Source: Rhodospirillales bacterium BBD 1991-14
Lineage (GTDB): Bacteria > Pseudomonadota > Alphaproteobacteria > Kiloniellales > Kiloniellaceae
DNA: 64,000 nt
Assembly: GCA_001657395.1 (NCBI GenBank)
Contig: LYSY01000005.1
Span: forward strand, 1 to 64,000
Direction: 5' to 3'
Shown here: positions 1 to 64,000 of the stretch, piece by piece
How the letters are laid out: every line of letters begins with the position of its first letter
Position numbering within the stretch: position 1 is the first letter of the stretch
Notes under the pieces: generated by a model
The model's database searches: none
The model's input: the letters and a program-made list of their open reading frames with translations, nothing else
What the model was told of the DNA's origin: nothing
Position numbers and translations under genes: made by a program

Positions 1-2
1 CG

Positions 3-620
3 GAGATGTGCTCGCTGAACATGGGGTCCATGAACTTCGGCATCTTCCCCCTCGCCCGCCGCTACGACCAGTGGCAGCACGACTGGGAGCAAGGCTTCCT
101 GGAGGCGACCCGCGACTTCGTTTTCAAAAACACCTTTGCCGACATCGAGGCGATCCTGGGACGGCTGGGTGCAGGTGCGGGCACCCGCTTCGAGTTCGAA
201 TGCTACGATACGGGGCACTTGCAGACCCTTGCCTTCTACCTGAACAAGGGCACCATCAAACCGCCCGTTTTCGTCCAGTTCGTTCTCGGGGTCCTGGGTG
301 GCATCGACGCGCATCCAGAGCAGCTCATGCACCTGAAACAGACCGCGGACCGCCTGCTGGGCACCGATTACCGCTTCTCTGTGCTGGCGGCAGGACGCCA
401 CCAGATGCCGCTGGCCACCATGGGGGCAATCCTGGGCGGCAATGTGCGCGTCGGCCTGGAAGACAGCCTGACCATCGGCCGCGGGCAGCTTGCCGAGAGC
501 AACGCGGACCAGGTCGCGAAGATCCGCAGGATTGTCGAGGAACTCGGCCTCGAAGTCGCGAGCCCTGACGAAGCACGCTCAACACTGGTTCTGAAGGGAG
601 GAGACCAGGTTGGATTCTGA
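3..620 (+). CDS. BKACE-family beta-keto acid cleavage enzyme (DUF849), 5' end outside window
   Basis: C-terminal ~206 residues of a protein that begins before the window; family members are about 280-310 residues. The opening PEMCSLNMGSMNFG-like stretch, the ARKxxQ-poor TIM-barrel pattern, and the C-terminal GNVRVGLEDSL and SNADQV motifs are typical of BKACE (DUF849). These enzymes cleave a 3-keto acid with acetyl-CoA to give acetoacetate plus a new CoA ester. Known members act on 3-keto-5-aminohexanoate (lysine fermentation) and 3-dehydrocarnitine. Which substrate is used here cannot be read from this part. It overlaps the next gene by 11 bp, and the SD-like run at 594-602 lies inside its end. 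Nearby BCCT, MttB-like and ProU genes make a betaine-type or polyamine-type substrate an attractive inference. Confidence 0.85.
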   Translation, partial: EMCSLNMGSMNFGIFPLARRYDQWQHDWEQGFLEATRDFVFKNTFADIEAILGRLGAGAGTRFEFECYDTGHLQTLAFYLNKGTIKPPVFVQFVLGVLGGIDAHPEQLMHLKQTADRLLGTDYRFSVLAAGRHQMPLATMGAILGGNVRVGLEDSLTIGRGQLAESNADQVAKIRRIVEELGLEVASPDEARSTLVLKGGDQVGF

Positions 621-1122
621 CTTGGCCATGGCAAAGACGGCCGTAGTTATCCGCCAGGCGGCCGAGAGCGACGCCCAGACCGTCAGCGATCTGCTGGCCG
701 ACCTTGTGCGCACCTTGAGAGACGCGCCGCCCTGCGGCAGCACCCTCGAGACCATCCGGCATCACGGCTTTGGCGAGAAGCCGCACTTCGAAGCCCTGAT
801 CGCCGAGGCCGGGGGGACGCCGGTGGGGCTGGTGCTCTATTTCTATACTTACTCGACCTGGCGCGGGTGCCTCGGCGTCTACGTGCAGGACCTCCATGTC
901 GTCGAGCGCTTCCGCGGGCAGGGACTCGGCCGCAGGCTCCTGGCCGCGGCGGCACGCAGGGGCCGCGCCGACGGCTGCACCCATCTGCGGCTCTCCGTCG
1001 ACCCGAGCAACGACACGGCCCTCACCTTCTACCAGGCTGTCGGCCTCGAGCCGCGCCGTGACGAAACCATCTGCCAGGCCGCCGATGAGGCCTTCCACCG
1101 CCTAGCGGAGACCGGCCGGTGA
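610..1122 (+). CDS. GNAT N-acetyltransferase, diamine/polyamine (SSAT)-like
   Basis: A 170-residue single-domain GNAT protein. The acetyl-CoA loop is RGQGLGRRLL at about residues 105-114; the preceding YFYTYSTWRGCLGVYVQDL stretch resembles spermidine/spermine acetyltransferases, which carry a similar YSTW segment. The family transfers acetyl from acetyl-CoA to a primary amine. I chose the TTG at 610 because AAGGGAGGA sits 7 bp upstream; an ATG at 628 is the alternative. It overlaps the BKACE gene before it and the aminotransferase after it (GTGA at 1119), so all three are probably translationally coupled. Together with the deacetylase-like gene at 2542 this suggests amine acetylation/deacetylation, but the substrate is inferred. 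Confidence 0.8.
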   Translation: MDSDLAMAKTAVVIRQAAESDAQTVSDLLADLVRTLRDAPPCGSTLETIRHHGFGEKPHFEALIAEAGGTPVGLVLYFYTYSTWRGCLGVYVQDLHVVERFRGQGLGRRLLAAAARRGRADGCTHLRLSVDPSNDTALTFYQAVGLEPRRDETICQAADEAFHRLAETGR

Positions 1123-2519
1123 GCGGGGAGTTGGCCATCCAGGCCTTCTATGCCGCTGCTTCCAGCCGCGGCCTGCCACGCCTTGCCCGCGCCGAAGGCC
1201 CTTACCTTTGGGATCAGGAAGGCCGGCGCTATGTCGACGCGGCCAGCGGGCCGGTGGTCACCAACATCGGTCACGGCAACCCTCACGTCGTCGAAGCCAT
1301 CGCCCGTCAGGCCGCCAACTGCGCCTTCGCCTCGCGGACGGCCTTCGTGAACGAGGCCAACGAAGCCTTGGGCGAACGCCTGGCCGGCCTCTGCGGCGAA
1401 AGGTTCGACCGCGCCTTTTTTACGTCGGGTGGATCGGAGGCGATCGAAGCTGCGCTGAAGTTCGCCCGCCAGATCGCCTGGCTGCGCGGCGAAGGCAAGC
1501 GCTGGAAGGTGATCGCCCGCAACCCCTCCTATCACGGCTCCACCCTGGGTGCGCTTTCCATCACCGGCGACGAGGAAGCAGACGAGGTGTTCGGCCCGAT
1601 GATGGTCGCCATGCCGAAGATCCCCGCACCCTTCACCTACCGTATTCCCGAGGGGCACACCCCGGAAAGCTGGCAGACTGCGGCAGCCGCGGCACTGGAA
1701 GAGACCATTCTGCGCGAAGGTCCGGAGACCTGCCTGGCCTTCGTCATGGAGCCGATCGGCGGGCTCGCAACCGGTGCATTGGTGGCGGCGGAAAGCTACT
1801 ACGCCGGAGTACGGGAGATCTGCTCCCGCCACGGACTGCTGCTGATCTACGACGAGGTGATGAGCGGTGCCGGCAGGACCGGTCGATTTCTCTCCGCGCA
1901 CCACTGGCCGCAGGGGAGACCGGATCTGGTCGTCCTCGCCAAGGGTCTGGGTGCCGGGTATACGCCGTTGGGCGCCATGATGGCGCCGCGCGGCCTTGTG
2001 GATCTGCTCGCCGAGGGCGGCGGTTTTTTGCACGGTCACACCTATGTCGCAAACCCGCTGACCTGCGCGGCCGGTCTCGCGGTCCTGGACGAAGTAGAAC
2101 GTCAGGGCCTGACCGAGAATGCCGCAGAGCTCGGACCCTATCTCGATCACAGCCTGCGGACCCTGCTTCGCGACTCACCAATTCTCGGGGACGTGCGCGG
2201 CAAGGGGCTGCTGATGGCGATCGAACTGGTCATGGACAAGGTGACAAAGCAACCCTTCCCGCTGGAGGTGGAGATCACCCAACGAGTCTCCCGCCTGGCG
2301 ATGCAGAACGGCCTCATCGTCTATGCCCGCCGCACCAGTCACGGCAAGTATGGCGAGTGGGTGATGGTTTCGCCGCCCCTCAACAGCAGCAAAGCCGTGC
2401 TCGACGAAATCTCGACGGCGCTGCGCCGCACGCTGGCCGATTGTACGGACGAACTCACCAGGGAGGGCTGGCTGAGCCGCATAGCCGGTTCCGCCAGCAC
2501 AGCGCGGCACCGGGCGTGA
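1119..2519 (+). CDS. class III PLP-dependent aminotransferase
   Basis: A 466-residue fold-type I aminotransferase of the omega-amino acid/diamine (class III) family. Visible signatures are FFTSGGSEAIEAALKFAR near residue 100, the PLP-contacting DEVMSGAGRTG near 245, and the PLP lysine in LVVLAKGLGAGYTPLGAMM near 275. The family moves terminal amino groups from diamines, omega-amino acids or aminoketones to pyruvate or 2-oxoglutarate. The GTG start overlaps the GNAT stop codon (GTGA). Within the operon it is a plausible donor of an aldehyde or keto acid for BKACE-type cleavage; that link is inference. Length is normal and no key residue looks lost. Confidence 0.85.
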   Translation: MSGELAIQAFYAAASSRGLPRLARAEGPYLWDQEGRRYVDAASGPVVTNIGHGNPHVVEAIARQAANCAFASRTAFVNEANEALGERLAGLCGERFDRAFFTSGGSEAIEAALKFARQIAWLRGEGKRWKVIARNPSYHGSTLGALSITGDEEADEVFGPMMVAMPKIPAPFTYRIPEGHTPESWQTAAAAALEETILREGPETCLAFVMEPIGGLATGALVAAESYYAGVREICSRHGLLLIYDEVMSGAGRTGRFLSAHHWPQGRPDLVVLAKGLGAGYTPLGAMMAPRGLVDLLAEGGGFLHGHTYVANPLTCAAGLAVLDEVERQGLTENAAELGPYLDHSLRTLLRDSPILGDVRGKGLLMAIELVMDKVTKQPFPLEVEITQRVSRLAMQNGLIVYARRTSHGKYGEWVMVSPPLNSSKAVLDEISTALRRTLADCTDELTREGWLSRIAGSASTARHRA

Positions 2520-2541
2520 GGGTACGGACGCGGTTCAGCGT

Positions 2542-3600
2542 ATGAAAGCCATCTTCGATCCGGCGCAGAGCGTCTACCGTCCCGGGCGCATCATGGCCAA
2601 CGGCGCTTTCGCGCCAGCCCCGGAAACCCCGGAGCGCGCGCAGACCTTTCTCGATACCCTGCGCAGCCTGGACATCGTCCCGCTGCCACCGCCAGACAGC
2701 GGGTCCGCTGCCCTCGCGGCGGTACACGACGAACGCTACCTCACCTTTCTGCAGACCATACTGCCGCGCTGGCGGCGTATCGCCGGCGCACCGGAGGAAG
2801 TGATGCCCAACCTGCATCCCGTCGCACGGCCAGGCGAGGCTTCGGGCAGCTATCCTGTGTCCGCCGTGGGCCAGGTGGGCTACCACATCATGGACGGTGC
2901 CGCACCCATCAACGCAGAGACCTGGCGCAGCGCCTGCGCCAGTGCGCAAAGCGCCGTTCATGCCGCAGACCTGGTGCTCAGCGGCGAGTCCGTCGTCTAC
3001 GCAGTCTGCCGGCCACCAGGGCACCACGCGGCACGTGATCTGGCGGGCGGGTTCTGCTTCCTCAACAACGCAGCGATCGCGGCAGAGCGGCTGCGCAGCA
3101 GGCATCCGAGGGTCGCCGTCCTCGACGTCGACGTCCACCACGGCAACGGCACGCAGCAGATCTTCTACCGACGCGATGATGTGCTAACGGTCTCCCTCCA
3201 CGCCGACCCCGTGCGCTTCTATCCCTTCTTCTGGGGCTATGCCGAAGAGACAGGCGCAGGCGCCGGCGAAGGCTGTAACCTGAACATCCCCCTTACCCGG
3301 GGCACCGGAGATGATGGCTACTTCGCTGCGCTCGACCGGGCGCTGAACCAGATCACCGACTTCGCGCCGGGCGCTCTGGTAATCGCCCTGGGTCTCGACG
3401 CCCACGAGAACGATCCGGTGCAGGGCCTTGCCATCACGACAAAGGGATTCAGCCGGATTGCCGGGCGCATTGCCGAACTGCGGCTGCCCTGCGTGGTCGT
3501 GCAGGAAGGCGGCTATGCCAGCGATGCCTTGGGCCCCAGCCTCCGGGCGGTGATCGAGGCCTTCCTGGGGGGTCCGAAACCGCCCCGAAGCGCCAGGTAG
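2542..3600 (+). CDS. histone deacetylase-family protein, acetylpolyamine amidohydrolase-like
   Basis: A 352-residue zinc hydrolase of the arginase/deacetylase superfamily. The catalytic pair is in CRPPGHHAARD at about residues 154-164, the metal ligands are in VLDVDVHHGNGTQQ at about 193-206, and a later ligand is in LGLDAHENDP. Bacterial members remove acetyl groups from polyamines or other small amines. The ATG start follows the aminotransferase stop by 22 bp. Co-location with an SSAT-like acetyltransferase and an aminotransferase supports an acetylated-amine substrate. It is the last gene of this run; no good terminator was seen directly after it. Confidence 0.85.
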   Translation: MKAIFDPAQSVYRPGRIMANGAFAPAPETPERAQTFLDTLRSLDIVPLPPPDSGSAALAAVHDERYLTFLQTILPRWRRIAGAPEEVMPNLHPVARPGEASGSYPVSAVGQVGYHIMDGAAPINAETWRSACASAQSAVHAADLVLSGESVVYAVCRPPGHHAARDLAGGFCFLNNAAIAAERLRSRHPRVAVLDVDVHHGNGTQQIFYRRDDVLTVSLHADPVRFYPFFWGYAEETGAGAGEGCNLNIPLTRGTGDDGYFAALDRALNQITDFAPGALVIALGLDAHENDPVQGLAITTKGFSRIAGRIAELRLPCVVVQEGGYASDALGPSLRAVIEAFLGGPKPPRSAR

Positions 3601-4107
3601 CTGCAGCGGCACAATTTGTCTCGAACACCGCGCGACCCAAGGCCGGATGCTTTACTTAGTTGCGGGGGCCCGCCACCACCGAGACCGACACTCGTTGGCC
3701 TTGGACGTCTGACAGGCGTTTAGCCCGTCTTCTGACAAATACATGATGCTGCAAAGACCGCCAACGACAACCGCAACAAGTTGGTCAGATATGGCCCAGA
3801 GACAGACCGTGGTTCGCAGGCTGCTAACCGCCGGTTTGCGTCTGGAACCGAAGCTGCTCATCCGCCCAAGTGCCCGCCGGCATCGGCACAAAGGCGCGTG
3901 TTGCATTGGAAAGAGCTCAGTAGGTGCGGTTCTTTTTCCTATCCCTCCTCAACCGAGCATCCAGCCCGACGGACCTGGCCGATCCAGCAGCCAGGTATTG
4001 CTCCGTCAGCCCATGTCGGTTTCTGCTTGAATACTTCGGATTTCGCGGAGCGCAGACCCTCGTCGCCCGCAAATGCTGGGCGAGACAACTGTTGAAGGAC
4101 GAAAACC
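3601..4107. other. non-coding gap with a degenerate dispersed repeat
   Basis: About 500 bp without a convincing gene. The short open frames here have no family resemblance. At about 3658-3702 it contains TTGCGGGGGCCCGC followed by GAGACCGACACTCGTT, nearly identical to the element at 35909-35945. A weak SD-like GAAGGACGAAAA lies just before the methyltransferase start. Confidence 0.6.
3658..3702. repeat. dispersed intergenic repeat, copy 1 (type GCGGGGGCCCGC...GAGACCGACACTCGTT)
   Basis: About 45 bp shared with 35909-35945: the GCGGGGGCCCGC core, a short ACCA-rich spacer, then GAGACCGACACTCGTT. The core is self-complementary. Two more distant relatives lie near 16.33 and 61.2 kb. It probably belongs to a REP-like family of this genome. 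Confidence 0.6.
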
Positions 4108-5661
4108 ATGGGTGCAGTCGAGACCAGGGCCCGCAGCCGGGGCGGCCGGCATGCCCGGCGCGCCCTGCGCACGGCTCCAAGCTTCGGCATGCTTCCGGCA
4201 TTGAAGCGGGGCCTGCCGCTCTGCGAGCCGATGGACGAAGAGCAGATTCGGCGCATTGACGACGCCTCGATGACGATCCTGGAAGAGGTTGGCGTCGTTT
4301 TCCGCGACGACATCGCCTTGGAGGACTGGAGGCGCGCCGGCGCGGTGATCCGCGACAACCGGGTGCATCTCGACCGCGACCTCGTGCGCGAATTGATCCG
4401 AACGATCCCCGAAAGCTTCACCTATCACGCCCGGGATCCGCAAAAGAGCGTCGAGCTGGGCGGTCCCCATTCCATTTTCGTGCCGATGACCGGGGCACCC
4501 TATCTGCGCGACCTGGAGAACGAGCGCAGGCTGCCGACGCTCGATGATCTCGCCATGTTCCATAAACTGGCCCAGATGTCGCCAGCGCTGCACTCGTCGG
4601 CGCATCACATTGTCGAACCGATGGACATGGTGGTGGGCCACCGGCATCTGCACATCACCTACTCCTCCATGAAGTACTCGGACAAGACCTTCATGGGCAT
4701 GACAACCAGCCCCAAGAACGCCGAAGACGTGATGGAGATGTGCGCCATCCTGTTCGGCGCGGATTATCTCGAGACCCACCCCGTCACCACGGGTAACTGC
4801 AACGGGAACTCGCCGCTGGTCTGGGACGAAACGATGCTGGGAGCGATGCGGGCCTTCTGCCGCCGCAATCAGCCGGTGCTTTGCTCGCCCTTCGTGCTCG
4901 GCGGCGCCAACACGCCAGCCTCGACCGTGCCCACCGTAGCCCAACTGAATGCCGAGGCGCTCTCCGCCCTCGCCTACACCCAGGTCGTTCGCAAGGGCTG
5001 CCCGGCGATCTACGGCCACTACCTCTCGACCGTCTCCATGCAGTCAGGCGCACCGATGGCCGGCACCCCGGAGATATCCCTGATGAACTTCATGATCGGC
5101 CAGATGGCGCGTTTCTACCGTGTGCCCTGGCGCAGTTCCAGCAATCTGGGGGGCGCCAAGACCTTCGACGCCCAGGCCGGCTACGAGAGCGCCACGACCC
5201 TGTCGGCGGTGCTCCATGCCGGGGCGCACTACATCTGGCATTCGGCGGGCTGGAACGAAGCGGGTATGCACTGCTCAGTCGCCAAGTTCGTGGTCGATGC
5301 CGAACAGTGCGCCATGGGCTACCGCATGGCCGAGGGACCGCGCTGGGACGACTTCGACGAGGCTCTTGCCGCCGTGCGCGACGTCGGCCCAGGCGGCCAC
5401 TACCTGGGCCATCCGCACACCCAGGCGAACTTCCAGCGCGCTTTCTTCATGCCCCAGATGTTCGACAACAACTCCATCGAACAGTGGCAGGCCGATGGCG
5501 CGGTCGAGATTACGGAACGGGCGCTGCGCCAAGCGCGAAAACTGCTGAACGAATACCGGGAGCCAAAGCTCGACGAGGCCAAAGACGACGCTCTACGCGA
5601 CTATATTGCCCGGCGTGAACGTGAGATTCCAGCGATCGACGAACTCAACCAAGTGCACTGA
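4108..5661 (+). CDS. trimethylamine methyltransferase (MttB) family protein, non-pyrrolysine
   Basis: A 517-residue member of the MttB superfamily, full length with no in-frame amber codon, so it is not a pyrrolysine enzyme. The Arg-rich start (RSRGGRHARRALR) and the DEEQIRRIDDASMTILEEVG segment are typical of alphaproteobacterial MttB homologues. Non-pyrrolysine members that have been characterised demethylate quaternary amines such as glycine betaine, proline betaine or carnitine onto a corrinoid protein. No corrinoid protein or methyl-corrinoid:folate transferase is visible in the window, so partners would be encoded elsewhere. The BCCT transporter lies 60 bp downstream and probably supplies the substrate. 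Confidence 0.85.
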   Translation: MGAVETRARSRGGRHARRALRTAPSFGMLPALKRGLPLCEPMDEEQIRRIDDASMTILEEVGVVFRDDIALEDWRRAGAVIRDNRVHLDRDLVRELIRTIPESFTYHARDPQKSVELGGPHSIFVPMTGAPYLRDLENERRLPTLDDLAMFHKLAQMSPALHSSAHHIVEPMDMVVGHRHLHITYSSMKYSDKTFMGMTTSPKNAEDVMEMCAILFGADYLETHPVTTGNCNGNSPLVWDETMLGAMRAFCRRNQPVLCSPFVLGGANTPASTVPTVAQLNAEALSALAYTQVVRKGCPAIYGHYLSTVSMQSGAPMAGTPEISLMNFMIGQMARFYRVPWRSSSNLGGAKTFDAQAGYESATTLSAVLHAGAHYIWHSAGWNEAGMHCSVAKFVVDAEQCAMGYRMAEGPRWDDFDEALAAVRDVGPGGHYLGHPHTQANFQRAFFMPQMFDNNSIEQWQADGAVEITERALRQARKLLNEYREPKLDEAKDDALRDYIARREREIPAIDELNQVH

Positions 5662-5724
5662 AAACTGCGGGAAAACCCGCCGGGCGTAACTGCGCCCAAA
5701 CAATTGAACCGGGGGGACAGTATC

Positions 5725-7353
5725 TTGACCAATTCGACAGAACAAACCTTGGTCCCCGGTAGCGTCCCGATCGAGACTGACTACGAAATCGGCCAGGACA
5801 ACATCGAGATGAGGCTTGGGCCCTTCGGGCTCGACATCCACAACCCGGTGTTCCTAATCAGCGGCCTCTCCGTAATCGGCCTCGTTCTCTTCTGCCTGTT
5901 GTTCCGGGAGTTCGCTGCGGAGACCTTTGGCGCGTTACGCCCCTTCCTCACCACTCAGTTCGACTGGGTTTTCGCAATCTCTATGAACATCTTCGTAGTG
6001 TTTTGCCTCTTTCTCGTCGTCTCGCCACTCGGCAGCGTTCGTATTGGTGGTAAGGCGGCACGACCCGAATACTCCTACCTTAGCTGGCTTTCGATGCTGT
6101 TCGCTGCCGGCATGGGCATTGGGCTCGTGTTCTATGGCGTCCTCGAACCAATGAACCATTCGCTGACCGCGCCGCTGGGAGGCGAGGGTCTAATCAACCC
6201 CGACGGAACCGTCAAAACCGGTATCGAGGCGGACGCCGCGGTCCGGCTGGGGATGGCGGCAACCATCTTCCACTGGGGGCTCCACCCCTGGGCAGGTTAT
6301 GCGGTGGTATCTCTGGCTCTCGCCATCTTCGCCTACAACAAGGGACTACCGCTGACCATTCGCTCCGCCTTTTATCCGATACTGGGTGAACGAATCTGGG
6401 GCTGGCCTGGCCATGTCATCGACAGCCTCGCCGCCCTCGCAACACTGGCAGGACTGGCAACCTCGCTCGGCTATGGGGCCAGTCAGGCGGCGGCGGGTTT
6501 CGAACTTCTCTTTGGCATCGCAGTCACCACCAATCTCAAGGTGACAATCATCGTCGTGGTAACCGGCGCCGCGCTGTTCTCCGTTTATCGCGGACTCGAC
6601 GGTGGCGTTAAGCTGCTCTCTGAGATCAACATGGGCATGGCACTCGTCATGTTCCTTTTTGTGTTCTTCGCCGGAGCTACGGTTGACGTTATCTCGACTT
6701 TCTACTCCGGTCTCGTCGGTTACGTCACCGAGCTTCCAGCATTGTCCAACTGGATAGGCCGCGAGGATACTGACTACTTCCACGGCTGGACCACCTTCTA
6801 CTGGGCTTGGTGGATCGCCTGGTCACCTTTTGTAGGTATGTTCATCGCGCGAGTCAGCCGCGGGCGAACCGTTCGTGAATTCGTGATCTGCGTACTGCTT
6901 GTTCCCACTCTCGTCTGTGTCATGTGGATGTCCGTCTTCGGGGGAACGGCAATCAGCCAACTGGTCAACACAGGATATGATGGGGTACAGCAGACAATCA
7001 TCAACTGGTCGCCAGAACTCTCCCTCTTTGCCATGCTCGACCAGTTGCCGCTTGCCACGGTTACATCGAGCGTCGGCATCATACTGGTGCTTGTGTTCTT
7101 CATTACCTCTTCGGACTCAGGTTCCTTAGTGGTCGACACCATCTGTGCGGGTGGCAAGGTCGATGCACCGATGCCTCAGCGCCTCTTCTGGTGCAGTTTC
7201 GAGGGCCTCATCGCGATCGCTCTGCTTATAGGGGGTGGTCTGGACTCTCTGCAGGCGCTTGCAATCGCTACCGGATTCCCTTTTGCCATAATCTGCGTGG
7301 CAATGTGCTACTGCATTCTTAAAGGACTCAAGTCAGAGCTTGAGCAGAAATAG
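5725..7353 (+). CDS. BCCT-family betaine/carnitine/choline-type transporter
   Basis: A secondary transporter of about 542 residues with roughly 12 hydrophobic segments. It carries the BCCT signatures GMGIGLVFYGVLEPM and WTTFYWAWWIAWSPFVGMF followed by ISRGRT-like RVSRGRTVREF. The family moves compounds with a quaternary ammonium group. I prefer the TTG at 5725 because GGGGGGA lies 8 bp upstream; a TTG at 5704 has no good SD. Base composition looks less GC-rich than its neighbours, with more A/T third positions, a possible sign of separate acquisition. A strong terminator follows at 7387. Its likely partner is the MttB-like enzyme just upstream. Confidence 0.93.
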   Translation: MTNSTEQTLVPGSVPIETDYEIGQDNIEMRLGPFGLDIHNPVFLISGLSVIGLVLFCLLFREFAAETFGALRPFLTTQFDWVFAISMNIFVVFCLFLVVSPLGSVRIGGKAARPEYSYLSWLSMLFAAGMGIGLVFYGVLEPMNHSLTAPLGGEGLINPDGTVKTGIEADAAVRLGMAATIFHWGLHPWAGYAVVSLALAIFAYNKGLPLTIRSAFYPILGERIWGWPGHVIDSLAALATLAGLATSLGYGASQAAAGFELLFGIAVTTNLKVTIIVVVTGAALFSVYRGLDGGVKLLSEINMGMALVMFLFVFFAGATVDVISTFYSGLVGYVTELPALSNWIGREDTDYFHGWTTFYWAWWIAWSPFVGMFIARVSRGRTVREFVICVLLVPTLVCVMWMSVFGGTAISQLVNTGYDGVQQTIINWSPELSLFAMLDQLPLATVTSSVGIILVLVFFITSSDSGSLVVDTICAGGKVDAPMPQRLFWCSFEGLIAIALLIGGGLDSLQALAIATGFPFAIICVAMCYCILKGLKSELEQK

Positions 7354-7386
7354 TCCGTCTCCCTATCTCAGCCAGACGGAAATCAC

Positions 7387-7415
7387 TGGGGCGCCTAGCA
7401 GCGCCCCACTTTTTT
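7387..7415 (+). terminator. intrinsic terminator after the BCCT gene
   Basis: TGGGGCGC and GCGCCCCA form an 8-bp GC-rich stem with a 6-nt loop, followed by CTTTTTT. It lies 33 bp past the BCCT stop and 22 bp before the end of the convergent FAD oxidoreductase gene. Confidence 0.88.
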
Positions 7416-7436
7416 GACCGCCATGGCATCTGAACT

Positions 7437-8771
7437 TCAGATTTCGCGCCCGGCCCGCCATTCCCGCCATTTGAGCGTCGCCGTCGCGCCAAGCCAGGCA
7501 ACCGGCTCAGGCGGTAGGCGGCGCGGTTGATCCAAGGTTGTCATTCGAGCAACAAGCGGGCTGTTCCCCTGCGCGGCCAGATCAGCGGCAAGCATCCCCG
7601 ATGCGGTTCCCTTGGTCGTCCCGAGGCCGTTTTGGCAGCAGGCAGCGAACAAGCCTTCGTCGATCTCGCCGAAGGCCGGCACGTCGTTCAGACTGAGGCA
7701 GAGCCGCCCACCCCAGCGGTACTCCATTTCAACGCCGTTGAGTTGGGGAAAGCGCTTCCTGACGCTGCGATCATGGCTTTCGCCCATGACCGAAAGCCGG
7801 GCGCTTTCGGTCTCCATACCGGGGTCATAGGTTACCCGGTTCCGCATCACGATGCGGTCGCCCCCCGTGCCCGAGATTCGGCGCACGGTACTGCCGATAG
7901 GGTCCGACGGGGTCACGCCCCAACGCGGCGCGCCGCCAAGCCGGCGCACCTCTTCCCCCGTCAGCGCCCGGGTCATCGATGCGTAGAGGTGAATGTGAAC
8001 GAGGCGGCGCCGGAAGTAGCCGAAGCTTTCCACATGGCCGTTGACCGCAAGGATGACCCGCGGCGCCGTGACGGAACCCGATGGCGAGCCTGCCCGCCAG
8101 GCGCCGCCTCGGCGGGAAAGACCGGTGACCGGCGAATTCTCGTAGATTTCGACCTGCCCGGCGATCCCAGCAGCGATCCCACGCACAAACATCGCCGGCT
8201 GGATCATGGCGGCCCCCGGCGTAAAGACGCCGCCGAGGTAATACTCAGAGCCGGTCAGCTCTTGCATTGCAGGGGCATCGAGCAGTTCATAGGGTTCGCC
8301 GAGGCTTTCCAAATGGCGCACGTAGGCGGCATTGGCCGCAAGTCCGCGGGATGACGCGGCGCCGTTCACCTTGCCGCTGAGACAGAAAGCCTCTGCGCCC
8401 AGCCCGTACTCCTTTGCCGCGCCGGCGGCGAAATCGATAGCGGCCCGATTGATCTCGGTCTGGGTGGCGTCCGCCGCAGCAGCACCGGCATAGTTCCCCG
8501 CGGTCAGCTTGTGCGGCAGATCGATCATGAAGCCTGAGTTGCGGCCCGCCGGGCCCGAGCCCACACGCTGCGCCTCAACCAGCGCAATCCGGTCGCCGCT
8601 GCACAGTTGCGTGAGCCGCCGCGCCGCGGCAAGGCCCGCAAAGCCTGCGCCAATCACCAGCCAGTCCGCCGTGATATGCGAATCCAGAATGCGCGGAGAT
8701 GGTGCCGGCGGCAGCAACTCGTTCCAGGCGGCGGGTCCGGAGTCGCACGGCAGGCGGGCGACCCGGCTCAA
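7437..8771 (-). CDS. FAD-dependent oxidoreductase (DAO family)
   Basis: A 444-residue amine/imino-acid oxidase of the D-amino acid oxidase fold. The dinucleotide motif WLVIGAGFAGLAAARRL starts near residue 37 and GRNSGFMIDLPHKL follows near 75. Family members oxidise C-N bonds of amino acids, glutamylpolyamines or cyclic imino acids. The start is the TTG at 8771, which overlaps the aldehyde dehydrogenase stop (TTGA); the N-terminal Pro-rich leader matches relatives. It is the last gene of the GntR-headed operon. With a DapA-type lyase and aldehyde dehydrogenase it could serve hydroxyproline-like or gamma-glutamylpolyamine catabolism; the sequence does not decide. Confidence 0.85.
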   Translation of the reverse strand: MSRVARLPCDSGPAAWNELLPPAPSPRILDSHITADWLVIGAGFAGLAAARRLTQLCSGDRIALVEAQRVGSGPAGRNSGFMIDLPHKLTAGNYAGAAAADATQTEINRAAIDFAAGAAKEYGLGAEAFCLSGKVNGAASSRGLAANAAYVRHLESLGEPYELLDAPAMQELTGSEYYLGGVFTPGAAMIQPAMFVRGIAAGIAGQVEIYENSPVTGLSRRGGAWRAGSPSGSVTAPRVILAVNGHVESFGYFRRRLVHIHLYASMTRALTGEEVRRLGGAPRWGVTPSDPIGSTVRRISGTGGDRIVMRNRVTYDPGMETESARLSVMGESHDRSVRKRFPQLNGVEMEYRWGGRLCLSLNDVPAFGEIDEGLFAACCQNGLGTTKGTASGMLAADLAAQGNSPLVARMTTLDQPRRLPPEPVAWLGATATLKWREWRAGREI

Positions 8772-10276
8772 ACGACAGCCTCGTCGGCATCGTCGGCGAG
8801 GTCCATCCAGATCGTCTTCAGTTGGGTGTACTGGTCGTGGGCCTGAACTCCGTTGTCACGCCCGCCAAAACCCGACTGCTTGTATCCGCCGAAGGGTGTG
8901 GTGATATCGCCCTCGCCGAAGCAGTTCACGGTCACCGTTCCCGCCCTGAGCGCCCGGGCTCCGCGCAGGGCGCGCTTGGCGTTGGCGGTGAAGAGCGCGG
9001 CCGTCAGGCCGTAAGCCGTGTCGTTGGCCACGGCGATGGCTTCTTCGAAAGAACCGACCGTCAGGATCGAGAGTACCGGGCCGAAGATTTCCTCGCGCGC
9101 CAGCGCGTTGTCGTTGGAAGCGAGATCGACCATGGTCGGCTCGACATGGGTTCCGTTGGCCGTTGCACCGCCCATCAGGACCGCGTTCTTTTCAGCCTTG
9201 GCAAGATACGAACAGACCTTCTCGAAATGTCCCTTTGAAATCAGCGCACCGACCCGGTTCCGCGGATCGAGCGGATCGCCCATGCGCCATTCGCGCGCAT
9301 GGGCCATGATGGCGTCCAAGAGGCGGTCCTTGATGTCCCGGTGCACGATGAGCCGCGACGTCGCCGAGCAGTTCTCGCCCATGTTCCAGAAAGCACCGTT
9401 CACGACATGGGCCGCCACACGATCCAGATTCTCGGCGTCGTCCATGACCACGCAAGGATTCTTGCCACCCATTTCGAGAACGACATTCTTGAGATTCGAG
9501 TCGGCTGCGTAGCGCAGAAAGCGACGCCCGGTCTCGGTCGAGCCGGTGAAGGAAACCATGTCAACGTCCATATGGCGGCCGAGCGGCTCGCCGACATCCG
9601 GACCAGTCCCTGTCACAACATTGAAAACGCCGCGCGGCAGACCCGCCTGTCGGGCGAGTTCGGCAACGCGAAGCGCCGTCAGTGACGTCTCCTCGGCCGG
9701 CTTCACCACCACCGAGCAGCCGGCCGCCAAGGCCGGCCCGATCTTCCAGGCCAGCATGAGAAGAGGAAAGTTCCATGGGAGCACAAGGCCGACCACGCCG
9801 ACCGGCTCGCGCACCACCATTGCCATATGCTCGTCCGAAGCGGGCGCCACCTGGTCGTAGAGCTTGTCGACGGTTTCGGCATGCCACTTCAGGCAGTTGA
9901 TCGTCTCGGGCAGGTCGACCGTCTCGCAGTCGAAGATTGCCTTGCCGCTGTCGAGGCTCTCCATGACCGCAAGCTCCCGGGTACTGCGCTTGAGCAGCTT
10001 TGCAAGGCGGATCAACGCGTCCTTGCGCTCCCCCGGTGGCCGCTTCGCCCAGCGCCCATCCTCAAAGGCCTCACGTGCCTTGGCCACGGCGAGGTCGACG
10101 TCCTCGGCACCGCAGGCGGCGATCTCGCAGAGCGGTGCGCCGGTGGCCGGATTGACCGTAACGAAGGTTCGGCCCGACAGGGCCGGCCGGAAGCCGCCGT
10201 CGATGAAGGCGGCGGTCGGCAGGGAAAGATCGATGGCGACGGCGGCGTACTCCTCTGCGGTCAACAACTCGGTCAT
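8768..10276 (-). CDS. aldehyde dehydrogenase, PuuC-like
   Basis: A 502-residue NAD(P)-dependent aldehyde dehydrogenase. The oxyanion Asn is in VLPWNFPLLM, the glutamate in VVLEMGGKNP, the NAD loop in FTGSTETGRR, and the catalytic cysteine in WNMGENCSATSR. Overall pattern and length are closest to gamma-glutamyl-gamma-aminobutyraldehyde dehydrogenase (PuuC), including TPFGGYKQSGFGGRDNG near the end. It overlaps the DapA-family gene by ATGA (10273-10276) and the FAD oxidoreductase by TTGA, so the three are tightly coupled. An alternative assignment, 2-oxoglutarate semialdehyde dehydrogenase of hydroxyproline breakdown, fits the DapA neighbour. Confidence 0.88.
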   Translation of the reverse strand: MTELLTAEEYAAVAIDLSLPTAAFIDGGFRPALSGRTFVTVNPATGAPLCEIAACGAEDVDLAVAKAREAFEDGRWAKRPPGERKDALIRLAKLLKRSTRELAVMESLDSGKAIFDCETVDLPETINCLKWHAETVDKLYDQVAPASDEHMAMVVREPVGVVGLVLPWNFPLLMLAWKIGPALAAGCSVVVKPAEETSLTALRVAELARQAGLPRGVFNVVTGTGPDVGEPLGRHMDVDMVSFTGSTETGRRFLRYAADSNLKNVVLEMGGKNPCVVMDDAENLDRVAAHVVNGAFWNMGENCSATSRLIVHRDIKDRLLDAIMAHAREWRMGDPLDPRNRVGALISKGHFEKVCSYLAKAEKNAVLMGGATANGTHVEPTMVDLASNDNALAREEIFGPVLSILTVGSFEEAIAVANDTAYGLTAALFTANAKRALRGARALRAGTVTVNCFGEGDITTPFGGYKQSGFGGRDNGVQAHDQYTQLKTIWMDLADDADEAVV

Positions 10277-11196
10277 TCGGCAGCCCTCAGCTTACTCTCA
10301 TCTTCAACTCCGGCGACGGTGGCCCGCAGCACGCGAACCACCTGCTCCAGCTCGCGCTTGTCATCCTTGTTCAGGGCCTTGAGGGGCGGGCGCGGCGGTC
10401 CGGCCCGGCGGCCGGCCATCTCCACCCCGTGCTTCACACACTGGATGAACTTGCCCCCCTGCTCGAGCACCCGCATCAAGGGCATCATCGCCGACATGAT
10501 GCGCCGTCCCTTGCCGAAATCGCCTTCGACGGCGCAGGCCTGCCACAACGCGATGTGCTCCTGCGGCAGGAAGTTGGAGCCGGCACAGACCCAGGAGCGC
10601 GCGCCCCAGGCAAAGAACTCGAGCGCCTGATCATCCATGCCGCAGGACAACTGGATGTGAGGATAATCGCGCGCCAGGAGGTGGACACGGTTGATGTCGC
10701 CGGAGCTTTCCTTTATGGCGCAGAAGTTGCGTGAGCGTCCGACGCGGTCAAGGAACTCCCGTCCCATCTCGACACCCATGCGTCCTGGGTAGTTGTAGAG
10801 CATGACCGGAAGACCGGCAGCGCGGTCGATCGCCAGGGCATTGAGGGCGTTTTCGCGCTCGGTCGGCACCGCATAGGGCGGCGACCCGATGAGGATGGCA
10901 TCGGCGCCAAACTCTCGCGCTGCCTGCGCAACGGCGATGCTGTCTTCGCGCCGGATGGCGCCGGTGCCGACGATCAGCGGAGCGCGCCCGGCGGTCCGCT
11001 CCCGCGCGAAGCGGGCAAGCGCGATGCGCTCATCCAGGCCTTGCGCGTAGTACTCGCCCGTCGACCCGCCCGAGACGATGGCGTGAACGCCGGCAGCAAG
11101 CAGGTGGTCGATCTGCTCCGCCAAAGCGTCGAAGTCGACGACGCCATCGGTTTTGAAGGGCGTGATGACGGGCGTGATGATTCCTTCGAACTTCAT
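10273..11196 (-). CDS. DapA (dihydrodipicolinate synthase) family lyase/deaminase
   Basis: A 307-residue class I aldolase-type protein. The Schiff-base lysine is in CAIKESSGDINR, the tyrosine in MLYNYPGRMG and the threonine in SGGSTGEYY. Catabolic members include N-acetylneuraminate lyase, 2-keto-3-deoxy sugar acid enzymes and 1-pyrroline-4-hydroxy-2-carboxylate deaminase. A biosynthetic role is unlikely given the catabolic operon. It lies 25 bp after the GntR gene in the same direction and overlaps the next gene by ATGA. With an FAD oxidase and a semialdehyde-type dehydrogenase it recalls the D-hydroxyproline route; that is inference. Confidence 0.85.
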   Translation of the reverse strand: MKFEGIITPVITPFKTDGVVDFDALAEQIDHLLAAGVHAIVSGGSTGEYYAQGLDERIALARFARERTAGRAPLIVGTGAIRREDSIAVAQAAREFGADAILIGSPPYAVPTERENALNALAIDRAAGLPVMLYNYPGRMGVEMGREFLDRVGRSRNFCAIKESSGDINRVHLLARDYPHIQLSCGMDDQALEFFAWGARSWVCAGSNFLPQEHIALWQACAVEGDFGKGRRIMSAMMPLMRVLEQGGKFIQCVKHGVEMAGRRAGPPRPPLKALNKDDKRELEQVVRVLRATVAGVEDESKLRAAE

Positions 11197-11221
11197 AGCG
11201 GCATCCGTCAGCTAAATCTCG

Positions 11222-11926
11222 TCAGACCTGCTCGCCGAGCTGAACATCCAGCCCCTTCGGTGTAACAAACATCTCGATCATGCCACGCGAGAGTTCCCAG
11301 TGGTCGATGGCGAGCTGGGCCGCGCGATCCTCATCGCCGGTCTCGATGCTTTCGATCATCTGATCGTGCTGCTCGGCGGCAACGGCGAGATTCTTATGCA
11401 TCGGCTCGTTACGCGGTCGATAGAAGGTCCCGGCGATGCGCGCATGGTCTATCAGCAGACGCCGCAGGCTGGGCGTAAGGTAGATGTTATTAGCGAGCTC
11501 GCCGATCAATGCGTGGAAGCGGTCGTTGTAGAAGACCCGGTCCTCCACACTGCCGTTATCTATGGCGGCGCGGAAGCTGCGCTGCACCTCCTTCAAGGTG
11601 GCAATCTGCTCCGGTGTGGCGTTCTGGGCAGCGAGGCGCAGGGTGGCCGCATAGATCATCGGTGCGGCGAGAAAGAAGTCCCGCAGGGTCTTGTGCGTCA
11701 TCGCCGAGACCTGGGCGCCGCGGTTGTCGCGCAGCTCCAGGTAGCCCTCGCCGGCCATCTTGCGCAGCACCTCGCGGAGCGGCGTCCGCGAGAGCCCGTA
11801 TTCGGCCGCCAGGCGAACCTCGTCGATATCGCTGCCGGGCAGGCGCCTGAGGGTCAGAATGCTGCGCTTAAGATCCTGATATAGCGCTTCTTTCGGGCTC
11901 ACTGCCTCTTGCTTCATCCGGGTCAT
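11222..11926 (-). CDS. GntR-family (FCD subfamily) transcriptional regulator
   Basis: A 234-residue regulator. The N-terminal winged helix includes ALYQDLKRSILTLRRLPG and the recognition region LAAEYGLSRTPLREVLRKM; the C-terminal all-helical FCD ligand domain contains the DRFHALI-type metal/ligand histidine region and HDQMIESIETGD. FCD regulators usually repress catabolic operons and respond to organic acids or amino acids. It heads the minus-strand operon and is divergent from proV, so the shared 152-bp gap probably holds its operators. The ATG at 11926 is the only sensible start. Confidence 0.92.
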   Translation of the reverse strand: MTRMKQEAVSPKEALYQDLKRSILTLRRLPGSDIDEVRLAAEYGLSRTPLREVLRKMAGEGYLELRDNRGAQVSAMTHKTLRDFFLAAPMIYAATLRLAAQNATPEQIATLKEVQRSFRAAIDNGSVEDRVFYNDRFHALIGELANNIYLTPSLRRLLIDHARIAGTFYRPRNEPMHKNLAVAAEQHDQMIESIETGDEDRAAQLAIDHWELSRGMIEMFVTPKGLDVQLGEQV

Positions 11927-11997
11927 CCTTAAGATCGTCCTTCCAAAGCAGTGGTAGCCCGACCAAAGGGGGATTGCCAGGGTCTGCCCAGGCTTTG

Positions 11998-12028
11998 TTG
12001 TGTACCATTAAAATTCATCTTGTGTACA
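11998..12028. promoter_or_regulatory. candidate GntR operator pair in the gntR-proV gap
   Basis: TTGTGTACCA at 11998-12007 and TTGTGTACATA at 12020-12030 repeat the same octamer 22 bp apart, about two helical turns. The first fits the TNGTNNACNA-like pattern described for FCD-type GntR regulators. The position between divergent operons supports a control site for both. Binding is inferred. Confidence 0.55.
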
Positions 12029-12078
12029 TAGTGTATTTATGCCGATGATACAGGCAGGACAGCCGGGGAGGCACCTTC

Positions 12079-13161
12079 GTGTCCAACAAACCTAAAGAGC
12101 CGGTCATCGAATGCCGGTCGCTCTGGAAAGTGTTCGGCCCTAAGGCCGATGAAGCGATGCTTGCCATCCGTAACGAAGGGCTCGGCAAGCTTGAGGTGCG
12201 GGATCGGTTCAACTGCGTCGTGGGTGTGCAGGATGCCAGCTTCAGCGTCGCCCAGGGCGAGATCTTCTGCATCATGGGCCTTTCGGGCTCAGGCAAGTCG
12301 ACGCTGATCCGCCACGTCAACCGGCTGATCGAGCCCACCGCCGGCGAGATCGTGATCGGCGGCGAGGACATCAACAAGCTATCGGCGCACGCGCTGCGTC
12401 AACTGCGCGCCGAGAAGATCGGCATGGTCTTTCAGAACATGGCGCTGATGCCGCACCGCACGGTTCGCGACAATGTCGTGTTCTCCCTGGAGGTGCGGGG
12501 CATCGACGAGCGGACACGCAACGAAGTGGCCTCCCGGGCCATCGACGCCGTCGACCTCAACGGCTGGGACGCCAAGTATCCTGACGAGCTCTCCGGCGGC
12601 ATGCAGCAGCGCGTCGGCCTGGCCCGCGCTATCGCGGCCGATCCGGCAATCCTGCTCATGGACGAACCCTTCTCGGCCCTCGACCCGCTGATCCGGCGCC
12701 AGCTCCAGGACCAGTTCATGGCGCTCTCGGCGGGGATGCAGAAAACCACCCTCTTCATCACCCACGACCTGGACGAAGCGATCCGTATCGGCGACCGCAT
12801 AGCCATCATGAAGGACGGGGTGCTGGTGCAGGTCGGCACGCCTGAAGAGATCGTGACTGCACCCGCCGACGACTATGTGGCGGACTTCGTAGCCGGCATC
12901 TCCAAGCTCGACCTCATCTCAGCCGGCAGGATCATGGAGCCGGTGCAGGCCTACGAGCACCGCAACGGGCCAATCGACCTCTCCGATTGGCCGACTGCCC
13001 GGCCAGACGAGAGTCTCAACCAGCTCGTCGACATCTCGATTGACACCAATCATCCGATCATCGTGACGGACCAGGGCAAAGCCATCGGTATCGTCACCAA
13101 GCACGCGCTGCTGCGCGGCATCCAGGGCAGGCTCGCAGCCGGAGAAGAGACCCATGGCTGA
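12079..13161 (+). CDS. proV: ProU-type glycine betaine ABC transporter, ATPase
   Basis: A 360-residue ABC ATPase of the betaine/quaternary amine class. Walker A is GLSGSGKST, the signature LSGGMQQRVGLARA, Walker B ILLMDEPFSALDP, followed by the His loop LFITHDLDEA. A C-terminal extension of about 100 residues corresponds to a CBS-type region used for osmotic or ligand control in ProV/OpuAA. The GTG at 12079 starts the frame with GGGGAGG upstream. It overlaps proW by 8 bp. The adjacent GntR and GlxA genes suggest catabolic rather than purely osmotic use. Confidence 0.92.
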   Translation: MSNKPKEPVIECRSLWKVFGPKADEAMLAIRNEGLGKLEVRDRFNCVVGVQDASFSVAQGEIFCIMGLSGSGKSTLIRHVNRLIEPTAGEIVIGGEDINKLSAHALRQLRAEKIGMVFQNMALMPHRTVRDNVVFSLEVRGIDERTRNEVASRAIDAVDLNGWDAKYPDELSGGMQQRVGLARAIAADPAILLMDEPFSALDPLIRRQLQDQFMALSAGMQKTTLFITHDLDEAIRIGDRIAIMKDGVLVQVGTPEEIVTAPADDYVADFVAGISKLDLISAGRIMEPVQAYEHRNGPIDLSDWPTARPDESLNQLVDISIDTNHPIIVTDQGKAIGIVTKHALLRGIQGRLAAGEETHG

Positions 13162-14140
13162 GAAGGAAGAATTCAACCCACTCGATCCCTTTTCGGCAAT
13201 CGATCTCGACGTCGCAGGCTATGCCGACGGCGTGAAGAGCTGGGCCATTGGAAACCGCGAGTATGTACAGCCCGTCAAGGCGCTGTTCAACGATATGATC
13301 GTCGCGATCGAGAGCGCGCTGCAAACCGTACCGCCGGTTGTCATGCTGATCCTGCTCGGCCTTATCGCCTGGCAAGCGGCAGGACGGAGGGTCGCACTCC
13401 TTGTTGTCGTCTCAATGACAGTGCTGGGCCTGCTGGCGCCCAACGCCTGGGGACTGGCGATGACCACCCTCGCCATCGTCATCTCCGCAGTCATCCTGTG
13501 CGTCCTGATCGGGCTGCCTCTGGGAATCCTGGCAGGCAAAAGCAACAGATTCGAGGCATCGATCCGCCCGGTGCTGGACACCATGCAGACCATTCCGGCC
13601 TTCGTCTATCTGGTTCCCGTGGTGATGCTGATTGGGATCGGCAATGTCTCGGGCGTCATCGTCACCATCATTTTCGCATTGCCGCCGTTGATCCGCCTGA
13701 CATCCCTGGGAATCCGCGGCGTGAACCCCAGCGTCGTGGAGGCCGCGACGGCTTTCGGCGCAAGCCCGCGCCAGATCCTCTGGAAGGTCGAGCTGCCCCT
13801 GGCGACTCCGACCATCCTGGCCGGAGTGAACCAGACGATCATGCTGTCGCTGTCGATGGTGGTCATTGCATCGATGATTTCCGTCAAGGGCCTCGGCAAC
13901 GAAGTCCTGCGCGCCATGGGTCGGCTTGATGCCGGCAAGGCACTGGTCGGCGGCCTGGGAATCGTAATCCTCGCCATCGTGCTGGACCGCATCACCCAGG
14001 GGCTCGGCCAGTCAGGGCGCCAGCGCGGCCATCGCCATTGGTGGCAGGGCGGTCCGGTTGGCGTCCTGCTGCGCCTGTTGAGCCCAAAGAACAACCAACA
14101 AACCAAGATAGAATTGACTGAGGAGAGGACTTCACCATGA
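13154..14140 (+). CDS. proW: ProU-type glycine betaine ABC transporter, permease
   Basis: A 328-residue membrane permease with an N-terminal amphipathic tail and about seven hydrophobic segments. The ABC contact (EAA-like) loop is VVEAATAFGASPRQILWKVELP. The domain pattern and the GIGNVSGVIVTIIFALPP-type helix match ProW/OpuAB. The ATG at 13154 lies inside the end of proV, and the proX ATG overlaps the proW stop (ATGA at 14137). It forms the inner-membrane pore for the ProV/ProX system. Confidence 0.92.
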   Translation: MAEKEEFNPLDPFSAIDLDVAGYADGVKSWAIGNREYVQPVKALFNDMIVAIESALQTVPPVVMLILLGLIAWQAAGRRVALLVVVSMTVLGLLAPNAWGLAMTTLAIVISAVILCVLIGLPLGILAGKSNRFEASIRPVLDTMQTIPAFVYLVPVVMLIGIGNVSGVIVTIIFALPPLIRLTSLGIRGVNPSVVEAATAFGASPRQILWKVELPLATPTILAGVNQTIMLSLSMVVIASMISVKGLGNEVLRAMGRLDAGKALVGGLGIVILAIVLDRITQGLGQSGRQRGHRHWWQGGPVGVLLRLLSPKNNQQTKIELTEERTSP

Positions 14141-15126
14141 GACTCAGGCTTCTGACGCCGCTTGGACTTGCCGCAGCGCTGCTGGCGAGCAGTGCCCTTG
14201 CCGCCGACAAACCCGGCGAGGGCGTAACGGTGCGCCCGGTTATGGCGCCGTCGCTGGAGGAGATGTTCCAGCATCGGATTCTGTTCCGGGCGCTGGAGGA
14301 CCTTGGCTATGAGGTGGCCGAGCCGGAGGAAGTCGAATATCAGACCATCCATCTGGCGTTGGGCACCGGCGACGGGGACTTTACCGCCGTGCACTGGAAC
14401 AAGCTGCACCACAGCTTCTTCGAAGATGCCGGCGGCGAAGCCGTTCTCAGCAAGGTCGGCACCTACATAGAGGGAGCGCTGCAGGGCTACCTGGTCGACA
14501 AGGCGGCCTACGATGCCGGCATCACCAGCCTCGAAGATCTCAAGAACCCGGAGACTGCCGCCCTGTTCGATGCCGACGGGGACGGCAAGGCGGATCTCGC
14601 GGGCTGCGTTCCCGGCTGGGGCTGTGAGCGGGTCATCGAGCACCAGCTGAGCGAGTACGGGCTGCGCGAAACCGTCTCCCACAACCAAGGCGCCTACAAC
14701 GCGATCATTGCGGACACCATCGCCCGCGCGGATTCGGGGGAGCACATCCTCTACTATACCTGGACCCCTTACTGGGTATCCGGCGTACTGGCGCCGGGCG
14801 AGAACGTCGAGTGGCTCGCCGTGCCGTACACCTCTCTGCCGGAGGACTCAGAAGCAGAGACGACCTTCAAAGGCAAAAACCTCGGCTTTGCCGTCGATAG
14901 CATCCGCGTTGTCGCGACTAATGACTTCCTGGCCGCGAACCCGGCTGCGGCAAAGCTGTTCGAAGTGGCGAAGCTCGACATCAATGCGATCTCGGCGCAG
15001 AACAAGAAGATCCGTGACGGCGAAGACGGCTCGGCGGACATCGATACCCATGTCGAGGCCTGGATAGAAGAAAACCGCCAAGCCTACGACAGCTGGATTG
15101 CCGCGGCTCTCGCCGTCACCAACTGA
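14137..15126 (+). CDS. proX: glycine betaine/proline betaine-binding periplasmic protein
   Basis: A 329-residue periplasmic binding protein with a Sec signal peptide (MRLRLL...ASSALAA, cleavage near residue 22). The three Trp residues that make the betaine cage in E. coli ProX are present at about 87 (TAVHWNKLHH), 161 (CVPGWGCE) and 209 (YYTWTPYW); with the signal peptide added they line up with E. coli Trp65, Trp140 and Trp188. The flanking Cys157 and Cys163 match the known disulfide. Ligand specificity for glycine betaine or proline betaine is therefore well supported. It is the third gene of the proVWX operon. Confidence 0.94.
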   Translation: MRLRLLTPLGLAAALLASSALAADKPGEGVTVRPVMAPSLEEMFQHRILFRALEDLGYEVAEPEEVEYQTIHLALGTGDGDFTAVHWNKLHHSFFEDAGGEAVLSKVGTYIEGALQGYLVDKAAYDAGITSLEDLKNPETAALFDADGDGKADLAGCVPGWGCERVIEHQLSEYGLRETVSHNQGAYNAIIADTIARADSGEHILYYTWTPYWVSGVLAPGENVEWLAVPYTSLPEDSEAETTFKGKNLGFAVDSIRVVATNDFLAANPAAAKLFEVAKLDINAISAQNKKIRDGEDGSADIDTHVEAWIEENRQAYDSWIAAALAVTN

Positions 15127-15134
15127 CCCTGGCA

Positions 15135-15165
15135 AGCGGAGGTGCCCGTGACGGGCGCCTCCGCC
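15135..15165 (+). terminator. strong hairpin after proX
   Basis: GCGGAGGTGCCCG and CGGGCGCCTCCGC form a 13-bp stem with one G-U-type mismatch and a 3-nt loop. No T-run follows, so it may protect or attenuate the proVWX transcript before the glxA-like gene rather than stop it fully. Confidence 0.6.
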
Positions 15166-15187
15166 AGCATCGAGGACTTGCACGACG

Positions 15188-16156
15188 GTGACAACCACAG
15201 AGCGCTTCGTCTTTCTGCTGATAGAGAACTTTTCGCACCTGGCTTTTGCCTGTGCGATCGAACCGCTGCGGATCGCCAATCACGTCGCCGGAAAGACGCT
15301 CTACAGCTGGATGCTGAAGTCGGAGAACGGCGAGACGGCCATCTGTTCGCACCGTTCTGTGACCCTCGTCGATGGGGGGCTCGATCCGCTGGACTCCGAC
15401 GATCACCTCTTCGTTGTCTCAGGGATCAACGCCAGGAGTGCGGCGACCCGCCCGGTCCTGGATTATCTGCGGCGTCAGCGCAGGCACGGCGTCAGGGTCG
15501 GAGCCATCTGTTCGGGCGCCTACCTGCTGGCCAAGGCAGGGCTGCTTGATGGCAGACCCTGCGCCATCCATTGGGACTTTCACGACTCCTTTGCCGAGGA
15601 GTTCCCCAAAGTGATGCTCCGCCGGAGCGTCTTTGTCGCCGACCGCCACGTCCTGACATCTTCAGGCGGCCCGGCGGCCGCAGACATGATGCTGCACGTG
15701 ATCGCGCGGCGACACGGTGCGGAATTGGCTGTCGAAGTCGCGAACCAGATGGTCTACAACGCAGTACGCAGCGACGAAGACGCCCAGCGCTTCTCGCTGA
15801 ACGGTCGGATCGGCGTGAGTGAGAAGCTGAAGCTGGCAGTGCGGCTCATGGAGCAGAACCTGGAGTTGCCGCTCTCGACCCAGGATCTCGCCGGTGCTGT
15901 CGGCATCTCCGGACGCCAACTCGAGCGGCTTTTTGGTAAGCATCTCCACAGGTCACCGAAGCAGTACTATACCGAGTTGCGCCTGCAGCGGGCGCGCAAT
16001 CTGCTCATGCAAACCGATGCTTCGGTGACAGAAGTTGCCATGAGCTGCGGCTTTTCCAGCCATTCCCACTTCACCCGGCGTTACAAACAGGCCTATGGCA
16101 CAACCCCGCACAAGGTTCGTGCACCTGCGCTTCTGCGCAAGGCGATGGAACGCTGA
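15188..16156 (+). CDS. GlxA-family (DJ-1/PfpI + AraC) transcriptional regulator
   Basis: A 322-residue regulator. Residues ~1-175 form a DJ-1/PfpI-like amidotransferase domain (GAICSGAYLLAKAGLLDG around the usual nucleophile position). Residues ~215-315 form the AraC DNA-binding domain, with GISGRQLERLFGKHL and the second helix MSCGFSSHSHFTRRYKQ. GbdR, CdhR and ArgR of pseudomonads, which control glycine betaine, carnitine and arginine genes, share this architecture. The GTG start at 15188 lies 61 bp after proX. It probably activates betaine transport and breakdown genes in response to a betaine-like ligand. Confidence 0.9.
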   Translation: MTTTERFVFLLIENFSHLAFACAIEPLRIANHVAGKTLYSWMLKSENGETAICSHRSVTLVDGGLDPLDSDDHLFVVSGINARSAATRPVLDYLRRQRRHGVRVGAICSGAYLLAKAGLLDGRPCAIHWDFHDSFAEEFPKVMLRRSVFVADRHVLTSSGGPAAADMMLHVIARRHGAELAVEVANQMVYNAVRSDEDAQRFSLNGRIGVSEKLKLAVRLMEQNLELPLSTQDLAGAVGISGRQLERLFGKHLHRSPKQYYTELRLQRARNLLMQTDASVTEVAMSCGFSSHSHFTRRYKQAYGTTPHKVRAPALLRKAMER

Positions 16157-16929
16157 CACAGAGGAAGCTGCGCGCGGCTGATCACAGCAAGCTGCGCCAA
16201 ACCTCGGGTTTCCTTGAAGTTGAAGAGTTCACTCGGTTGCCCCGATAACCAGTTCGGGGCAACACTGACACCGAAAGGGGGGCGTGTAAGATCCGCCTTG
16301 CCCGTTGGATTATCTTGGCTGGAGTTGGTTGCGGGGCCTCGCAACCGTCGATATCAGCAGGGCCGGTTCCAAGCGGCGGCATGGTTATCCAGACTGGTCA
16401 GCCACGCTGGAGCATAGATCACGCTGGAACATAGATGCGGACGTCGCTCGCCGCCAATTCTAGGCCGTCTGATCCGGCCAGAACCCAGAGCGCCTGCCAT
16501 TCGATCCCGTGACCCGGACCTTGCGTCCGAAGACTTCGACGCGCCGCACCGGGAAGGGCTCCAACGTACAGCCTTCTGATCCACATGCCAGAGGCCAGAA
16601 GTGTAGCATCGCCAGACTTCCTATTCATTTCAGAGCCTTGGCGACAGTCGCTTCCCACTCCCGATCTCTCATACCGTCTCAGTCCATCGAATGGCCCATC
16701 GACAAAGGTGAAATCCGGCCGGGAGGCCGGAACGGCCGTGTGTGGAGGAGGCCCCCACGCCACCATCGTCGCCACCCTGAGGTCCGCTGCCGGTATCGCA
16801 GTTGATCTTGTTCGACCGCAGGGGGTTCCGGCGGGTCTCAGAACCATCTTCCGCATCGCTCCTATAGGGCGGCTGCCCGCTCGCTCCTCGGTCGGTCCCT
16901 TCTCCTTGTCAACCCATTCCATGACTTTG
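16157..16929. other. long non-coding gap
   Basis: About 770 bp with only unconvincing short open frames on both strands. The one recognisable item is a dispersed repeat at 16318-16390. The rest shows no family resemblance I can name; composition is similar to the genes, so decayed coding sequence is possible. Confidence 0.5.
16318..16390. repeat. dispersed intergenic repeat, copy 2
   Basis: GGTTGCGGGGCCTCGCAACC is nearly self-complementary. It and the following segment (ATCAGCAGGGCC ... TTCCAAGCGGCGGCATGG) closely match 61204-61262. The palindromic core also resembles the core at 35905-35928. Confidence 0.6.
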
Positions 16930-16980
16930 TTGACTCGCGATCGGCAAAGGCGTTATATCATATATCAGAACAACTGTATC
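16930..16980 (+). promoter_or_regulatory. aapJ promoter with overlapping candidate operator
   Basis: TTGACT at 16930-16935 and TTATAT at 16953-16958, spaced 17 bp, form a good sigma70-like promoter. CAGAACAACTGTATC at 16966-16980 falls at the expected start of transcription and is shared, with small changes, with 23177-23191 and 26845-26859. The placement suggests repression, perhaps by the IclR protein encoded at 25572. Confidence 0.65.
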
Positions 16981-17009
16981 GATATAAAGAACGTTCAGGG
17001 AGTGGGACC

Positions 17010-18044
17010 ATGACTAAGATCTTCAAGCCGCTCATCGCGGCCTTAGCTTGCGCGTTGGCCTTGCCAGGGGCAGCCGCCGCCGTGAGCCCAACGGTCGAAA
17101 AGATCAAGGAGCGGGGAACACTGCTCTGCAGCGGCCATAACGGCAGCTACTTCGGCTTCGTCGAAGTGAACGACAAGAATGAGTGGAAAGGGCTCGACAT
17201 CGATCTTTGCCGGGCAATGACCACGGCAATCCTCGGGGACCCGACGAAGGCACAGATCATTCCGCTCAGTTGGGCGCAACGCTTCCCCGCCCTCCAGTCC
17301 GGCGACGTGGACATCATCATCAAGGCAACCGGCTGGACCATGGGGCGGGACACGGAACTGGGTCTGCAGTTCAGCCTGCCGTACTTTTTCGGAGGTACAC
17401 AGCTGATGGCCCATGGCGATCTCGGCGTAACCGAAGCCAAGGACCTGGAAGGCGGAACTGTCTGCGTCGAAGCCGGCACGACGATCGAGCGTATCGTCGC
17501 CGACTACATGAAGACAATTGACGTTGAGCACACCATGGTCTCTTACGAGAAGGCGGCCGAGCTGCGTTCCGCCTATCTCGCCAACCGCTGTGACGCCTTT
17601 GCCGGCTGGGGCCCGAACCTGGCGGTGCTGCGGGCGACCGAGATTGAGAACCCTGAGTCCCACGTGATCCTGGACGACCAGTTGTCCAGCGAGCCGATCG
17701 CAGCCGCCATGCGCCAGGGCGACGAAGAGTTCGTTGATGTCACCAACTGGATGCTGGCCGCCCTGCTCCTGGCGGAGGAGCACAATGTGACCCAGGCCAA
17801 TGTCGACGAGATGGCCGCAAACCCGCCAAACCCGACGGTGGCGCGGCTGCTTGGGGCGACACCGGGCATCGGCGAGCGCCTCGGGCTGCGCGAGACCTGG
17901 GCACGCGAGATGATCGCAGCGGTCGGCAACTTTGCCGAGATCTACGATCGGAATCTGGGCGCGAACTCTCCCTACAAACTGGACCGCGGTTTGAACAATC
18001 TATGGAGTCACGGCGGCGTTCTTTACGCCCCCATCCTGGACTGA
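17010..18044 (+). CDS. aapJ: general L-amino acid ABC transporter, periplasmic binding protein (AapJ/BztA-like)
   Basis: A 344-residue periplasmic solute-binding protein (SBP family 3) with a Sec signal peptide ending near AAAA at residue 23. GLDIDLCRAMTTAILGD and ALQSGDVDIIIKATGWTMGRD are typical of the Aap/Bzt group, which binds polar L-amino acids. The protein is of normal length. It has its own promoter and is followed by a strong hairpin, the usual arrangement for making the binding protein in excess over the permeases. The matching ATPase gene is not in this operon but at 34696. Confidence 0.9.
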   Translation: MTKIFKPLIAALACALALPGAAAAVSPTVEKIKERGTLLCSGHNGSYFGFVEVNDKNEWKGLDIDLCRAMTTAILGDPTKAQIIPLSWAQRFPALQSGDVDIIIKATGWTMGRDTELGLQFSLPYFFGGTQLMAHGDLGVTEAKDLEGGTVCVEAGTTIERIVADYMKTIDVEHTMVSYEKAAELRSAYLANRCDAFAGWGPNLAVLRATEIENPESHVILDDQLSSEPIAAAMRQGDEEFVDVTNWMLAALLLAEEHNVTQANVDEMAANPPNPTVARLLGATPGIGERLGLRETWAREMIAAVGNFAEIYDRNLGANSPYKLDRGLNNLWSHGGVLYAPILD

Positions 18045-18054
18045 TGCGCTGTAA

Positions 18055-18095
18055 GCGTCAGGCCACGACAGATCGCGTGGCCTGACGCCCTTCTT
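18055..18095 (+). terminator. hairpin between aapJ and aapQ (attenuating terminator or mRNA stabiliser)
   Basis: GCGTCAGGCCACG and CGTGGCCTGACGC form a perfect 13-bp stem with an 8-nt loop, followed by CCTTCTT. Its place, 11 bp after the binding-protein gene, suggests partial termination or 3'-end protection giving more aapJ mRNA than aapQM mRNA. Confidence 0.75.
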
Positions 18096-18118
18096 GGCTT
18101 CCGGATCCGGAGGGCGCC

Positions 18119-19255
18119 ATGTCGACCGCTGACCTTAAACGGCGCGCGAATACGCGCAAGCTGATCATACAGTCTGTCTTCCTGATCGCTGTCGTGTTTC
18201 TCGTCTGGGGCGCGGTCTCCAGCGCCCAGACCAATCTTGCCAACCTCGGCATCACAAGCGGCTTTGCCTTTCTGGACCGATCCACCGGTTGGGGCTACTC
18301 CTTCTCCCTCATCGAGCGATCGATCGACGACAGCTACCTGCGCACCCTGACGATCGGTTTCATGAACACCCTGTTCTTGGGCGTCGTCTCCATAGTCCTG
18401 GCCACCATCATCGGGTTTGCCGTCGGGACGGCACGGGATGCACGAAACCTTGCCGTCAACAGCGCGGCAACCATCTACGTACAGGTCTTCAGGAACGTAC
18501 CGCTCATCCTGCAGCTCGTGTTCTGGTATGCGGTGCTGATCCATATGCCCGGTCCGCGTCAGTCTTACGCCTTCCTGGATCTCGTATTTCTCTCAAACCG
18601 CGGCATGATGGTACCGGGGCTCAATACCACCCCCGGTCTCGCCGTGGTAATGATGATCGTTGCTCTGCTTGCGGCCGCCGCGAGTTGGCGGCTCACCAAG
18701 TTCACCCCGGGAATGAAGATACTGACCTGGTCTTTGGGGATGGTCGTCTTTTGTGGTGCCGCGACCCTGGCCTTTCTGCCCGAAGGTGAGAGCCTGTTCT
18801 CGCTGCCGGAACTGAAGGGTTTGCGCTTCGTCGGCGGCATTACCGTTTCGATCGAACTGATCGCCATGGTCATCGGCATCGTTCTCTACGGCTCTGCCTA
18901 CATTGCCGAGGTGGTGCGCGGGGGACTTCAGGAGGTTCCCAAGGGGCTGATCGAAGCAGGGCAGGCTGTCGGTCTGAGCCGCGGTGCAATCTGGTCAAGG
19001 ATCAAGATGCCGATGGCCTTGCGGACCATCGTGCCACCGCTCGGCAACCAATGGATCTTTCTGATGAAAGCAACGACCATCGGTGTGGCCATCGGGTTCA
19101 GCGATCTCTTTATGCTGGTCTCCACCTCCATCACCCAGTCCGGTCAGACCTTGGAGCTGATTGGTCTGCTCATGGCTGCTTTCCTTCTGATCAACTTCAC
19201 TCTGGCGCAGTTCATCAACTTCCTGAACGCGCGCCTGCAGCTGAAGGCGCACTGA
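18119..19255 (+). CDS. aapQ: general L-amino acid ABC transporter permease (AapQ-like)
   Basis: A 378-residue inner-membrane permease with a long N-terminal loop between the first helix and the conserved core, typical of AapQ/BztB. The contact loop is EVVRGGLQEVPKGLIEAGQAVGL, and the amino-acid permease motif continues with IVPPLGNQWIFLMKATTIG. The ATG at 18119 has GGAGGGCG upstream. The gene is one base from aapM, so the two permeases are co-translated. It needs an ATPase supplied from outside the operon. Confidence 0.9.
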   Translation: MSTADLKRRANTRKLIIQSVFLIAVVFLVWGAVSSAQTNLANLGITSGFAFLDRSTGWGYSFSLIERSIDDSYLRTLTIGFMNTLFLGVVSIVLATIIGFAVGTARDARNLAVNSAATIYVQVFRNVPLILQLVFWYAVLIHMPGPRQSYAFLDLVFLSNRGMMVPGLNTTPGLAVVMMIVALLAAAASWRLTKFTPGMKILTWSLGMVVFCGAATLAFLPEGESLFSLPELKGLRFVGGITVSIELIAMVIGIVLYGSAYIAEVVRGGLQEVPKGLIEAGQAVGLSRGAIWSRIKMPMALRTIVPPLGNQWIFLMKATTIGVAIGFSDLFMLVSTSITQSGQTLELIGLLMAAFLLINFTLAQFINFLNARLQLKAH

Positions 19256-19256
19256 A

Positions 19257-20339
19257 ATGGCGACGATAGCACTGAGCCAACCAGGCCGCCTGAGCGCTAT
19301 GACCCGCACACTGAAGAAGCGGGCGTTCCCCAACGCCAGTGCGTCGGTCCTGTCGATTGTCGTCTTCGGGCTGCTCGGCTACCTCGCGTGGCTGATGGTC
19401 GATTGGGCCATTGTAAGCGCGGTTTGGACCGCGGAGAACGTCGAGGCCTGCCGCGAGGCGGCGGGAGCCTGCTGGTCGGTCATCGATGCGCGCCACCGTC
19501 TGATCCTCTTCGGCCTCTATCCCTTTGAGCAGCACTGGCGTTCGACACTGGCCTGCCTGGCGATTGTCCTGACCGTTGCGTTGTCCTGCGCGCCGATGCT
19601 TTGGACAGCAAAACGCCTCTCCAGCCTCTGGATCGTGGGGTTCGCCACCTACTATCTGCTGATGGAAGGAAGCCTGCTGGGCCTTGTGCAGGTGACCACC
19701 GATCAGTGGGGCGGCCTGTCTCTCACGCTCTTCCTGTTTTCCTCTGTCGTCCTCATCGGCATGCCGATGGGTCTTGGCCTCGCTCTGGCGCGCCGCTCAT
19801 CGATGCCGGTCATCCGTGCCGGCGCTTCCTTGCTGATCGATTTCATCCGCTCCCTGCCCCTGCTGACGACCCTCTTCACGGCCGCGGTCGTCTTCCCGAT
19901 CTTGCTGCCGGACTGGCTGCAGGGAGACAAGATCTGGCGCGTCATCATCGCCTTCGCTCTTTTCTTTGCCTGCTACCAGGCCGAGGTTCTGCGCGGCGGT
20001 TTCCAGGCCATCCCCAAGGGCCAGTTCGAGGCCGGCAAGGCACTGGGATTGGGGTACTGGACAATCCTCGGCCGGATCGTACTGCCCCAGGTCTTCCGGC
20101 ACGCCCTGCCCGGAACGATCAACATGGTGGTGGTGACTTTCAAGGAAACCGCCATCGTCATCATCATCGGCTTCTTCGATATCCTGGCGTCGGCCAATGC
20201 GGCCTTCGGCACCGGCGAATGGGCGCCCTATTACCTGGAGGTCTACGCCTTCGTGGGCCTGATCTACTGGGCCTTCATCTTCTCGCTCGGCCAATATGGC
20301 GAGTATCTCAAGCGCCGGATGACTGTGGCGAAACACTAG
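19257..20339 (+). CDS. aapM: general L-amino acid ABC transporter permease (AapM-like)
   Basis: A 360-residue permease, partner of AapQ. The contact loop is EVLRGGFQAIPKGQFEAGKALGL and the later segment FRHALPGTINMVVVTFKET is typical of the family. The central extra-cytoplasmic region is shorter than in AapQ, as expected. The ATG at 19257 follows the aapQ stop by one base. It converges with the MBL gene 6 bp away, with no space for a separate terminator. Confidence 0.9.
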   Translation: MATIALSQPGRLSAMTRTLKKRAFPNASASVLSIVVFGLLGYLAWLMVDWAIVSAVWTAENVEACREAAGACWSVIDARHRLILFGLYPFEQHWRSTLACLAIVLTVALSCAPMLWTAKRLSSLWIVGFATYYLLMEGSLLGLVQVTTDQWGGLSLTLFLFSSVVLIGMPMGLGLALARRSSMPVIRAGASLLIDFIRSLPLLTTLFTAAVVFPILLPDWLQGDKIWRVIIAFALFFACYQAEVLRGGFQAIPKGQFEAGKALGLGYWTILGRIVLPQVFRHALPGTINMVVVTFKETAIVIIIGFFDILASANAAFGTGEWAPYYLEVYAFVGLIYWAFIFSLGQYGEYLKRRMTVAKH

Positions 20340-20345
20340 AGCAGA

Positions 20346-21224
20346 TCAGAACTTGTTGATCGGAACCTTCAGCACGACATCGCCGTTGCTGTCCGCGGGC
20401 AGGTGTCCTGCCCGCATGTTCACCTGCAGCGAGGGAATGATCAGCCTCGGCATGCTCAACTGGGCATCGCGGGCCTCCCGCAGGGCGACGAAATCCCCGC
20501 GCGAGATGCCGTTGCCGACATGGATGTTGTGCCGCTTTTGCTCCAGCACCGTCGTCTCCCAGGCGATGTCGCGCCCGCCGGGACCATAGTCGTGACACAT
20601 GAACAGACGCATCTCGTCCGGCAGGGCCAGAACCCGCATGATTGAATCGTAGAGCATCCCCGCATCGCCGCCGGGAAAGTCCGCCCGCGCAGAACCGCCA
20701 TCCGGCATGAACAGCGTATCACCGACGAAAGCGGCGTTCCCCATGACATGGGTCATGCAGGCCGGCGTATGGCCGGGTGTCAGCATTGCAAAGGCCTGCA
20801 TACCGCCAATCCTGTAGGTATCGCCGCCCTTCAGCAGGACGTCGAACTGCGATCCGTCACGTTCAAACTCAGTGCCTTCATTGAACACCTTGGCGAAGGT
20901 TTCCTGCACCACCGTGATCTTTTCACTCACCGCGATCTTCCCGCCCAGCCTGCGCTGAAGGTAGGGCGCAGCGGAGAGGTGATCGGCGTGCATGTGCGTT
21001 TCGATCAGCCACTCGACGGAAAGGCCGTTCTGATCGACGAAAGCGGCAATCTTCTCCGCGCCGTCAAAGGCGATGCGCCCTGCCGCATAGTCGAGGTCCA
21101 GAACGGAATCGATCACCGCGCAAACCCGGCTATCGGGATCCTTCACGACATAGCTGATTGTGTTGGACGCAGGATCGAAGAACGCGACGACCTCCGGCGT
21201 GACGTTCATGTCAGGTAGGTTCAT
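20346..21224 (-). CDS. MBL-fold hydrolase, persulfide dioxygenase (Blh/ETHE1)-like
   Basis: A 292-residue metallo-beta-lactamase-fold protein. The metal motif is THMHADH at residues 76-82 (His77, His79, Asp81, His82), with later ligands in MLTPGHTPACM and GDTLFMPDGGSARADFPGG. The closest group is the Blh-type persulfide dioxygenases, which oxidise glutathione or protein persulfide to sulfite. The nearby rhodanese (26416) and C-S lyase-like gene (21917) support a sulfane-sulfur role. It is the last gene of a three-gene minus operon (C-S lyase, VOC, MBL). Function is inferred from family and context. Confidence 0.8.
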   Translation of the reverse strand: MNLPDMNVTPEVVAFFDPASNTISYVVKDPDSRVCAVIDSVLDLDYAAGRIAFDGAEKIAAFVDQNGLSVEWLIETHMHADHLSAAPYLQRRLGGKIAVSEKITVVQETFAKVFNEGTEFERDGSQFDVLLKGGDTYRIGGMQAFAMLTPGHTPACMTHVMGNAAFVGDTLFMPDGGSARADFPGGDAGMLYDSIMRVLALPDEMRLFMCHDYGPGGRDIAWETTVLEQKRHNIHVGNGISRGDFVALREARDAQLSMPRLIIPSLQVNMRAGHLPADSNGDVVLKVPINKF

Positions 21225-21265
21225 GACGGTCGGCCCTCCCTGCGGACCGGCAGCGCAGCGGGCGC

Positions 21266-21901
21266 TCAGTCCAGCGTTACGGTTCCCTTTGGACTGTTGA
21301 GGACAAAGGCCAGCCCTTGCGGCCCCTCTTCGACCTCCGCCAGGTGATCGATCTGCAGCGCCGCCAGCATACCGCGCAGCCTAGCCGGCTCCGGATGGCT
21401 CAGGACGATCTTGTCGAGGGTGACTCCGAGATCCTGCTGGCCCATGCTCGGATGGGCTCCGGGGGACCATTCGATGAAAGCCGGCAACAATCCGCCCTCC
21501 GGCAGGTGCCCGTCCGCCGGCACCGTCAGGCGCCAGGACCGCTCCCCGCGCTTGAACGGCACCACTTCACCGAGATCAACAGGGCTGGCCGCAACGACGG
21601 CATCCAGATCATCCGTGTTCACCACCCAGCATAAGGCCCTTGGGCGCTCTGCCAGCTTTCTCCGTGTGGCAGGCTCGTCAAGGGTGAACCAGCGGGCCCG
21701 TCCAGGTTCGGGGGCCTCCGGGTCGATGGAGAGGATCTCCAGGAAACTCTCGTTGCCGGCCTGCATCACGCAGTTGTGCGTGCTCATGGCGTCATGCTTT
21801 CCGCCGCGCGGCACTTCGACGCCCAGAGCCTCGGACAGGGCCGCAACCCCATGCTCGAGCGTCTCCGCGCCGATGGCGAAGTGGTCGATCCGGTGTCTCA
21901 T
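21266..21901 (-). CDS. VOC-superfamily protein (glyoxalase-like domain)
   Basis: About 211 residues beginning MRHRIDHFAIGAETLEHGVA, the usual start of a glyoxalase-like (Glyoxalase_3) domain, with paired beta-alpha-beta units and SFLEILSIDPEAPEP in the first half. An ATG five codons upstream (21916) is the alternative start. These proteins are a mixed group of metal-dependent or binding proteins; no reaction can be assigned. It lies between the PLP enzyme (15 bp upstream) and the MBL gene, so it probably takes part in the same sulfur-compound pathway. Confidence 0.75.
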   Translation of the reverse strand: MRHRIDHFAIGAETLEHGVAALSEALGVEVPRGGKHDAMSTHNCVMQAGNESFLEILSIDPEAPEPGRARWFTLDEPATRRKLAERPRALCWVVNTDDLDAVVAASPVDLGEVVPFKRGERSWRLTVPADGHLPEGGLLPAFIEWSPGAHPSMGQQDLGVTLDKIVLSHPEPARLRGMLAALQIDHLAEVEEGPQGLAFVLNSPKGTVTLD

Positions 21902-21916
21902 GCCCGCAGCTCCCAT

Positions 21917-23092
21917 TCACGTGTTCAGATGTGTGAGAGCGGCGGCGATATCATCGATCAGCGACCCGACATCTTCGTTTCCAATGCTGAAACGCACGAG
22001 GCAGCCCTCCTCGGTCCATGGCCTGGCGGTGCGGTTCGGCCGCACCGGCAGGACCAGACTTTCGAAGCCGCCCCAACTGACACCGACGCCGAACATGGTG
22101 AGCGCATCGACGAAGGCGTGCAGCCGAGCCTCCTCACAGGGTTTGAACAGAACGCTGAAGAGCCCCGCCGCGCCGGAAAAGTCGCGCCGCCAGTTCTCGT
22201 GCCCGGGACAGCCCGCAAATGCCGGGTGCAGAACCCTGAGGACCTGGGGCTGCGCCTCCAGCCACTGGGCAACGGCCAAACCGGCGCTGTGGGCGTGCTT
22301 CATCCGCATCTCCAGCGTCCGCAGTCCCCGCAACGCCAGGAACACATCCTGGGAACCGGCCTTATCGCCGAAAGCAAGGGTCATCCTGCGCATCCGGTCA
22401 TAGGTCGCTTCGTTACACACGATGAACCCGATCATGGCGTCGGCATGTCCGCAGATGTACTTCGATCCCGAATGCGCCACGACGTCGACACCCAGACGCA
22501 GCGGTTGGCAGAAGACCGGCGTCGCCCAGGTTCCGTCGATAATGGAAATCGCGCCATGGGCCCGCGCGGCCTGCGTGATCGCGGGGATATCCGGCACCTC
22601 AAAGGTGCCCGATCCCGGCGCCTCGAACACGACGGCGGCGGTATTGGCCCGCATGAGTTCAGAAACACCCTCGCCCATCATGGAATCGAAGTAGCTGACT
22701 TCAACGCCGTAACGGACCAGCACATTGTCGCAGAACCCGCGCGTCGGTTCGTAGACATTGTCCGCCACAAGCACATGACTGCCCGCTTGCGCCGCCGCCA
22801 TGATGGCCAGCGTTACAGCGGTGAGGCCGGCCGATACGGTGATGCACCCGTGCCCGCCGTCGAGCTTGGCCATCATGTCTTCGAGTTCGAAGCTGACCGG
22901 ATTCCCATAACGGCCGTAGTACAGCGTGCGCTGTTTATAGCGCGCGGCGCGGGCGGCCTGGAACTCCGCCAACGTATCGAAGAGCAGGGTTGAACTCTGA
23001 TAGATTGGGAGATTGACCGAGCGGCCGCTGCCCGCCGGACCGCGGCCCAGATGTGCAAGCGCGTTGGCGAGACAATCTTTCCCTGAAGGCAT
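21917..23092 (-). CDS. cystathionine beta-lyase/gamma-family PLP enzyme (C-S lyase-like)
   Basis: A 391-residue Cys/Met-metabolism PLP enzyme, counting from MPSGKDCLAN at 23092. A longer frame to 23203 exists, but its extra 37 residues are unlike the family. YGRYGNPVSFELEDMMAKL, the substrate/PLP segment SAGLTAVTLAIMA and the PLP lysine in VVAHSGSKYICGHAD are visible. The pattern is nearest MetC-type beta-lyases, which cleave C-S bonds of cystathionine, cystine or S-alkylcysteines to pyruvate, ammonia and a thiol or persulfide. It is divergent from the BisC-like gene, and the gap between them carries the shared operator motif. Confidence 0.85.
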   Translation of the reverse strand: MPSGKDCLANALAHLGRGPAGSGRSVNLPIYQSSTLLFDTLAEFQAARAARYKQRTLYYGRYGNPVSFELEDMMAKLDGGHGCITVSAGLTAVTLAIMAAAQAGSHVLVADNVYEPTRGFCDNVLVRYGVEVSYFDSMMGEGVSELMRANTAAVVFEAPGSGTFEVPDIPAITQAARAHGAISIIDGTWATPVFCQPLRLGVDVVAHSGSKYICGHADAMIGFIVCNEATYDRMRRMTLAFGDKAGSQDVFLALRGLRTLEMRMKHAHSAGLAVAQWLEAQPQVLRVLHPAFAGCPGHENWRRDFSGAAGLFSVLFKPCEEARLHAFVDALTMFGVGVSWGGFESLVLPVRPNRTARPWTEEGCLVRFSIGNEDVGSLIDDIAAALTHLNT

Positions 23093-23176
23093 AAGCTGCT
23101 CACTTGTAAGTCTTCGTATTGAGTGATGACAGCCCTTCATCGACGTGTCAATATTCAATACTACCATGCCATATTT

Positions 23177-23191
23177 CAGCACAATTATCGA
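23177..23191. promoter_or_regulatory. shared regulon motif, copy at the lyase/BisC divergent gap
   Basis: CAGCACAATTATCGA, preceded by CATATTT, ends directly at the ATG of the BisC-like gene. It matches CAGAACAACTGTATC (16966) and CAGAACAATTATCTC (26845) in the core CAGMACAAYTRT. The overlap with the translation start is compatible with repression. Confidence 0.55.
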
Positions 23192-25516
23192 ATGGACGAT
23201 CACGACGCGGTTGAGCGCTTGCTCCTGACCTCAAGCCACTGGGGCCCCGGGCTGCTGGACCTGTCGGGCGGACGCCTCGTGTCCGTCCGGCCGCATCCGG
23301 GCGACCTGGAGCCTTCGCGGATCAACGAAAACATCCCGGAAGGGCTCCACGGCAGCGCCCGTGTGCGTCAGCCCGCGGTCCGGCAGAGCTATCTGAGGCA
23401 CGGCCCCCGCGGCAGCACCGCTGAACGGGGTGCGGAGCCCTTTGTCGAGGTTACCTGGGAGACGGCGCTGGACCTGGTCTCACGGGAGTTGAACCGGGTC
23501 CGCAGCCAGCATGGCAACGAGGCGATCTTCGCCGGCTCCTACGGCTGGGCAAGTGCCGGGCGCTTCCACCATGCGCAAAGCCAGTTGAAACGATTCCTCA
23601 ATGCGGCCGGCGGCTTTGTAAGGTCTGAAGGCAACTACAGTTACAATGCGGCACTGGTTCTGATGCCGCATATCCTCGGCAACTTCCGCGACCATGTGAG
23701 ACAGGCGACCCGTTGGTCCACCGTCGCGCGCGAGGGCCGGCTGGTCGTGATGTTCGGCGGTATTCCCTTACGCAATGCCCAGGTTTCGGGCGGGGGCGTC
23801 GGCCGCCATCGCCTGCGCGACGAACTGACGGCCTGCGCAGAGGCGGGAGTCGAGTTCGTCAATCTCAGCCCGCTCCGCAGCGATGCCGCGGATACCTTGA
23901 ACGCGGAGTGGCTGCCGCCGCGGCCAGGCTCCGACACCGCTGTCATGATGGGCCTGGCCCACACCTTGTTGACCGAGGGCCTGTACGATGCGGCTTTCCT
24001 GTCCCGCTACACCGTCGGCTTCGACACGCTCTGCGCTTATCTGCGCGGCGATGTGGACGGTGTGGAAAAGGACGCCCACTGGGCAGCCGAGCAATCCGGG
24101 CTGGCAGCGGAGCGGCTGCAAAGGCTGGCCCGGCAGATGGCATCGGGGCGTACCCTCATCTGTACGGCGGTCGGCCTTCAGCGCGCCGACCACGGCGAAC
24201 AACCGCTCTGGATGACTGTTGCCCTGGCCGCCATGCTGGGTCAGATCGGCCTGGCGGGCGGCGGCTTCGGCATAGGCTACGGCGGGGACGCGAGCATCGG
24301 TACGATGGACCGGCCTTTCGGATGGCCGTCGTTTCCCCAGGGGACCAACCCGGTCGAGGTCTTCGTGCCCGTCGCCATGATCTCGGAGATGCTGCTGCAT
24401 CCCGGCGAGGCTTACGACTATGACGGACGGCGCCTGGTCTTTCCGGACATACGCATGGTCTGGTGGGCCGGCGGCAACCCCTTTCACCACCACCAGGATC
24501 TCAATCGACTTCGACAGGCGTTTCAGCGGCCGGAAACCGTTGTCGTCAACGAAATCTCCTGGACCGCAACGGCACGCCACGCCGACATCGTGTTGCCCGT
24601 TGCCGCGCCCCAGGAACGCACGGACTTCGGCGCCGGCACACAGGACAGCGCCCTGATTCCCATGCCGAAGGCGGTTGACCCTCCCGGCGCGGCCCGCATC
24701 GAGTTCGAGATCTTCGCCGATCTGGAGCGGCGTCTGCTGCACGGCACCCCCTTCAGCCGCGGTATGACCGCGGAGGAGTGGCAACTGGAGATGTGGGCCG
24801 CGATGAAGCAGCGGGCCGCTGCCGAGGACATAGACCTGCCGGAGTGGCATGACTTCCTCACCGGCGACATCATTCATCTTGAAGACCCTGCGCCGGAAAC
24901 CGTCTTCCTTTCAGCGTTCCGCGAAGACCCGGACGCAAATCCACTTGATACGCCCAGCGGGAAGATAGAACTCGCCTCTGAAGCCATTGCTGCCTTCGGT
25001 TATGACGACTGCCCCGGCCATCCGGCCTGGCTGCCGCCGCGGGATTGGGGCACCCGCGCGGCGAACGCGTATCCGCTGCACCTTCTCTCCGGTCAGCCGG
25101 AAACCCGGCTCCACAGCCAGTACGACAACGGTGCGTTCAGTGTGAGCCGCAAGGTCCAGGGCCGCGAGCCGATCCTGATCAGCCCGGCGGATGCCACCGC
25201 GCGCGGCATTGCAGGGGGCGATGTCGTCATGGTGCTGAATGCCCGCGGGCGCTGTCTGGCCGGCGCTGTGGTGACCGAGGACATACGCCAGGGAACCGTC
25301 TTCCTCTGGACTGGAGCGTGGTATGATCCCGACCTGTCCGACCCTCATCATCTCGACCGGCACGGCAACCCCAACGTGCTGACCCACGACCTTCGCACAT
25401 CCCGCCTGTCTCAAGGTCCGGCGGCCCAGTCGTCCTTCGTGGAAGTCAGGAAGCACGAAGGCCCCCTGCCAGAGGTCGAGGCCTTCAGTCCCTGGCTGCT
25501 GAGGATTGAAACATGA
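23192..25516 (+). CDS. molybdopterin oxidoreductase, biotin/methionine sulfoxide reductase (BisC/TorA)-like
   Basis: About 774 residues from MDDHDAV; the upstream frame to 23123 is unlikely because the ATG at 23192 fits the family N-terminus. There is no twin-arginine signal and no N-terminal [4Fe-4S] cysteine motif, as in cytoplasmic BisC. The Mo-ligand serine is Ser121 in YGWASAGRFHHAQSQ. Other family segments are SWTATARHADIVLPVAAPQE and HLLSGQPETRLHSQYDNG. The DMSO-reductase family reduces S-oxides or N-oxides. In this context a cysteine- or methionine-type sulfoxide is the likeliest substrate, but this is not shown by sequence. Confidence 0.88.
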   Translation: MDDHDAVERLLLTSSHWGPGLLDLSGGRLVSVRPHPGDLEPSRINENIPEGLHGSARVRQPAVRQSYLRHGPRGSTAERGAEPFVEVTWETALDLVSRELNRVRSQHGNEAIFAGSYGWASAGRFHHAQSQLKRFLNAAGGFVRSEGNYSYNAALVLMPHILGNFRDHVRQATRWSTVAREGRLVVMFGGIPLRNAQVSGGGVGRHRLRDELTACAEAGVEFVNLSPLRSDAADTLNAEWLPPRPGSDTAVMMGLAHTLLTEGLYDAAFLSRYTVGFDTLCAYLRGDVDGVEKDAHWAAEQSGLAAERLQRLARQMASGRTLICTAVGLQRADHGEQPLWMTVALAAMLGQIGLAGGGFGIGYGGDASIGTMDRPFGWPSFPQGTNPVEVFVPVAMISEMLLHPGEAYDYDGRRLVFPDIRMVWWAGGNPFHHHQDLNRLRQAFQRPETVVVNEISWTATARHADIVLPVAAPQERTDFGAGTQDSALIPMPKAVDPPGAARIEFEIFADLERRLLHGTPFSRGMTAEEWQLEMWAAMKQRAAAEDIDLPEWHDFLTGDIIHLEDPAPETVFLSAFREDPDANPLDTPSGKIELASEAIAAFGYDDCPGHPAWLPPRDWGTRAANAYPLHLLSGQPETRLHSQYDNGAFSVSRKVQGREPILISPADATARGIAGGDVVMVLNARGRCLAGAVVTEDIRQGTVFLWTGAWYDPDLSDPHHLDRHGNPNVLTHDLRTSRLSQGPAAQSSFVEVRKHEGPLPEVEAFSPWLLRIET

Positions 25517-25571
25517 CAGTCGTTGCCCGAGCGGAGCCACTTTGATAGGACACTCCAATGGAAACCTGGGA

Positions 25572-26372
25572 ATGAAGGCCCTGTCATTGAAAGAGAAAGC
25601 CAGCACCCCGAAGGCGGAACGCCCGGTGCGGGTGGATTCGACGCTTTCAAAGGGCCTACAGGTGCTCGAAGCGCTGGCAAAGTCGCGGTCCGGCAAAGGC
25701 GTGACAGAGTTGTCGCGTGAATTGGACCTCACCAAGTCCAACACCTTTCGTCTCCTGCAGACGCTGACCGTGCTGGGCTATGTCCGGAGTACGAAGTCCA
25801 AGTCCTACATTGCGACCCTGAAGACATGGCAGGTCGGCCGTGCCGTGGTGGAGAACCTCAATCTGCGGGAACTGGCCGCGCCGGAAATGCAAATGCTGTC
25901 CAAGGAAACGCGAGAGGCGATCTACCTAGCGGTGCCGGAGAATCTCTCCGTCGTCTACATCGACAAGATCGAAAGCGTCCAACCGATCCGGTCCTGGAAC
26001 CCCATCGGCGGCAGCGCCCCGATTCACTGTGTGGCAACCGGCAAGGCGATCTTGGCGGCAAACTACGATAGTCTGCGCGATCAGATCACGGGCAACCTTA
26101 CGCGATACACCGACCGCTCGATCACCACCAACAAGGCCTTGGATGCAGACGTCGCGGCAACTCTGAAACGCGGCTATGCCATCGACACGGGCGAATACCG
26201 CGACCGGATCTACAGCTTCGGTGCCGCGATCTGCCTGCCTGACGGCGAGGCTATCGCCGCCCTCGGCGTATCCGTCCCGGATGTGAACCTTCCTGACGAC
26301 GGCGAGAAAGTGATCGGTGAACTCGTCAAGTCAGCGGCCCACAACGTGTCTTTACGCCTGGCCAGATCCTGA
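25572..26372 (+). CDS. IclR-family transcriptional regulator
   Basis: About 266 residues from MKALSLKEKA. A TTG at 25506 overlapping the upstream stop would add 22 unrelated residues. The winged helix is at about 25-85 (GLQVLEALAKSRSGKGVTELSRELDLTKSNTFRLLQTL) in two parts; the IclR effector domain follows, with VVYIDKIESVQPIRSW and HCVATGKAILA. It lies directly behind the BisC-like gene and is the only regulator in the 17-35 kb block. I infer that it binds the motif shared by 16966, 23177 and 26845. Confidence 0.9.
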   Translation: MKALSLKEKASTPKAERPVRVDSTLSKGLQVLEALAKSRSGKGVTELSRELDLTKSNTFRLLQTLTVLGYVRSTKSKSYIATLKTWQVGRAVVENLNLRELAAPEMQMLSKETREAIYLAVPENLSVVYIDKIESVQPIRSWNPIGGSAPIHCVATGKAILAANYDSLRDQITGNLTRYTDRSITTNKALDADVAATLKRGYAIDTGEYRDRIYSFGAAICLPDGEAIAALGVSVPDVNLPDDGEKVIGELVKSAAHNVSLRLARS

Positions 26373-26415
26373 GGCCGGGTTCCTGTTCTGAACCGAAACG
26401 GCTTGGCCCGGGCTG

Positions 26416-26820
26416 CTACCTGTCCTTGGGGACCGGATGCTCGACCGGCCCACCCTGCTCTTCCCAGGTCGAGAACCCCTCCTTCAGATGGGCGGCCTCA
26501 AAACCCATGTCCTGAAGCGTCGCAACGGTAAGCGCCGAGCGCCAGCCCGAGGCGCAGTGAAAGATGAACTTTCTGTCCTTTCCGAAGACCTCTTTGAAGT
26601 AGGGACTCTTTGGGTCCACCCAAAACTCGGCCATGCCGCGCGGGCAGTGGAAGCTACCGGGAATGAAGCCCGAGCGGTGGCGCTCGCGCACATCGCGAAG
26701 ATCAACAAAAAGGACCGCAGGGTCATCCAGCATCGCCAAGGCGTCCTTGGTTTCGACCTCCTCGATGCGCGCGCGTGCCGTTTCGACCATCTCCGCGACC
26801 GAAGTCTTGAGTTCCCGCAT
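26416..26820 (-). CDS. rhodanese-like sulfurtransferase
   Basis: A 134-residue single-domain rhodanese from MRELKTSV; AAAGGA lies upstream, and an upstream ATG at 26871 would be read through the operator motif. The substrate-binding aspartate is in VLFVDLRDVRER, and the active cysteine is Cys89 in FHCASGWRSA. The six-residue active loop is that of sulfane-sulfur transferases. Together with the persulfide-dioxygenase-like MBL protein it suggests handling of sulfane sulfur released from the substrate. It is divergent from the FAD oxidoreductase gene at 26983. Confidence 0.88.
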   Translation of the reverse strand: MRELKTSVAEMVETARARIEEVETKDALAMLDDPAVLFVDLRDVRERHRSGFIPGSFHCPRGMAEFWVDPKSPYFKEVFGKDRKFIFHCASGWRSALTVATLQDMGFEAAHLKEGFSTWEEQGGPVEHPVPKDR

Positions 26821-26844
26821 CTCCGTGTCCTTTGTATTGATATA

Positions 26845-26859
26845 CAGAACAATTATCTC
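26845..26859. promoter_or_regulatory. shared regulon motif, copy in the rhodanese/FAD-oxidase gap
   Basis: CAGAACAATTATCTC in an AT-rich island (GATATA before, CATATATTGACA after) within otherwise GC-rich DNA. Core CAGMACAAYTRT is shared with 16966 and 23177. It sits between divergent genes and could control both. Confidence 0.6.
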
Positions 26860-26982
26860 ATATATTGACACAAATGAGATTCTTGTTCAAGGTTGTGGCG
26901 GTGCGTGGCGGCAGAGCGGCCGCGCCTGCGTGAGGCGATTCATTGGTGAGTTGGGCAGCTGAGATCAGGGGCAGCTGAAGTC

Positions 26983-28254
26983 ATGGAAAGAGCATCGGCG
27001 ATCTCGCTGTGGGACGTTTCGGCAGAAGAACCTGCCATGTCTTCGCCGATGACCGGCGACACCACAGCCGATCTGGCGATCATCGGCGGCGGCTTCACCG
27101 GGCTTTCCACCGCCCTGCATGCCGCTGAGAAAGGCATCGAATGCCAGGTCCTGGAAGCGCGCAAGATCGGCTACGGCGGATCCGGCCGCAATGTCGGGCT
27201 GGTCAACGCGGGTCTCTGGCTTCCGCCACAGGATGTCCGCCAGCGCATGGGCGAGCAGCGCGGGGCCGCCCTCATCAAAACACTGGGCGACGCACCCGAG
27301 TACGTGCAGTCGCTGATCCAGAAGCATCAGATCCGTTGCGAAGCAACGCGGACCGGAACCATCCATGCGGCCCACTCGCCGAAGGGCTATGCAGATCTCG
27401 CGCGGCGCGCCGATGAGTGGCGCCGCCTGGGGGCGCCGGTCGATCTGCTGTCCCGCGACCAGGCCGCCGAAGCGATCGGCAGTGAGAGATTCTACGGCGG
27501 ACTGGTCGATCGTCGCGCCGGCACCATCAACCCCATGGGATACGTTCGGGGTCTCGCCCGGGCCGCACAGGGCGCGGGCGCACGGGTCGCCACCGGCGTG
27601 ACGGCCCAGAAGCTTCGCCGGGTGGGGGAAAGGTGGATCGTCGAGACCGATCGCGGCTCGGTCGTCGCAAAGTCGGTGGTTCTGGGAACCAACGCCTACT
27701 CGGACGACCTTTGGCCGGGATTGAGGCAGACCTTCACCATGATTCACTATTTTCAGCTCGCCACGGTCCCGCTGGGCAGCCGCAGCTCTTCAATTCTGAG
27801 CGGCGGACAAGGACTCTGGGATACCGGGCCGATCATGTTCTCCCTGCGCCGCGACGCTTTCGGAAGGCTCATCATCGGATCGATGGGAACTGTGATTGGC
27901 GGGATGACAGGATTGTCCCGCAGATGGGCGGCGCGCACTCTCAGGCGGCTCTTCCCCGACCTGGGCGAGGTCGAGTTCGAGCACTGCTGGCACGGCCGGA
28001 TCGCCATGACTCCCGACCACCTGCCCCGCATACACCGTCTGGCCGAGGGCCTTTACACCCCCATCGGATACAACGGCCGCGGCATCACGCCAGGCACGAT
28101 CTTCGGCAAGGCCATCGCCGAGCTGCTGGCGGGCGGACGGGAAGAAGACCTGCCGCTTCCCATCTCGGAGCCCAAGCGGGTCACCTCGGCCGCGGTAATG
28201 TCGCGGCTCTATCAGATGGCATTCACCGCCAACCAGTACCTGAAGTCCATCTGA
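26983..28254 (+). CDS. FAD-dependent amine/imino-acid oxidoreductase (DAO family, PuuB-like)
   Basis: A 423-residue DAO-fold flavoprotein. The FAD motif is LAIIGGGFTGLSTALHAAEKG near residue 30 in two parts; KIGYGGSGRNVGLVNAGLW follows as in PuuB-like oxidases, and the C-terminal YTPIGYNGRGITPGT closes the FAD site. The N-terminal SLWD motif is common in this subgroup. It probably oxidises a secondary or primary amine to an imine. It starts the operon that continues with hyuA (17 bp later), hyuB, SDR, the CoA ligase and aapP. Confidence 0.85.
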   Translation: MERASAISLWDVSAEEPAMSSPMTGDTTADLAIIGGGFTGLSTALHAAEKGIECQVLEARKIGYGGSGRNVGLVNAGLWLPPQDVRQRMGEQRGAALIKTLGDAPEYVQSLIQKHQIRCEATRTGTIHAAHSPKGYADLARRADEWRRLGAPVDLLSRDQAAEAIGSERFYGGLVDRRAGTINPMGYVRGLARAAQGAGARVATGVTAQKLRRVGERWIVETDRGSVVAKSVVLGTNAYSDDLWPGLRQTFTMIHYFQLATVPLGSRSSSILSGGQGLWDTGPIMFSLRRDAFGRLIIGSMGTVIGGMTGLSRRWAARTLRRLFPDLGEVEFEHCWHGRIAMTPDHLPRIHRLAEGLYTPIGYNGRGITPGTIFGKAIAELLAGGREEDLPLPISEPKRVTSAAVMSRLYQMAFTANQYLKSI

Positions 28255-28271
28255 GTCCCGGGAGAAGCAGG

Positions 28272-30359
28272 ATGACGGAAGCGCAGGTTCGTGTCGGCGT
28301 CGATATCGGGGGAACCTTCACGGACGTTGCGCTCGAACACGCCGGCGGCATGGCGACCTGCAAGGTGCTGACGAACTATTCCCAGCCCGAGCAGGCGATC
28401 CTCGACGGCATCGAGAAGGCTGCAGGCGAAGCCGGCATCGCCGCCGCGGAGATCAGTCAGGTCATACACGGCACCACCCTTGTCACTAACGCTCTCATTG
28501 AACGTCGCGGGGCGAAACTGGCCTTCGTTACGACAGAGGGTTTTCGCGATGTCGTGGAGATGCGCTCGGAAAACCGTTTCGAGCAGTACGATCTGAACCT
28601 GGAACTGCCCAAGCCCCTGGTCGCGCGCCAGCACCGCTACACCCTCAACGAACGAGTGGCTGCCGAGGGAGCGGTTCTGCGCCCGCTCGACCCATCCGAG
28701 CTTGAACGCCTGGTCGAGGCGATACTGGCCGGCGGCTACGAGGCGGTGGCAATCGGCCTCATCCACGCCTATGCCAATCCCACCCATGAACAGCAGGTTG
28801 CCCAGGCCCTGCGCCGCGCGGCGCCGAAGCTCTCACTCTCGCTTTCCTCCGTGATCTCACCGCAGATGCGCGAGTTCGAGCGCTTCAACACAGTCATCGC
28901 AAATGCCTATGTGCAGCCGATGGTCTCGGATTACCTGGGTCGCCTCGTTGCCCGTCTGCGCGAACAACGCATCACTGCACCGGTCTTCATGATGCATTCC
29001 GGCGGCGGCCTGATCTCTGTGGAGACGGCTGCCGAACAGCCGGTTCGCCTGCTCGAGTCCGGACCCGCAGGCGGTGCCATCTTCGCTGCCGACTTTGCTA
29101 CGGCCCATAGCCTGGAAAAGGTCATGTCCTTCGACATGGGCGGCACGACCGCCAAGATCTGCCTGATCGAAGACGGCGTACCCAAGACCGCAAACACCTT
29201 TGAGGTTGCGCGGACCTATCGCTTCAAAAAGGGCTCGGGCATGCCCGTCTCCACGCCAGTCGTCGAGATGGTCGAGATCGGCGCCGGCGGCGGCTCCATC
29301 GCCCATGTCGACGGCATGGGACAGATCCGTGTCGGCCCGCGTAGCGCCGCCTCGGAGCCGGGGCCCGCCTGCTACCAGCGCGGCGGCGAGAAACCGACCG
29401 TGACCGACGCCAACCTGATGCTGGGACGGCTCGATCCGGACAACTTCGCCGGCGGAGCGATACCCTTGTCGAAGGCGCTGTCCGAGACCGCCTTGAAGAC
29501 CGGGCTCTCCGTGCAAACCGGCCTCGAGCCCGACGAGGCGGCCTTCGGTGTCACGGAGATGGTCGATGAAAACATGGCCAACGCGGCGCGTGTTCATACG
29601 GTCGAGAACGGCCGCGATGTCGAGGCTTTCACGATGATTGCCTTCGGTGGCGGCGCACCCCTGCATGCCTGCCGCCTCTGCGAAAAGCTGGGTGTCGCCG
29701 AGCTGATCATTCCACCGGCCGCCGGCGTCGGGTCCGCTGTTGGTTTTCTGAAGGCGCCTTTCTCCTACGAAGCCTCAAAGGGCCTTTTCCAGCGCCTGGA
29801 CCGCTTCGACAGTGCCGCGGTCAATGCCGCCCTTACAGCCCTGGAGGCGGAAGCCAGGGGATTCGTCGCCGCCGGGGCGGAGAATGCGGTGACCGAGACG
29901 AAGCTGACCGCAATGATGCGATACGCCGGCCAAGGCTGGGAGATACCCGTGGTGCTGCCCTATCGCCCCTTCACCGAGGCGGGACTTGCCGAATTGCGGT
30001 CTGCCTTCGAGGATGCTTACCGCACCCTCTTCGGCCGCCTGATCGACGGACTGCAGATCGAGGTAACCAACTGGTCGGTCACCGTCGCCTCGCTTGTGCC
30101 CAGACAGCCTGGCGTCGAGCGCATTCATGCGGGCCACCCCGTCGCCCCCAACGGGATACGCCGGTTCTACGACGCGGCGCGGCGTGAAACTGTCGAGGCC
30201 GACGAAATTGCACGTTCAGAGCTCGCGGCCGGCATGATGGTCAATGGCCCCGCGGTTGTCGTGGAGGACGAAACAACGACCATCGTCACCTCCGGTTTTA
30301 CGGTGACCGGCCAGAATGACGGATCGCTGCTTCTGCAGAGAAAGGAGGTGGCGCAATGA
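28272..30359 (+). CDS. hyuA: hydantoinase/oxoprolinase family protein, subunit A (HyuA)
   Basis: A 695-residue ATP-binding subunit. The N-terminal phosphate loop is GVDIGGTFTDV at residues 9-19, an ASKHA-type motif; a second nucleotide motif is SFDMGGTTAKI, and EIGAGGGSIAHVD lies near 340. The ATG at 28272 has GGAGAAGCAGG upstream. HyuA/HyuB-type enzymes hydrolyse cyclic amides (5-oxoproline, N-methylhydantoin, related lactams) at the cost of ATP; some relatives carboxylate ketones or acetone. 5-Oxoprolinase is also known to open 2-oxothiazolidine-4-carboxylate, which is relevant to the sulfur genes upstream. It overlaps hyuB by ATGA. Confidence 0.9.
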   Translation: MTEAQVRVGVDIGGTFTDVALEHAGGMATCKVLTNYSQPEQAILDGIEKAAGEAGIAAAEISQVIHGTTLVTNALIERRGAKLAFVTTEGFRDVVEMRSENRFEQYDLNLELPKPLVARQHRYTLNERVAAEGAVLRPLDPSELERLVEAILAGGYEAVAIGLIHAYANPTHEQQVAQALRRAAPKLSLSLSSVISPQMREFERFNTVIANAYVQPMVSDYLGRLVARLREQRITAPVFMMHSGGGLISVETAAEQPVRLLESGPAGGAIFAADFATAHSLEKVMSFDMGGTTAKICLIEDGVPKTANTFEVARTYRFKKGSGMPVSTPVVEMVEIGAGGGSIAHVDGMGQIRVGPRSAASEPGPACYQRGGEKPTVTDANLMLGRLDPDNFAGGAIPLSKALSETALKTGLSVQTGLEPDEAAFGVTEMVDENMANAARVHTVENGRDVEAFTMIAFGGGAPLHACRLCEKLGVAELIIPPAAGVGSAVGFLKAPFSYEASKGLFQRLDRFDSAAVNAALTALEAEARGFVAAGAENAVTETKLTAMMRYAGQGWEIPVVLPYRPFTEAGLAELRSAFEDAYRTLFGRLIDGLQIEVTNWSVTVASLVPRQPGVERIHAGHPVAPNGIRRFYDAARRETVEADEIARSELAAGMMVNGPAVVVEDETTTIVTSGFTVTGQNDGSLLLQRKEVAQ

Positions 30360-32005
30360 GTATCGCATCCATCGACTATCAGATCATGTGGAGCCGCCTG
30401 ATCGCGGTGGTCGAGGAACAGGCCACAACCCTGATCCGTACTGCGTTCTCGACATCTGTGCGCGAGGCCGGCGACCTTTCGGCGGGCCTCTTCGATCTTC
30501 GCGGCAGAATGATGGCGCAGGCGGTAACCGGCACACCCGGCCACGTCAACGCCATGGCGGAAAGCGTGCTCCACTTCATCGCCGAGATCGGCCCCGAGAA
30601 CATCCACGAGGGCGACGTCTATCTGACCAACGACCCCTGGAAGGGCACCGGCCACCTTCACGACATCACCGTGGTGTCACCCGCTTTCCGCAAGGGCCGC
30701 CATGTGGGCTTCTTCGCCTGCACGGCGCACGTCGTCGACATCGGCGGCCGCGGCTTCGGCCCGGATGCAAACGACGTCTACGAAGAAGGCCTATTGATAC
30801 CGATCACCAAGCTTTCCGACCGCGGAACGATCTCAGCCGAGGTTATCAAGTTCATCCGGGCCAATGTCCGGGCACCGGACGCGGTTGTCGGCGACCTCTA
30901 CTCTCTTGCCGCCTGCAACGCGGCGGGAGACCGCCGCCTTCAGGAGATGATGACCGAGTTTCACATCGACGCGTTGGAGGGCCTGTCGGACTTCATCATC
31001 GACACCAGCCGCGAAGCCACCCGCGCCTGTATCGATGAACTGCCATCCGGCGTGTACCGCAACGAAATGCAGGTCGACGGCTACGATGTACCGGTCCTGA
31101 TGAAGGTGGCGGTCGAAGTCAAGGGCGACCGCCTGATCGCCGATTTCGAGGGCACCAGCGGGCTCAGCCGCTTCGGGGTCAATGTGCCCATGGTCTACAC
31201 CCGGGCCTATGCCTGCTACGGCCTCAAGTGCGCCATCGCGCCTGAGGTGCCGAACAACACCGGCTCGCTCGAACCCTTCGAGATAACGGCGCCGGAGGGT
31301 TGCATCCTCAACGCCCGGCGCCCTGCCCCGGTCTCCGTTCGGCACGTTCTCGGGCACCTTGTCCCGGATGTTGCCCTGGGCGCTCTGCACAGGTGTCTGC
31401 CCGGCACCGTGCCGGCGGAAGGCTCCAGCGCGCTCTGGAACATCCAGATCAGCGCCGGTCCGGTCGATGCCGGCTCGAACCTGCCCGACGCGCAACTACT
31501 GATGTTCAACTCCGGAGGAACCGGTGCGCGTCCGGGTTCGGACGGCCTCTCCGCCACCGCCTTTCCGTCCGGCGTCAAGACCATGAGTGTCGAGGCCACC
31601 GAGCACGTGGGCCCGATCATCGTCTGGCGCAAGGACCTGCGCGAGGGCTCCGGCGGTGCCGGAGCGCGCCGCGGCGGCCTCGGCCAGACCATCGAGATCG
31701 AGCCCCGCGACGGTTATGAGTTCCACTTCAATGCCATGTTCGACCGCATCGAGAACCCGGCACGCGGCCGCAACGGCGGGCGTGCAGGGGCGGCCGGATC
31801 CGTGGCCCTGTCGGACGGCACCAGCCTGCGCGGCAAGGGCCGCCAGAAGGTACCAAACGGCGCGCGCCTCGTGCTCAAACTGCCCGGTGGCGGGGGTTAC
31901 GGCGACCCCGCCGAGCGCCCTCACGACGAGGTCCGGGCGGATCTGGCGGCAGGCTACATCACGCCGGAGCAAGCCAGGGCCGACTACGGGCTTGAAGAAG
32001 ACTGA
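30356..32005 (+). CDS. hyuB: hydantoinase/oxoprolinase family protein, subunit B (HyuB)
   Basis: A 549-residue subunit of the same ATP-dependent cyclic-amidase family. TAFSTSVREAGDLSAGLFD near residue 30, GDVYLTNDPWKGTGHLHD near 85 and the Gly-rich tail LKLPGGGGYGDPAERP are characteristic. The ATG overlaps the hyuA stop, as expected for partners made in equal amounts. The cyclic substrate cannot be read from the sequence. Placement after an FAD amine oxidase suggests that ring opening follows or prepares an oxidation step. Confidence 0.9.
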   Translation: MSIASIDYQIMWSRLIAVVEEQATTLIRTAFSTSVREAGDLSAGLFDLRGRMMAQAVTGTPGHVNAMAESVLHFIAEIGPENIHEGDVYLTNDPWKGTGHLHDITVVSPAFRKGRHVGFFACTAHVVDIGGRGFGPDANDVYEEGLLIPITKLSDRGTISAEVIKFIRANVRAPDAVVGDLYSLAACNAAGDRRLQEMMTEFHIDALEGLSDFIIDTSREATRACIDELPSGVYRNEMQVDGYDVPVLMKVAVEVKGDRLIADFEGTSGLSRFGVNVPMVYTRAYACYGLKCAIAPEVPNNTGSLEPFEITAPEGCILNARRPAPVSVRHVLGHLVPDVALGALHRCLPGTVPAEGSSALWNIQISAGPVDAGSNLPDAQLLMFNSGGTGARPGSDGLSATAFPSGVKTMSVEATEHVGPIIVWRKDLREGSGGAGARRGGLGQTIEIEPRDGYEFHFNAMFDRIENPARGRNGGRAGAAGSVALSDGTSLRGKGRQKVPNGARLVLKLPGGGGYGDPAERPHDEVRADLAAGYITPEQARADYGLEED

Positions 32006-32020
32006 CGCTGGGAGAACGTT

Positions 32021-32773
32021 ATGGCCAAAGCCCCCCTCGCCCTGGTGACAGGCAGCGCCCAAGGAATCGGCTTCGCCTGTGCCGAAGCACTTGCTGAGGA
32101 CGGGGCACAGGTGATCCTGAGCGACATCAACGCCGAAGGCGCGAAGGCAGCGGCCGCAAGACTGGGCAATGGATCGACTGCGATTGCCTGCGACATGGGC
32201 GATCCTGTTCAGATTGCGGCGATGTTCGATAAGGTGGAGGCCGACTTCGGACCGGTCTCCGTCCTCGTCAACAACGCCGGCATCGCGATGCCCGGGGCGT
32301 TTCTGGAAACCTCGCTTGCCGACTTTCAACGGGTCATCGATGTCAACCTGACCGGCAGCTTCGTCGCGCTCCAGCGGGCCGCCAAGGCCATGGTGGCGCA
32401 TGAGATCGAAGGGGCGGTCGTCAACATGTCCTCCATCAACGCCGTCGTCTCGATCCCCTCAATCACCGCCTATTGCGCCAGCAAAGGCGGCGTGATGCAG
32501 ATGACCAAGGCCACCGCCCTTGCCCTGGCGCCGTACAACATCCGGGTTAATGCGGTGGGGCCGGGCTCGATCGATACCGAAATGATGGCCGGGGTAAACG
32601 CCGACCCCGAAGCCATGAAGATGGTGATGTCCCGCACGCCGCTGAAGCGGGTCGGCACGGCCCGCGAGATCGGCGACGTGGTGGCGTTTCTTGCCAGTAG
32701 CAAGGCCAGCTACATCACCGGTGAGACGATCTACGTCGACGGCGGACGGCTCGGGATGAATTACACCTGCTGA
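32021..32773 (+). CDS. short-chain dehydrogenase/reductase
   Basis: A 250-residue classical SDR. The cofactor motif is TGSAQGIGFACAEAL at residues 10-24, the structural motif NNAG near 83, and the catalytic residues Ser and Tyr-x-x-x-Lys are in MSSINAV and YCASKGG. DINAEGAKAA after the second strand has an acidic residue that favours NAD(H). It probably oxidises a hydroxy acid or alcohol intermediate. It lies 15 bp after hyuB and 9 bp before the CoA ligase. Confidence 0.9.
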   Translation: MAKAPLALVTGSAQGIGFACAEALAEDGAQVILSDINAEGAKAAAARLGNGSTAIACDMGDPVQIAAMFDKVEADFGPVSVLVNNAGIAMPGAFLETSLADFQRVIDVNLTGSFVALQRAAKAMVAHEIEGAVVNMSSINAVVSIPSITAYCASKGGVMQMTKATALALAPYNIRVNAVGPGSIDTEMMAGVNADPEAMKMVMSRTPLKRVGTAREIGDVVAFLASSKASYITGETIYVDGGRLGMNYTC

Positions 32774-32782
32774 GATAGGGCC

Positions 32783-34699
32783 ATGGAAACGCGCTACTAC
32801 GACACCTACGCAAGCTGGAAGGCCGACCCGGAAGCCTTCTGGGCGGAGGCTGCCAAGGAAATCAACTGGTTCACGCCGCCAACACGGACCTTCAACCCCG
32901 ATGACGGCGTCTATGGCCGCTGGTTCGAAGGGGCGACCTGCAATACCTGCTACAACTGCATCGACCGCCACGTCGAAGCCGGTCACGGCGACCGCAAGGC
33001 GCTGTTCTATGACAGCCCGGTAACCGGCCAGCGGCGGGCCTACACCTTTGCGGAGATGCAGATCGAGGTCGGCGCCCTGGCCGCGGTGCTGCGGGCGCAG
33101 GGACTCGACAAGGGCGACCGTGTCATCGTTTATATGCCCATGGTGCCTCAGGCGATCTTTGCCATGCTGGCGGCCGCCCGGCTGGGCGCGATCCACTCGG
33201 TCGTCTTCGGCGGATTTGCGGCAAGGGAGCTGGCGACGCGCATCGATGATGCGAAACCGAAACTCATTCTCTCCGCATCCTGCGGGATCGAAACCAACCG
33301 CATCGTTCCCTACAAGCCGCTGTTGGACGAAGCCATCGCGCTTGCCGAGTCAAAGCCGCAGCGCTGCATCATCCTGCAGCGGAAGGAACACCGTTGCACG
33401 CTGACGTCGCAACGGGATCTCGACTACGAAGAGGCCGTCAAACCCGCCATTGCGACCGGCCAGAAAACCGAGTGCGTGCCGGTCGCGGCGACCGACCCCC
33501 TCTATATCCTCTATACATCAGGTACGACCGGCCAACCCAAAGGAGTCGTGCGCGACAACGGCGGCCACATGGTGGCATTGAAATGGACCATGGAGCATCA
33601 CTACGGGGTGAAGCCCGGGGAGGTCTTCTGGGCCGCCTCGGACGTTGGCTGGGTGGTCGGCCACTCCTACATCTGTTACGGCCCGCTGCTGCACGGCTGC
33701 GGGACGGTGCTCTACGAAGGCAAGCCGGTCGGAACGCCGGACGCTGGCGCGTTCTGGCGGGTCATTCAGGACAACGGGGTGGCCGCCCTCTTCACCGCAC
33801 CGACGGCGTTCCGCGCCGTGAAGAAGGAGGACCCGAAGGGCGCGCTGGTCGCAGACTATGACCTCAGCACCTTCCGGACGCTCTTCCTGGCCGGCGAGCG
33901 TGCCGACCCCGATACGATTCGCTGGGCGGAGGAAAAACTGGACCGCCCGGTGATCGATCACTGGTGGCAGACCGAAACCGGATGGCCGATGGCCGGAAAC
34001 CCTGTCGGTCTCGGTCAGCTCCCGGTCAAGCCTGGCTCCCCCGGCGTGGCAATGCCGGGCTTCGACATCCAGGTGCTCGACGACGCCGGAAAGCCGGTCG
34101 AACCCGGAACACTCGGCAACATCGTCTGCAAGCTGCCGCTACCGCCCTCTTCCTTCCCGACGCTCTGGAACGCGGAGGCGCGGTTCCGCAAAGCCTACTT
34201 CGAGGAGTTCCCTGGATACTACGCCACTTCCGATGCCGGGATCGTCGACGAAGACGGCTACGTCTTCATCATGGCGCGCACTGACGACATCATCAACGTC
34301 GCCGGCCACCGTCTGTCCACCGGTGCGATGGAGGAGGTGCTGTCCAGTCACGAGGACATTGCCGAATGCGCTGTGATCGGCGTGGCCGACTCGATGAAGG
34401 GGCAACTGCCCCTGGGCTTCTTCGTGCCCAATGACGGTGTCGAGCGCGACGAGGCCGAGCTGGAGAAGGAGCTGGTTGCTCTTGTGCGCGCCAGGATCGG
34501 CCCTGTCGCCGCCTTCAAAACCGCCATAGAGGTGAAGCGCCTGCCCAAGACACGCTCCGGCAAGGTCTTGCGCGGAACGATGCAGAAGATTGCCGACGCG
34601 GAAGACTGGAAGATGCCGGCGGCCATCGACGACCCGGAGATACTGAAAGAGATCTCGGTCGCGCTCACGGCGCGAGGCTTTGGGAGGATGAACTCATGA
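32783..34699 (+). CDS. acyl-CoA synthetase, propionyl-CoA/acetyl-CoA synthetase (PrpE)-like
   Basis: A 638-residue AMP-forming ligase. The P-loop is [15 protein letters not shown] near residue 247, the adenine-binding segment WWQTETGWP near 395, and the A10 lysine [11 protein letters not shown] near 590. [13 protein letters not shown] at the N-terminus is typical of PrpE. It activates a short carboxylate (propionate, acetate, perhaps acrylate or 3-hydroxypropionate) to a CoA ester. It is last but one in the 27-35 kb operon and overlaps aapP by ATGA. It suggests that the pathway ends in a C2-C4 acid. Confidence 0.9.
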
Positions 34700-35448
34700 T
34701 GGCTTCGGATGAAGCGCCCGCAGTGCTCATGCGCGGCGTGAACAAGTTCTACGGCTCATTCCATGCGCTCAAGGACATCAACCTCAGCGTCACCAAGGGC
34801 GAGCGCATCGTGATCTGCGGGCCCTCCGGCTCGGGCAAGTCGACCATGATCCGCTGCATCAACCAGCTTGAGGAGCACCAGTCCGGCAACATTGAGATCA
34901 TGGGCCACCAGATCGACGCCGACGCGCCGAACATCGAGGAGATGCGCCGGGAGGTGGGCATGGTGTTCCAGCACTTCAACCTTTTCCCGCATATGACCAT
35001 CCTGGAGAACTGTACGCTGGCGCCGACGATTGCCCGTAAGACACCGTTGGCCGAGGCCGAAGCGGAGGCGATGAAGTATCTGGAGAAGGTACAGATCGCC
35101 AACCAGGCCCTGAAGTACCCCGGACAGCTCTCCGGCGGCCAGCAGCAGCGCGTGGCGATCGCCCGCGCGCTCTGCATGCACCCGGAGATCCTGCTGTTCG
35201 ACGAGCCGACATCTGCCCTTGATCCAGAGATGATCGGCGAAGTTCTGGACGTCATGGTGACGCTGGCCAACGAGGGCATGACCATGCTCTGCGTGACCCA
35301 TGAAATGGGCTTCGCGAGGAAGGTCGCTGATCGGGTGATCTTTATGGACGGAGGTGAGATCATCGAGGAGAACGATCCGGATGAGTTCTTCACCAATCCG
35401 GGGAGCGAGCGGACGAAGACCTTCCTGGACCAGGTCCTCAGTCACTAG
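34696..35448 (+). CDS. aapP: general L-amino acid ABC transporter ATPase (AapP-like)
   Basis: A 250-residue polar amino-acid ABC ATPase. Walker A is GPSGSGKST, the signature [15 protein letters not shown], Walker [14 protein letters not shown] and the H-loop [11 protein letters not shown]. MITNFKxxNLFPHM-like [14 protein letters not shown] is typical of AapP/GlnQ. The aapJQM operon 14 kb upstream has no ATPase, and this operon has no permease, so the two must complete each other. The start overlaps the CoA ligase stop. A 3' fragment of this gene with 237 bp of matching DNA lies at 60622-60858. Confidence 0.93.
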
Positions 35449-35510
35449 AGCGGGTCATGTTCAGACGGAAACACTTCGCGTGTTTGCGTCTGAACATGTG
35501 AATCCGCTCT
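35447..35510. repeat. 64-bp three-part palindrome directly after aapP
   Basis: AGAGCGG pairs with CCGCTCT, CATGTTCAGACG with CGTCTGAACATG and AAACAC with GTGTTT, all nested around TTCGC. Twenty-five paired positions form one long hairpin that begins inside the aapP stop codon. It could end or protect the operon transcript. The duplicated aapP tail at 60.6 kb lacks it, so it looks like a mobile REP-type element. Confidence 0.75.
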
Positions 35511-35523
35511 ACGCCTGAGAATT

Positions 35524-35582
35524 AGAGCAGACCACCGGGTTTGCTGAATCGCTTGCGCGATTCCATCAATCGCCGATCTGCT
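35524..35582. repeat. second palindromic element after aapP
   Basis: AGCAGA (35526-35531) pairs with TCTGCT (35577-35582), and GAATCGC (35546-35552) pairs with GCGATTC (35557-35563). Like the first element it is bounded by AGAGC-type ends. The 122-bp segment 35454-35575 that holds most of both elements is absent from the duplicate copy at 60.86 kb. Confidence 0.55.
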
Positions 35583-35768
35583 TTGGCACTTCAGTCAACC
35601 GAGCCCGACTTTCAGGAGCATGGGCGCCGGCGCGGTTCTTCATCATGAACAGCGCCTCTTCTTCGTTCCGACTTGGGTCGTGCTTTCGGGCAGGGACGAG
35701 ACAGACGGTATTTTTGCCCCTTCGCAGACTGCGCTCCGGCTGTTCGCCGGTGCTCGCCCTTTGAGCTA

Positions 35769-35796
35769 AAAGCGCTCCCCCGGAGCGCTTTCTTTA
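35769..35796 (+). terminator. terminator-like hairpin
   Basis: AAAGCGCTCC and GGAGCGCTTT form a perfect 10-bp stem with a 3-nt loop, followed by CTTTA. It lies 320 bp after aapP and may be the final stop for that operon. Confidence 0.65.
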
Positions 35797-35870
35797 CGCT
35801 CTCAGCCTTCATGGTATGAGGTGTCACAGAACCACAGGAGGTTGCCGATCCAAACCCCTATCTCCAGAAA

Positions 35871-35945
35871 CCAATAAAGCCTCCTGGTCCGCCAGGAGGC
35901 TTTATTGGTTGCGGGGGCCCGCAACCAATGAGACCGACACTCGTT
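35871..35945. repeat. two overlapping perfect hairpins plus dispersed repeat, copy 3
   Basis: CCAATAAAGCCTCCTGG and CCAGGAGGCTTTATTGG make a perfect 17-bp stem with loop TCCG. TTGGTTGCGGG and CCCGCAACCAA make a second perfect 11-bp stem at 35905-35928. The two share 35905-35908, so in RNA they would compete. GAGACCGACACTCGTT follows, as in copy 1 near 3.68 kb. Confidence 0.7.
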
Positions 35946-36523
35946 TACGGTACCGCTCTGACCACGGCTTTGGGCGCCAATCACCCCTTCCCCTCCCGAG
36001 CAGCGTCCGCTACAGCATCGACTCCTTTACCGTTCGTTATGCGCGCCAAACCAGACTAGGGCCCAAAAACCGGTGCCTTCCGCGTTGTGCCAATTCCAGA
36101 TGTCCACCTTCGAGTAGCCCTGTTGGTTCACTATCACTTCTGACAGGCGGATTCTTACATTCAGGTTTTCGGTCGAGGATGGCAGCCGTCTGGCGCCCGG
36201 AGAGGCGAGCAGATCGCACCGCTAGTTCCATCTCAACCACGACTAGCCAGAGAATGAGACTAGTCTTGTGTCATCCCCAGGGGGCGGATCCTACCCGGCA
36301 TTCCGTCAGGCGAATGATCGCTCACGAATGACCGCCCAAAGACGCCGATCTTCTCACCCGAGAAGTGGATTGCCCGTAGCCAACATCGCTGCCAACGACC
36401 CATGCGCATACCAGGCGCGAGCCTACTGGCCTGAGCCGCTGAGGGTGTAAGGGTTGGACGCAGAGAGATGAGCTCCCGGAGGCGATCGATCTGCGATTGC
36501 AATTTCGGGGAGTAGTTGCGAAC

Positions 36524-37315
36524 TCAGGGTGACATGGCGCTGATCTTCTCAGCCGCACAGATCAGATGCGGCAGATAGTCCCGGACCATGGTCGACTTCG
36601 AAACCCTCGCCGAGTGTGTGCTGATGTTCAACGCGGCAACGACGCGGTCGCCGTTCTGCGCGATGGGCACGGCCAGCGAGCGCAGGCCCCCTTCAAGCTC
36701 CTGATCGGCCATGGCATAGGCGTGCTGGCGCACGATCTGCAGTCTTCTCTCCAGCGCCTCGGCCTCGACGATGGTGCGGCGGGTAAACCTCTCAAAGGGT
36801 GCCAGAGACAGATACTTGCGAAGTGCATCGTCCGGCAATGCGGCCAACAACACCTGGCCCATGGAGGTCGCATGGGCGGGTAGCCGGGTGCCGACGGTCA
36901 GGGAGACCGACATGATGCGGTGCGGCGCGGCAGAGCGCGCGACGTAGACCACGTCGGTGCCGTCGAGTACGGCGGCCGAGCTCGACTCATGGGTTAGGCG
37001 CGTCACCTCAGCCAGATAAGGGCGGGCGGCCTCCCAAAAGTTCAGGGAGGAGAGATAGGCATGCCCCAGACAGAGCACCTTCGGCGTCAGCTCGAAGAAC
37101 TTGCCGTCGCTCTCCGCAAAACCCAGCGTAACCAGAGTCAGCAAGAAGCGCCGTGCGGTGGCCCGGCTGTAGCCTGTCCGCTCCGCCACATCCGAGAGCG
37201 TCATTCGCGGCGCGTCCGCCCCGAAACTCTGAATTACCGCCAGTCCTTTCGCGAAGGAGGTCACGAAATCGGACGAGCGCGCCTCCTCCAGCCCAACGCT
37301 GCTGTCATCACTCAT
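36524..37315 (-). CDS. IclR-family regulator (PcaR/PobR-like) of the hydroquinone operon
   Basis: A 263-residue IclR protein. The helix-turn-helix is LSDVAERTGYSRATARRFL at about residues 38-56. The effector domain includes VVYVARSAAPHRIMSVSL and AHATSMGQVLLAAL, closest in style to the PcaR/PcaU/PobR group that controls beta-ketoadipate-pathway genes, often as an activator. It is divergent from hapC with a 137-bp gap that carries three copies of a TATACGAA repeat. Control of the following 12-kb operon is inferred from position. Confidence 0.9.
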   Translation of the reverse strand: MSDDSSVGLEEARSSDFVTSFAKGLAVIQSFGADAPRMTLSDVAERTGYSRATARRFLLTLVTLGFAESDGKFFELTPKVLCLGHAYLSSLNFWEAARPYLAEVTRLTHESSSAAVLDGTDVVYVARSAAPHRIMSVSLTVGTRLPAHATSMGQVLLAALPDDALRKYLSLAPFERFTRRTIVEAEALERRLQIVRQHAYAMADQELEGGLRSLAVPIAQNGDRVVAALNISTHSARVSKSTMVRDYLPHLICAAEKISAMSP

Positions 37316-37334
37316 GGAAACATCCAGTTGTTCA

Positions 37335-37421
37335 CTATACGAACTTAATGTTTTTATACGAACTTTTCTCTTGACTCAAGATCCAATCTGAGAAGATGAT
37401 CGCTATACGAATTAATGTTCG
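37335..37421. promoter_or_regulatory. IclR operator cluster and promoter before hapC
   Basis: CTATACGAACTTAATGTT (37335-37352), TTATACGAACTTTT (37354-37367) and CTATACGAATTAATGTTCG (37403-37421) repeat one unit; the third has inverted arms CGAA/TTCG. TTGACT at 37371-37376, with GATGAT about 18 bp later, is a likely promoter pair lying between units 2 and 3. The arrangement fits divergent control of iclR and the hap operon. Confidence 0.7.
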
Positions 37422-37452
37422 TTTAACAAACAAATCATCTCGGGAGGATCTA

Positions 37453-37965
37453 ATGGCGCAGGAGCAGGTTCAGCCGACGGTCTTCGGTTCGCTCAATGAC
37501 TATTCCAAAGGCGGAGTCCAGGTCATTGACGACGATCCCAAGAACTACGTCTTCTCCAACGTCTTTGATGTCGCCGCCAAGTCGGCACCCTATGAGCGCG
37601 TCGCTGTCGCCAAGAACTTCGAATATGTGATCGAGGCGGTACGCGCCGAAGGCACCAGCGGCTGGTATTCCTGCGCCCATGACGAGTTCGCGCTTTGCAT
37701 CGACGGCGAAATCGAGGTCGAACTGCTGAAGCTGGATGATCCCGACGCCGTAGTGGACCCTCAAAGCGAAGGCGCCCACGCCCTCGATGGCGATCCGAAC
37801 GGCCGCAAGATGGGGCGCCTGGTGCTGCGCCGCGGCCATATGGGGATCCTGCCCGTCGGCTCTGCCTATCGTTTCAAGAGCGGCGCTCCCGGCGCGATGA
37901 TGATCCAGACCATCCAGGGTCCAGTCACCGTCGAGAAATGGGCGGAGACCTGCCAGCAAATGTGA
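37453..37965 (+). CDS. hapC: hydroquinone 1,2-dioxygenase small subunit (HapC/PnpC-like)
   Basis: 170 residues from MAQEQVQ, with CGGGAGGA upstream; an earlier ATG at 37396 lies inside the operator and is unlikely. Length (about 18-19 kDa) and cupin-like pattern (GWYSCAHDEFALCIDGEIEV) match the alpha subunit of two-subunit hydroquinone 1,2-dioxygenases such as HapCD of 4-hydroxyacetophenone degraders and PnpCD of 4-nitrophenol degraders. The small subunit has no metal of its own and supports the large one. The next gene, 55 bp on, encodes that subunit. Confidence 0.88.
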   Translation: MAQEQVQPTVFGSLNDYSKGGVQVIDDDPKNYVFSNVFDVAAKSAPYERVAVAKNFEYVIEAVRAEGTSGWYSCAHDEFALCIDGEIEVELLKLDDPDAVVDPQSEGAHALDGDPNGRKMGRLVLRRGHMGILPVGSAYRFKSGAPGAMMIQTIQGPVTVEKWAETCQQM

Positions 37966-38020
37966 TTGCAAGCCGATTTACCATCGGTTCTCCAGTATTC
38001 GACAGAGAGGAAAGAAGATC

Positions 38021-39058
38021 ATGGCAATGAGCGAAAGCGCGGCCACTGCGGTGGAGATTTCCAATCCTCGGGGCTTGGCGATCACCTCAAACTTCGACGT
38101 GCGCCCGGCCGACAACGTCGATGGCTACAAGAGCTTCGTCGTCGGCGAATTCACCTTCCGACGCGACTCGTACTTCTGCCACATCACTTGGCCCGGCGGC
38201 CGCCATCAGCTGGCCATCGACGTCTTCCTGCGCGCCCTGATGCGCGACGTCGCCTGGGGCTTCTTCTACGGCACCGTGAATTTCGACACTGTCTTCGGAA
38301 CCACCAATTACTACGGCGAAGTCGAGGTCTTCGCCGGCGCGACCAACGACGCCTACACCTCCGCCGGGCGGGATTTCATCCAGCGCTTCAAGTCCGATGA
38401 ACTTATGAAGAGCTTCCGCGAGATGATCTCCGACTGGACAAATGAAGGCTACGATCCCTTTGCCGCGCCGATGGAGACGGGCGCGCCTTGGGGCGCAAAG
38501 AACGGGGAAAACGATACTGCCGTGACCCGCCAGCGGGTTACTGCCAAGCGTATGGTGAGCCTGCCCGGCGACACGCCGATCCGCAGCGACGAGGACGGCT
38601 TCACGGTCAATAGGATGTTCCAGGACGTTCCGCAAGACGAACCGGAAGTCCATGTGGAACCAGGCTTCGAGCACGAGGTCTCGGCCTTCAATCTCTATGC
38701 CTACCTATCCCGCTCCGATGTCACCTGGAACCCCAGCGTCTGCTCGGTCGTGAAGGACAGCCTCTTCTGCCCGACGACCGAGGAATTCATCCTGCCGGTC
38801 GAACACGGCAACGATCGCTGCGAGTGGTTCATTCAGCTCTCCGACGAGATCATCTGGGACGTGAAGGACGGGAGCACGGGCAAGCCGCGCGCGGTGGTGA
38901 CCATGCGCTCGGGCGATGTCTCCTGCATGCCGGCCGACATCCGCCATCAGGGCTACTCCAACAAGCGCTCGATGCTGCTGGTCTGGGAGAACGGCTCGCC
39001 GAAGATCCCCGACCTCATCAGGGCCGGTAAAGCGCCGGTGGTTCCGGTGAGCTGGTAG
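38021..39058 (+). CDS. hapD: hydroquinone 1,2-dioxygenase large (catalytic) subunit (HapD/PnpD-like)
   Basis: A 345-residue iron-binding subunit (about 38-39 kDa). Residues His262, Asn264 and Glu268 in VEHGNDRCEWF and His309 in ADIRHQGYSN have the same spacing as the Fe ligands His256, Asn258, Glu262 and His303 described for PnpD, each shifted by six. This supports an active enzyme that opens the ring of hydroquinone to 4-hydroxymuconic semialdehyde. AGAGAGGAAAG lies before the ATG. An ATG two codons later is also possible. The dehydrogenase for the product follows directly. Confidence 0.92.
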   Translation: MAMSESAATAVEISNPRGLAITSNFDVRPADNVDGYKSFVVGEFTFRRDSYFCHITWPGGRHQLAIDVFLRALMRDVAWGFFYGTVNFDTVFGTTNYYGEVEVFAGATNDAYTSAGRDFIQRFKSDELMKSFREMISDWTNEGYDPFAAPMETGAPWGAKNGENDTAVTRQRVTAKRMVSLPGDTPIRSDEDGFTVNRMFQDVPQDEPEVHVEPGFEHEVSAFNLYAYLSRSDVTWNPSVCSVVKDSLFCPTTEEFILPVEHGNDRCEWFIQLSDEIIWDVKDGSTGKPRAVVTMRSGDVSCMPADIRHQGYSNKRSMLLVWENGSPKIPDLIRAGKAPVVPVSW

Positions 39059-39165
39059 GCCTGCCGAAGGCTCTTCCGATCGGCGCTGGGTGCGCCGTTC
39101 ACAGCGATGCAACAGCGATCAGGCGGGCCAACTTGCGGCCCGTCCCAGGGGAGATTTTGCCTCTC

Positions 39166-40629
39166 ATGCAGACCAAACTCTACATCGATGGCGAATTCGT
39201 CGAGGCGCTCGGCGGCGGCAAGATCGAAGTCTTCAATCCCTTCGACAACTCCCAACTCTGCGAAATCGAGGAAGCTCGGGCCGAGGACGTCGACCGCGCG
39301 GTTGAAGCGGCCAAGAAGGCCGCCCCCCAATGGCGGGCGATGGACGCCTACGAGCGCGGTTGCCTGTTGCTGAAGCTGGCCGATGCCATCGAGGCCGATG
39401 CCGAGAATCTGATCCAGTTGGAAGCCCGCGACACCGGCCACCCGGTGCGTGATGCCCGGATGCTGGACGTGCCGCGCACGGCGCGCTGCTTTCGCTACTT
39501 CGGCGGCATGGCCGACAAGTTCGAGGGCCACCTGCCGCCGGTCTATCCCGGCTTCGTGAACTACGTGCAAAACGAACCCATCGGCGTGATCGGCCAGATC
39601 GTGCCCTGGAACTTCCCCTTGATGTTCACCAGCTGGAAGATGGCGCCGGCCCTGGCCGCCGGCAACTGCATCGTCATCAAGCCGGCCGAGCTGACCCCGC
39701 TCTCGACCCTGCGCATCGCCGAGTTGATGCAGCAGGTGGGCTTCCCGCCGGGCGTGGTCAATGTGGTGCCGGGCTATGGCCAGACCGCCGGTCAGCGCAT
39801 TGCCGAGCATCCGGACATCGGCAAGGTCGCCTTCACCGGTTCCACCGCCACCGGCCAGCGTATCGTCGAGGCCTCCGCCGGCAACCTGAAGAAGGTGCAA
39901 CTGGAGCTTGGCGGTAAGGGGCCGAACATCATCTTCGACGATGCCAACCTGATCGCCGCGGTGAACGGCTCTGCCTGGGCGATCTTCCATAACCAGGGTC
40001 AGGCCTGCATCGCCGGCTCGCGCCTGATTATCCACGAAAAGGTGGCCGACGCCTTCCTCGAAAAGTTCGTCGGTCTGGCGGAATCGATCCGCCTTGGCAA
40101 TCCCCTGGACGAGACCACTGAGATGGGGCCGCTAACTTCCAAGATGCATCAGGAGCGGGTGCTGTCCTTCGTCGAGGTCGCCAAGAAGGAAGGTGGCGAG
40201 GTGCTGACCGGCGGTGCGGCACCGGAGCAGGAGGAGCTTTCCAAGGGCTGTTTCGTGAAGCCGACGGTGGTGCGCGCCGCGCCCGATCACACGGTCTCGC
40301 ACGAGGAGGTGTTCGGGCCCTTCGTCGCTGTCGCCACCTTTTCCGATGACGACGAAGCGCTCGCCATCGCCAATGGCGTGACCTATGGGCTGGGCTCCGG
40401 CCTCTGGACTCAGAACATCTCCCGCGCCCACAAGATGGCGCGGGAGATTAAGGCCGGCATGGTCTGGGTAAACTCCTACAAGGTCGTCCATCCTGGTTCG
40501 CCCTTCGGTGGCGTAAAACAGTCGGGTTACGGCCGCGAGATGGGTTTCGAGGTGATGCGGGAATACACCCAGAGTAAGTCGGTCTGGGTTAACGTCGATG
40601 CCGCCATCCCACCGCACTATCCCCGCTGA
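39166..40629 (+). CDS. hapE: 4-hydroxymuconic semialdehyde dehydrogenase (HapE/PnpE-like)
   Basis: About 487 residues from MQTKLYIDGEF; earlier GTG/TTG starts are possible (TTG at 39157). A classical aldehyde dehydrogenase: VPWNFPLMF, FTGSTATGQR, glutamate in VQLELGGKGP and the catalytic Cys in HNQGQACIAGSR. Between a hydroquinone dioxygenase and beta-ketoadipate-pathway genes, its role is oxidation of 4-hydroxymuconic semialdehyde to maleylacetate. Family alone would not separate it from other ALDHs; the context does. Confidence 0.88.
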   Translation: MQTKLYIDGEFVEALGGGKIEVFNPFDNSQLCEIEEARAEDVDRAVEAAKKAAPQWRAMDAYERGCLLLKLADAIEADAENLIQLEARDTGHPVRDARMLDVPRTARCFRYFGGMADKFEGHLPPVYPGFVNYVQNEPIGVIGQIVPWNFPLMFTSWKMAPALAAGNCIVIKPAELTPLSTLRIAELMQQVGFPPGVVNVVPGYGQTAGQRIAEHPDIGKVAFTGSTATGQRIVEASAGNLKKVQLELGGKGPNIIFDDANLIAAVNGSAWAIFHNQGQACIAGSRLIIHEKVADAFLEKFVGLAESIRLGNPLDETTEMGPLTSKMHQERVLSFVEVAKKEGGEVLTGGAAPEQEELSKGCFVKPTVVRAAPDHTVSHEEVFGPFVAVATFSDDDEALAIANGVTYGLGSGLWTQNISRAHKMAREIKAGMVWVNSYKVVHPGSPFGGVKQSGYGREMGFEVMREYTQSKSVWVNVDAAIPPHYPR

Positions 40630-40652
40630 TCGACAAGCGCTGAGACAAAGCG

Positions 40653-41513
40653 ATGGCAGACTTTCTTCCCCTTGAAGCAGCAATCGAAGCCCATCTTTAT
40701 GACGGTGCCACGGTGGCCTTCGAAGGTTTCACCCACCTGATCCCCCATGCAGCCGCGCACGAAACAATCCGCCAGGGCGTCACCGATCTGACCTTGATGC
40801 GCATGACGCCGGACTTGATCTACGACCAGTTCATTGGCATGGGGCGGGTAAAGAAACTGATCTTCTCCTATGCCGGAAACCCCGGCGTCGGACTTCTGCG
40901 GCGCTTGCGCGACGCAGTGGAGAACGGGCGGCCGCGGCCGATCGAAATCGAAGAACATTCCCATGCCGCTATGGCCAATGCCTACGAGGCCGGGGCCTCC
41001 GGTCTGCCCTGCGCCGTGTTCCGCGGCTATCGCGGGGCCGAACTGGCGCAGGTAAATCCCAACATCCGCAGTGTGGTCTGCCCCTTCTCCGGCGAAGAGC
41101 TGGCCGCCGTGCCCGCCCTGCGGCCGGACGTCACGGTGATCCACGCGCAGAAAGCCAATCGAAGAGGTGATGTGCTGATCGAAGGCATCGTCGGCGTACA
41201 GAAGGAGGCGGTGTTGGCTGCCAAGACGGCCATTGTCACTGTTGAGGAGATCGTCGAGGACTTTGCCGAGGTGCATCCCAACGCCTGCGTCCTGCCGCAC
41301 TGGACGGTGACCAGTGTCGTTCAAGTCCCCGGCGGCGCACACCCTTCCTATAGTCACGGCTACTACGCCCGAGACAATGCCGCCTACCTGGCATGGGACC
41401 GGATCGCGGCCGACCAGGACTCCTTCGATGCCTGGATGGCGGAGAACGTGCTGAAGGCTAAGCCTGACGACTTTGCCGTGCGGGTTCACAGCCTGGGGGG
41501 AGGCCTGCAATGA
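40653..41513 (+). CDS. 3-oxoadipate CoA-transferase, subunit A (CatI/PcaI-like)
   Basis: A 286-residue alpha subunit of a family I CoA-transferase, closer in length and pattern (FEGFTHLIPHAAAHE, GNPGVGLLRRL) to the CatI/IpdA/glutaconate group than to short PcaI. It transfers CoA from succinyl-CoA to an acyl acid; in this pathway the substrate is 3-oxoadipate from maleylacetate reduction. It overlaps subunit B by ATGA at 41510. Start ATG 40653 follows the dehydrogenase stop by 23 bp. Confidence 0.87.
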   Translation: MADFLPLEAAIEAHLYDGATVAFEGFTHLIPHAAAHETIRQGVTDLTLMRMTPDLIYDQFIGMGRVKKLIFSYAGNPGVGLLRRLRDAVENGRPRPIEIEEHSHAAMANAYEAGASGLPCAVFRGYRGAELAQVNPNIRSVVCPFSGEELAAVPALRPDVTVIHAQKANRRGDVLIEGIVGVQKEAVLAAKTAIVTVEEIVEDFAEVHPNACVLPHWTVTSVVQVPGGAHPSYSHGYYARDNAAYLAWDRIAADQDSFDAWMAENVLKAKPDDFAVRVHSLGGGLQ

Positions 41514-42298
41514 TGAGCTACAGTCCGACCGAGATGATGACCATCGCAGCCGCCCGTGCCCTCGGCAACGACGATGTCTGCTTCGTCGGCATCGGTGCCC
41601 CTTCAGCAGCTTGCAACGTCGCCCGCCTCACCCATGCGCCGGATATCACCCTGATCTATGAGAGCGGCACCATCGGCACCAAGCCGGAGGTGCTACCTCT
41701 TTCCATTGGCGACGGGGAACTCTGCGAGACTGCGGTGACGACCGTGCCGGTGGCCGAGATGTTCCGCTATTGGCTCCAAGGCGGACGGATCACCATCGGT
41801 TTCCTAGGAGCCGCACAGCTGGACAAGTTCGGCAACATCAACACCACGGTGATCGGAGACTACAATCATCCCAAGGTGCGTCTGCCGGGTGGAGGCGGTG
41901 CGCCGGAGATCGCCACCTCATGCCAGCAGATCTTCATCACCCTGAAGCAGTCACGCCGCAGCCTGGTGGAGAAGATCGACTTCTCCACCTCCTTTGGTCA
42001 CGGCCAAGGCGGTGACGACCGTGCCAGGCACGGCCTCACAACCAGGGGACCTACGCTGCTGATCACCGATCTCTGTCTCTGGCAACCCGATCCCGAGACC
42101 AAGGAGTTCACCGTCACCTCGATCCATCCCGGGGTAACCCGCGAAGAGATCCAGGAGACATGCGGCTGGAGAGTGCGCTTCGCCCAGGATGTCGCCGAAA
42201 CTCCGGTACCCAGCGAGGAGGAGCTGAAAACCCTGCGCGATCTCAACGTGCGCACGGCCAAGGCGCACGGCGCCACCAGCGAGAAAGCGGCGGGATGA
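41510..42298 (+). CDS. 3-oxoadipate CoA-transferase, subunit B (CatJ/PcaJ-like)
   Basis: A 262-residue beta subunit. VGIGAPSAACNVARLTHAPD and LIYESGTIGTKPEVLPLSIGD are typical; the catalytic glutamate of the family lies in the ESG segment. It partners the preceding gene, with coupled start. The final codons overlap the maleylacetate reductase start (ATGATG at 42295). The product would be 3-oxoadipyl-CoA, the substrate of the thiolase at 48125. Confidence 0.87.
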   Translation: MMSYSPTEMMTIAAARALGNDDVCFVGIGAPSAACNVARLTHAPDITLIYESGTIGTKPEVLPLSIGDGELCETAVTTVPVAEMFRYWLQGGRITIGFLGAAQLDKFGNINTTVIGDYNHPKVRLPGGGGAPEIATSCQQIFITLKQSRRSLVEKIDFSTSFGHGQGGDDRARHGLTTRGPTLLITDLCLWQPDPETKEFTVTSIHPGVTREEIQETCGWRVRFAQDVAETPVPSEEELKTLRDLNVRTAKAHGATSEKAAG

Positions 42299-43353
42299 TG
42301 GATTTCGTTTACGAGGGACTACCGACCCGCGTGGTCTTCGCCAAGGGGGGGCGGGCCCGCGCGGCAGCGGAGCTGAAGCGCCTCGGCGTCACGCGCGCCC
42401 TGGTGCTTTCCACCCCGCCGCAGGAAGAGCAGGTTCGCGCCTTTGCCGAAGAGCACCTGGGAGACCGTGTGGCGGGAGTCTTCGCCGGGGCGGCGATGCA
42501 TACCCCCGTCGAGGTCACCGAAGAGGCCTTGACGGTGGTCAGGGAAAGCGGCGCCGAGGCGACCCTGGCCTTCGGCGGCGGCTCGACCATCGGCCTCGGC
42601 AAGGCAATCGCGCTTAGGACCGGCCTGCCACAACTGGCCATCCCCACCACCTTTGCAGGGTCTGAGATGACGCCGATCCTCGGTCAGACCGAGGCCGGCC
42701 GCAAAACGACCCTGCGCGATGCCAAAGTGCTGCCCCAGGCGGTGATCTACGATCCCGATCTGATCGCCACACTGCCGACTTTCATCGCCGGCCCCTCCGG
42801 CATGAATGCCATGGCCCATGCCATCGAAGCGCTCTATGCCGAGAACGCCAATCCGATCGTTTCCCTGATGGCGCAGGAATCGATCCGCGCACTGGGCAGC
42901 GCACTACCGAAGATGGCCGCCGACTCTGCGGACGAGGCGGCGCGCAGTGAAGCGCTCTACGGCGCCTGGCTGGCTGGGCTTTGCCTCGGCTCGGTCGGTA
43001 TGGCGATTCACCACAAGATTTGCCACACCCTGGGCGGCTCCTTTGACCTGCCCCATGCCGATGTCCACTGCCTGATGATCCCCTATTCGAGCGCCTACAA
43101 CCGCGAAGCTGCGCCGGAGGCCATGCGGCTTGCGGCCGGGGCTCTCGATGCCGGCGATGCGCCGGATGCGCTCTACGGCCTCTTGCAGAAGCTTGGCGTG
43201 AAGAAGTCGCTGGCGGAGCTCGGCATGGCGCCCGCCGATCTCGACCGTGCTGCCGCGATCGCGGTGGAGAACCCATACTACAATCCGCGGCCGGTAACGC
43301 GCGAAGGGGTCCGCGAGATGTTGCAGGCGGCCTACGAAGGAAGACCGCCATAG
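42295..43353 (+). CDS. hapF: maleylacetate reductase (HapF-like, iron-ADH family)
   Basis: A 352-residue member of the iron-containing alcohol dehydrogenase family. The nucleotide site is LAFGGGSTIGLGKAIAL near residues 85-101; the metal-site histidine region of true Fe-ADHs is represented by GMAIHHKICHTLGG and HADVHCLMIPY. Length and pattern match maleylacetate reductases, which make 3-oxoadipate with NAD(P)H. Two ATGs (42295, 42298) overlap the previous stop. It can serve both the hydroquinone and the hydroxyquinol branches, since both yield maleylacetate. Confidence 0.92.
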   Translation: MMDFVYEGLPTRVVFAKGGRARAAAELKRLGVTRALVLSTPPQEEQVRAFAEEHLGDRVAGVFAGAAMHTPVEVTEEALTVVRESGAEATLAFGGGSTIGLGKAIALRTGLPQLAIPTTFAGSEMTPILGQTEAGRKTTLRDAKVLPQAVIYDPDLIATLPTFIAGPSGMNAMAHAIEALYAENANPIVSLMAQESIRALGSALPKMAADSADEAARSEALYGAWLAGLCLGSVGMAIHHKICHTLGGSFDLPHADVHCLMIPYSSAYNREAAPEAMRLAAGALDAGDAPDALYGLLQKLGVKKSLAELGMAPADLDRAAAIAVENPYYNPRPVTREGVREMLQAAYEGRPP

Positions 43354-43424
43354 CCTGGTGCCGGAACCGGTAATGACCAGCAACAAAAAAAGACTGAAGA
43401 CAAGGCACCAAGGGAGGGGCCGCC

Positions 43425-44723
43425 ATGACCAAGAAGACCACGTCCACCACGACACGCCGCATCAACCGCCGCCGCTTTCTCCAGGAAACAGTAGCCTCAG
43501 CCGCCGTGATCTCCTCACTCAGTTTTACGCGCCGAGCGCGGGCGGCCGACACGCTGAAGATCGGTTTCGTCAGTCCCAAGACAGGACCCCTCGCGCCCTT
43601 TGCCGAGTCCGACGACTACATCCTGGAAGGAGTCCGCGCGGCATTGAAGGATGGCCTTGCCATCGACGGCACGACCTACGAAGTCGAGATCCTGGTTAAG
43701 GACAGCCAGTCAAATCCCAATCGCGCGGCTGACGTCGCTTCCGAACTTCTCCTCGGCGACGAAGTCAACCTGATGGTCGTCTCCTCGACGCCGGAGACCA
43801 CCAACCCGGTGGCCGACCAGTGCGAGATCAATGGCGTGCCCTGCATCTCCACCGTGGCGCCTTGGCAGCCCTGGTTCTTCACCCGCGGCGGCGAACCGGA
43901 CAGTGGCTTCGAATACACCTATCACTTCTTTTGGGGCCTTGAGGACATCATCGGTGTCTTCACCGAGATGTGGAACAAGCTTGACACCAACAAGGTGGTC
44001 GGCGGCCTCTTCCCCAACGATGGCGATGGCAATGCCTGGAGCGACCCCGAGCTGGGCTTCCCGAGGCCGCTTGCTGCCCATGGATTCAACCTGATCGACC
44101 CCGGTCGATACCAGAACCTCTCCGACGACTTTTCGGCCCAGATCAGCGCCTTCAAGAACGGTGGTGCCGAGATCGTTACAGGCGTGGTAATCCCACCGGA
44201 TTTCACCACGTTCTGGACTCAGGCCAAGCAGCAGGGCTTCACGCCTAAGGCGGCAAGTGTCGGCAAAGCGCTGCTTTTCCCGGTTGCGGTGGAGGCACTG
44301 GGTGACACGGCGCACAATCTTTCCTCGGAGATCTGGTGGACTCCGACCCATCCCTATAGCTCCTCCCTGACCGGAACCTCAGCAGCCGATCTTGCGGCAG
44401 GCTTTACCGGCGCCACCGGCAAGCAGTGGACCCAGCCCATCGGCTTTGCCCATGCCCTCTTCGAGGTGGCCGTCGATGCGCTGAAGCGTTCTGGTGATCC
44501 GACTGACTACGACAACCTGCGCGACGCGGTCGCTGAAACCCAGCTCGACACCATCGTCGGCCGCATTGACTGGAACGCTGGACCGGTCCCAAACGTCGCC
44601 AAGACTCCGCTGGTTGGCGGCCAGTGGCGCCGCGGTGGCGAGTTCAAGTACGACCTCGTGGTGACGGCCAACGGCCTCGCCTCCGATGTGCCGCTGGGCG
44701 GCGCAATGGAAGCCATCGCCTGA
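43425..44723 (+). CDS. ABC transporter substrate-binding protein (Peripla_BP_6) with Tat-type signal
   Basis: A 432-residue Leu/Ile/Val-type periplasmic binding protein. The N-terminus has a twin-arginine motif (INRRRFLQE) before a hydrophobic stretch ending at ARAAD, so Tat export is likely. Mature sequence begins LKIGFVSPKTGPLAPFAES. In aromatic operons such proteins capture aromatic acids or related compounds. The four transporter genes that follow complete the system; the ligand, perhaps hydroquinone precursor such as 4-hydroxybenzoate-like or gentisate-like compounds, is unknown. Confidence 0.88.
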   Translation: MTKKTTSTTTRRINRRRFLQETVASAAVISSLSFTRRARAADTLKIGFVSPKTGPLAPFAESDDYILEGVRAALKDGLAIDGTTYEVEILVKDSQSNPNRAADVASELLLGDEVNLMVVSSTPETTNPVADQCEINGVPCISTVAPWQPWFFTRGGEPDSGFEYTYHFFWGLEDIIGVFTEMWNKLDTNKVVGGLFPNDGDGNAWSDPELGFPRPLAAHGFNLIDPGRYQNLSDDFSAQISAFKNGGAEIVTGVVIPPDFTTFWTQAKQQGFTPKAASVGKALLFPVAVEALGDTAHNLSSEIWWTPTHPYSSSLTGTSAADLAAGFTGATGKQWTQPIGFAHALFEVAVDALKRSGDPTDYDNLRDAVAETQLDTIVGRIDWNAGPVPNVAKTPLVGGQWRRGGEFKYDLVVTANGLASDVPLGGAMEAIA

Positions 44724-44772
44724 CCGGCGCAGAGGCGCCAAACGCAGGCGGACAAGCTGGAAAATAACATCC

Positions 44773-45498
44773 ATGGCGATCCTGGAAATGAAGGCGGTCA
44801 CGAAGAGCTTCGGTGCCTTGACGGTTGCCGATGGCATCGATCTGCAGCTTGAAGATGGCGAGGCCCTTGGTGTGATCGGCCCAAACGGCGCCGGCAAGAG
44901 TACGATGTTCAATCTGATTGCCGGCGTCCTGGCGCCCGACGGCGGTGCAATCGTCTTCCAGGGTCGGGATGTCACCGCCAATTCTGCGGCCGAGCGCTGC
45001 CGCGCCGGCATCGGCCGCTCGTATCAGGTGCCGCATCCTTTCTCCGGCATAACGGTCTTTGAGAATCTTCTGGTAGGGGCGACCTTCGGCGATGCCATGA
45101 CCGAACGCGAGGCCTATGGACGCTGTGCCGAGATCTTGCGCGAGACCGGTCTGTTGAAGAGGGCAAATACCGTGGCCGGAGGGCTCTCGCTCCTCGACCG
45201 CAAGCGTTTGGAGATGGCCCGGGCAATGGCAACGGGACCGAAGCTCTTGCTGCTCGATGAGATCGCCGGCGGTCTGACGGAGGGCGAGTGCCAATCCCTG
45301 ATCGCGACCATCAACCGCATTCGCAGCACCGGCGTCTCGATCATCTGGATCGAACACGTGACCCACGCCCTCCTGGCCGTGGTGGACCGCCTGATGGTGC
45401 TGAACTTTGGAAAGAAGATTGGCGAGGGTGAGCCGCGAGCCGTAATGGAAAGCGCCGAGGTGCAGGAAATCTATATGGGGATCGAGGTCGATGCCTGA
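44773..45498 (+). CDS. branched-chain-type ABC transporter ATPase 1 (LivG-like)
   Basis: 241 residues from MAILEMKAV. Walker A is GPNGAGKST, the signature segment LSLLDRKRLEMARAM is a weakened LSxGxxR form, Walker B LLLLDEIAGGLTE and the H-loop IEHV. Length is near the LivG norm (about 250). The frame runs upstream to 44686 but the family start is at 44773. It overlaps livF by 8 bp. Partner ATPase of the transporter beginning at 43425. Confidence 0.9.
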   Translation: MAILEMKAVTKSFGALTVADGIDLQLEDGEALGVIGPNGAGKSTMFNLIAGVLAPDGGAIVFQGRDVTANSAAERCRAGIGRSYQVPHPFSGITVFENLLVGATFGDAMTEREAYGRCAEILRETGLLKRANTVAGGLSLLDRKRLEMARAMATGPKLLLLDEIAGGLTEGECQSLIATINRIRSTGVSIIWIEHVTHALLAVVDRLMVLNFGKKIGEGEPRAVMESAEVQEIYMGIEVDA

Positions 45499-46225
45499 CG
45501 CCAGCACTTCAGCCCCGCTCCTGCAGGTCGAAAACCTGGACGCTTTCTACGGTGACTTCCAGGCGCTCTTTGGGGTCTCGCTGGAAGTCAACGCAGGCGA
45601 GACGGTGGCAATCATCGGCGCCAACGGCGCCGGTAAGTCGACCTTGATGTGTGCGCTTACTGGATTGGTAGGCAGCAGCGGCGAGACCGTTCGCTTCAAC
45701 GGCGTGCCGATTTCCGGCCGGCCGGCCCATCAGATCGTTCGTGCCGGACTTGCCATGGTCCCCGAAGGCCGCAAGCTCTTCCCTTCCTTGAGCGTCGAGG
45801 AAAACCTCTTGATCGCCACCAATGTCCGGCGCGAGGGCGCCTGGACGCTGGAAAAGGTCTACCAGATGTTTCCGGTGCTTGAGGAGCGCAAACGCAATGC
45901 TGGCACCGCACTTTCCGGCGGACAGCAGCAGATGGTCGCCATCGGTCGTGCCTTGATGTCGAACCCCAAGCTGCTGCTCTGCGATGAGATCAGCCTGGGC
46001 CTGGCCCCGATCATCATTCGCGACATCTACCAGGCGGTGCCACGAATCAAGGAGCAGGGCACGACGATGGTAATCGTCGAGCAAGACATCAACCAGGCGC
46101 TGGCGGTGGCCGACCGGATCTACTGCATGCAGGAAGGGCGGATCTCGCTCTCCGGCCGACCCGATGAACTGACACGTGACCAGATCACGGCCGCCTACTT
46201 CGGGCTTGAGCGAGAGTCCGCGTAA
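45491..46225 (+). CDS. branched-chain-type ABC transporter ATPase 2 (LivF-like)
   Basis: A 244-residue ATPase. Walker A is GANGAGKST, LivF hallmark VPEGRKLFPSLSVEENL, signature LSGGQQQMVAIGRALM and Walker B LLLCDEISLGLAP. It overlaps the previous ATPase by 8 bp and its TAA shares the A of the next ATG (TAATG). With LivG it powers the LivH/LivM-like permeases. Confidence 0.92.
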   Translation: MPDASTSAPLLQVENLDAFYGDFQALFGVSLEVNAGETVAIIGANGAGKSTLMCALTGLVGSSGETVRFNGVPISGRPAHQIVRAGLAMVPEGRKLFPSLSVEENLLIATNVRREGAWTLEKVYQMFPVLEERKRNAGTALSGGQQQMVAIGRALMSNPKLLLCDEISLGLAPIIIRDIYQAVPRIKEQGTTMVIVEQDINQALAVADRIYCMQEGRISLSGRPDELTRDQITAAYFGLERESA

Positions 46226-47091
46226 TGGAATGGGTAAACGCCATCGTCCAGGGCATTCTGCTGGGCGGACTCTATGCGCTCTTCGCCACCGGCCTCTCGC
46301 TGATGTTCGGTGTCATGCGCTTCGTCAACATCGCCCACGGCGACTTCATCGTGGTGGCGGCCTATGCCGCGCTGATCGGCGTGGCTTATCTTGGCCTGCA
46401 TCCCCTGGCGACCATTCCCCTGGTCGCTGGCGGCTTGGCGATCGCTGGTTATGCCAACCAACGCTTCATCCTGAACCGCACCCTGGGCGGCGATATCCTG
46501 CCACCGCTTCTGGTCACCTTCGGCATGTCGGTGGTGATCCAGAACGCCCTGCAGGAGATCTTCACAGCCGATAGTCAGCGTCTGCAGTCTGGTTGGCTGG
46601 AGACCGCCAGCTTCAACATTATGCCTGGCCTCGCGGTCGGCTTGTTGCCCCTGCTGGTCTTCCTCGCTGCGGTTCTGGTGATCGGCGGTCTGCAGTGGCT
46701 GTTCTACGGCTCTGGCCTGGGGCGCCTGTTGCGGGCGACCTCGGACGACCAGAGGACGGTGCGCCTGATGGGCGCCGACAACGCCCATATCTTTGCCATC
46801 GCTACGGCGCTCGCCAGTGCGGTGGTCGGCATTGCAGGCGTGTTCCTGGCAATGCGCACCAACTTCGATCCCTCCATCGGACCGGCACGTCTGCTCTTCG
46901 CCTTCGAGGCGGTGATCATCGGCGGCCTTGGAAACCTCTGGGGCACGCTCGCCGGTGGCATCATTCTGGGTGTTGCCCAGACGATCGGCGCGCAGATCGA
47001 CCCGGGCTTCCAGATTCTGGCGGGGCATTTGGTCTTCTTGGCACTGCTGGCGGTGCGACCGGAAGGCCTCTTCCCAAGAATAAAAGCGTAG
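46225..47091 (+). CDS. branched-chain-type ABC transporter permease 1 (LivH-like)
   Basis: A 288-residue membrane protein with about eight hydrophobic segments. GGLYALFATGLSLMFGVMRFVNIAHGDF is the LivH signature region (seen here in two adjoining parts), and the C-terminal GGLGNLWGTLAGGIILG is also typical. It starts at the ATG that overlaps the livF stop. It pairs with the LivM-like permease 11 bp downstream. Confidence 0.92.
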   Translation: MEWVNAIVQGILLGGLYALFATGLSLMFGVMRFVNIAHGDFIVVAAYAALIGVAYLGLHPLATIPLVAGGLAIAGYANQRFILNRTLGGDILPPLLVTFGMSVVIQNALQEIFTADSQRLQSGWLETASFNIMPGLAVGLLPLLVFLAAVLVIGGLQWLFYGSGLGRLLRATSDDQRTVRLMGADNAHIFAIATALASAVVGIAGVFLAMRTNFDPSIGPARLLFAFEAVIIGGLGNLWGTLAGGIILGVAQTIGAQIDPGFQILAGHLVFLALLAVRPEGLFPRIKA

Positions 47092-47102
47092 CGGGGGCAG
47101 AC

Positions 47103-48128
47103 ATGACCGACATCGCCTACAGCGTCGCTCGTTCGACCCGAGCTTCCAACATCGCCGCCCCGGCGGGCCTGGTTCTGATCTGCCTGCTCGCGGCGGCGCC
47201 GCTGTGGGTCGGCCGCGCCGATATGCGCCTGATGGTCGAGATCTACTACTACCTGGTTCTGGCCCAGATGTGGAACCTGTTGGCCGGCTATGCCGGGTTA
47301 GTCTCGGTCGGACAGCAAGCCTATGTCGGCATCGGCGGGTACATGCTCTTCGCCCTGGCAGCCTTTGCCGGTGTGCCGCCGCTCTTGGCGATTCCGCTGG
47401 CCGGCTTGATCGCTGCGGCAATCGCGCTGCCCTCGGGCGCCTTGCTGTTCCGCCTCCGCGGGCCCTACTTCGCAATCGGTGCCTGGGTCCTCGCCGAGGC
47501 CTTTCGACTGGGATTTGCCCAGATCTCGGCCTTGGGCGGCGGCTCGGGCATGAGCCTTCCCGCCAAGATCGTGAGGACCATCGCCGACAGCCGTGGCGCC
47601 CGGGAGATGACGGTCTACTGGGTGGCGCTGGGCCTGGCAATCCTGTCGGTGGCCATCGTCTACTTCCTGCTGCGCTCACGCCACGGCCTGGCCCTGACTG
47701 CGATCCGTGACAGCGAGGAAGCTTCCGAGAGCCTGGGCGTCAATGCCTGGCGCACCAAGTATGTGACCTACATTGCGGCCGCGTTCTTCACTGGCATGGC
47801 AGGAGCCCTGATCTTCCTGCAGAAGCTGCGTATCTCCCCCGATGCTGCCTTCAGCGTGAACGACTGGACCGCCTTCGTCATCTTCATCGTGGTGATCGGC
47901 GGCATCGGCACCGTTGAAGGACCCATCATCGGCGTTCTGTTATTCTTCCTACTGCGCGAGTTCGCGGCCGACTGGGGAACCTGGTACCTGATCCTGCTGG
48001 GCCTGATAGCAATCGCCGTCATGCTGAAGGCGCCCAAGGGTCTATGGGGCTACGCGGTCGAGCGCTGGGGGCTGTCGCTGTTGCCGGTTGGACGAAGGCT
48101 GGTTGTGAAAGAGGGGAACCAGGGATGA
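47103..48128 (+). CDS. branched-chain-type ABC transporter permease 2 (LivM-like)
   Basis: 341 residues from MTDIAYSVARS; GGGGGCAG lies upstream. The frame reaches back to 46593, but that part shadows livH. About nine hydrophobic segments; LivM landmarks are WNLLAGYAGLVSVGQQAYVG, GPYFAIGAWVLAEA and ALTAIRDSEEASESLGVN. It overlaps the thiolase start by ATGA at 48125, so transport and breakdown genes are co-translated. Confidence 0.92.
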   Translation: MTDIAYSVARSTRASNIAAPAGLVLICLLAAAPLWVGRADMRLMVEIYYYLVLAQMWNLLAGYAGLVSVGQQAYVGIGGYMLFALAAFAGVPPLLAIPLAGLIAAAIALPSGALLFRLRGPYFAIGAWVLAEAFRLGFAQISALGGGSGMSLPAKIVRTIADSRGAREMTVYWVALGLAILSVAIVYFLLRSRHGLALTAIRDSEEASESLGVNAWRTKYVTYIAAAFFTGMAGALIFLQKLRISPDAAFSVNDWTAFVIFIVVIGGIGTVEGPIIGVLLFFLLREFAADWGTWYLILLGLIAIAVMLKAPKGLWGYAVERWGLSLLPVGRRLVVKEGNQG

Positions 48129-49330
48129 CCGAGGCCTTCATCTGCGATGCGCTGCGTACACCCTTTGGGCGTTACGGCGGGGCTCTCTCCAGTCTGCGCG
48201 CCGACGATCTGGGGGCATTGCCCATCAAAGCTCTGACCGAACGTCACCCAAAGCTCGACTGGGCCGCGGTCGACGACATCTACTTCGGATGTGCCAACCA
48301 GGCGGGTGAGGACAACCGCAATGTTGCGCGCATGGCGCTGCTACTGGCCGGCCTGCCGGTCGAGGTGCCGGGTACAACGATCAATCGTCTCTGCGGTTCC
48401 GGGCTCGATGCCATCGGCAGCGCCGCCCGGGCGATCAAGGCGGGTGAGCAAGACCTGACAATTGCCGGCGGAGTCGAATCGATGTCGCGGGCGCCCTTCG
48501 TCATGCCAAAGGCCGAAGCAGCCTTCTCCCGAGTCAACAGCATCGAGGACACAACCATCGGCTGGCGCTTTGTCAACCCGTTGATGCGCCAGCTCCACGG
48601 CGTCGACTCCATGCCGGAGACCGCGGAGAACGTGGCCGAGGACTTTCAGGTCACCCGCGCGGACCAAGACGCCTTTGCTGCCCGCAGCCAGGACCGAGCC
48701 GCTGCTGCCATCAAGTCGGGTCGCTTGGCAGAGGAGATTGTTTCGGTGACAGTCCCACAGCGCAAGGGCGAGCCAATCGTCATCGCGCAGGACGAGCACC
48801 CACGCCCCGGCACCACGATCGAGAAACTGGCCAAGCTACCGACGCCCTTCCGCGAGGGTGGTTCAGTGACTGCCGGCAATGCCAGTGGCGTCAACGACGG
48901 CGCCTGTGCGCTCATCGTCGCCTCGGAGGCCGCGGCCAGGCACAATAACCTGGAGCCCATGGCCCGGATCATCGCCACGGCCACCGCCGGGGTGCCGCCG
49001 CGAATCATGGGCTTCGGCCCGGCACCAGCGGTGAAGAAGGTTTTAGCCAAAGCGGCCCTCAGCCTGGGCGATATTGACATAATCGAACTGAACGAGGCTT
49101 TCGCCTCGCAAGCTCTGGCCGTGCTGCGCGACCTCGGGCTGCCGGACGATGCCGAGCAGGTCAATCCCAACGGCGGCGCCATCGCCCTGGGCCATCCCCT
49201 GGGCGCCTCCGGCGCCCGCCTTGCGACAACAGCAGCCTATGAACTGAGGCGCCGCGGCGCCCGCCGCGCCCTCTGCACGATGTGCATCGGCGTTGGCCAA
49301 GGGATCGCCATGATTATCGAGAGGGTTTGA
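48125..49330 (+). CDS. pcaF: 3-oxoadipyl-CoA thiolase (PcaF-like)
   Basis: A 401-residue acetyl-CoA acyltransferase. The nucleophilic cysteine is Cys90-91 in TINRLCGSGLDAIGSA; NEAFASQALAVL, GGAIALGHPLGASGAR and the C-terminal CTMCIGVGQG carry the other active residues. Thiolases of length 400-401 with this pattern in ring-cleavage operons split 3-oxoadipyl-CoA into succinyl-CoA and acetyl-CoA. The frame upstream of 48125 overlaps livM and is not used. It completes the pathway from hydroquinone. Confidence 0.92.
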   Translation: MTEAFICDALRTPFGRYGGALSSLRADDLGALPIKALTERHPKLDWAAVDDIYFGCANQAGEDNRNVARMALLLAGLPVEVPGTTINRLCGSGLDAIGSAARAIKAGEQDLTIAGGVESMSRAPFVMPKAEAAFSRVNSIEDTTIGWRFVNPLMRQLHGVDSMPETAENVAEDFQVTRADQDAFAARSQDRAAAAIKSGRLAEEIVSVTVPQRKGEPIVIAQDEHPRPGTTIEKLAKLPTPFREGGSVTAGNASGVNDGACALIVASEAAARHNNLEPMARIIATATAGVPPRIMGFGPAPAVKKVLAKAALSLGDIDIIELNEAFASQALAVLRDLGLPDDAEQVNPNGGAIALGHPLGASGARLATTAAYELRRRGARRALCTMCIGVGQGIAMIIERV

Positions 49331-49345
49331 GGAAGGGAGGCGACA

Positions 49346-50215
49346 GTGTCCAAGTACTTCACCGAAGCGAATTCCGAAGAGGCCGTCATCGCCCGGCTGG
49401 AGAACTGTGACGATCCCCGCTTTAAGGAGGTCATGGTCTCAGCGATCCGCCACCTCCACGCCTTTGTCAAAGAAGTCGAACCGACCGTCGAGGAGTGGAC
49501 GCAAGCGATCCAGTTCCTTACCGCCACGGGGCAGATCTGCGACAACAAGCGACAGGAATGGATCCTGGCCTCGGATACTCTCGGCATTTCCATGCTTGTC
49601 GACGCGATCAACCACCGCAAACCACCGGGCTCGACCGAGTCGACAGTGCTTGGGCCCTTTCATGTTGAAGGTGCTCAGGAGTTGGCGATGGGGAGCGACA
49701 TCTGCAAGGACGGAAAGGGCGAGCCCTGTGTTGTCGTGGGCCGCGTGCTCGATCCTGATGGCGATCCGGTGAAGGACGCCATTCTCGACGTCTGGCAGAC
49801 CAATGGCGACGGCTTCTACGACGTTCAGCAGCCGGGCCTTCAGCCAGATTTGAACCTGCGCGGCAAGTTCCGCACCGGCGCCGATGGCCGGTATTGGCTG
49901 CGCACCGTAAAGCCGGTGTCCTATCCTATCCCCACCGATGGGCCGGTCGGCAAAATGCTGGAGAAGATGGGACGGCACGCCTATCGCCCGGCCCATATCC
50001 ACTTCATCGTTTCCGCGCCGGGCTTCGAGCCGGTGACCACTCATATCTTCCTGGAAGGCGACGAGTACATCGAGTCCGACGCGGTCTTTGGCGTCAAGGA
50101 CTCTCTGGTTGTTCCTTTTGTGCAGAAGACTGCGGCTGAAACCCCGGAGGAAGAGACCCTCAGTGGACCCTTCTGGCGAGCCGACTTCGACTTCGGCCTC
50201 AAACAAGAAAGCTAG
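49346..50215 (+). CDS. hydroxyquinol 1,2-dioxygenase (intradiol ring-cleavage)
   Basis: A 289-residue intradiol dioxygenase starting at GTG 49346 behind GGAAGGGAGG. The likely Fe(III) ligands are Tyr158 (NGDGFYDVQQPG), Tyr193 (KPVSYPIPTDGP), His217 and His219 (YRPAHIHFIV); the spacing of the last three fits hydroxyquinol 1,2-dioxygenases, and GPFHVEGA plus the N-terminal helical linker domain are typical. It converts 1,2,4-trihydroxybenzene to maleylacetate, the same product as the HapCDE route. It lies 15 bp after the thiolase and so is probably part of the operon. Confidence 0.9.
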   Translation: MSKYFTEANSEEAVIARLENCDDPRFKEVMVSAIRHLHAFVKEVEPTVEEWTQAIQFLTATGQICDNKRQEWILASDTLGISMLVDAINHRKPPGSTESTVLGPFHVEGAQELAMGSDICKDGKGEPCVVVGRVLDPDGDPVKDAILDVWQTNGDGFYDVQQPGLQPDLNLRGKFRTGADGRYWLRTVKPVSYPIPTDGPVGKMLEKMGRHAYRPAHIHFIVSAPGFEPVTTHIFLEGDEYIESDAVFGVKDSLVVPFVQKTAAETPEEETLSGPFWRADFDFGLKQES

Positions 50216-50319
50216 CGCAGACTTCTTTGTGGGAGGAGAAATGTGAAAACACTGAGAGCGCTCACGGTGACGGTCGCCTTAGCAGCCTTGCCGACAGACT
50301 GAGAAAGGATGATGCGACC

Positions 50320-51075
50320 ATGCCAAACGCGACCGACATCATCAAAGCGGAGCATCGCAACTATATCGCCGTTCTGCAGTGTCTCGATGGGGTGATCGGC
50401 GATATTGAACGCGGCAACCTGCAGCCTGACTTCGCGTTGTTTCATCTGATACTCGACTACATCGATGGCTTCCTGGACAGCTATCATCACCCGAAAGAGG
50501 ACCAGTTCCTGTTCCGTGTCCTGCGCGAGCGGGACCCGGAGTCGGCGGAACTGCTGGAGACACTGGAGAACCAGCATCAGGAAGGCTATCGCCTGCTCGC
50601 AGGTCTGCGCGGGCTCTCGGTGAACTATGAGCGCAGTAAGTCCCCAAGCGACGGAAAGGCCTTCTTCGATGCCTTTCGCGTCTATCACAGATTGGAGTGG
50701 AATCATATGCGCAGTGAGGAAATGGAGGTTTTGCCGCGCGCCCGTGAACACCTGAAGGAGACCGACTGGGCCGCCATTGACAAGGCATTCAGCGATCACG
50801 AGGACCCGATGTTCGGAGACGCGCCAGAGGCACGTTTCGCTCACCTGCTGCATCGCATAGCCGAGATGGCACCGGCGCCACACGGCTATGCGCCGCCAAA
50901 GGGCGGAGACATGTACTGGTTGATTGTCGGGCGGGACAAGCCGAATCAGGAGTCGATCCGCCTGAGGACACGTGAAGCGCATCGGGAGTACATCTGGCGC
51001 GCGGATCTACCGGCACGGCTGCTGGTGGGATCGCCGCTGTCCGACGACGACGGCGCGGCAATGACCGGGACCTAG
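50320..51075 (+). CDS. hemerythrin (HHE) domain protein, in-frame with a YciI domain cut by an amber codon
   Basis: 251 residues as read to the TAG at 51073. Residues 1-190 are an HHE four-helix protein: AEHRNYIAVLQ (His12), DSYHHPKEDQFLF, ENQHQEGYRLL and YHRLEWNHMRSEEMEVLP supply the His/Glu di-iron ligands. Residues 198-251, from DMYWLIVGRDKPNQ, are the N-terminal half of a YciI-like domain. The remaining half follows in the same frame after the TAG (see next entry). HHE proteins bind O2 or NO and protect iron enzymes, apt beside ring-cleaving dioxygenases. Start ATG 50320 follows GAGAAAGGA. Confidence 0.82.
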   Translation: MPNATDIIKAEHRNYIAVLQCLDGVIGDIERGNLQPDFALFHLILDYIDGFLDSYHHPKEDQFLFRVLRERDPESAELLETLENQHQEGYRLLAGLRGLSVNYERSKSPSDGKAFFDAFRVYHRLEWNHMRSEEMEVLPRAREHLKETDWAAIDKAFSDHEDPMFGDAPEARFAHLLHRIAEMAPAPHGYAPPKGGDMYWLIVGRDKPNQESIRLRTREAHREYIWRADLPARLLVGSPLSDDDGAAMTGT

Positions 51076-51252
51076 CTCCTGGTGGAAGCGCCGGATCGGG
51101 CCGCCGCCGAGGCATTTGCCAAGGGGGATCCCTATCGAAAGGCCGGACTCTTTGACCGGGTTGAGATCGCGGCGCTCCACCCAGTCTTCGATCCAAGACC
51201 CTTCGGTCTGCGGTCGCCGGCCGTCTCGGGAGGGGAGCCAACACACCCATGA
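50911..51252 (+). pseudogene. YciI-family domain interrupted by in-frame TAG
   Basis: MYWLIVGRDKPNQESIRLR...LLVGSPLSDDDGAAMTGT, then TAG (51073-51075), then LLVEAPDRAAAEAFAKGDPY and KAGLFDRVEIAALHPVF in the same frame, ending at a TGA (51250-51252) that overlaps the Rieske ATG as ATGA. Relatives usually have a Leu at the stop position, so one base change (TTG to TAG) explains it. The intact tail and ATGA coupling suggest a recent nonsense mutation, a sequencing error or read-through. YciI proteins are small ferredoxin-like folds of uncertain reaction, sometimes dehalogenase-like. Confidence 0.8.
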
Positions 51253-51674
51253 GCGGCCCGCCGCCCCGACCGAACGGTAGCTACTGGCGCCTGCGCCCCC
51301 GTGCGCCCCAACCGGGCACCCTGCTCGGCGCCCTGGATGAGATCCCCGACCCCGGCGCCAAGGAGTACGTCTTCGGCAAGGGCAAGAGTGCGTTTTCGAT
51401 GTTCGTCGTGCGCCGGGGGGACTCCGTCTACGGCTATCTGAACATCTGCCCGCATTACAGCTCCCCGCTGAACGCCCGCGCAGAGATGTTCCTCAACGAG
51501 GCCGGCACCCGCATCCGCTGCACGATGCACTTCGCGGAGTTTCGCATCGAGGACGGATACGGAATGGCTGGAGCTGCAGAGAATTGCTGGTTGGAGCCGA
51601 TTGGCTTAAGCATCGGCGACGGCCTGATCCACATTGCGGCAGCCGAAGGGCCCGTACCGCGGAGCGCCCTTTGA
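51249..51674 (+). CDS. Rieske [2Fe-2S] domain protein
   Basis: A 141-residue single-domain Rieske protein. The cluster ligands are in LNICPHYSSPLN (Cys-Pro-His) and RIRCTMHFAEFRI (Cys-x-x-His). It has no oxygenase domain, so it is either a ferredoxin or a small accessory protein. It may pass electrons to a dioxygenase or keep its iron reduced; that is inference. The ATG overlaps the TGA of the HHE-YciI frame, which suggests one transcription unit. Confidence 0.85.
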   Translation: MSGPPPRPNGSYWRLRPRAPQPGTLLGALDEIPDPGAKEYVFGKGKSAFSMFVVRRGDSVYGYLNICPHYSSPLNARAEMFLNEAGTRIRCTMHFAEFRIEDGYGMAGAAENCWLEPIGLSIGDGLIHIAAAEGPVPRSAL

Positions 51675-51746
51675 AGTCCATCTGCTGCGTGGCCTGCAAG
51701 CCGAAGGAGCTGCCTACCAAGCCCTGAGCTCAACGGAGAGAGTCGA

Positions 51747-51900
51747 ATGTTGACTAATGCGAGCGCGGGCATGGGGCTGCCGGTCGTTGGTGCCTTGCTC
51801 GGTCACAAGGAAGCCGCAACAACCGAGCATAACGCCCATCTTGATGCCAGCCCATTGCGGGTCGCATCAGATCGGATTGCCGATCATATCGCGATTACTC
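51747..51900 (+). pseudogene. tyrosine recombinase/integrase C-terminal fragment, catalytic Tyr lost
   Basis: GLPVVGALLGHKEAATTEHNAHLDASPLRVASDRIA matches, in two parts, the last ~40 residues of phage-type integrases, which usually read LLGHxxxxTTxRYAHL. Here RYAHL has become HNAHL, so the nucleophilic tyrosine is gone, and the rest of the gene is missing. It is a dead relic marking an old integration end. The 215 bp that follow up to 52116 show nothing recognisable. Confidence 0.75.
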
Positions 51901-52115
51901 TGAGCCAACCGAACAACCGCTCAGGTTTGAGTGCAAGATGGCGAGCGGCTGTTCGAAGCGATCACGTGAAGCTGCAGCACTGCTATGGTCGGTCCCATGA
52001 AAATGGCAATGGCGAGAACGCGGGACAAACCTGCCGCTGAACTTGCTCGCCTCGTTATCCTCTATAGAACCTCTCCACTTGAGCGCGTCGACCCAATCAG
52101 AAAACAGCGCAGTCG

Positions 52116-52511
52116 CTACGGCTTCGTTGTCACCAGGAGAACGATCAGTGTCAGGAGCACCAGTCCGGTGGGCAGAAACCGGCCCCCTCCCGATTTGGCC
52201 TCGCCGGAGCTTTCCCAGACTGCGCGGCGCAGTCTACCTACCAGAGCGCCATGCAGGCCCGATAGCGCAAGCACCAATAGGATCTTCATCCCCAGCCAGG
52301 CGGAAGTGAACCAGCCACCTTGCACCCCCAGCAGGATTCCGAACAGCAGCGCGAGGATCATCGCCGGCGTCGTAGCGGCCCGGTCATAGGCTTTGAGGGG
52401 TTTCATATGGATGAGAGACGGGTATCGGAGCGCCAGCGCAACCGCGACCATTCCGCCGATCCAGACGAAGAGTGAGATAAGGTGGGCGGCTTTAGTGAGG
52501 TCGTAGAGCAT
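52116..52511 (-). CDS. CopD-like small integral membrane protein
   Basis: About 131 residues from MLYDLTKAAHL, an ATG that follows TGATG coupling with the upstream gene. Four hydrophobic helices; KAAHLISLFVWIGGMVAVAL with a conserved His resembles CopD/HemJ-like membrane proteins that can bind heme or copper. It is the last gene of the MFS/DJ-1 operon. Function unknown; the family link is based on the helix pattern and the N-terminal His. Confidence 0.65.
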   Translation of the reverse strand: MLYDLTKAAHLISLFVWIGGMVAVALALRYPSLIHMKPLKAYDRAATTPAMILALLFGILLGVQGGWFTSAWLGMKILLVLALSGLHGALVGRLRRAVWESSGEAKSGGGRFLPTGLVLLTLIVLLVTTKP

Positions 52512-52795
52512 CAGGTGTCCTCGGATTGGTGGTGCAGCCATCGCTCATTGACAAAGCCGCCGAACGGGATGAACGCGCCGATGAAGAGGCGCAAGGCGCC
52601 GAACCAGTTGATTAGGCCTTCCGCCCAAGACCGGATCACGAACCAGAGGAAGACCATGAAGGCCAGTCCGTGGATCGGACCCATGACGGACACGGCCTGC
52701 GGGATGTCCGCCCAGTATTTCAGCGGCATTGCTATGCAGAACAATGCGAGCAGGGTCAGGGCCTCGAATATGGCCGCGCGCATGAGGCCGATCAT
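52511..52795 (-). CDS. DUF3817-family membrane protein
   Basis: A 94-residue protein with three predicted helices. FEALTLLALFCIAMPLKYWA and the His in GPIHGLAFMVFLWFVIRSWA are typical of DUF3817, a family of unknown role. Its ATG overlaps the DJ-1 stop (ATGA at 52792-52795) and its TGA shares a base with the next ATG, so the four genes are coupled. Confidence 0.8.
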   Translation of the reverse strand: MIGLMRAAIFEALTLLALFCIAMPLKYWADIPQAVSVMGPIHGLAFMVFLWFVIRSWAEGLINWFGALRLFIGAFIPFGGFVNERWLHHQSEDT

Positions 52796-53508
52796 GCTTC
52801 GACCCGCGCCCCGCGTTTGTTTTTTGCGATTCCGATACCCGTCTTGAGGAGGTCATCACCCATGGAATTGTGAACCATCGCCACCATGTCCGGTCCCGCC
52901 GTATCGGGATGCCCGGTATTGAAGGGCGGCTTGGGATCATACTCGATCATAAGCTGGGTGATCTTCGCGACATCCTCGCCACGCAGTTTGGCCAGGAGCG
53001 TGAGACCGAAATCGATGCCGGCCGTAACACCACCCCCTGTCATCCGGTTGCGATCGATGACCACGCGGTCAGGGGCGGTCTCGACGTCCATGGCCTTCAG
53101 CACGTCGTAGACCGCCCAATGGGTCGCGGCACGATAGCCGTCGAGCAGACCCGCCATTCCGAGTATGAGCGCGCCCGAACATACGGAGGTGACGTAGCGC
53201 GCTGTCTTACCCGCCACGATCAGGAAGTCGAGCACCTCGTCATCGGCCATGATGTCGTTCGTTGTGTAGCCGCCAGGCACAAAAAGAACGTCCAGATGAT
53301 CGGGCACCTGATCAAAGGTATGGGTGGGGTTCAGCGACATGCCGCTGTCGGTCGGCACCGGGTCGCGCGATTTCCAGATCAGGTATGTTTCCGCGTGCAT
53401 CCCGAGCACGGCCTGCGGCCCGGCGAGATCGAGCAGAGTGAAGCCGGGATACACGAGCATCCCCACCTTGAGGGGGGTGGTCGATTGCTTGGGTATCTCA
53501 GTGCTCAT
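52792..53508 (-). CDS. DJ-1/PfpI-family protein, isonitrile hydratase-like
   Basis: 238 residues from MSTEIPKQ; AAGGAAACC lies upstream. The nucleophile elbow is VTSVCSGALILGMAG, with the preceding glutamate-type site in LVYPGFTLLDLAGP and HWAVYDVLKA after it. The pattern is that of isonitrile hydratase (InhA)-like DJ-1 proteins, without the AraC domain of GlxA. The reaction is not certain; isonitrile hydration, glyoxalase III or deglycase activities occur in the superfamily. It follows the MFS gene by 11 bp. Confidence 0.85.
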   Translation of the reverse strand: MSTEIPKQSTTPLKVGMLVYPGFTLLDLAGPQAVLGMHAETYLIWKSRDPVPTDSGMSLNPTHTFDQVPDHLDVLFVPGGYTTNDIMADDEVLDFLIVAGKTARYVTSVCSGALILGMAGLLDGYRAATHWAVYDVLKAMDVETAPDRVVIDRNRMTGGGVTAGIDFGLTLLAKLRGEDVAKITQLMIEYDPKPPFNTGHPDTAGPDMVAMVHNSMGDDLLKTGIGIAKNKRGARVEA

Positions 53509-53519
53509 AGGGTTTCCTT

Positions 53520-54743
53520 TCAGGGTGCTTGGGAAGATCCAGCCACGTTGCTCCGGGCAAGCGCGCCACGGTCTATCGTGCGCGGGGTAACGAGGGTGAT
53601 GACGAGCGTGAGCACGGCGCAGAGCGCGATCGCCGCAATCATCGGGAGGGCGGTGCCGTCGAAGAACAGGCTCGTCAGGACAACGATGACCGCGCCGCTG
53701 ACCACTTGAAGTGTACCACCAAGGGAGGAGGCGAGCCCGGCGATCTCGCCGTGCGGGTCGAGCGCCATCACCATCGTGGTGGGGATGACAAGGCCAAGAC
53801 AGGCATTGCCGAAAAGCAGGCCCGCGATGATGATCGGGAGCGTGGCCTGTCCGGCCAAGACAACTCCCAGAAGAAGCAAGGTGAAACCTGCAAAGCCCGC
53901 AGCTGCCCAACGGATCACACGCAGGACGCCGATCTTTTCGCTGATCGGACCGGCAGCCTGGCTCGCCGCAAAGAACCCAACCGCGTTGATTGCGAAGGCG
54001 AGGCTGAACTGCGTTGGGCTTAGTCCGAACTGCCCTGAATAAACGAAGGACGCGCTCGCGATGAAGACCATGAAGCTCGCAAAGCCCAAGCCGCCAATGA
54101 AGGTCAGCCCCATGAAGACAGGATCAAGGAAGAGCAACTTGCAGCCGGTCCACAGGTTACGGGGATTCACTCCGACACGGTTCTGCGGGGCGAGCGTTTC
54201 CGGCAGTATCGTGGCGGTGAGGAGAAGACTGAAACCGGCTGCGAGGCCTAGGGTCCAAAATATCAGACGCCAGTCGCCGATCATCAACAGGGCGCTGCCT
54301 GCCAGCGGAGCCAGCATGGGCGAGACGGAGATCACAAGCATGACCATCGCCATGAGGCGGGTGGCCGCAGGCCCTGTATGCGTGTCACGGATCACTGCGC
54401 GGGGGAGCACCATCAGAACCGCTCCACCAATCCCCTGCAAGACGCGAAAGGCGATCAGCCAGCCGATGCTGGGAGCAAGCACACAGCAGATGGAGGCGAC
54501 GACGAAAATCCCGAGCCCCGCACAGAGCGGCAACTTGCGCCCGACCTGATCGGACCACGGCCCGTAGAAGAGCTGTGCTAGGCCGAAGGCGGCGAAGTAA
54601 GCGGCCAACGTGTATTGGGTTGTTGCTTCGTCCGCATCCAGCCCCGCCGCAATCGCGGGCATGGCTGGAAGGTACATGTCGATCGCGAAAGGCCCCACCG
54701 CCGAGAGCAGGCCAAGGACCAGGGCTGTGCGCAAGATGGGCAT
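53520..54743 (-). CDS. Bcr/CflA-type MFS efflux transporter
   Basis: A 407-residue major facilitator with 12 predicted helices. FAIDMYLPAMPAIAAGLDAD near the start is the Bcr/CflA signature, GPWSDQVGRKLPLCAG is the MFS loop 2-3 motif and RVLQGIGGAVLMVLPRAVIRD follows, as in DHA1 exporters. Relatives export bicyclomycin, chloramphenicol or sulfonamides. It is the first gene of the minus operon and is divergent from a TetR gene with palindromic sites between, a typical inducible efflux arrangement. Confidence 0.92.
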   Translation of the reverse strand: MPILRTALVLGLLSAVGPFAIDMYLPAMPAIAAGLDADEATTQYTLAAYFAAFGLAQLFYGPWSDQVGRKLPLCAGLGIFVVASICCVLAPSIGWLIAFRVLQGIGGAVLMVLPRAVIRDTHTGPAATRLMAMVMLVISVSPMLAPLAGSALLMIGDWRLIFWTLGLAAGFSLLLTATILPETLAPQNRVGVNPRNLWTGCKLLFLDPVFMGLTFIGGLGFASFMVFIASASFVYSGQFGLSPTQFSLAFAINAVGFFAASQAAGPISEKIGVLRVIRWAAAGFAGFTLLLLGVVLAGQATLPIIIAGLLFGNACLGLVIPTTMVMALDPHGEIAGLASSLGGTLQVVSGAVIVVLTSLFFDGTALPMIAAIALCAVLTLVITLVTPRTIDRGALARSNVAGSSQAP

Positions 54744-54822
54744 GACGAACGACGAGTCCCTTTTTGTCTCGGTCGAGGCTTCCAGCCCTGCTTATCGGTA
54801 GGAGCATTCGCGACTCGACATG

Positions 54823-54879
54823 ATGTAAACACTCGTTTTCTTTACAACAGCACCTGCGCCATGTAAACAGTTGTTCACA
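54823..54879. promoter_or_regulatory. candidate TetR operators between the MFS and TetR genes
   Basis: TGTAAACAGTTGTTCACA at 54862-54879 is an imperfect palindrome that ends on the A of the tetR ATG. A second site, TGTAAACACTCGTTTTCTTTACA at 54824-54846, repeats the TGTAAAC arm with TTTACA opposite. Two sites 38 bp apart could control both directions and block translation initiation of tetR. Confidence 0.65.
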
Positions 54880-55535
54880 TGCAGGCGACAGCGACAAAAA
54901 AGAAGACGACTGGCTCCGTGAAGGATCGCGCCGCGACCGAGGCGCGGATCCTCAATGCCGCCCGAACCGTGTTTGCCCGGCGCGGCTACGATGCAGCCGG
55001 ACTGCGCGAGATCGCAGAAGTCGCCCGGGCGAACCTCTCACTCATCAGCCGGTATTTCGGAGGCAAGGAGGGGTTGCTCATCGCGCTGACGGATCAGTTC
55101 GTCGCATCGCGCAGGGAAGGAGGGCTCCCCTATCCACCACAGGGGACGCTTTCGGAAGAGATATACACCTATCTGCACGCCAAGCTGCGTGAAGATCTGA
55201 AGGATGAAGAGATCATTCGTCTCATCATCAGCCGATCTGCCATTGATGAAGAGTTTCGCAAAAGGGGTGCGGAGCATCTGGACGGCAAGGCGGACGCGAA
55301 CTTCCGCGAGCGCGTCACGCGGTTGCAGGATCGCGGCACTGTCTCACCGGATATGGACGTCGATATGCTCTTCGCAGCGGTCATGCATGTTTCGTTCTCG
55401 GTGAATTTCTTCGGGGTGATGATCGGGGGGCGGCCGGACGCGGAAGTCGATGCGCTCTTCAAAGGCTTTGCAAAGGCGCTGGCGCAGGGGTTGCCGGGAT
55501 CGGATCGAGGCAAAATTGCGGCCGACGCCCCGTGA
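54879..55535 (+). CDS. TetR-family transcriptional regulator
   Basis: A 218-residue TetR protein. The DNA-binding domain is at about 18-65 (ILNAARTVFARRGYDAAGLREIAEVARANLSLISRYFGGKEGLL read in two parts), followed by a helical ligand domain. There is almost no leader, since the operator palindrome abuts the ATG. It probably represses itself and the divergent efflux operon. The inducer is unknown. Confidence 0.92.
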   Translation: MQATATKKKTTGSVKDRAATEARILNAARTVFARRGYDAAGLREIAEVARANLSLISRYFGGKEGLLIALTDQFVASRREGGLPYPPQGTLSEEIYTYLHAKLREDLKDEEIIRLIISRSAIDEEFRKRGAEHLDGKADANFRERVTRLQDRGTVSPDMDVDMLFAAVMHVSFSVNFFGVMIGGRPDAEVDALFKGFAKALAQGLPGSDRGKIAADAP

Positions 55536-55576
55536 CATCAGCTTTTCCAGACCGATACGACCCGGCGGGGTTGGAA

Positions 55577-55611
55577 AATCGGCTGGCTTGTTCAGCAAAC
55601 AAGCGCCGATT
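55577..55611. terminator. hairpin between convergent tetR and nmrA-like genes
   Basis: AATCGGC/GCCGATT (7 bp) and CTTGTT/AACAAG (6 bp) stack around CAGCA with one small bulge. No long T-run follows. Its place between convergent genes suggests a bidirectional transcription end. The 190 bp beyond it to 55806 hold only a short hydrophobic reading frame, without support. Confidence 0.45.
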
Positions 55612-55805
55612 CAGGGACGAGGTTCACCGTAGCGAGACAATCCCACCGTTCGCCGCAATTGCGCCACCGGGGGGTGTCCGTGTGTTGAAGCTTGCGACCG
55701 ACGTCGTCTGCGTCCTGCTGTTCGTTGCCGGCACCTTCGCGATGCTGCTGGCAGTCGCGGCGCTCGGCACGCGTCAATCCGGCGAGACGGACCCGGGTGT
55801 CACGG

Positions 55806-56684
55806 TCAGACAGCGATTGCGGGGCGGAGTTCCGCCTCGCACCATTGCCGGAAGGTCGTCGGCGTGTCGTCGCGCGCGACGGGTCTGGTCATCGTATCCA
55901 TCCCATCGTTCTTGGCGGTGAACATCAGGACCATGGACCGGGCCATGCCTTCGCTTGCGCCAATCGCCTTCGCCATCTCTTCGAGCTGGGCCATCGACAT
56001 TTCCTCGAACCGGATTGGACGGCCTAGGACATCCGACATCGTCGCGGCCATCTCCTCGAACGACAGATCCTCTGGTCCGTAGAGCGGAAGCTCCGCCACG
56101 CCCTGCCAGTCGGGCGCGAGAAGGAGGCGCGCGGCCGCGGCGGCGACGTCCGACTTCGCGACATGGGGCAGTTTCAGATCGCCCGGCGTCGGTTGGTAGA
56201 AGACTCCGGCTTCGCGGATTGACTCCGCCTGGCGCAGGATGTTGTCCATCAGCGAGGCGCAGGTCAGGGCGCAATAGTTTATCCCGGTACCGCCGATCAT
56301 GTCGTCCATGCGCAGGCTCGCCGTGACGTGGCCGGCAGGCTCGGTCCATCCACGGCCGAGGGCGGAAATCCCGACGACATGGGTCACGGTGGAAGGCGGC
56401 AGGACGTCGCAGAAGGCTCGGGAGAACTCGACGTAGGCGGCTTTGGCGCTCGGGCTCGACGGACTGCCCGGGGGCAGCCAAAAGACGCTCTGTGCTCCCG
56501 AGAGCGCAGGTTCGATCACGTCCCGGTCGGCGTGGGACCCTTCGACGACCTCGACACGCTTGCGCAGACCGTCCGGCAGGCTGGAGACGTTCCGGACGAC
56601 TATGCGGACGTCTCGCCCGGCGTCCAGAACGTGATCCAGTACGCGTGCCCCGATATCGCCGGTGGGTGTCGTGATGACAATCAT
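55806..56684 (-). CDS. NmrA-like NAD(P)-binding protein
   Basis: A 292-residue atypical SDR. The cofactor motif is VITTPTGDIGARVLDHVL at residues 3-20, a TGxxG variant of the NmrA/QOR2 type, followed by VRIVVRNVSSLPDGLRKR. It lacks a clear YxxxK catalytic pair. Relatives act as redox sensors or quinone/NADPH-dependent reductases. It is divergent from an AraC regulator at 56787, which is its likely controller. Confidence 0.82.
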   Translation of the reverse strand: MIVITTPTGDIGARVLDHVLDAGRDVRIVVRNVSSLPDGLRKRVEVVEGSHADRDVIEPALSGAQSVFWLPPGSPSSPSAKAAYVEFSRAFCDVLPPSTVTHVVGISALGRGWTEPAGHVTASLRMDDMIGGTGINYCALTCASLMDNILRQAESIREAGVFYQPTPGDLKLPHVAKSDVAAAAARLLLAPDWQGVAELPLYGPEDLSFEEMAATMSDVLGRPIRFEEMSMAQLEEMAKAIGASEGMARSMVLMFTAKNDGMDTMTRPVARDDTPTTFRQWCEAELRPAIAV

Positions 56685-56786
56685 GACTTATCTCCTGTCT
56701 TGGATTGACGACGATATATGCTCGACTTTGGAACGTACTATGTGCGAACGTGCGAATCTTTGTCGCCATCGTTCAGCGGGGCGGTC

Positions 56787-57743
56787 ATGGACCCCTTGTC
56801 AAACATCATCTCGCTGCTCCGGCCGCATGATTGCGTGGCGGCCGGGTTGGATGCGGGCGGCGACTGGTCGATCCGGTTCAACCGCCATGCCGGTCTGAAG
56901 TGCAACGCTGTGCTAAAGGGAGGCTGCTGGCTCCTTGTCGAGGGCACAGTCGAGCCAATGCGACTCGAAGCCGGCGATTGCGTCATCCTCCCCAAAGGAC
57001 AGCCTTTTCTCATTTCCGCGAAGATCGCGCGCTTCGGGGAGGATGCCGAGACGATCTATGCCCCCGTTCATCACGGCGGTACGGCGGTCTATGGCGGCGG
57101 CGGGGATTTCTTCATGACAGGAAGCCGCTTCCTGCTTTCGGGTCCGGCCTCGGAGATGCTGCTCGGCTCCTTGCCGCCGATCATCGTGCTCCGCCAAGGC
57201 TCGCAGCGGGAAGCCGTGCGATGGTCGCTGGACCGGATCGCCGAGGAACTGCGCGATCACCGCCCCGGCGGCGCACTTTCGATCGCGCATCTGTCGCATT
57301 TCGTGCTTGTGGAGGTCATGCGCTGTCATCTAGCGGAGGCGCCATCGGAAACCACAGGATGGATGGCCGCGCTCGCGGACCGCCACATCTCGAAGGTGGT
57401 CGCGGCCATACACGACAACCCCGCCCGCCCCTGGACGGTGCAGGAGCTGGCGTCCCTGGCGCATCTGTCGCGGACATCCTTCGCCGTCAGGTTCCGGCGC
57501 GTCGTTGGTCAGGCGCCGATCGAGTACCTCACGCAGTGGCGTATGCTCTGCGCCGCCGAGAAGCTACGCCGGGCCGAGACGCCGGTGGCTCGGATCGCCG
57601 CTGAGGTCGGCTATGCCTCCGAAAGCGCCTTCACCGTCGCCTTCAAGCGCACAACGGGCCACACTCCGCGCTGCTACGCACGCGAGGTGGAACACCCCCT
57701 CTCGGGGAAACAAGAACCTGATGCGCGTCGCCGGACCATCTGA
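56787..57743 (+). CDS. AraC-family regulator with cupin (AraC_binding_2/cupin_6) domain
   Basis: 318 residues from MDPLSNIISLL; an ATG at 56718 would add 23 residues that do not fit the family. The N-terminal cupin region includes LRPHDCVAAGLDAGGDWSIRF and DCVILPKGQPFLISA; the C-terminal DNA-binding part has the two helices LASLAHLSRTSFAVRFRR and IAAEVGYASESAFTVAFKR. This architecture is common beside SDR or NmrA genes, which it regulates divergently. The effector is unknown. Confidence 0.9.
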   Translation: MDPLSNIISLLRPHDCVAAGLDAGGDWSIRFNRHAGLKCNAVLKGGCWLLVEGTVEPMRLEAGDCVILPKGQPFLISAKIARFGEDAETIYAPVHHGGTAVYGGGGDFFMTGSRFLLSGPASEMLLGSLPPIIVLRQGSQREAVRWSLDRIAEELRDHRPGGALSIAHLSHFVLVEVMRCHLAEAPSETTGWMAALADRHISKVVAAIHDNPARPWTVQELASLAHLSRTSFAVRFRRVVGQAPIEYLTQWRMLCAAEKLRRAETPVARIAAEVGYASESAFTVAFKRTTGHTPRCYAREVEHPLSGKQEPDARRRTI

Positions 57744-57804
57744 TCCGTCACCGAAGCTGCCGGACGATCCGCTCCCCTGCCAAAGCCGCGTGAAGAACGT
57801 CCGA

Positions 57805-58122
57805 CTACCGTCGATAGAGGACCATGCCGGCGTGATACAAAACATCATTCCGGAACTCGCCATCGGCGGTAAAGCCGGTGTCGTCCCAATACTCGATGTA
57901 GTTGCCCGTAACTTCATAGCGTCCCTCGTACGCGCGTTCGCGGGCGCCACGGGCTTCCACGTAGCGGCCGTTCGGGAGGAGCTCATGGCGAATGCGACCG
58001 TCCGCCGTGACCCAAATGCCGACATAGGGATGATCGGCTACGGCGTCGGTTTCCTGTGCGTCCACGTCGGCGACCGTGCCGAGTAGGCCAACGATCGCGA
58101 GCGTCGCGAGTGACTTCTTCAT
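57805..58122 (-). CDS. Atu4866-family small secreted protein
   Basis: A 105-residue protein from MKKSLATLA with a Sec-like signal peptide ending near ADVDA. The mature part reads DHPYVGIWVTADGRIRHEL, GRYEVTGNYIEYWDD and GMVLYR, typical of the Atu4866 family (small beta-barrel). No function is established for the family; it often sits with SDR and SnoaL genes, as here. AGAGACC lies before the ATG. An upstream ATG at 58170 is less likely. Confidence 0.8.
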   Translation of the reverse strand: MKKSLATLAIVGLLGTVADVDAQETDAVADHPYVGIWVTADGRIRHELLPNGRYVEARGARERAYEGRYEVTGNYIEYWDDTGFTADGEFRNDVLYHAGMVLYRR

Positions 58123-58198
58123 AGGTCTCTCCGTGGTGGGTTGTGTCGGTGGGAACGGTAATGGCCGCATGGTTCGCCGAACTCAATGCGAATGTCGG

Positions 58199-58690
58199 TC
58201 ACTCCGCGCGCGGCTCGTTGCTTTCGACGACCTCGTAATAGGCGATGAGATCGAGGAAGGCCTCGGCTTCGGTCACCAGACCATCTTCCATCCGGAAAAT
58301 CCAGACGAACTGGTTGTTGTATGGCGCACCAGAGGTCGTGGTCGCCGAACCGTCGAATCGGATGATGACGGTATCGTCTATTGCCCAAAGGTCATGGACC
58401 TCCGGGATGAGAGGCGTCGCGAGGCGGCTGATCAGCGGAGCGGAGGCCTGCTCAACGAAGTCCTCCATACTCGTATAGACCCCGGCTACCGGTCCAGAGC
58501 CGTGGATCGTCCAAACGACATCGGGGGCAAGGATCTGATTGAAGATGTATGTCCCCTCAGCCCACGTATCAAAGGCGCGGCCCACGATCTCTTTGTTGTC
58601 GGATGTCACATCGGCGAGTACAACTATGGGGCTTGTGGTCAAAACAAGCGCGCAGACAACCACGTTCATGGCACGATAGACGTTGACCAT
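58199..58690 (-). CDS. SnoaL/NTF2-like domain protein, secreted
   Basis: A 163-residue protein with an N-terminal signal peptide (hydrophobic to LADVTS near residue 30). The rest is a single NTF2-like cone: NKEIVGRAFDTWAEG, LAPDVVWTIHGSGPVAG and FVWIFRMEDGLVTEAEAFLD. AAAGGACAG lies before the ATG. Family members bind or isomerise small hydrophobic molecules; the reaction here is unknown. It is transcribed with the Atu4866-like gene (76 bp apart). Confidence 0.82.
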   Translation of the reverse strand: MVNVYRAMNVVVCALVLTTSPIVVLADVTSDNKEIVGRAFDTWAEGTYIFNQILAPDVVWTIHGSGPVAGVYTSMEDFVEQASAPLISRLATPLIPEVHDLWAIDDTVIIRFDGSATTTSGAPYNNQFVWIFRMEDGLVTEAEAFLDLIAYYEVVESNEPRAE

Positions 58691-58757
58691 CGGTCTGTCC
58701 TTTCATCGAGGGTCGGTGGAAGGAGCGGTCTTTGCCGCGGGAGATCATCCCCCCGCG

Positions 58758-59480
58758 TTATGCGGGTGACGCGGTCGGGCGAATGGTGATCTCGGTGGTG
58801 TCCACACCTTCCGGCGCCTCGATCACATGACGTACGGCCCGGGCGATGTCAGCGGGCTGCAGTGCGATGGCCCTGAATTCGTCCATTAGGCCTTTTGTGC
58901 CCTCATGGGTGATGGTCGAGGCCAAGTCACTCTCAACGACGCCGGGATTGACGCAGGTGACTCGGATCTTCGAGCTTTCCTGCCGCAGTCCGTCCGAGAT
59001 CGCACGAACGGCAAACTTAGTTGCACAATAGACCGCAGCAGTCGGCACCACGTAGAGCGAGCCGATTGACGCGATGTTGATGATTTGGCCGCTCTCTTGG
59101 CGCTCCATCTGGGGCAGCACCGCACCGATGCCCCACAGCACACCCATGATGTTGACGTCGACCATGCGCTCCCATTCGTCGTGCTTGCCCGCGGAGAGCG
59201 GCGAGAGCGGCATTATGCCCGCATTGTTCACAAGCACGTCGATCCGACCCCAAACGTCGATCGCTTTCTGTGCGAAAGCCAGCATCGCGGCGCGCTCGGT
59301 CACGTCGAGCGTCATCGCTTCGGCCGTGCCGCCGGCATTGCTGATATCTTGCGCGACCGCCTCAATTAGGTCGCTGCGCCGCGCCCCGAGAAGAACTTTC
59401 GCACCAGACGCGCCGAGTTCCCGCGCGATGCCCTCGCCGATGCCACTGGATGCGCCGGTTATTAGAATGACCTTGTCCAT
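58758..59480 (-). CDS. short-chain dehydrogenase/reductase (classical)
   Basis: A 240-residue SDR. TGASSGIGEGIARELG at residues 8-23, NNAG near 86 and the catalytic serine and YCATKFA give an intact active site. The ARRSDL after the second strand favours NADP(H). GTMWGIGAVLPQM-like MGVLWGIGAVLPQM matches a broad family of unassigned oxidoreductases. It is divergent from a LysR gene, the likely regulator. Confidence 0.9.
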   Translation of the reverse strand: MDKVILITGASSGIGEGIARELGASGAKVLLGARRSDLIEAVAQDISNAGGTAEAMTLDVTERAAMLAFAQKAIDVWGRIDVLVNNAGIMPLSPLSAGKHDEWERMVDVNIMGVLWGIGAVLPQMERQESGQIINIASIGSLYVVPTAAVYCATKFAVRAISDGLRQESSKIRVTCVNPGVVESDLASTITHEGTKGLMDEFRAIALQPADIARAVRHVIEAPEGVDTTEITIRPTASPA

Positions 59481-59563
59481 TTCGTAACGCCTCTTTTTTT
59501 GATCTCGCCGGGAATATGGCAGCTACCCAGTGTCGTCGGTACTGGCTCTCTGCGATACATAGT

Positions 59564-59580
59564 GGTAAGTAATGCTTACC
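59564..59580. promoter_or_regulatory. palindrome at the SDR/LysR divergent gap
   Basis: GGTAAG-TAATG-CTTACC is a perfect 6-bp inverted repeat 1 bp before the lysR ATG. Its position fits an autoregulatory LysR site (T-N11-A type). Confidence 0.55.
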
Positions 59581-59581
59581 A

Positions 59582-60472
59582 ATGAAGATCGACCTGAACC
59601 TGCTTCCGTTGTTCCTGGCCGTGGCAGAGGAGCGCAATTTCCGCGCCGCCGCCGACCGGTTGGGCGTGTCTCGTTCGGCCGTCAGCCAGAGGATGCAAAG
59701 GCTTGAGGATGCTTTCGGTGTTACCCTAGCCACGCGGACGACCCGTGCCGTGCGCTTGACCGAAGCGGGTCAGCGGCTGTTCGAGGCGCTATCTCAGCCT
59801 CTATCCGATATCGATTCGGCGCTCGAGCAGGTGGCGGGAGATGTCACACCACGTGGGCACCTGCGGGTCGCCGTCACCTCGATCGCAGAGCGATTCTTGT
59901 CCGGTCCCCTGATTGCCTCCTTCGCCGAGGCATACCCCGAGGTGACAGCTGACATCACCGTTACGGACGATGAGTTCGACATCGTATCTGCCGGTTTTGA
60001 CGCTGGCGTTCGGCTCGGCGAGGTGATCGAGCAGGATATGATCGCGGTACCGGTCACGGACGATCAGCGCGAGATAGCCGTCGCCTCGCCTGAATACCTC
60101 GCTAAGCACGGCACTCCGTCACACCCCCGCGAACTCATTCATCATCGCTGCATCGGCTGGCGCCCCGCCCCGGACGTCGCGCCCTACCGATGGGAGTTCG
60201 AGCAGGACTCCGTGCCATTTGATGTGGCCGTCGAGCCGCAGATCACCACGAACGATCTTAGATTCATGCTCCGCTCGGCGTTGGTTGGGGCGGGCATCAC
60301 CTTCGCGACGGAAGAGACGTTTCGACCTTACATCAAGACCGGTCAACTCGTTCCGTTGCTGCAGGAGTATCTGCCACCGTTTCCGGGGTTCTTCCTCTAC
60401 TTCCCGCAGCGCCGAAATATGGCCCCAAAGCTGAGAGCGCTCGTGGACCACGTGATGACCAACCCAGCTTGA
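59582..60472 (+). CDS. LysR-family transcriptional regulator
   Basis: A 296-residue LysR protein. The winged helix is MKIDLNLLPLFLAVAEERN and AAADRLGVSRSAVSQRMQRLE, followed by TTRAVRLTEAGQRLFE; the substrate-binding domain follows from about residue 90 and ends with FPQRRNMAPKLRALVDHV, common in CrgA-like regulators next to SDR or quinone-reductase genes. It is divergent from the SDR at 58758. It ends 18 bp before the transposase remnant region. Confidence 0.92.
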   Translation: MKIDLNLLPLFLAVAEERNFRAAADRLGVSRSAVSQRMQRLEDAFGVTLATRTTRAVRLTEAGQRLFEALSQPLSDIDSALEQVAGDVTPRGHLRVAVTSIAERFLSGPLIASFAEAYPEVTADITVTDDEFDIVSAGFDAGVRLGEVIEQDMIAVPVTDDQREIAVASPEYLAKHGTPSHPRELIHHRCIGWRPAPDVAPYRWEFEQDSVPFDVAVEPQITTNDLRFMLRSALVGAGITFATEETFRPYIKTGQLVPLLQEYLPPFPGFFLYFPQRRNMAPKLRALVDHVMTNPA

Positions 60473-60489
60473 TTGGTCCAGTGCAATTG

Positions 60490-60624
60490 TTAGTTCATGA
60501 TGGGCTGCTCGTCCAATGAGACAACCGCTTCCGGTGCGGGCGGTCTGTATCCGAGGGCTGAATGGGGACGAATCGTGTTGTAGCGTCGCCTCCAACGCTC
60601 GATCAGCACCTGAGCCTCTTTCCT
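60490..60624 (-). mobile_element. IS3-family transposase (OrfB) C-terminal remnant
   Basis: The last ~44 codons of an IS3-type OrfB: EAQVLIERWRRRYNTIRPHS and ALGYRPPAPEAV are the end of the rve integrase domain. The stop is at 60490; TGAACTAACAATTGCACTGG on the minus strand just past it may be the IS terminal repeat. The reading is cut at 60624 by a joined fragment of aapP. Only this end of the element is left. Confidence 0.82.
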
Positions 60625-60858
60625 TGATCCAGAGATGATCGGCGAAGTTCTGGACATCATGGTGACGCTGGCGAATGAGGGCATGACCATGCTCTGCGTG
60701 ACCCATGAAATGGGCTTCGCGAGGAAGGTCGCCGATCAGGTGATCTTTATGGACGGATATGAGATCATCGAGGAGAACGATCCGGATGAGTTCTTCACCA
60801 ATCCGGGGAGCGAGCGGACGAAGACCTTTCTGGACCAGGTCCTCAGTCACCAGAGCGG
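60622..60858 (+). pseudogene. duplicated 3' fragment of aapP plus flanking DNA
   Basis: 237 bp match 35217-35453 colinearly without indels: the last 75 codons of aapP (from [19 protein letters not shown]) and the AGAGCGG after its stop. The stop itself is changed (TAG to CAG), so the frame runs on to 60964. Visible substitutions include R to Q in ADQVIF and G to Y in MDGYEI. Matching downstream DNA (CTTCAGTCAACCGAGCC) resumes at 60871. It is a relic without Walker motifs. Confidence 0.88.
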
Positions 60859-61363
60859 ATCTGCTCCGGCGCTTCAGTCAACCGAGCCTGTCTTTCAGGA
60901 GCATCGGTGCCGCCGCGCCCCGTCCTGGGGACGGGGCGCTGCCGGATTGGTTTCGTGGGCATGATCCCAATATGCCAGGGCTTCGGCGGACAGGTTTGAG
61001 CCTGCGCAGTTTCTGTTCGCCTTTGGCTCACTGCGACCTTGTTCGCGCTTACGCGGCGCCACTGGCGCCACGGTCGCTCACCAGCCTTGACGTTATTAGC
61101 GCTCCCTTTGGTCGCGGCTCATACCTTCATGAGCGCAAGCCCGGATACTGACCCTGCAGCCCGAAACGCAAGAAAGCCGCCCTGAGAGCGGCTTCTTTGC
61201 GTTTGGTTAAGGGGCCCCGCAACCAACGGTGTCAGCAAGGTCTTTTCCAAACGGCGGCATGAAGAGCCAGTTTGAGCCACCAAGCTGTGACTTCGGGCCT
61301 CGTTGATTGTGTAAGCCAAAGAAGTGTCTTGGTCCACGGTCTCCAATACACTTCCAAAGCCTC
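60859..61363. other. non-coding gap after the aapP relic
   Basis: About 500 bp. The first ~50 bp continue the duplication of the aapP downstream region. The rest has no credible gene; it contains a terminator-like hairpin and copy 4 of the dispersed repeat (61168-61262). Confidence 0.55.
61168..61262 (-). terminator. terminator-like hairpin with dispersed repeat, copy 4
   Basis: On the minus strand GCAAAGAAGCCGC and GCGGCTTTCTTGC pair around TCTCAGG and run into GTTTC, a plausible end for the amidase transcript. At 61204-61262, GGTTAAGGGGCCCCGCAACC plus the TTCCAAACGGCGGCATG segment repeat the element at 16328-16390. Confidence 0.55.
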
Positions 61364-62743
61364 TCACTCGAATCCCCTTGGATTGCTTTTGAACCTGAAA
61401 ACGGCCTCAACAAGAACCGCGCGCTTCAGCAAGCCTTCATCCCCCAGGATCGGCCCTACCAGCATGGTGCCGACGGGCAGACCCGACTGTACAAACCCAC
61501 AGGGAAGCGAGACCGCAGGGTGGCCAGTGAAGTTGAAAACGCCGCAGTTTCTCCAGGACAGCGTTGAGTGATCTTCGGGACGCTTGTCAATCGGAGCCGC
61601 CGTGATCGTAGCAGTAGGCATTGCGATGACATCACAGTCCTTGAACAAGCTCTCCACCTGTCGTCGGAAAGCCAGGCGGAAGTGTTGCGCCCTGGCATAG
61701 TCGGCAGCGGTAACGCTTTGTCCGTCCTCGATTTTCTTGCGGACATCCAGGCCAAAACAGTCCGGGAAGTCTGCGAAGTTGGCTTCATGGATTGCGTTGG
61801 CTTCCGCGAAAGTCAATCGAGTCGCCGCGATCGCTCCATTGATATTTGGAAGCTCCAGCTCGATCAGCTTCGCTCCGGCTTCCTTCAAGAGATCGAGAGC
61901 ACTCTCGACCACCGTTACAACGTCAACCCGGCCTTCAAAGAACGGTTTGCGAACAGTGCCAACACGGAGATCCCTCCAAGAACCCGCTGGCCGTTGGTCT
62001 CCGCTCCGGTTCTGCACTGAAAGCGAATAGGGGTCGGCCGGATCCTTGCCCGCAACGGCGCCGAACAGGAGCCCAGCATCCTCCACCGAACGTGTCAGCG
62101 CGCCGACATGGTCCATCGACCATGCGAGCGGCAGCACCCCAGCCATGCTTACCCGACCGAAGCTTGGCTTGAAGCCAACAATCCCGCAGGCGTGAGCTGG
62201 CTGGCGGACCGATCCACCGGTATCCGTACCAAGTGCGGCATAGGCAAGCCCGGCGGCGACCGCAGCCGCCGAACCGCTGCTCGAACCACCGGCGTCGTGG
62301 TTCAAGGCCCAAGGATTCCCCGTGGCGCCGAAGTGCGGGTTGATGCCGCTCATGCCATAGGCGAGTTCATGCATGGTTGTCTTACCAAGCAAGACCGCCC
62401 CGGCCTCACGCAGGCGCGCGACCGCGGCCGCATCGTGATCTGGCACCCAATCCGTATAGAGCCTAGACCCGCAGCTTGTCCGAATGCCCTGCGTGGCGAA
62501 GTTGTCCTTGATCGCAACCGGAATGCCGTGAAGCGGGCCGCGATCCTGACCCTCTGCAAGCTCCTCGTCGGCTTGGCGCGCCTGCTTCAGTGCGAGTTCG
62601 CTCGTGACGGTGACGAAAGCGTTGAGTGAGGGGTTGTGTGATTCAATTCGGCGAAGCAAATGGCGCGTCAGATCAAGGGACGAGGTCTGCCGGCTGCGCA
62701 ACTGGGATGCCGCAGCCGCAATTGTTTCAAAATGCAGGGCCAT
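61364..62743 (-). CDS. amidase (amidase signature family)
   Basis: A 459-residue amidase. The Ser-cisSer-Lys triad is visible: Lys79 in GIPVAIKDN, the cis-Ser near 154 in AGGSSSGSAAA and the nucleophile Ser177 in GTDTGGSVRQPA. Length and pattern suit GatA-like or AtzF-like amidohydrolases that act on small amides. It is not GatA itself, as no gatB or gatC is near. It lies 23 bp after an FAD amine oxidase in the same direction, so both may act on one nitrogen compound. Confidence 0.9.
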   Translation of the reverse strand: MALHFETIAAAASQLRSRQTSSLDLTRHLLRRIESHNPSLNAFVTVTSELALKQARQADEELAEGQDRGPLHGIPVAIKDNFATQGIRTSCGSRLYTDWVPDHDAAAVARLREAGAVLLGKTTMHELAYGMSGINPHFGATGNPWALNHDAGGSSSGSAAAVAAGLAYAALGTDTGGSVRQPAHACGIVGFKPSFGRVSMAGVLPLAWSMDHVGALTRSVEDAGLLFGAVAGKDPADPYSLSVQNRSGDQRPAGSWRDLRVGTVRKPFFEGRVDVVTVVESALDLLKEAGAKLIELELPNINGAIAATRLTFAEANAIHEANFADFPDCFGLDVRKKIEDGQSVTAADYARAQHFRLAFRRQVESLFKDCDVIAMPTATITAAPIDKRPEDHSTLSWRNCGVFNFTGHPAVSLPCGFVQSGLPVGTMLVGPILGDEGLLKRAVLVEAVFRFKSNPRGFE

Positions 62744-62766
62744 GCCGACATCGACTCCAGCGTACT

Positions 62767-64000
62767 CTACAAAAACCGTTCCGCAGAGACACAGGAGCGG
62801 TCCAAGTTGGATTTGGAACCTTCTATCGACTCGGCCACAATCCGTCCCGTTGCAGGCGCCATACCGAGCCCGTAGTGGCTGTGCCCGAAGGCGCCATAGA
62901 GATTGCGGATGCCAGCCAACCTGCCAATAACCGGAAGACTGTCGGGAAAAGATGGCCGCGCGCCGACCCAGCGCCGCGATTGCGCGGTATTGAGTCGTGG
63001 GATCAGCCGCTTTGACATGGGCGCCAGGATATCCGCACGCCGGTAGTTTGGTGGCGCACCGACATCCGCGAATTCCGAGGTGCCCGCGCTCCTGACACCG
63101 CCTTCCATCGAGCTGATGATGAACTTGCCGGAGACGTCCAGAATGGAATGATTCAGTCGTACCCCAGGCTCGCTGAACTCCAGATGGTAGCCCCTCTCCG
63201 ACACCAGGGGAAGCTGGATACCCAGCGGCTCCAGGAGCTCAACCGACCAGACGCCGCCGCAGAGGACGAGCTTGTTTGTCGCGATCAGCCCGCGGTCTGT
63301 TTCCAGTTCGATGCTGCCGTCTTCGTTCGGTCGAAGGCTCTTTACATCGCATCGGAGAAAGTTGGCTCCCTGCCTTCTCATCTTCTCGGCAAGCGCCCTG
63401 CAGATTTCCCCGGGCGCCAAGGCGCGCGCCTGCCCTTTCACGATCACTGCCTGGGCAACTTGCGGAGAGAGCTCCGGTTCGATCTCGCGCAGTTCGCGCC
63501 CATCCACGATCTCCACCGGCGCGCCTCTTCCCATTCGCAGTTGCCAGCTCAGTTCCGATAGGTCGGGCTGACGTCTTCCGCGAAACACATTGATAAACCA
63601 GCTGTGCTGAAGAAGAGCTTCGCGGCCAGTTCCCTTCAGAAGGTGCTGATAGGCCTCTATGTTGCCCTGCATCAGCATGTCCATCGCGTTGGAGATCTCA
63701 TGCACCCTTCGCAGGCGGGTATTTGCGAAGAACCGCGCGATCCAAGGCATCAGCTTGGGAAGTTCCCTGACACGCACCCTGAGAGGCCCTTCAGGATCCA
63801 GCAACCATCCTGGCACGGATCTCCATATGCCGGGCATGCTCTGGGGCACGCAGGACCATGGCGAGACGATCCCGGCGTTGCCGTAACTTGTTGCCTGCCC
63901 GGGCTCGTCGCGATCGATGACGGTAACGGAAAGCCCACGCTCCTGAAGCGCCAAAGCGCTGCAGATGCCCACGATGCCTGCCCCGACAATGGTCACATCG
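62767..64000 (-). CDS. DadA-like FAD-dependent oxidoreductase (D-amino acid dehydrogenase family), 5' end outside window
   Basis: At least 409 residues. The frame reads DVTIVGAGIVGICSALALQE at its N-terminus, so the true start lies just beyond base 64000; the GTG at 63996 falls inside the FAD motif. YGNAGIVSPWSCVPQSMPG and the C-terminal RPSFPDSLPVIGRLAGIRN and GHSHYGLGMAPATG are typical of DadA-like D-amino acid dehydrogenases. It oxidises an amino or imino acid. It is probably co-transcribed with the amidase. Confidence 0.88.
   Translation of the reverse strand, partial: DVTIVGAGIVGICSALALQERGLSVTVIDRDEPGQATSYGNAGIVSPWSCVPQSMPGIWRSVPGWLLDPEGPLRVRVRELPKLMPWIARFFANTRLRRVHEISNAMDMLMQGNIEAYQHLLKGTGREALLQHSWFINVFRGRRQPDLSELSWQLRMGRGAPVEIVDGRELREIEPELSPQVAQAVIVKGQARALAPGEICRALAEKMRRQGANFLRCDVKSLRPNEDGSIELETDRGLIATNKLVLCGGVWSVELLEPLGIQLPLVSERGYHLEFSEPGVRLNHSILDVSGKFIISSMEGGVRSAGTSEFADVGAPPNYRRADILAPMSKRLIPRLNTAQSRRWVGARPSFPDSLPVIGRLAGIRNLYGAFGHSHYGLGMAPATGRIVAESIEGSKSNLDRSCVSAERFL

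Follow-up and report, generated by a model that had tools for sequence, protein, structure and literature searches.

A conserved gene block of apparently co-regulated importer, sulfur and putative lactam-opening genes that may serve to break down a cyclic imino acid containing sulfur

The window analysed here comprises 64,000 nucleotides of a contig from Rhodospirillales bacterium BBD 1991-14. Profile searches confirmed a gene block at 17010-35448 in which all enzyme families listed in an initial annotation are present (Table 1); the block and its periplasmic binding protein (SBP) start at 17010 instead of the 16990 given there, and the families it listed are real but its list left out the IclR-family regulator. 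Judging by comparison with other loci, 26820 is the probable start of the rhodanese and 26983 that of the FAD amine oxidase (DAO). HyuA overlaps HyuB by 4 bp, as PrpE does AapP, the right part of the block runs HyuA-HyuB-SDR-CoA ligase, and the importer is complete yet split, its SBP and permease genes opening the block on the left and its ATPase gene closing it on the right. Betaine genes upstream and hydroquinone genes downstream were excluded because the conserved unit spans SBP to AapP.

Table 1. Features of the gene block (positions within the window) and the matches on which each assignment is based
Feature	Position	Strand	Support
Palindromic operator, upstream of importer operon	16961..16986	.	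PWM 30.6 bits
Periplasmic SBP (SBP_bac_3), AapJ-like superfamily, own clade	17010..18044	+	Orthologs and tree
Amino-acid ABC permease Q	18119..19255	+	BPD_transp_1
Amino-acid ABC permease M	19257..20339 (start 19257 or 19299)	+	BPD_transp_1
Persulfide-dioxygenase-like MBL (Blh C-terminal part)	20346..21224	-	NF040641, 361 of 625 bits
VOC (Glyoxalase_3) protein	21266..21916	-	PF13468
PLP C-S beta-lyase, cystathionine beta-lyase family	21917..23092	-	TIGR01324, 410 bits, above cut-off
Operator, PLP/BisC divergent spacer	23143..23185	-	Held-out PWM match, 28.5 bits
Cytoplasmic (predicted) BisC-type molybdenum S/N-oxide reductase	23192..25516	+	TIGR00509, 869 bits (cut-off 1017.55)
IclR-family regulator	25572..26372	+	HTH_IclR and IclR_C
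Rhodanese	26416..26820 (called start 26871)	-	PF00581; HCASGWRS motif
Operator, rhodanese/DAO divergent spacer	26831..26873	+	PWM 56.2 bits
FAD amine oxidase DAO, L-pipecolate-oxidase-like	26983..28254	+	NF050086 (AmaA model), 464 of 600 bits
HyuA, ATP-dependent hydantoinase/lactamase-type subunit A	28272..30359	+	PF01968, PF05378; DMGGTTAK motif
HyuB, subunit B	30356..32005	+	PF02538
SDR dehydrogenase	32021..32773	+	PF13561
Propionyl/acetyl-CoA synthetase-like (PrpE-like) ligase	32783..34699	+	NF007815, 727 of 955 bits
ABC ATPase (AapP/GlnQ-like)	34696..35448	+	NF007027, 306 bits

Across the 55 nearest HyuB loci, BisC, IclR, DAO, HyuA, HyuB, SDR, PLP lyase, and VOC occur all together in 26. 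Taken singly, SDR is present in 49 loci, DAO in 45, IclR in 40, rhodanese in 37, the PrpE-like ligase in 26, and the MBL protein in 11, while VOC accompanies PLP in 31/31 loci. An SBP ortholog (70-87% identical) was found in 28 of 31 cluster genomes, two of the orthologs being partial and 25 of the 28 lying within 5 kb by coordinates. Outside the ATPase end, 16 different first genes occur among 19 loci, and in Paracoccus seriniphilus the gene set is divided between two plasmids with operators on each. The block is thus best described as a single unit of about 15 genes, common to many marine bacteria and apparently co-induced. These counts, together with a shared operator, point to more than a chance grouping, and the first outcome that the initial annotation named as refuting its proposal, a set not conserved as a unit, is clearly contradicted: the genes recur together across genomes and seem to share regulation. 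The Blh-like MBL protein is peripheral to the unit. The four Marinomonas loci lack BisC, rhodanese, PrpE, and MBL, which counts against our best reading, and at E 1e-80 the PLP ortholog is missing from 7 of 15 genomes searched, despite HyuAB there. In an even sample of 385 genomes of the class (own genome counted), BisC homologs were found in 76 (E 1e-200) and HyuB homologs in 12, and BisC alone was rejected as a non-diagnostic marker. Since no other genome in this sample has a HyuB of >66% identity, the block is uncommon within the class, and it is not present in the neighbourhoods inspected in 8 of the 11 other genomes with a HyuB homolog. One genome (G331) carries BisC, rhodanese, and SDR beside ectoine-utilisation-like genes, without the operator.

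A 43-bp operator position weight matrix (PWM), built from the rhodanese/DAO spacer of 29 of 32 other loci, gave 56.2 bits at that spacer in the window. The PLP/BisC spacer, held out from training, scored 28.5 bits (best of 8 shuffled windows, -9.2), and 24 of 25 PLP-BisC spacers elsewhere score >0. For the importer, a PWM of 20 unique sites from other genomes, whose consensus was picked by eye with the window's upstream region among the inputs, gave 30.6 bits upstream of the SBP, compared with a best of 9.1 in 8 shuffled windows. The 55 loci hold 46 further operator sites, 44 of them adjoining block genes, and 25 control loci hold none. The site is absent from 14/55 loci, including three that carry DAO and HyuAB (L048, L050, and L056), and the best site preceding P. 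seriniphilus BisC scores just -2.6. The block genes appear to be co-regulated as one predicted regulon, with the IclR protein presumably the regulator of the predicted operators. Two additional genes lie behind the operator: a ketimine-reductase-family gene in P. seriniphilus (one record only), and a xanthine-dehydrogenase-type Mo large subunit in one MAG, in whose stretches read DAO is missing.

The importer corresponds to an AapJQMP/Bzt-type set (SBP family 3, two large permeases, and a GlnQ-type ATPase). Its SBP does not group with general AapJ; it forms its own clade, and the best paralog in its own genome is distant (40% identical). Relatives 50-59% identical are located in hydroxyproline-like clusters, beside genes of the proline-racemase and ketimine-reductase families and DHDPS-like and D-amino-acid-dehydrogenase-like genes; in these clusters every hydroxyproline-specific model stayed below its cut-off. 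The structure model of the SBP was poor (pLDDT 55) and was left out of the argument. Like the block, these clusters combine a same-clade importer with cyclic imino acid enzymes; they differ in using GntR, TetR, or LysR regulators where the block has IclR, and BisC, C-S lyase, and rhodanese are not listed in them (six records with incomplete gene tables).

DAO is 43-45% identical to two AmaA (L-pipecolate oxidase) proteins above the model cut-off, but itself falls short of the curated AmaA score, and its closest relative outside the cluster is a second host-genome protein (48%), not AmaA. The block shares with Pseudomonas L-pipecolate catabolism the logic of a cyclic imino acid and its FAD oxidase; in place of an aldehyde dehydrogenase it has the SDR, proposed to oxidise an imine or carbinolamine to a lactam, and HyuAB, in addition to the sulfur enzymes. 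HyuA and HyuB share the two-subunit build of CapAB, OplAB, and ATP-dependent hydantoinases, keep both phosphate motifs, and match caprolactamase models below NCBIfam cut-offs; the solved structures nearest to HyuB are N-methylhydantoinase and then hydantoinase entry 6yra (CapAB). Opening of a lactam is also suggested by a report that OplAB hydrolyses delta-valerolactam (PMC11033972), and by the Mo subunit of the MAG. After the phosphate-2 motif, adjoining the ATP phosphate site, HyuA has Lys at a position occupied by Asp in N-methylhydantoinase, CapA, ApcC, and acetone carboxylase, and TAK of the DMGGTTAK motif is present in 77 of 78 called HyuA. Because Lys replaces the Asp of the solved lactamases, the HyuA reaction is the weakest step of the proposed pathway, and the precedent offered in the initial annotation, 5-oxoprolinase acting on 2-oxothiazolidine-4-carboxylate, is weak for the same difference beside the phosphate site. 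An Apc alpha' subunit carries Lys at this position (PMC8453981), which leaves a slim chance that HyuAB is an ATP-dependent carboxylase, with the SDR making a ketone from the sulfur compound, HyuAB carboxylating it, and PrpE activating the product as in acetophenone degradation. The order of genes from HyuA to the CoA ligase would suit such a route, but among solved structures N-methylhydantoinase and caprolactamase stand closest, and only A and B subunits occur here while solved carboxylases have more (PMC8453981).

The inferred involvement of sulfur is consistent with residues in several enzymes. BisC keeps SYGW and YS, with the active-site Tyr and Trp and the Mo-ligating Ser of DMSO reductase; no twin-arginine (Tat) signal was seen by eye at the N-terminus of its longest ORF, and it is predicted to reduce an S-oxide in the cytoplasm. 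In alignment the PLP enzyme keeps the MetC catalytic residues (Lys, Tyr111, Ser-Trp, and Arg372 in MetC numbering), with Leu in place of Tyr238, which lies near the substrate pocket of MetC. The rhodanese retains its active-site Cys, while the MBL protein fits only Blh profile positions 139-423, below the cut-off, and does not unite sulfur-transferase and MBL parts as Blh does. The VOC protein has a predicted VOC fold (pLDDT 90) whose model matched HPPD and methylmalonyl-CoA epimerase folds, from which no role follows, and its neighbourhoods outside the cluster were generic in six stretches. According to the TIGR00509 description, N-oxides too are reduced by BisC-type enzymes, and some loci have DAO-HyuAB-SDR but neither PLP nor BisC; a regulon for a sulfur-free nitrogen heterocycle, in which BisC would reduce an N-oxide and PLP act on another amino acid, is nonetheless very improbable given the C-S lyase residues, the rhodanese, and the thiol dioxygenases of cluster variants.

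These thiol dioxygenases are relatives of 3-mercaptopropionate dioxygenase, and some variants also carry a class III CoA-transferase and a crotonase. The enzyme proposed for CoA activation of the leftover carbon, a step retained from the initial annotation, differs by lineage, the PrpE-like ligase being only one form of it. The Variovorax paradoxus TBEA6 3-mercaptopropionate route (Mdo, Act, AcdA) pairs Mdo with a class III CoA-transferase (PMC6370202), and two cluster variants hold both a thiol dioxygenase and such a transferase. In contrast to that route, the window has neither an Mdo-type gene (the own genome has one weak match, 31 bits) nor a class III CoA-transferase, no AcdA was identified, nor any gene for desulfination of 3-sulfinopropionyl-CoA, and the PrpE-like ligase is found instead in nearly half of the loci. 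The dioxygenase relatives, CoA-transferase, crotonase, and ligase, along with the C-S lyase residues, would also suit an open-chain S-carboxyalkyl-cysteine or its S-oxide, e.g. S-(2-carboxyethyl)cysteine (the acrylate adduct), with BisC and the PLP lyase carrying the main work and HyuAB merely re-opening a lactam that such compounds form. We consider this unlikely, as it leaves unexplained the conserved pipecolate-oxidase-like DAO and an SBP from the clade of hydroxyproline-like clusters.

From the conserved gene set, the shared operator, and the protein families we infer a chemistry in which the regulon takes up and breaks down a cyclic imino acid that contains sulfur and probably enters as its S-oxide, a reading to which we give a probability of about one half. 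This narrows the earlier proposal of a sulfur-containing (cyclic or sulfoxide) amino acid; a cyclic one is the best fit, on evidence beyond the initial annotation, namely the SBP clade and its neighbours, the kinship of DAO with AmaA, the P. seriniphilus ketimine-reductase-family gene, and the thiol dioxygenase variants. The compound would (i) enter via the ABC importer; (ii) be reduced from S-oxide to thioether by cytoplasmic BisC; (iii) become a cyclic imine as DAO oxidises the C-N bond of the ring; (iv) pass, as hydrated imine, to a lactam by the SDR; (v) be opened with ATP by HyuAB to an S-(carboxyalkyl)cysteine; and (vi) be cleaved by the PLP lyase, which would release a mercapto-carboxylic acid along with pyruvate and ammonia. 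The mercapto acid would then be desulfurised, by thiol dioxygenase in some lineages and by rhodanese plus MBL elsewhere, and its carbon converted to acyl-CoA via the PrpE-like ligase or the class III CoA-transferase and crotonase. A six-membered ring such as thiomorpholine-3-carboxylate S-oxide (chondrine type) would suit the oxidase, and a C3 mercapto acid both dioxygenase and PrpE; a chondrine-type S-oxide is one candidate substrate. A five-membered thiazolidine (thioproline type) is improbable: DAO and SDR would yield 2-oxothiazolidine-4-carboxylate, HyuAB cysteine, and PLP sulfide for rhodanese and MBL, which agrees with an SBP clade suited to proline-like rings, with the sulfane-sulfur genes, and with the 5-oxoprolinase precedent of the initial annotation, but on this reading nothing calls for CoA activation, a thiol dioxygenase, or the reduction of an S-oxide, MBL is too seldom present (11/55 loci), and DAO resembles a six-ring oxidase. 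Routes for ergothioneine, biotin, methionine sulfoxide, mercapturate, and S-(2-succino)cysteine were also considered and account for fewer of the genes.

Chondrine and cycloalliin occur naturally, and marine organic sulfur is known chiefly via DMSP and sulfonates. No described pathway with this gene set was found in openly licensed papers. If the cyclic imino acid reading is true, the regulon would point to a so far unnoticed sulfur-compound currency exchanged between algae or invertebrates and bacteria, and would assign a function to a HyuAB subfamily; the operator and binding protein make the substrate searchable by experiment. Rather speculatively, thiomorpholine-type sulfur imino acids and S-oxides of them (such as chondrine or cycloalliin) would here have their first catabolic system, one that gives roseobacters, Roseibium, Marinomonas, and Vibrio a marine source of sulfur and nitrogen; the corresponding route, in which the S-oxide is reduced, the ring oxidised to a thia-lactam, that thia-lactam opened with ATP, and the C-S bond cleaved, is equally tentative. 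Beside the P. seriniphilus cluster, an aldehyde dehydrogenase was set aside as it looks like a member of a sugar cluster, and a Tpa gene adjoins the same cluster, this being the only locus with a close Tpa among those compared.

The block, laid out below, is conserved as a unit, in keeping with the initial annotation, which had put forward hyuAB and its partner genes as one candidate system. The best 80 of 158 relatives from a HyuB scan of genome contigs were compared with the block proteins, using per-gene identity thresholds chosen after the first comparison and no coverage limit. Eight core genes occur all together in 26 of the 55 nearest loci. Individual partner counts, which are lower bounds given that many loci end at contig ends or 10-kb flanks, are 49 for the SDR, 45 for the FAD amine oxidase (DAO), 40 for IclR, 37 for the rhodanese, 33 for VOC, 31 each for the C-S lyase-like PLP enzyme and BisC, 30 for the ATPase and 26 for the CoA ligase-like PrpE. 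VOC accompanies PLP in 31/31 loci. The Blh-like MBL protein, which the initial annotation also lists, is peripheral, counted in 11/55 loci (likewise a lower bound). None of the partners passes its threshold in the remaining 25 loci (Pseudomonas, Burkholderiales and kin). The gene just past the ATPase falls into 16 different clusters across 19 loci (excluding L004, where VOC stands after the ATPase gene), and thus the unit is preserved within varying surroundings. In 21 loci a RidA gene sits between those for PrpE and the ATPase; RidA proteins clear reactive imines.

Layout of the block and neighbouring genes in the window
Feature	Position	Strand	Basis
Betaine-type genes: MttB-like methyltransferase, BCCT transporter, OpuAC-type binding protein and ABC ATPase, GbdR-like regulator	4189-16156		
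Importer palindrome	16961-16986		PWM
Block	17010-35448	both	gene calls, family profiles
Binding protein, permease Q, permease M	block left end, this order	+	family profiles
MBL, VOC, PLP lyase	after permease M	-	family profiles
BisC-type reductase, IclR regulator	after PLP lyase	+	family profiles
Rhodanese	after IclR	-	family profiles
DAO, HyuA, HyuB, SDR, PrpE-like ligase, ABC ATPase	after rhodanese, to block right end	+	family profiles
PcaR-like regulator, hydroquinone 1,2-dioxygenase (PnpD-type); adjacent genes resembling hydroquinone catabolism	36524-50215		adjacent genes: N-termini

The betaine-type genes are separate from this finding, and the hydroquinone-type genes are a unit apart from the block. 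All importer genes are present but separated, the ATPase gene closing the catabolic operon with a 4-bp overlap with PrpE. An ortholog of the block's binding protein (SBP) was found in 28 of 31 cluster genomes (E 1e-110; identity 70-87%, two partial), in 25 of the 28 at most 5 kb away from the retrieved locus by coordinates, contig identity being taken from matching coordinates. The three exceptions are two Marinomonas genomes, with an MFS gene adjoining the cluster, and L053, whose cluster sits at a contig start. Close HyuB proteins are absent from the seven other genomes of the host genus (one has a 38% match); four sister-genus genomes encode HyuB at 65-66% identity adjoining an SDR at 44-46%, and no other genome in an even sample of 385 from the class exceeds 66%. 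The block is therefore an accessory, patchy island.

The block looks like one regulon, and we hold a single apparent regulon for import and catabolism to be very probable as a general claim. A 43-bp motif was built from the rhodanese/DAO spacer of 29/32 other loci, with 27 unique sites. With it the corresponding spacer of the window scores 56.2, and the window's PLP/BisC spacer, a region outside training, 28.5 (best of 8 shuffled windows, -9.2); 24/25 PLP/BisC spacers of other loci score above 0. Scored on both strands, the 1.04 Mb of the 55 loci have 75 distinct sites that exceed 10 bits, spread over 41 loci (123 raw hits if both strands of one site are counted). Training sites account for 29, and 44 of the 46 others adjoin block genes, five of these within called gene starts, which were taken as start miscalls. 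Both sites away from block genes are in L042, in a CaiB gene/BisC gap and an amidase/peptide-type ABC operon gap. The remaining 25 loci, serving as controls (500 kb), gave no hit. Most of the 14 loci without a site are cut or have HyuAB without the other genes, while L048, L050 and L056 have none though DAO and HyuAB are present. Because training demanded TTGACA, the motif may in part reflect a promoter -35 element instead of an operator.

Upstream of the importer operon lies a related palindrome, with half-site TGTGCTGATATA the same by eye as in the 43-bp motif, which itself scores -9.7 there. A consensus typed by hand after viewing the upstream regions, the window's among them, fits 22/31 regions (including three repeats of the same locus) at up to 8 mismatches versus 0/31 shuffled (minimum 9). 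The window's site scores 30.6 bits with a PWM built on 20 unique sites from other genomes, the maximum in 8 shuffled windows being 9.1. The palindrome has no fit in the upstream regions of Marinomonas and Vibrio, which contain the 43-bp motif instead. From position and family, we infer that the IclR protein binds these predicted operators.

Paracoccus seriniphilus carries the set over two plasmids, p449297 (VOC, PLP, IclR, rhodanese, DAO, HyuAB, SDR and PrpE; predicted operators of 43.7 and 31.0 bits) and p599725 (BisC, a ketimine-reductase-family gene and the whole importer, SBP 57%; predicted operator of 23.4 bits just upstream of the reductase-importer operon). An operator on both confirms the link between the genes, although the best site before BisC scores only -2.6. 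The ketimine-reductase-family protein is nearest to Delta1-pyrroline/piperideine-2-carboxylate reductase (220 bits versus a cut-off of 322).

Neighbours of SBP relatives and the likeness of DAO to L-pipecolate oxidase make a cyclic secondary amino acid our best guess for the substrate. SBP differs from a general AapJ, since its nearest own-genome paralog is 40% identical; in a quick tree (SH-aLRT only) the binding proteins of the block form one clade (99), to which P. seriniphilus is sister at weak support (83). The next relatives in the plasmid collection are 20 records at 50-59% identity, P. seriniphilus among them, and six further neighbourhoods were examined: R. jaguaris (proline-racemase-family gene, HyuAB), Shinella (sulfatase, DHDPS-like, D-amino-acid-dehydrogenase-like, aldehyde dehydrogenase and proline-racemase-family genes), Yoonia (ketimine-reductase-family, enolase-superfamily, proC), Mameliella (DHDPS-family, FAD oxidoreductase, aldehyde dehydrogenase), Paroceanicella (enolase-superfamily) and Paracoccus sp. 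MA (Pseudomonas-type HyuAB cluster). Most resemble hydroxyproline catabolism; no hydroxyproline-specific model reached cut-off on these clusters. Two proteins that exceed the curated cut-off for L-pipecolate oxidase share 43-45% identity with DAO; further paralogs in the comparison share 27-39%, save one host-genome protein at 48%. This second pipecolate-oxidase-like protein (L114:9428-10705) adjoins, judged from N-termini, a 2-hydroxyacid-dehydrogenase-like gene and a branched-chain-type ABC transporter.

Sulfur in the substrate is suggested by the kept catalytic residues of the PLP C-S lyase, the S/N-oxide reductase, the rhodanese and the dioxygenase/CoA-transferase variants, and we put the probability of a sulfur-containing cyclic imino acid at about 0.5. 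Six- or seven-membered rings and open-chain S-carboxyalkyl-cysteines are possible substrates. Chondrine and cycloalliin are candidates, for whose bacterial catabolism no paper was found in the literature searched; thiomorpholine-3-carboxylate is treated as a mammalian metabolite in PMC7545470. Hydroxyproline-like clusters with same-clade importers contain a choline-sulfatase gene at L159:13073-14629 (TIGR03417, 603 bits, over cut-off) and L162:13989-15527; an O-sulfated imino acid would be a candidate substrate there.

The HyuAB step is the weak step of the proposal. An Asp present in N-methylhydantoinase, CapA, the acetophenone carboxylase subunit ApcC and acetone carboxylase is a Lys in HyuA of the block group (TAK in 77/78 called HyuA proteins); one acetophenone carboxylase subunit carries Lys there (PMC8453981). 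By analogy a thia-lactam would be a reasonable substrate, since delta-valerolactam is hydrolysed by OplAB (PMC11033972) and caprolactam by CapAB (PMC8453981).

The predicted fate of carbon and sulfur varies. In L004-L006, among the window's four nearest relatives, PrpE gives way to a relative of 3-mercaptopropionate dioxygenase (L004 copy, E 5e-11) together with a class III CoA-transferase and a crotonase. Of these three, L007 has the dioxygenase relative and the CoA-transferase ahead of its contig end. The Variovorax 3-mercaptopropionate route employs Mdo, Act as CoA-transferase and AcdA as desulfinase (PMC6370202). In a Hyphomicrobiales MAG (L042, L171; BisC a 48% homolog, DAO not found in the stretches read) a second region with predicted operators again encodes the three functions that stand in for PrpE in L004-L006 (CaiB 57%, crotonase 48%, 3-mercaptopropionate dioxygenase match 202 bits; site beside the dioxygenase 9.1). 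A xanthine-dehydrogenase-type Mo large subunit and two RidA proteins follow a predicted operator there (22.1 bits), and a two-gene Mo hydroxylase adjoins the DAO-HyuAB genes of L052. Such enzymes can convert a cyclic imine to a lactam, which HyuAB would open next.

Other clusters share some of these families. One at a contig end of a sampled genome (L104) encodes BisC (61%), rhodanese (69%) and SDR (70%) beside EutA-like, M20 and Xaa-Pro-dipeptidase-like genes (ectoine-utilisation-like) and another PLP lyase; this stretch is without HyuAB, DAO or operator motif. The control loci, from Pseudomonas and others, hold a different HyuAB cluster, with a ThDP enzyme, aminotransferase, FAD oxidoreductase or aldehyde dehydrogenase in those read. 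At L057:3041-11647, HyuAB and a rhodanese adjoin beta-hydroxyaspartate-cycle-like genes, judged from N-termini only.
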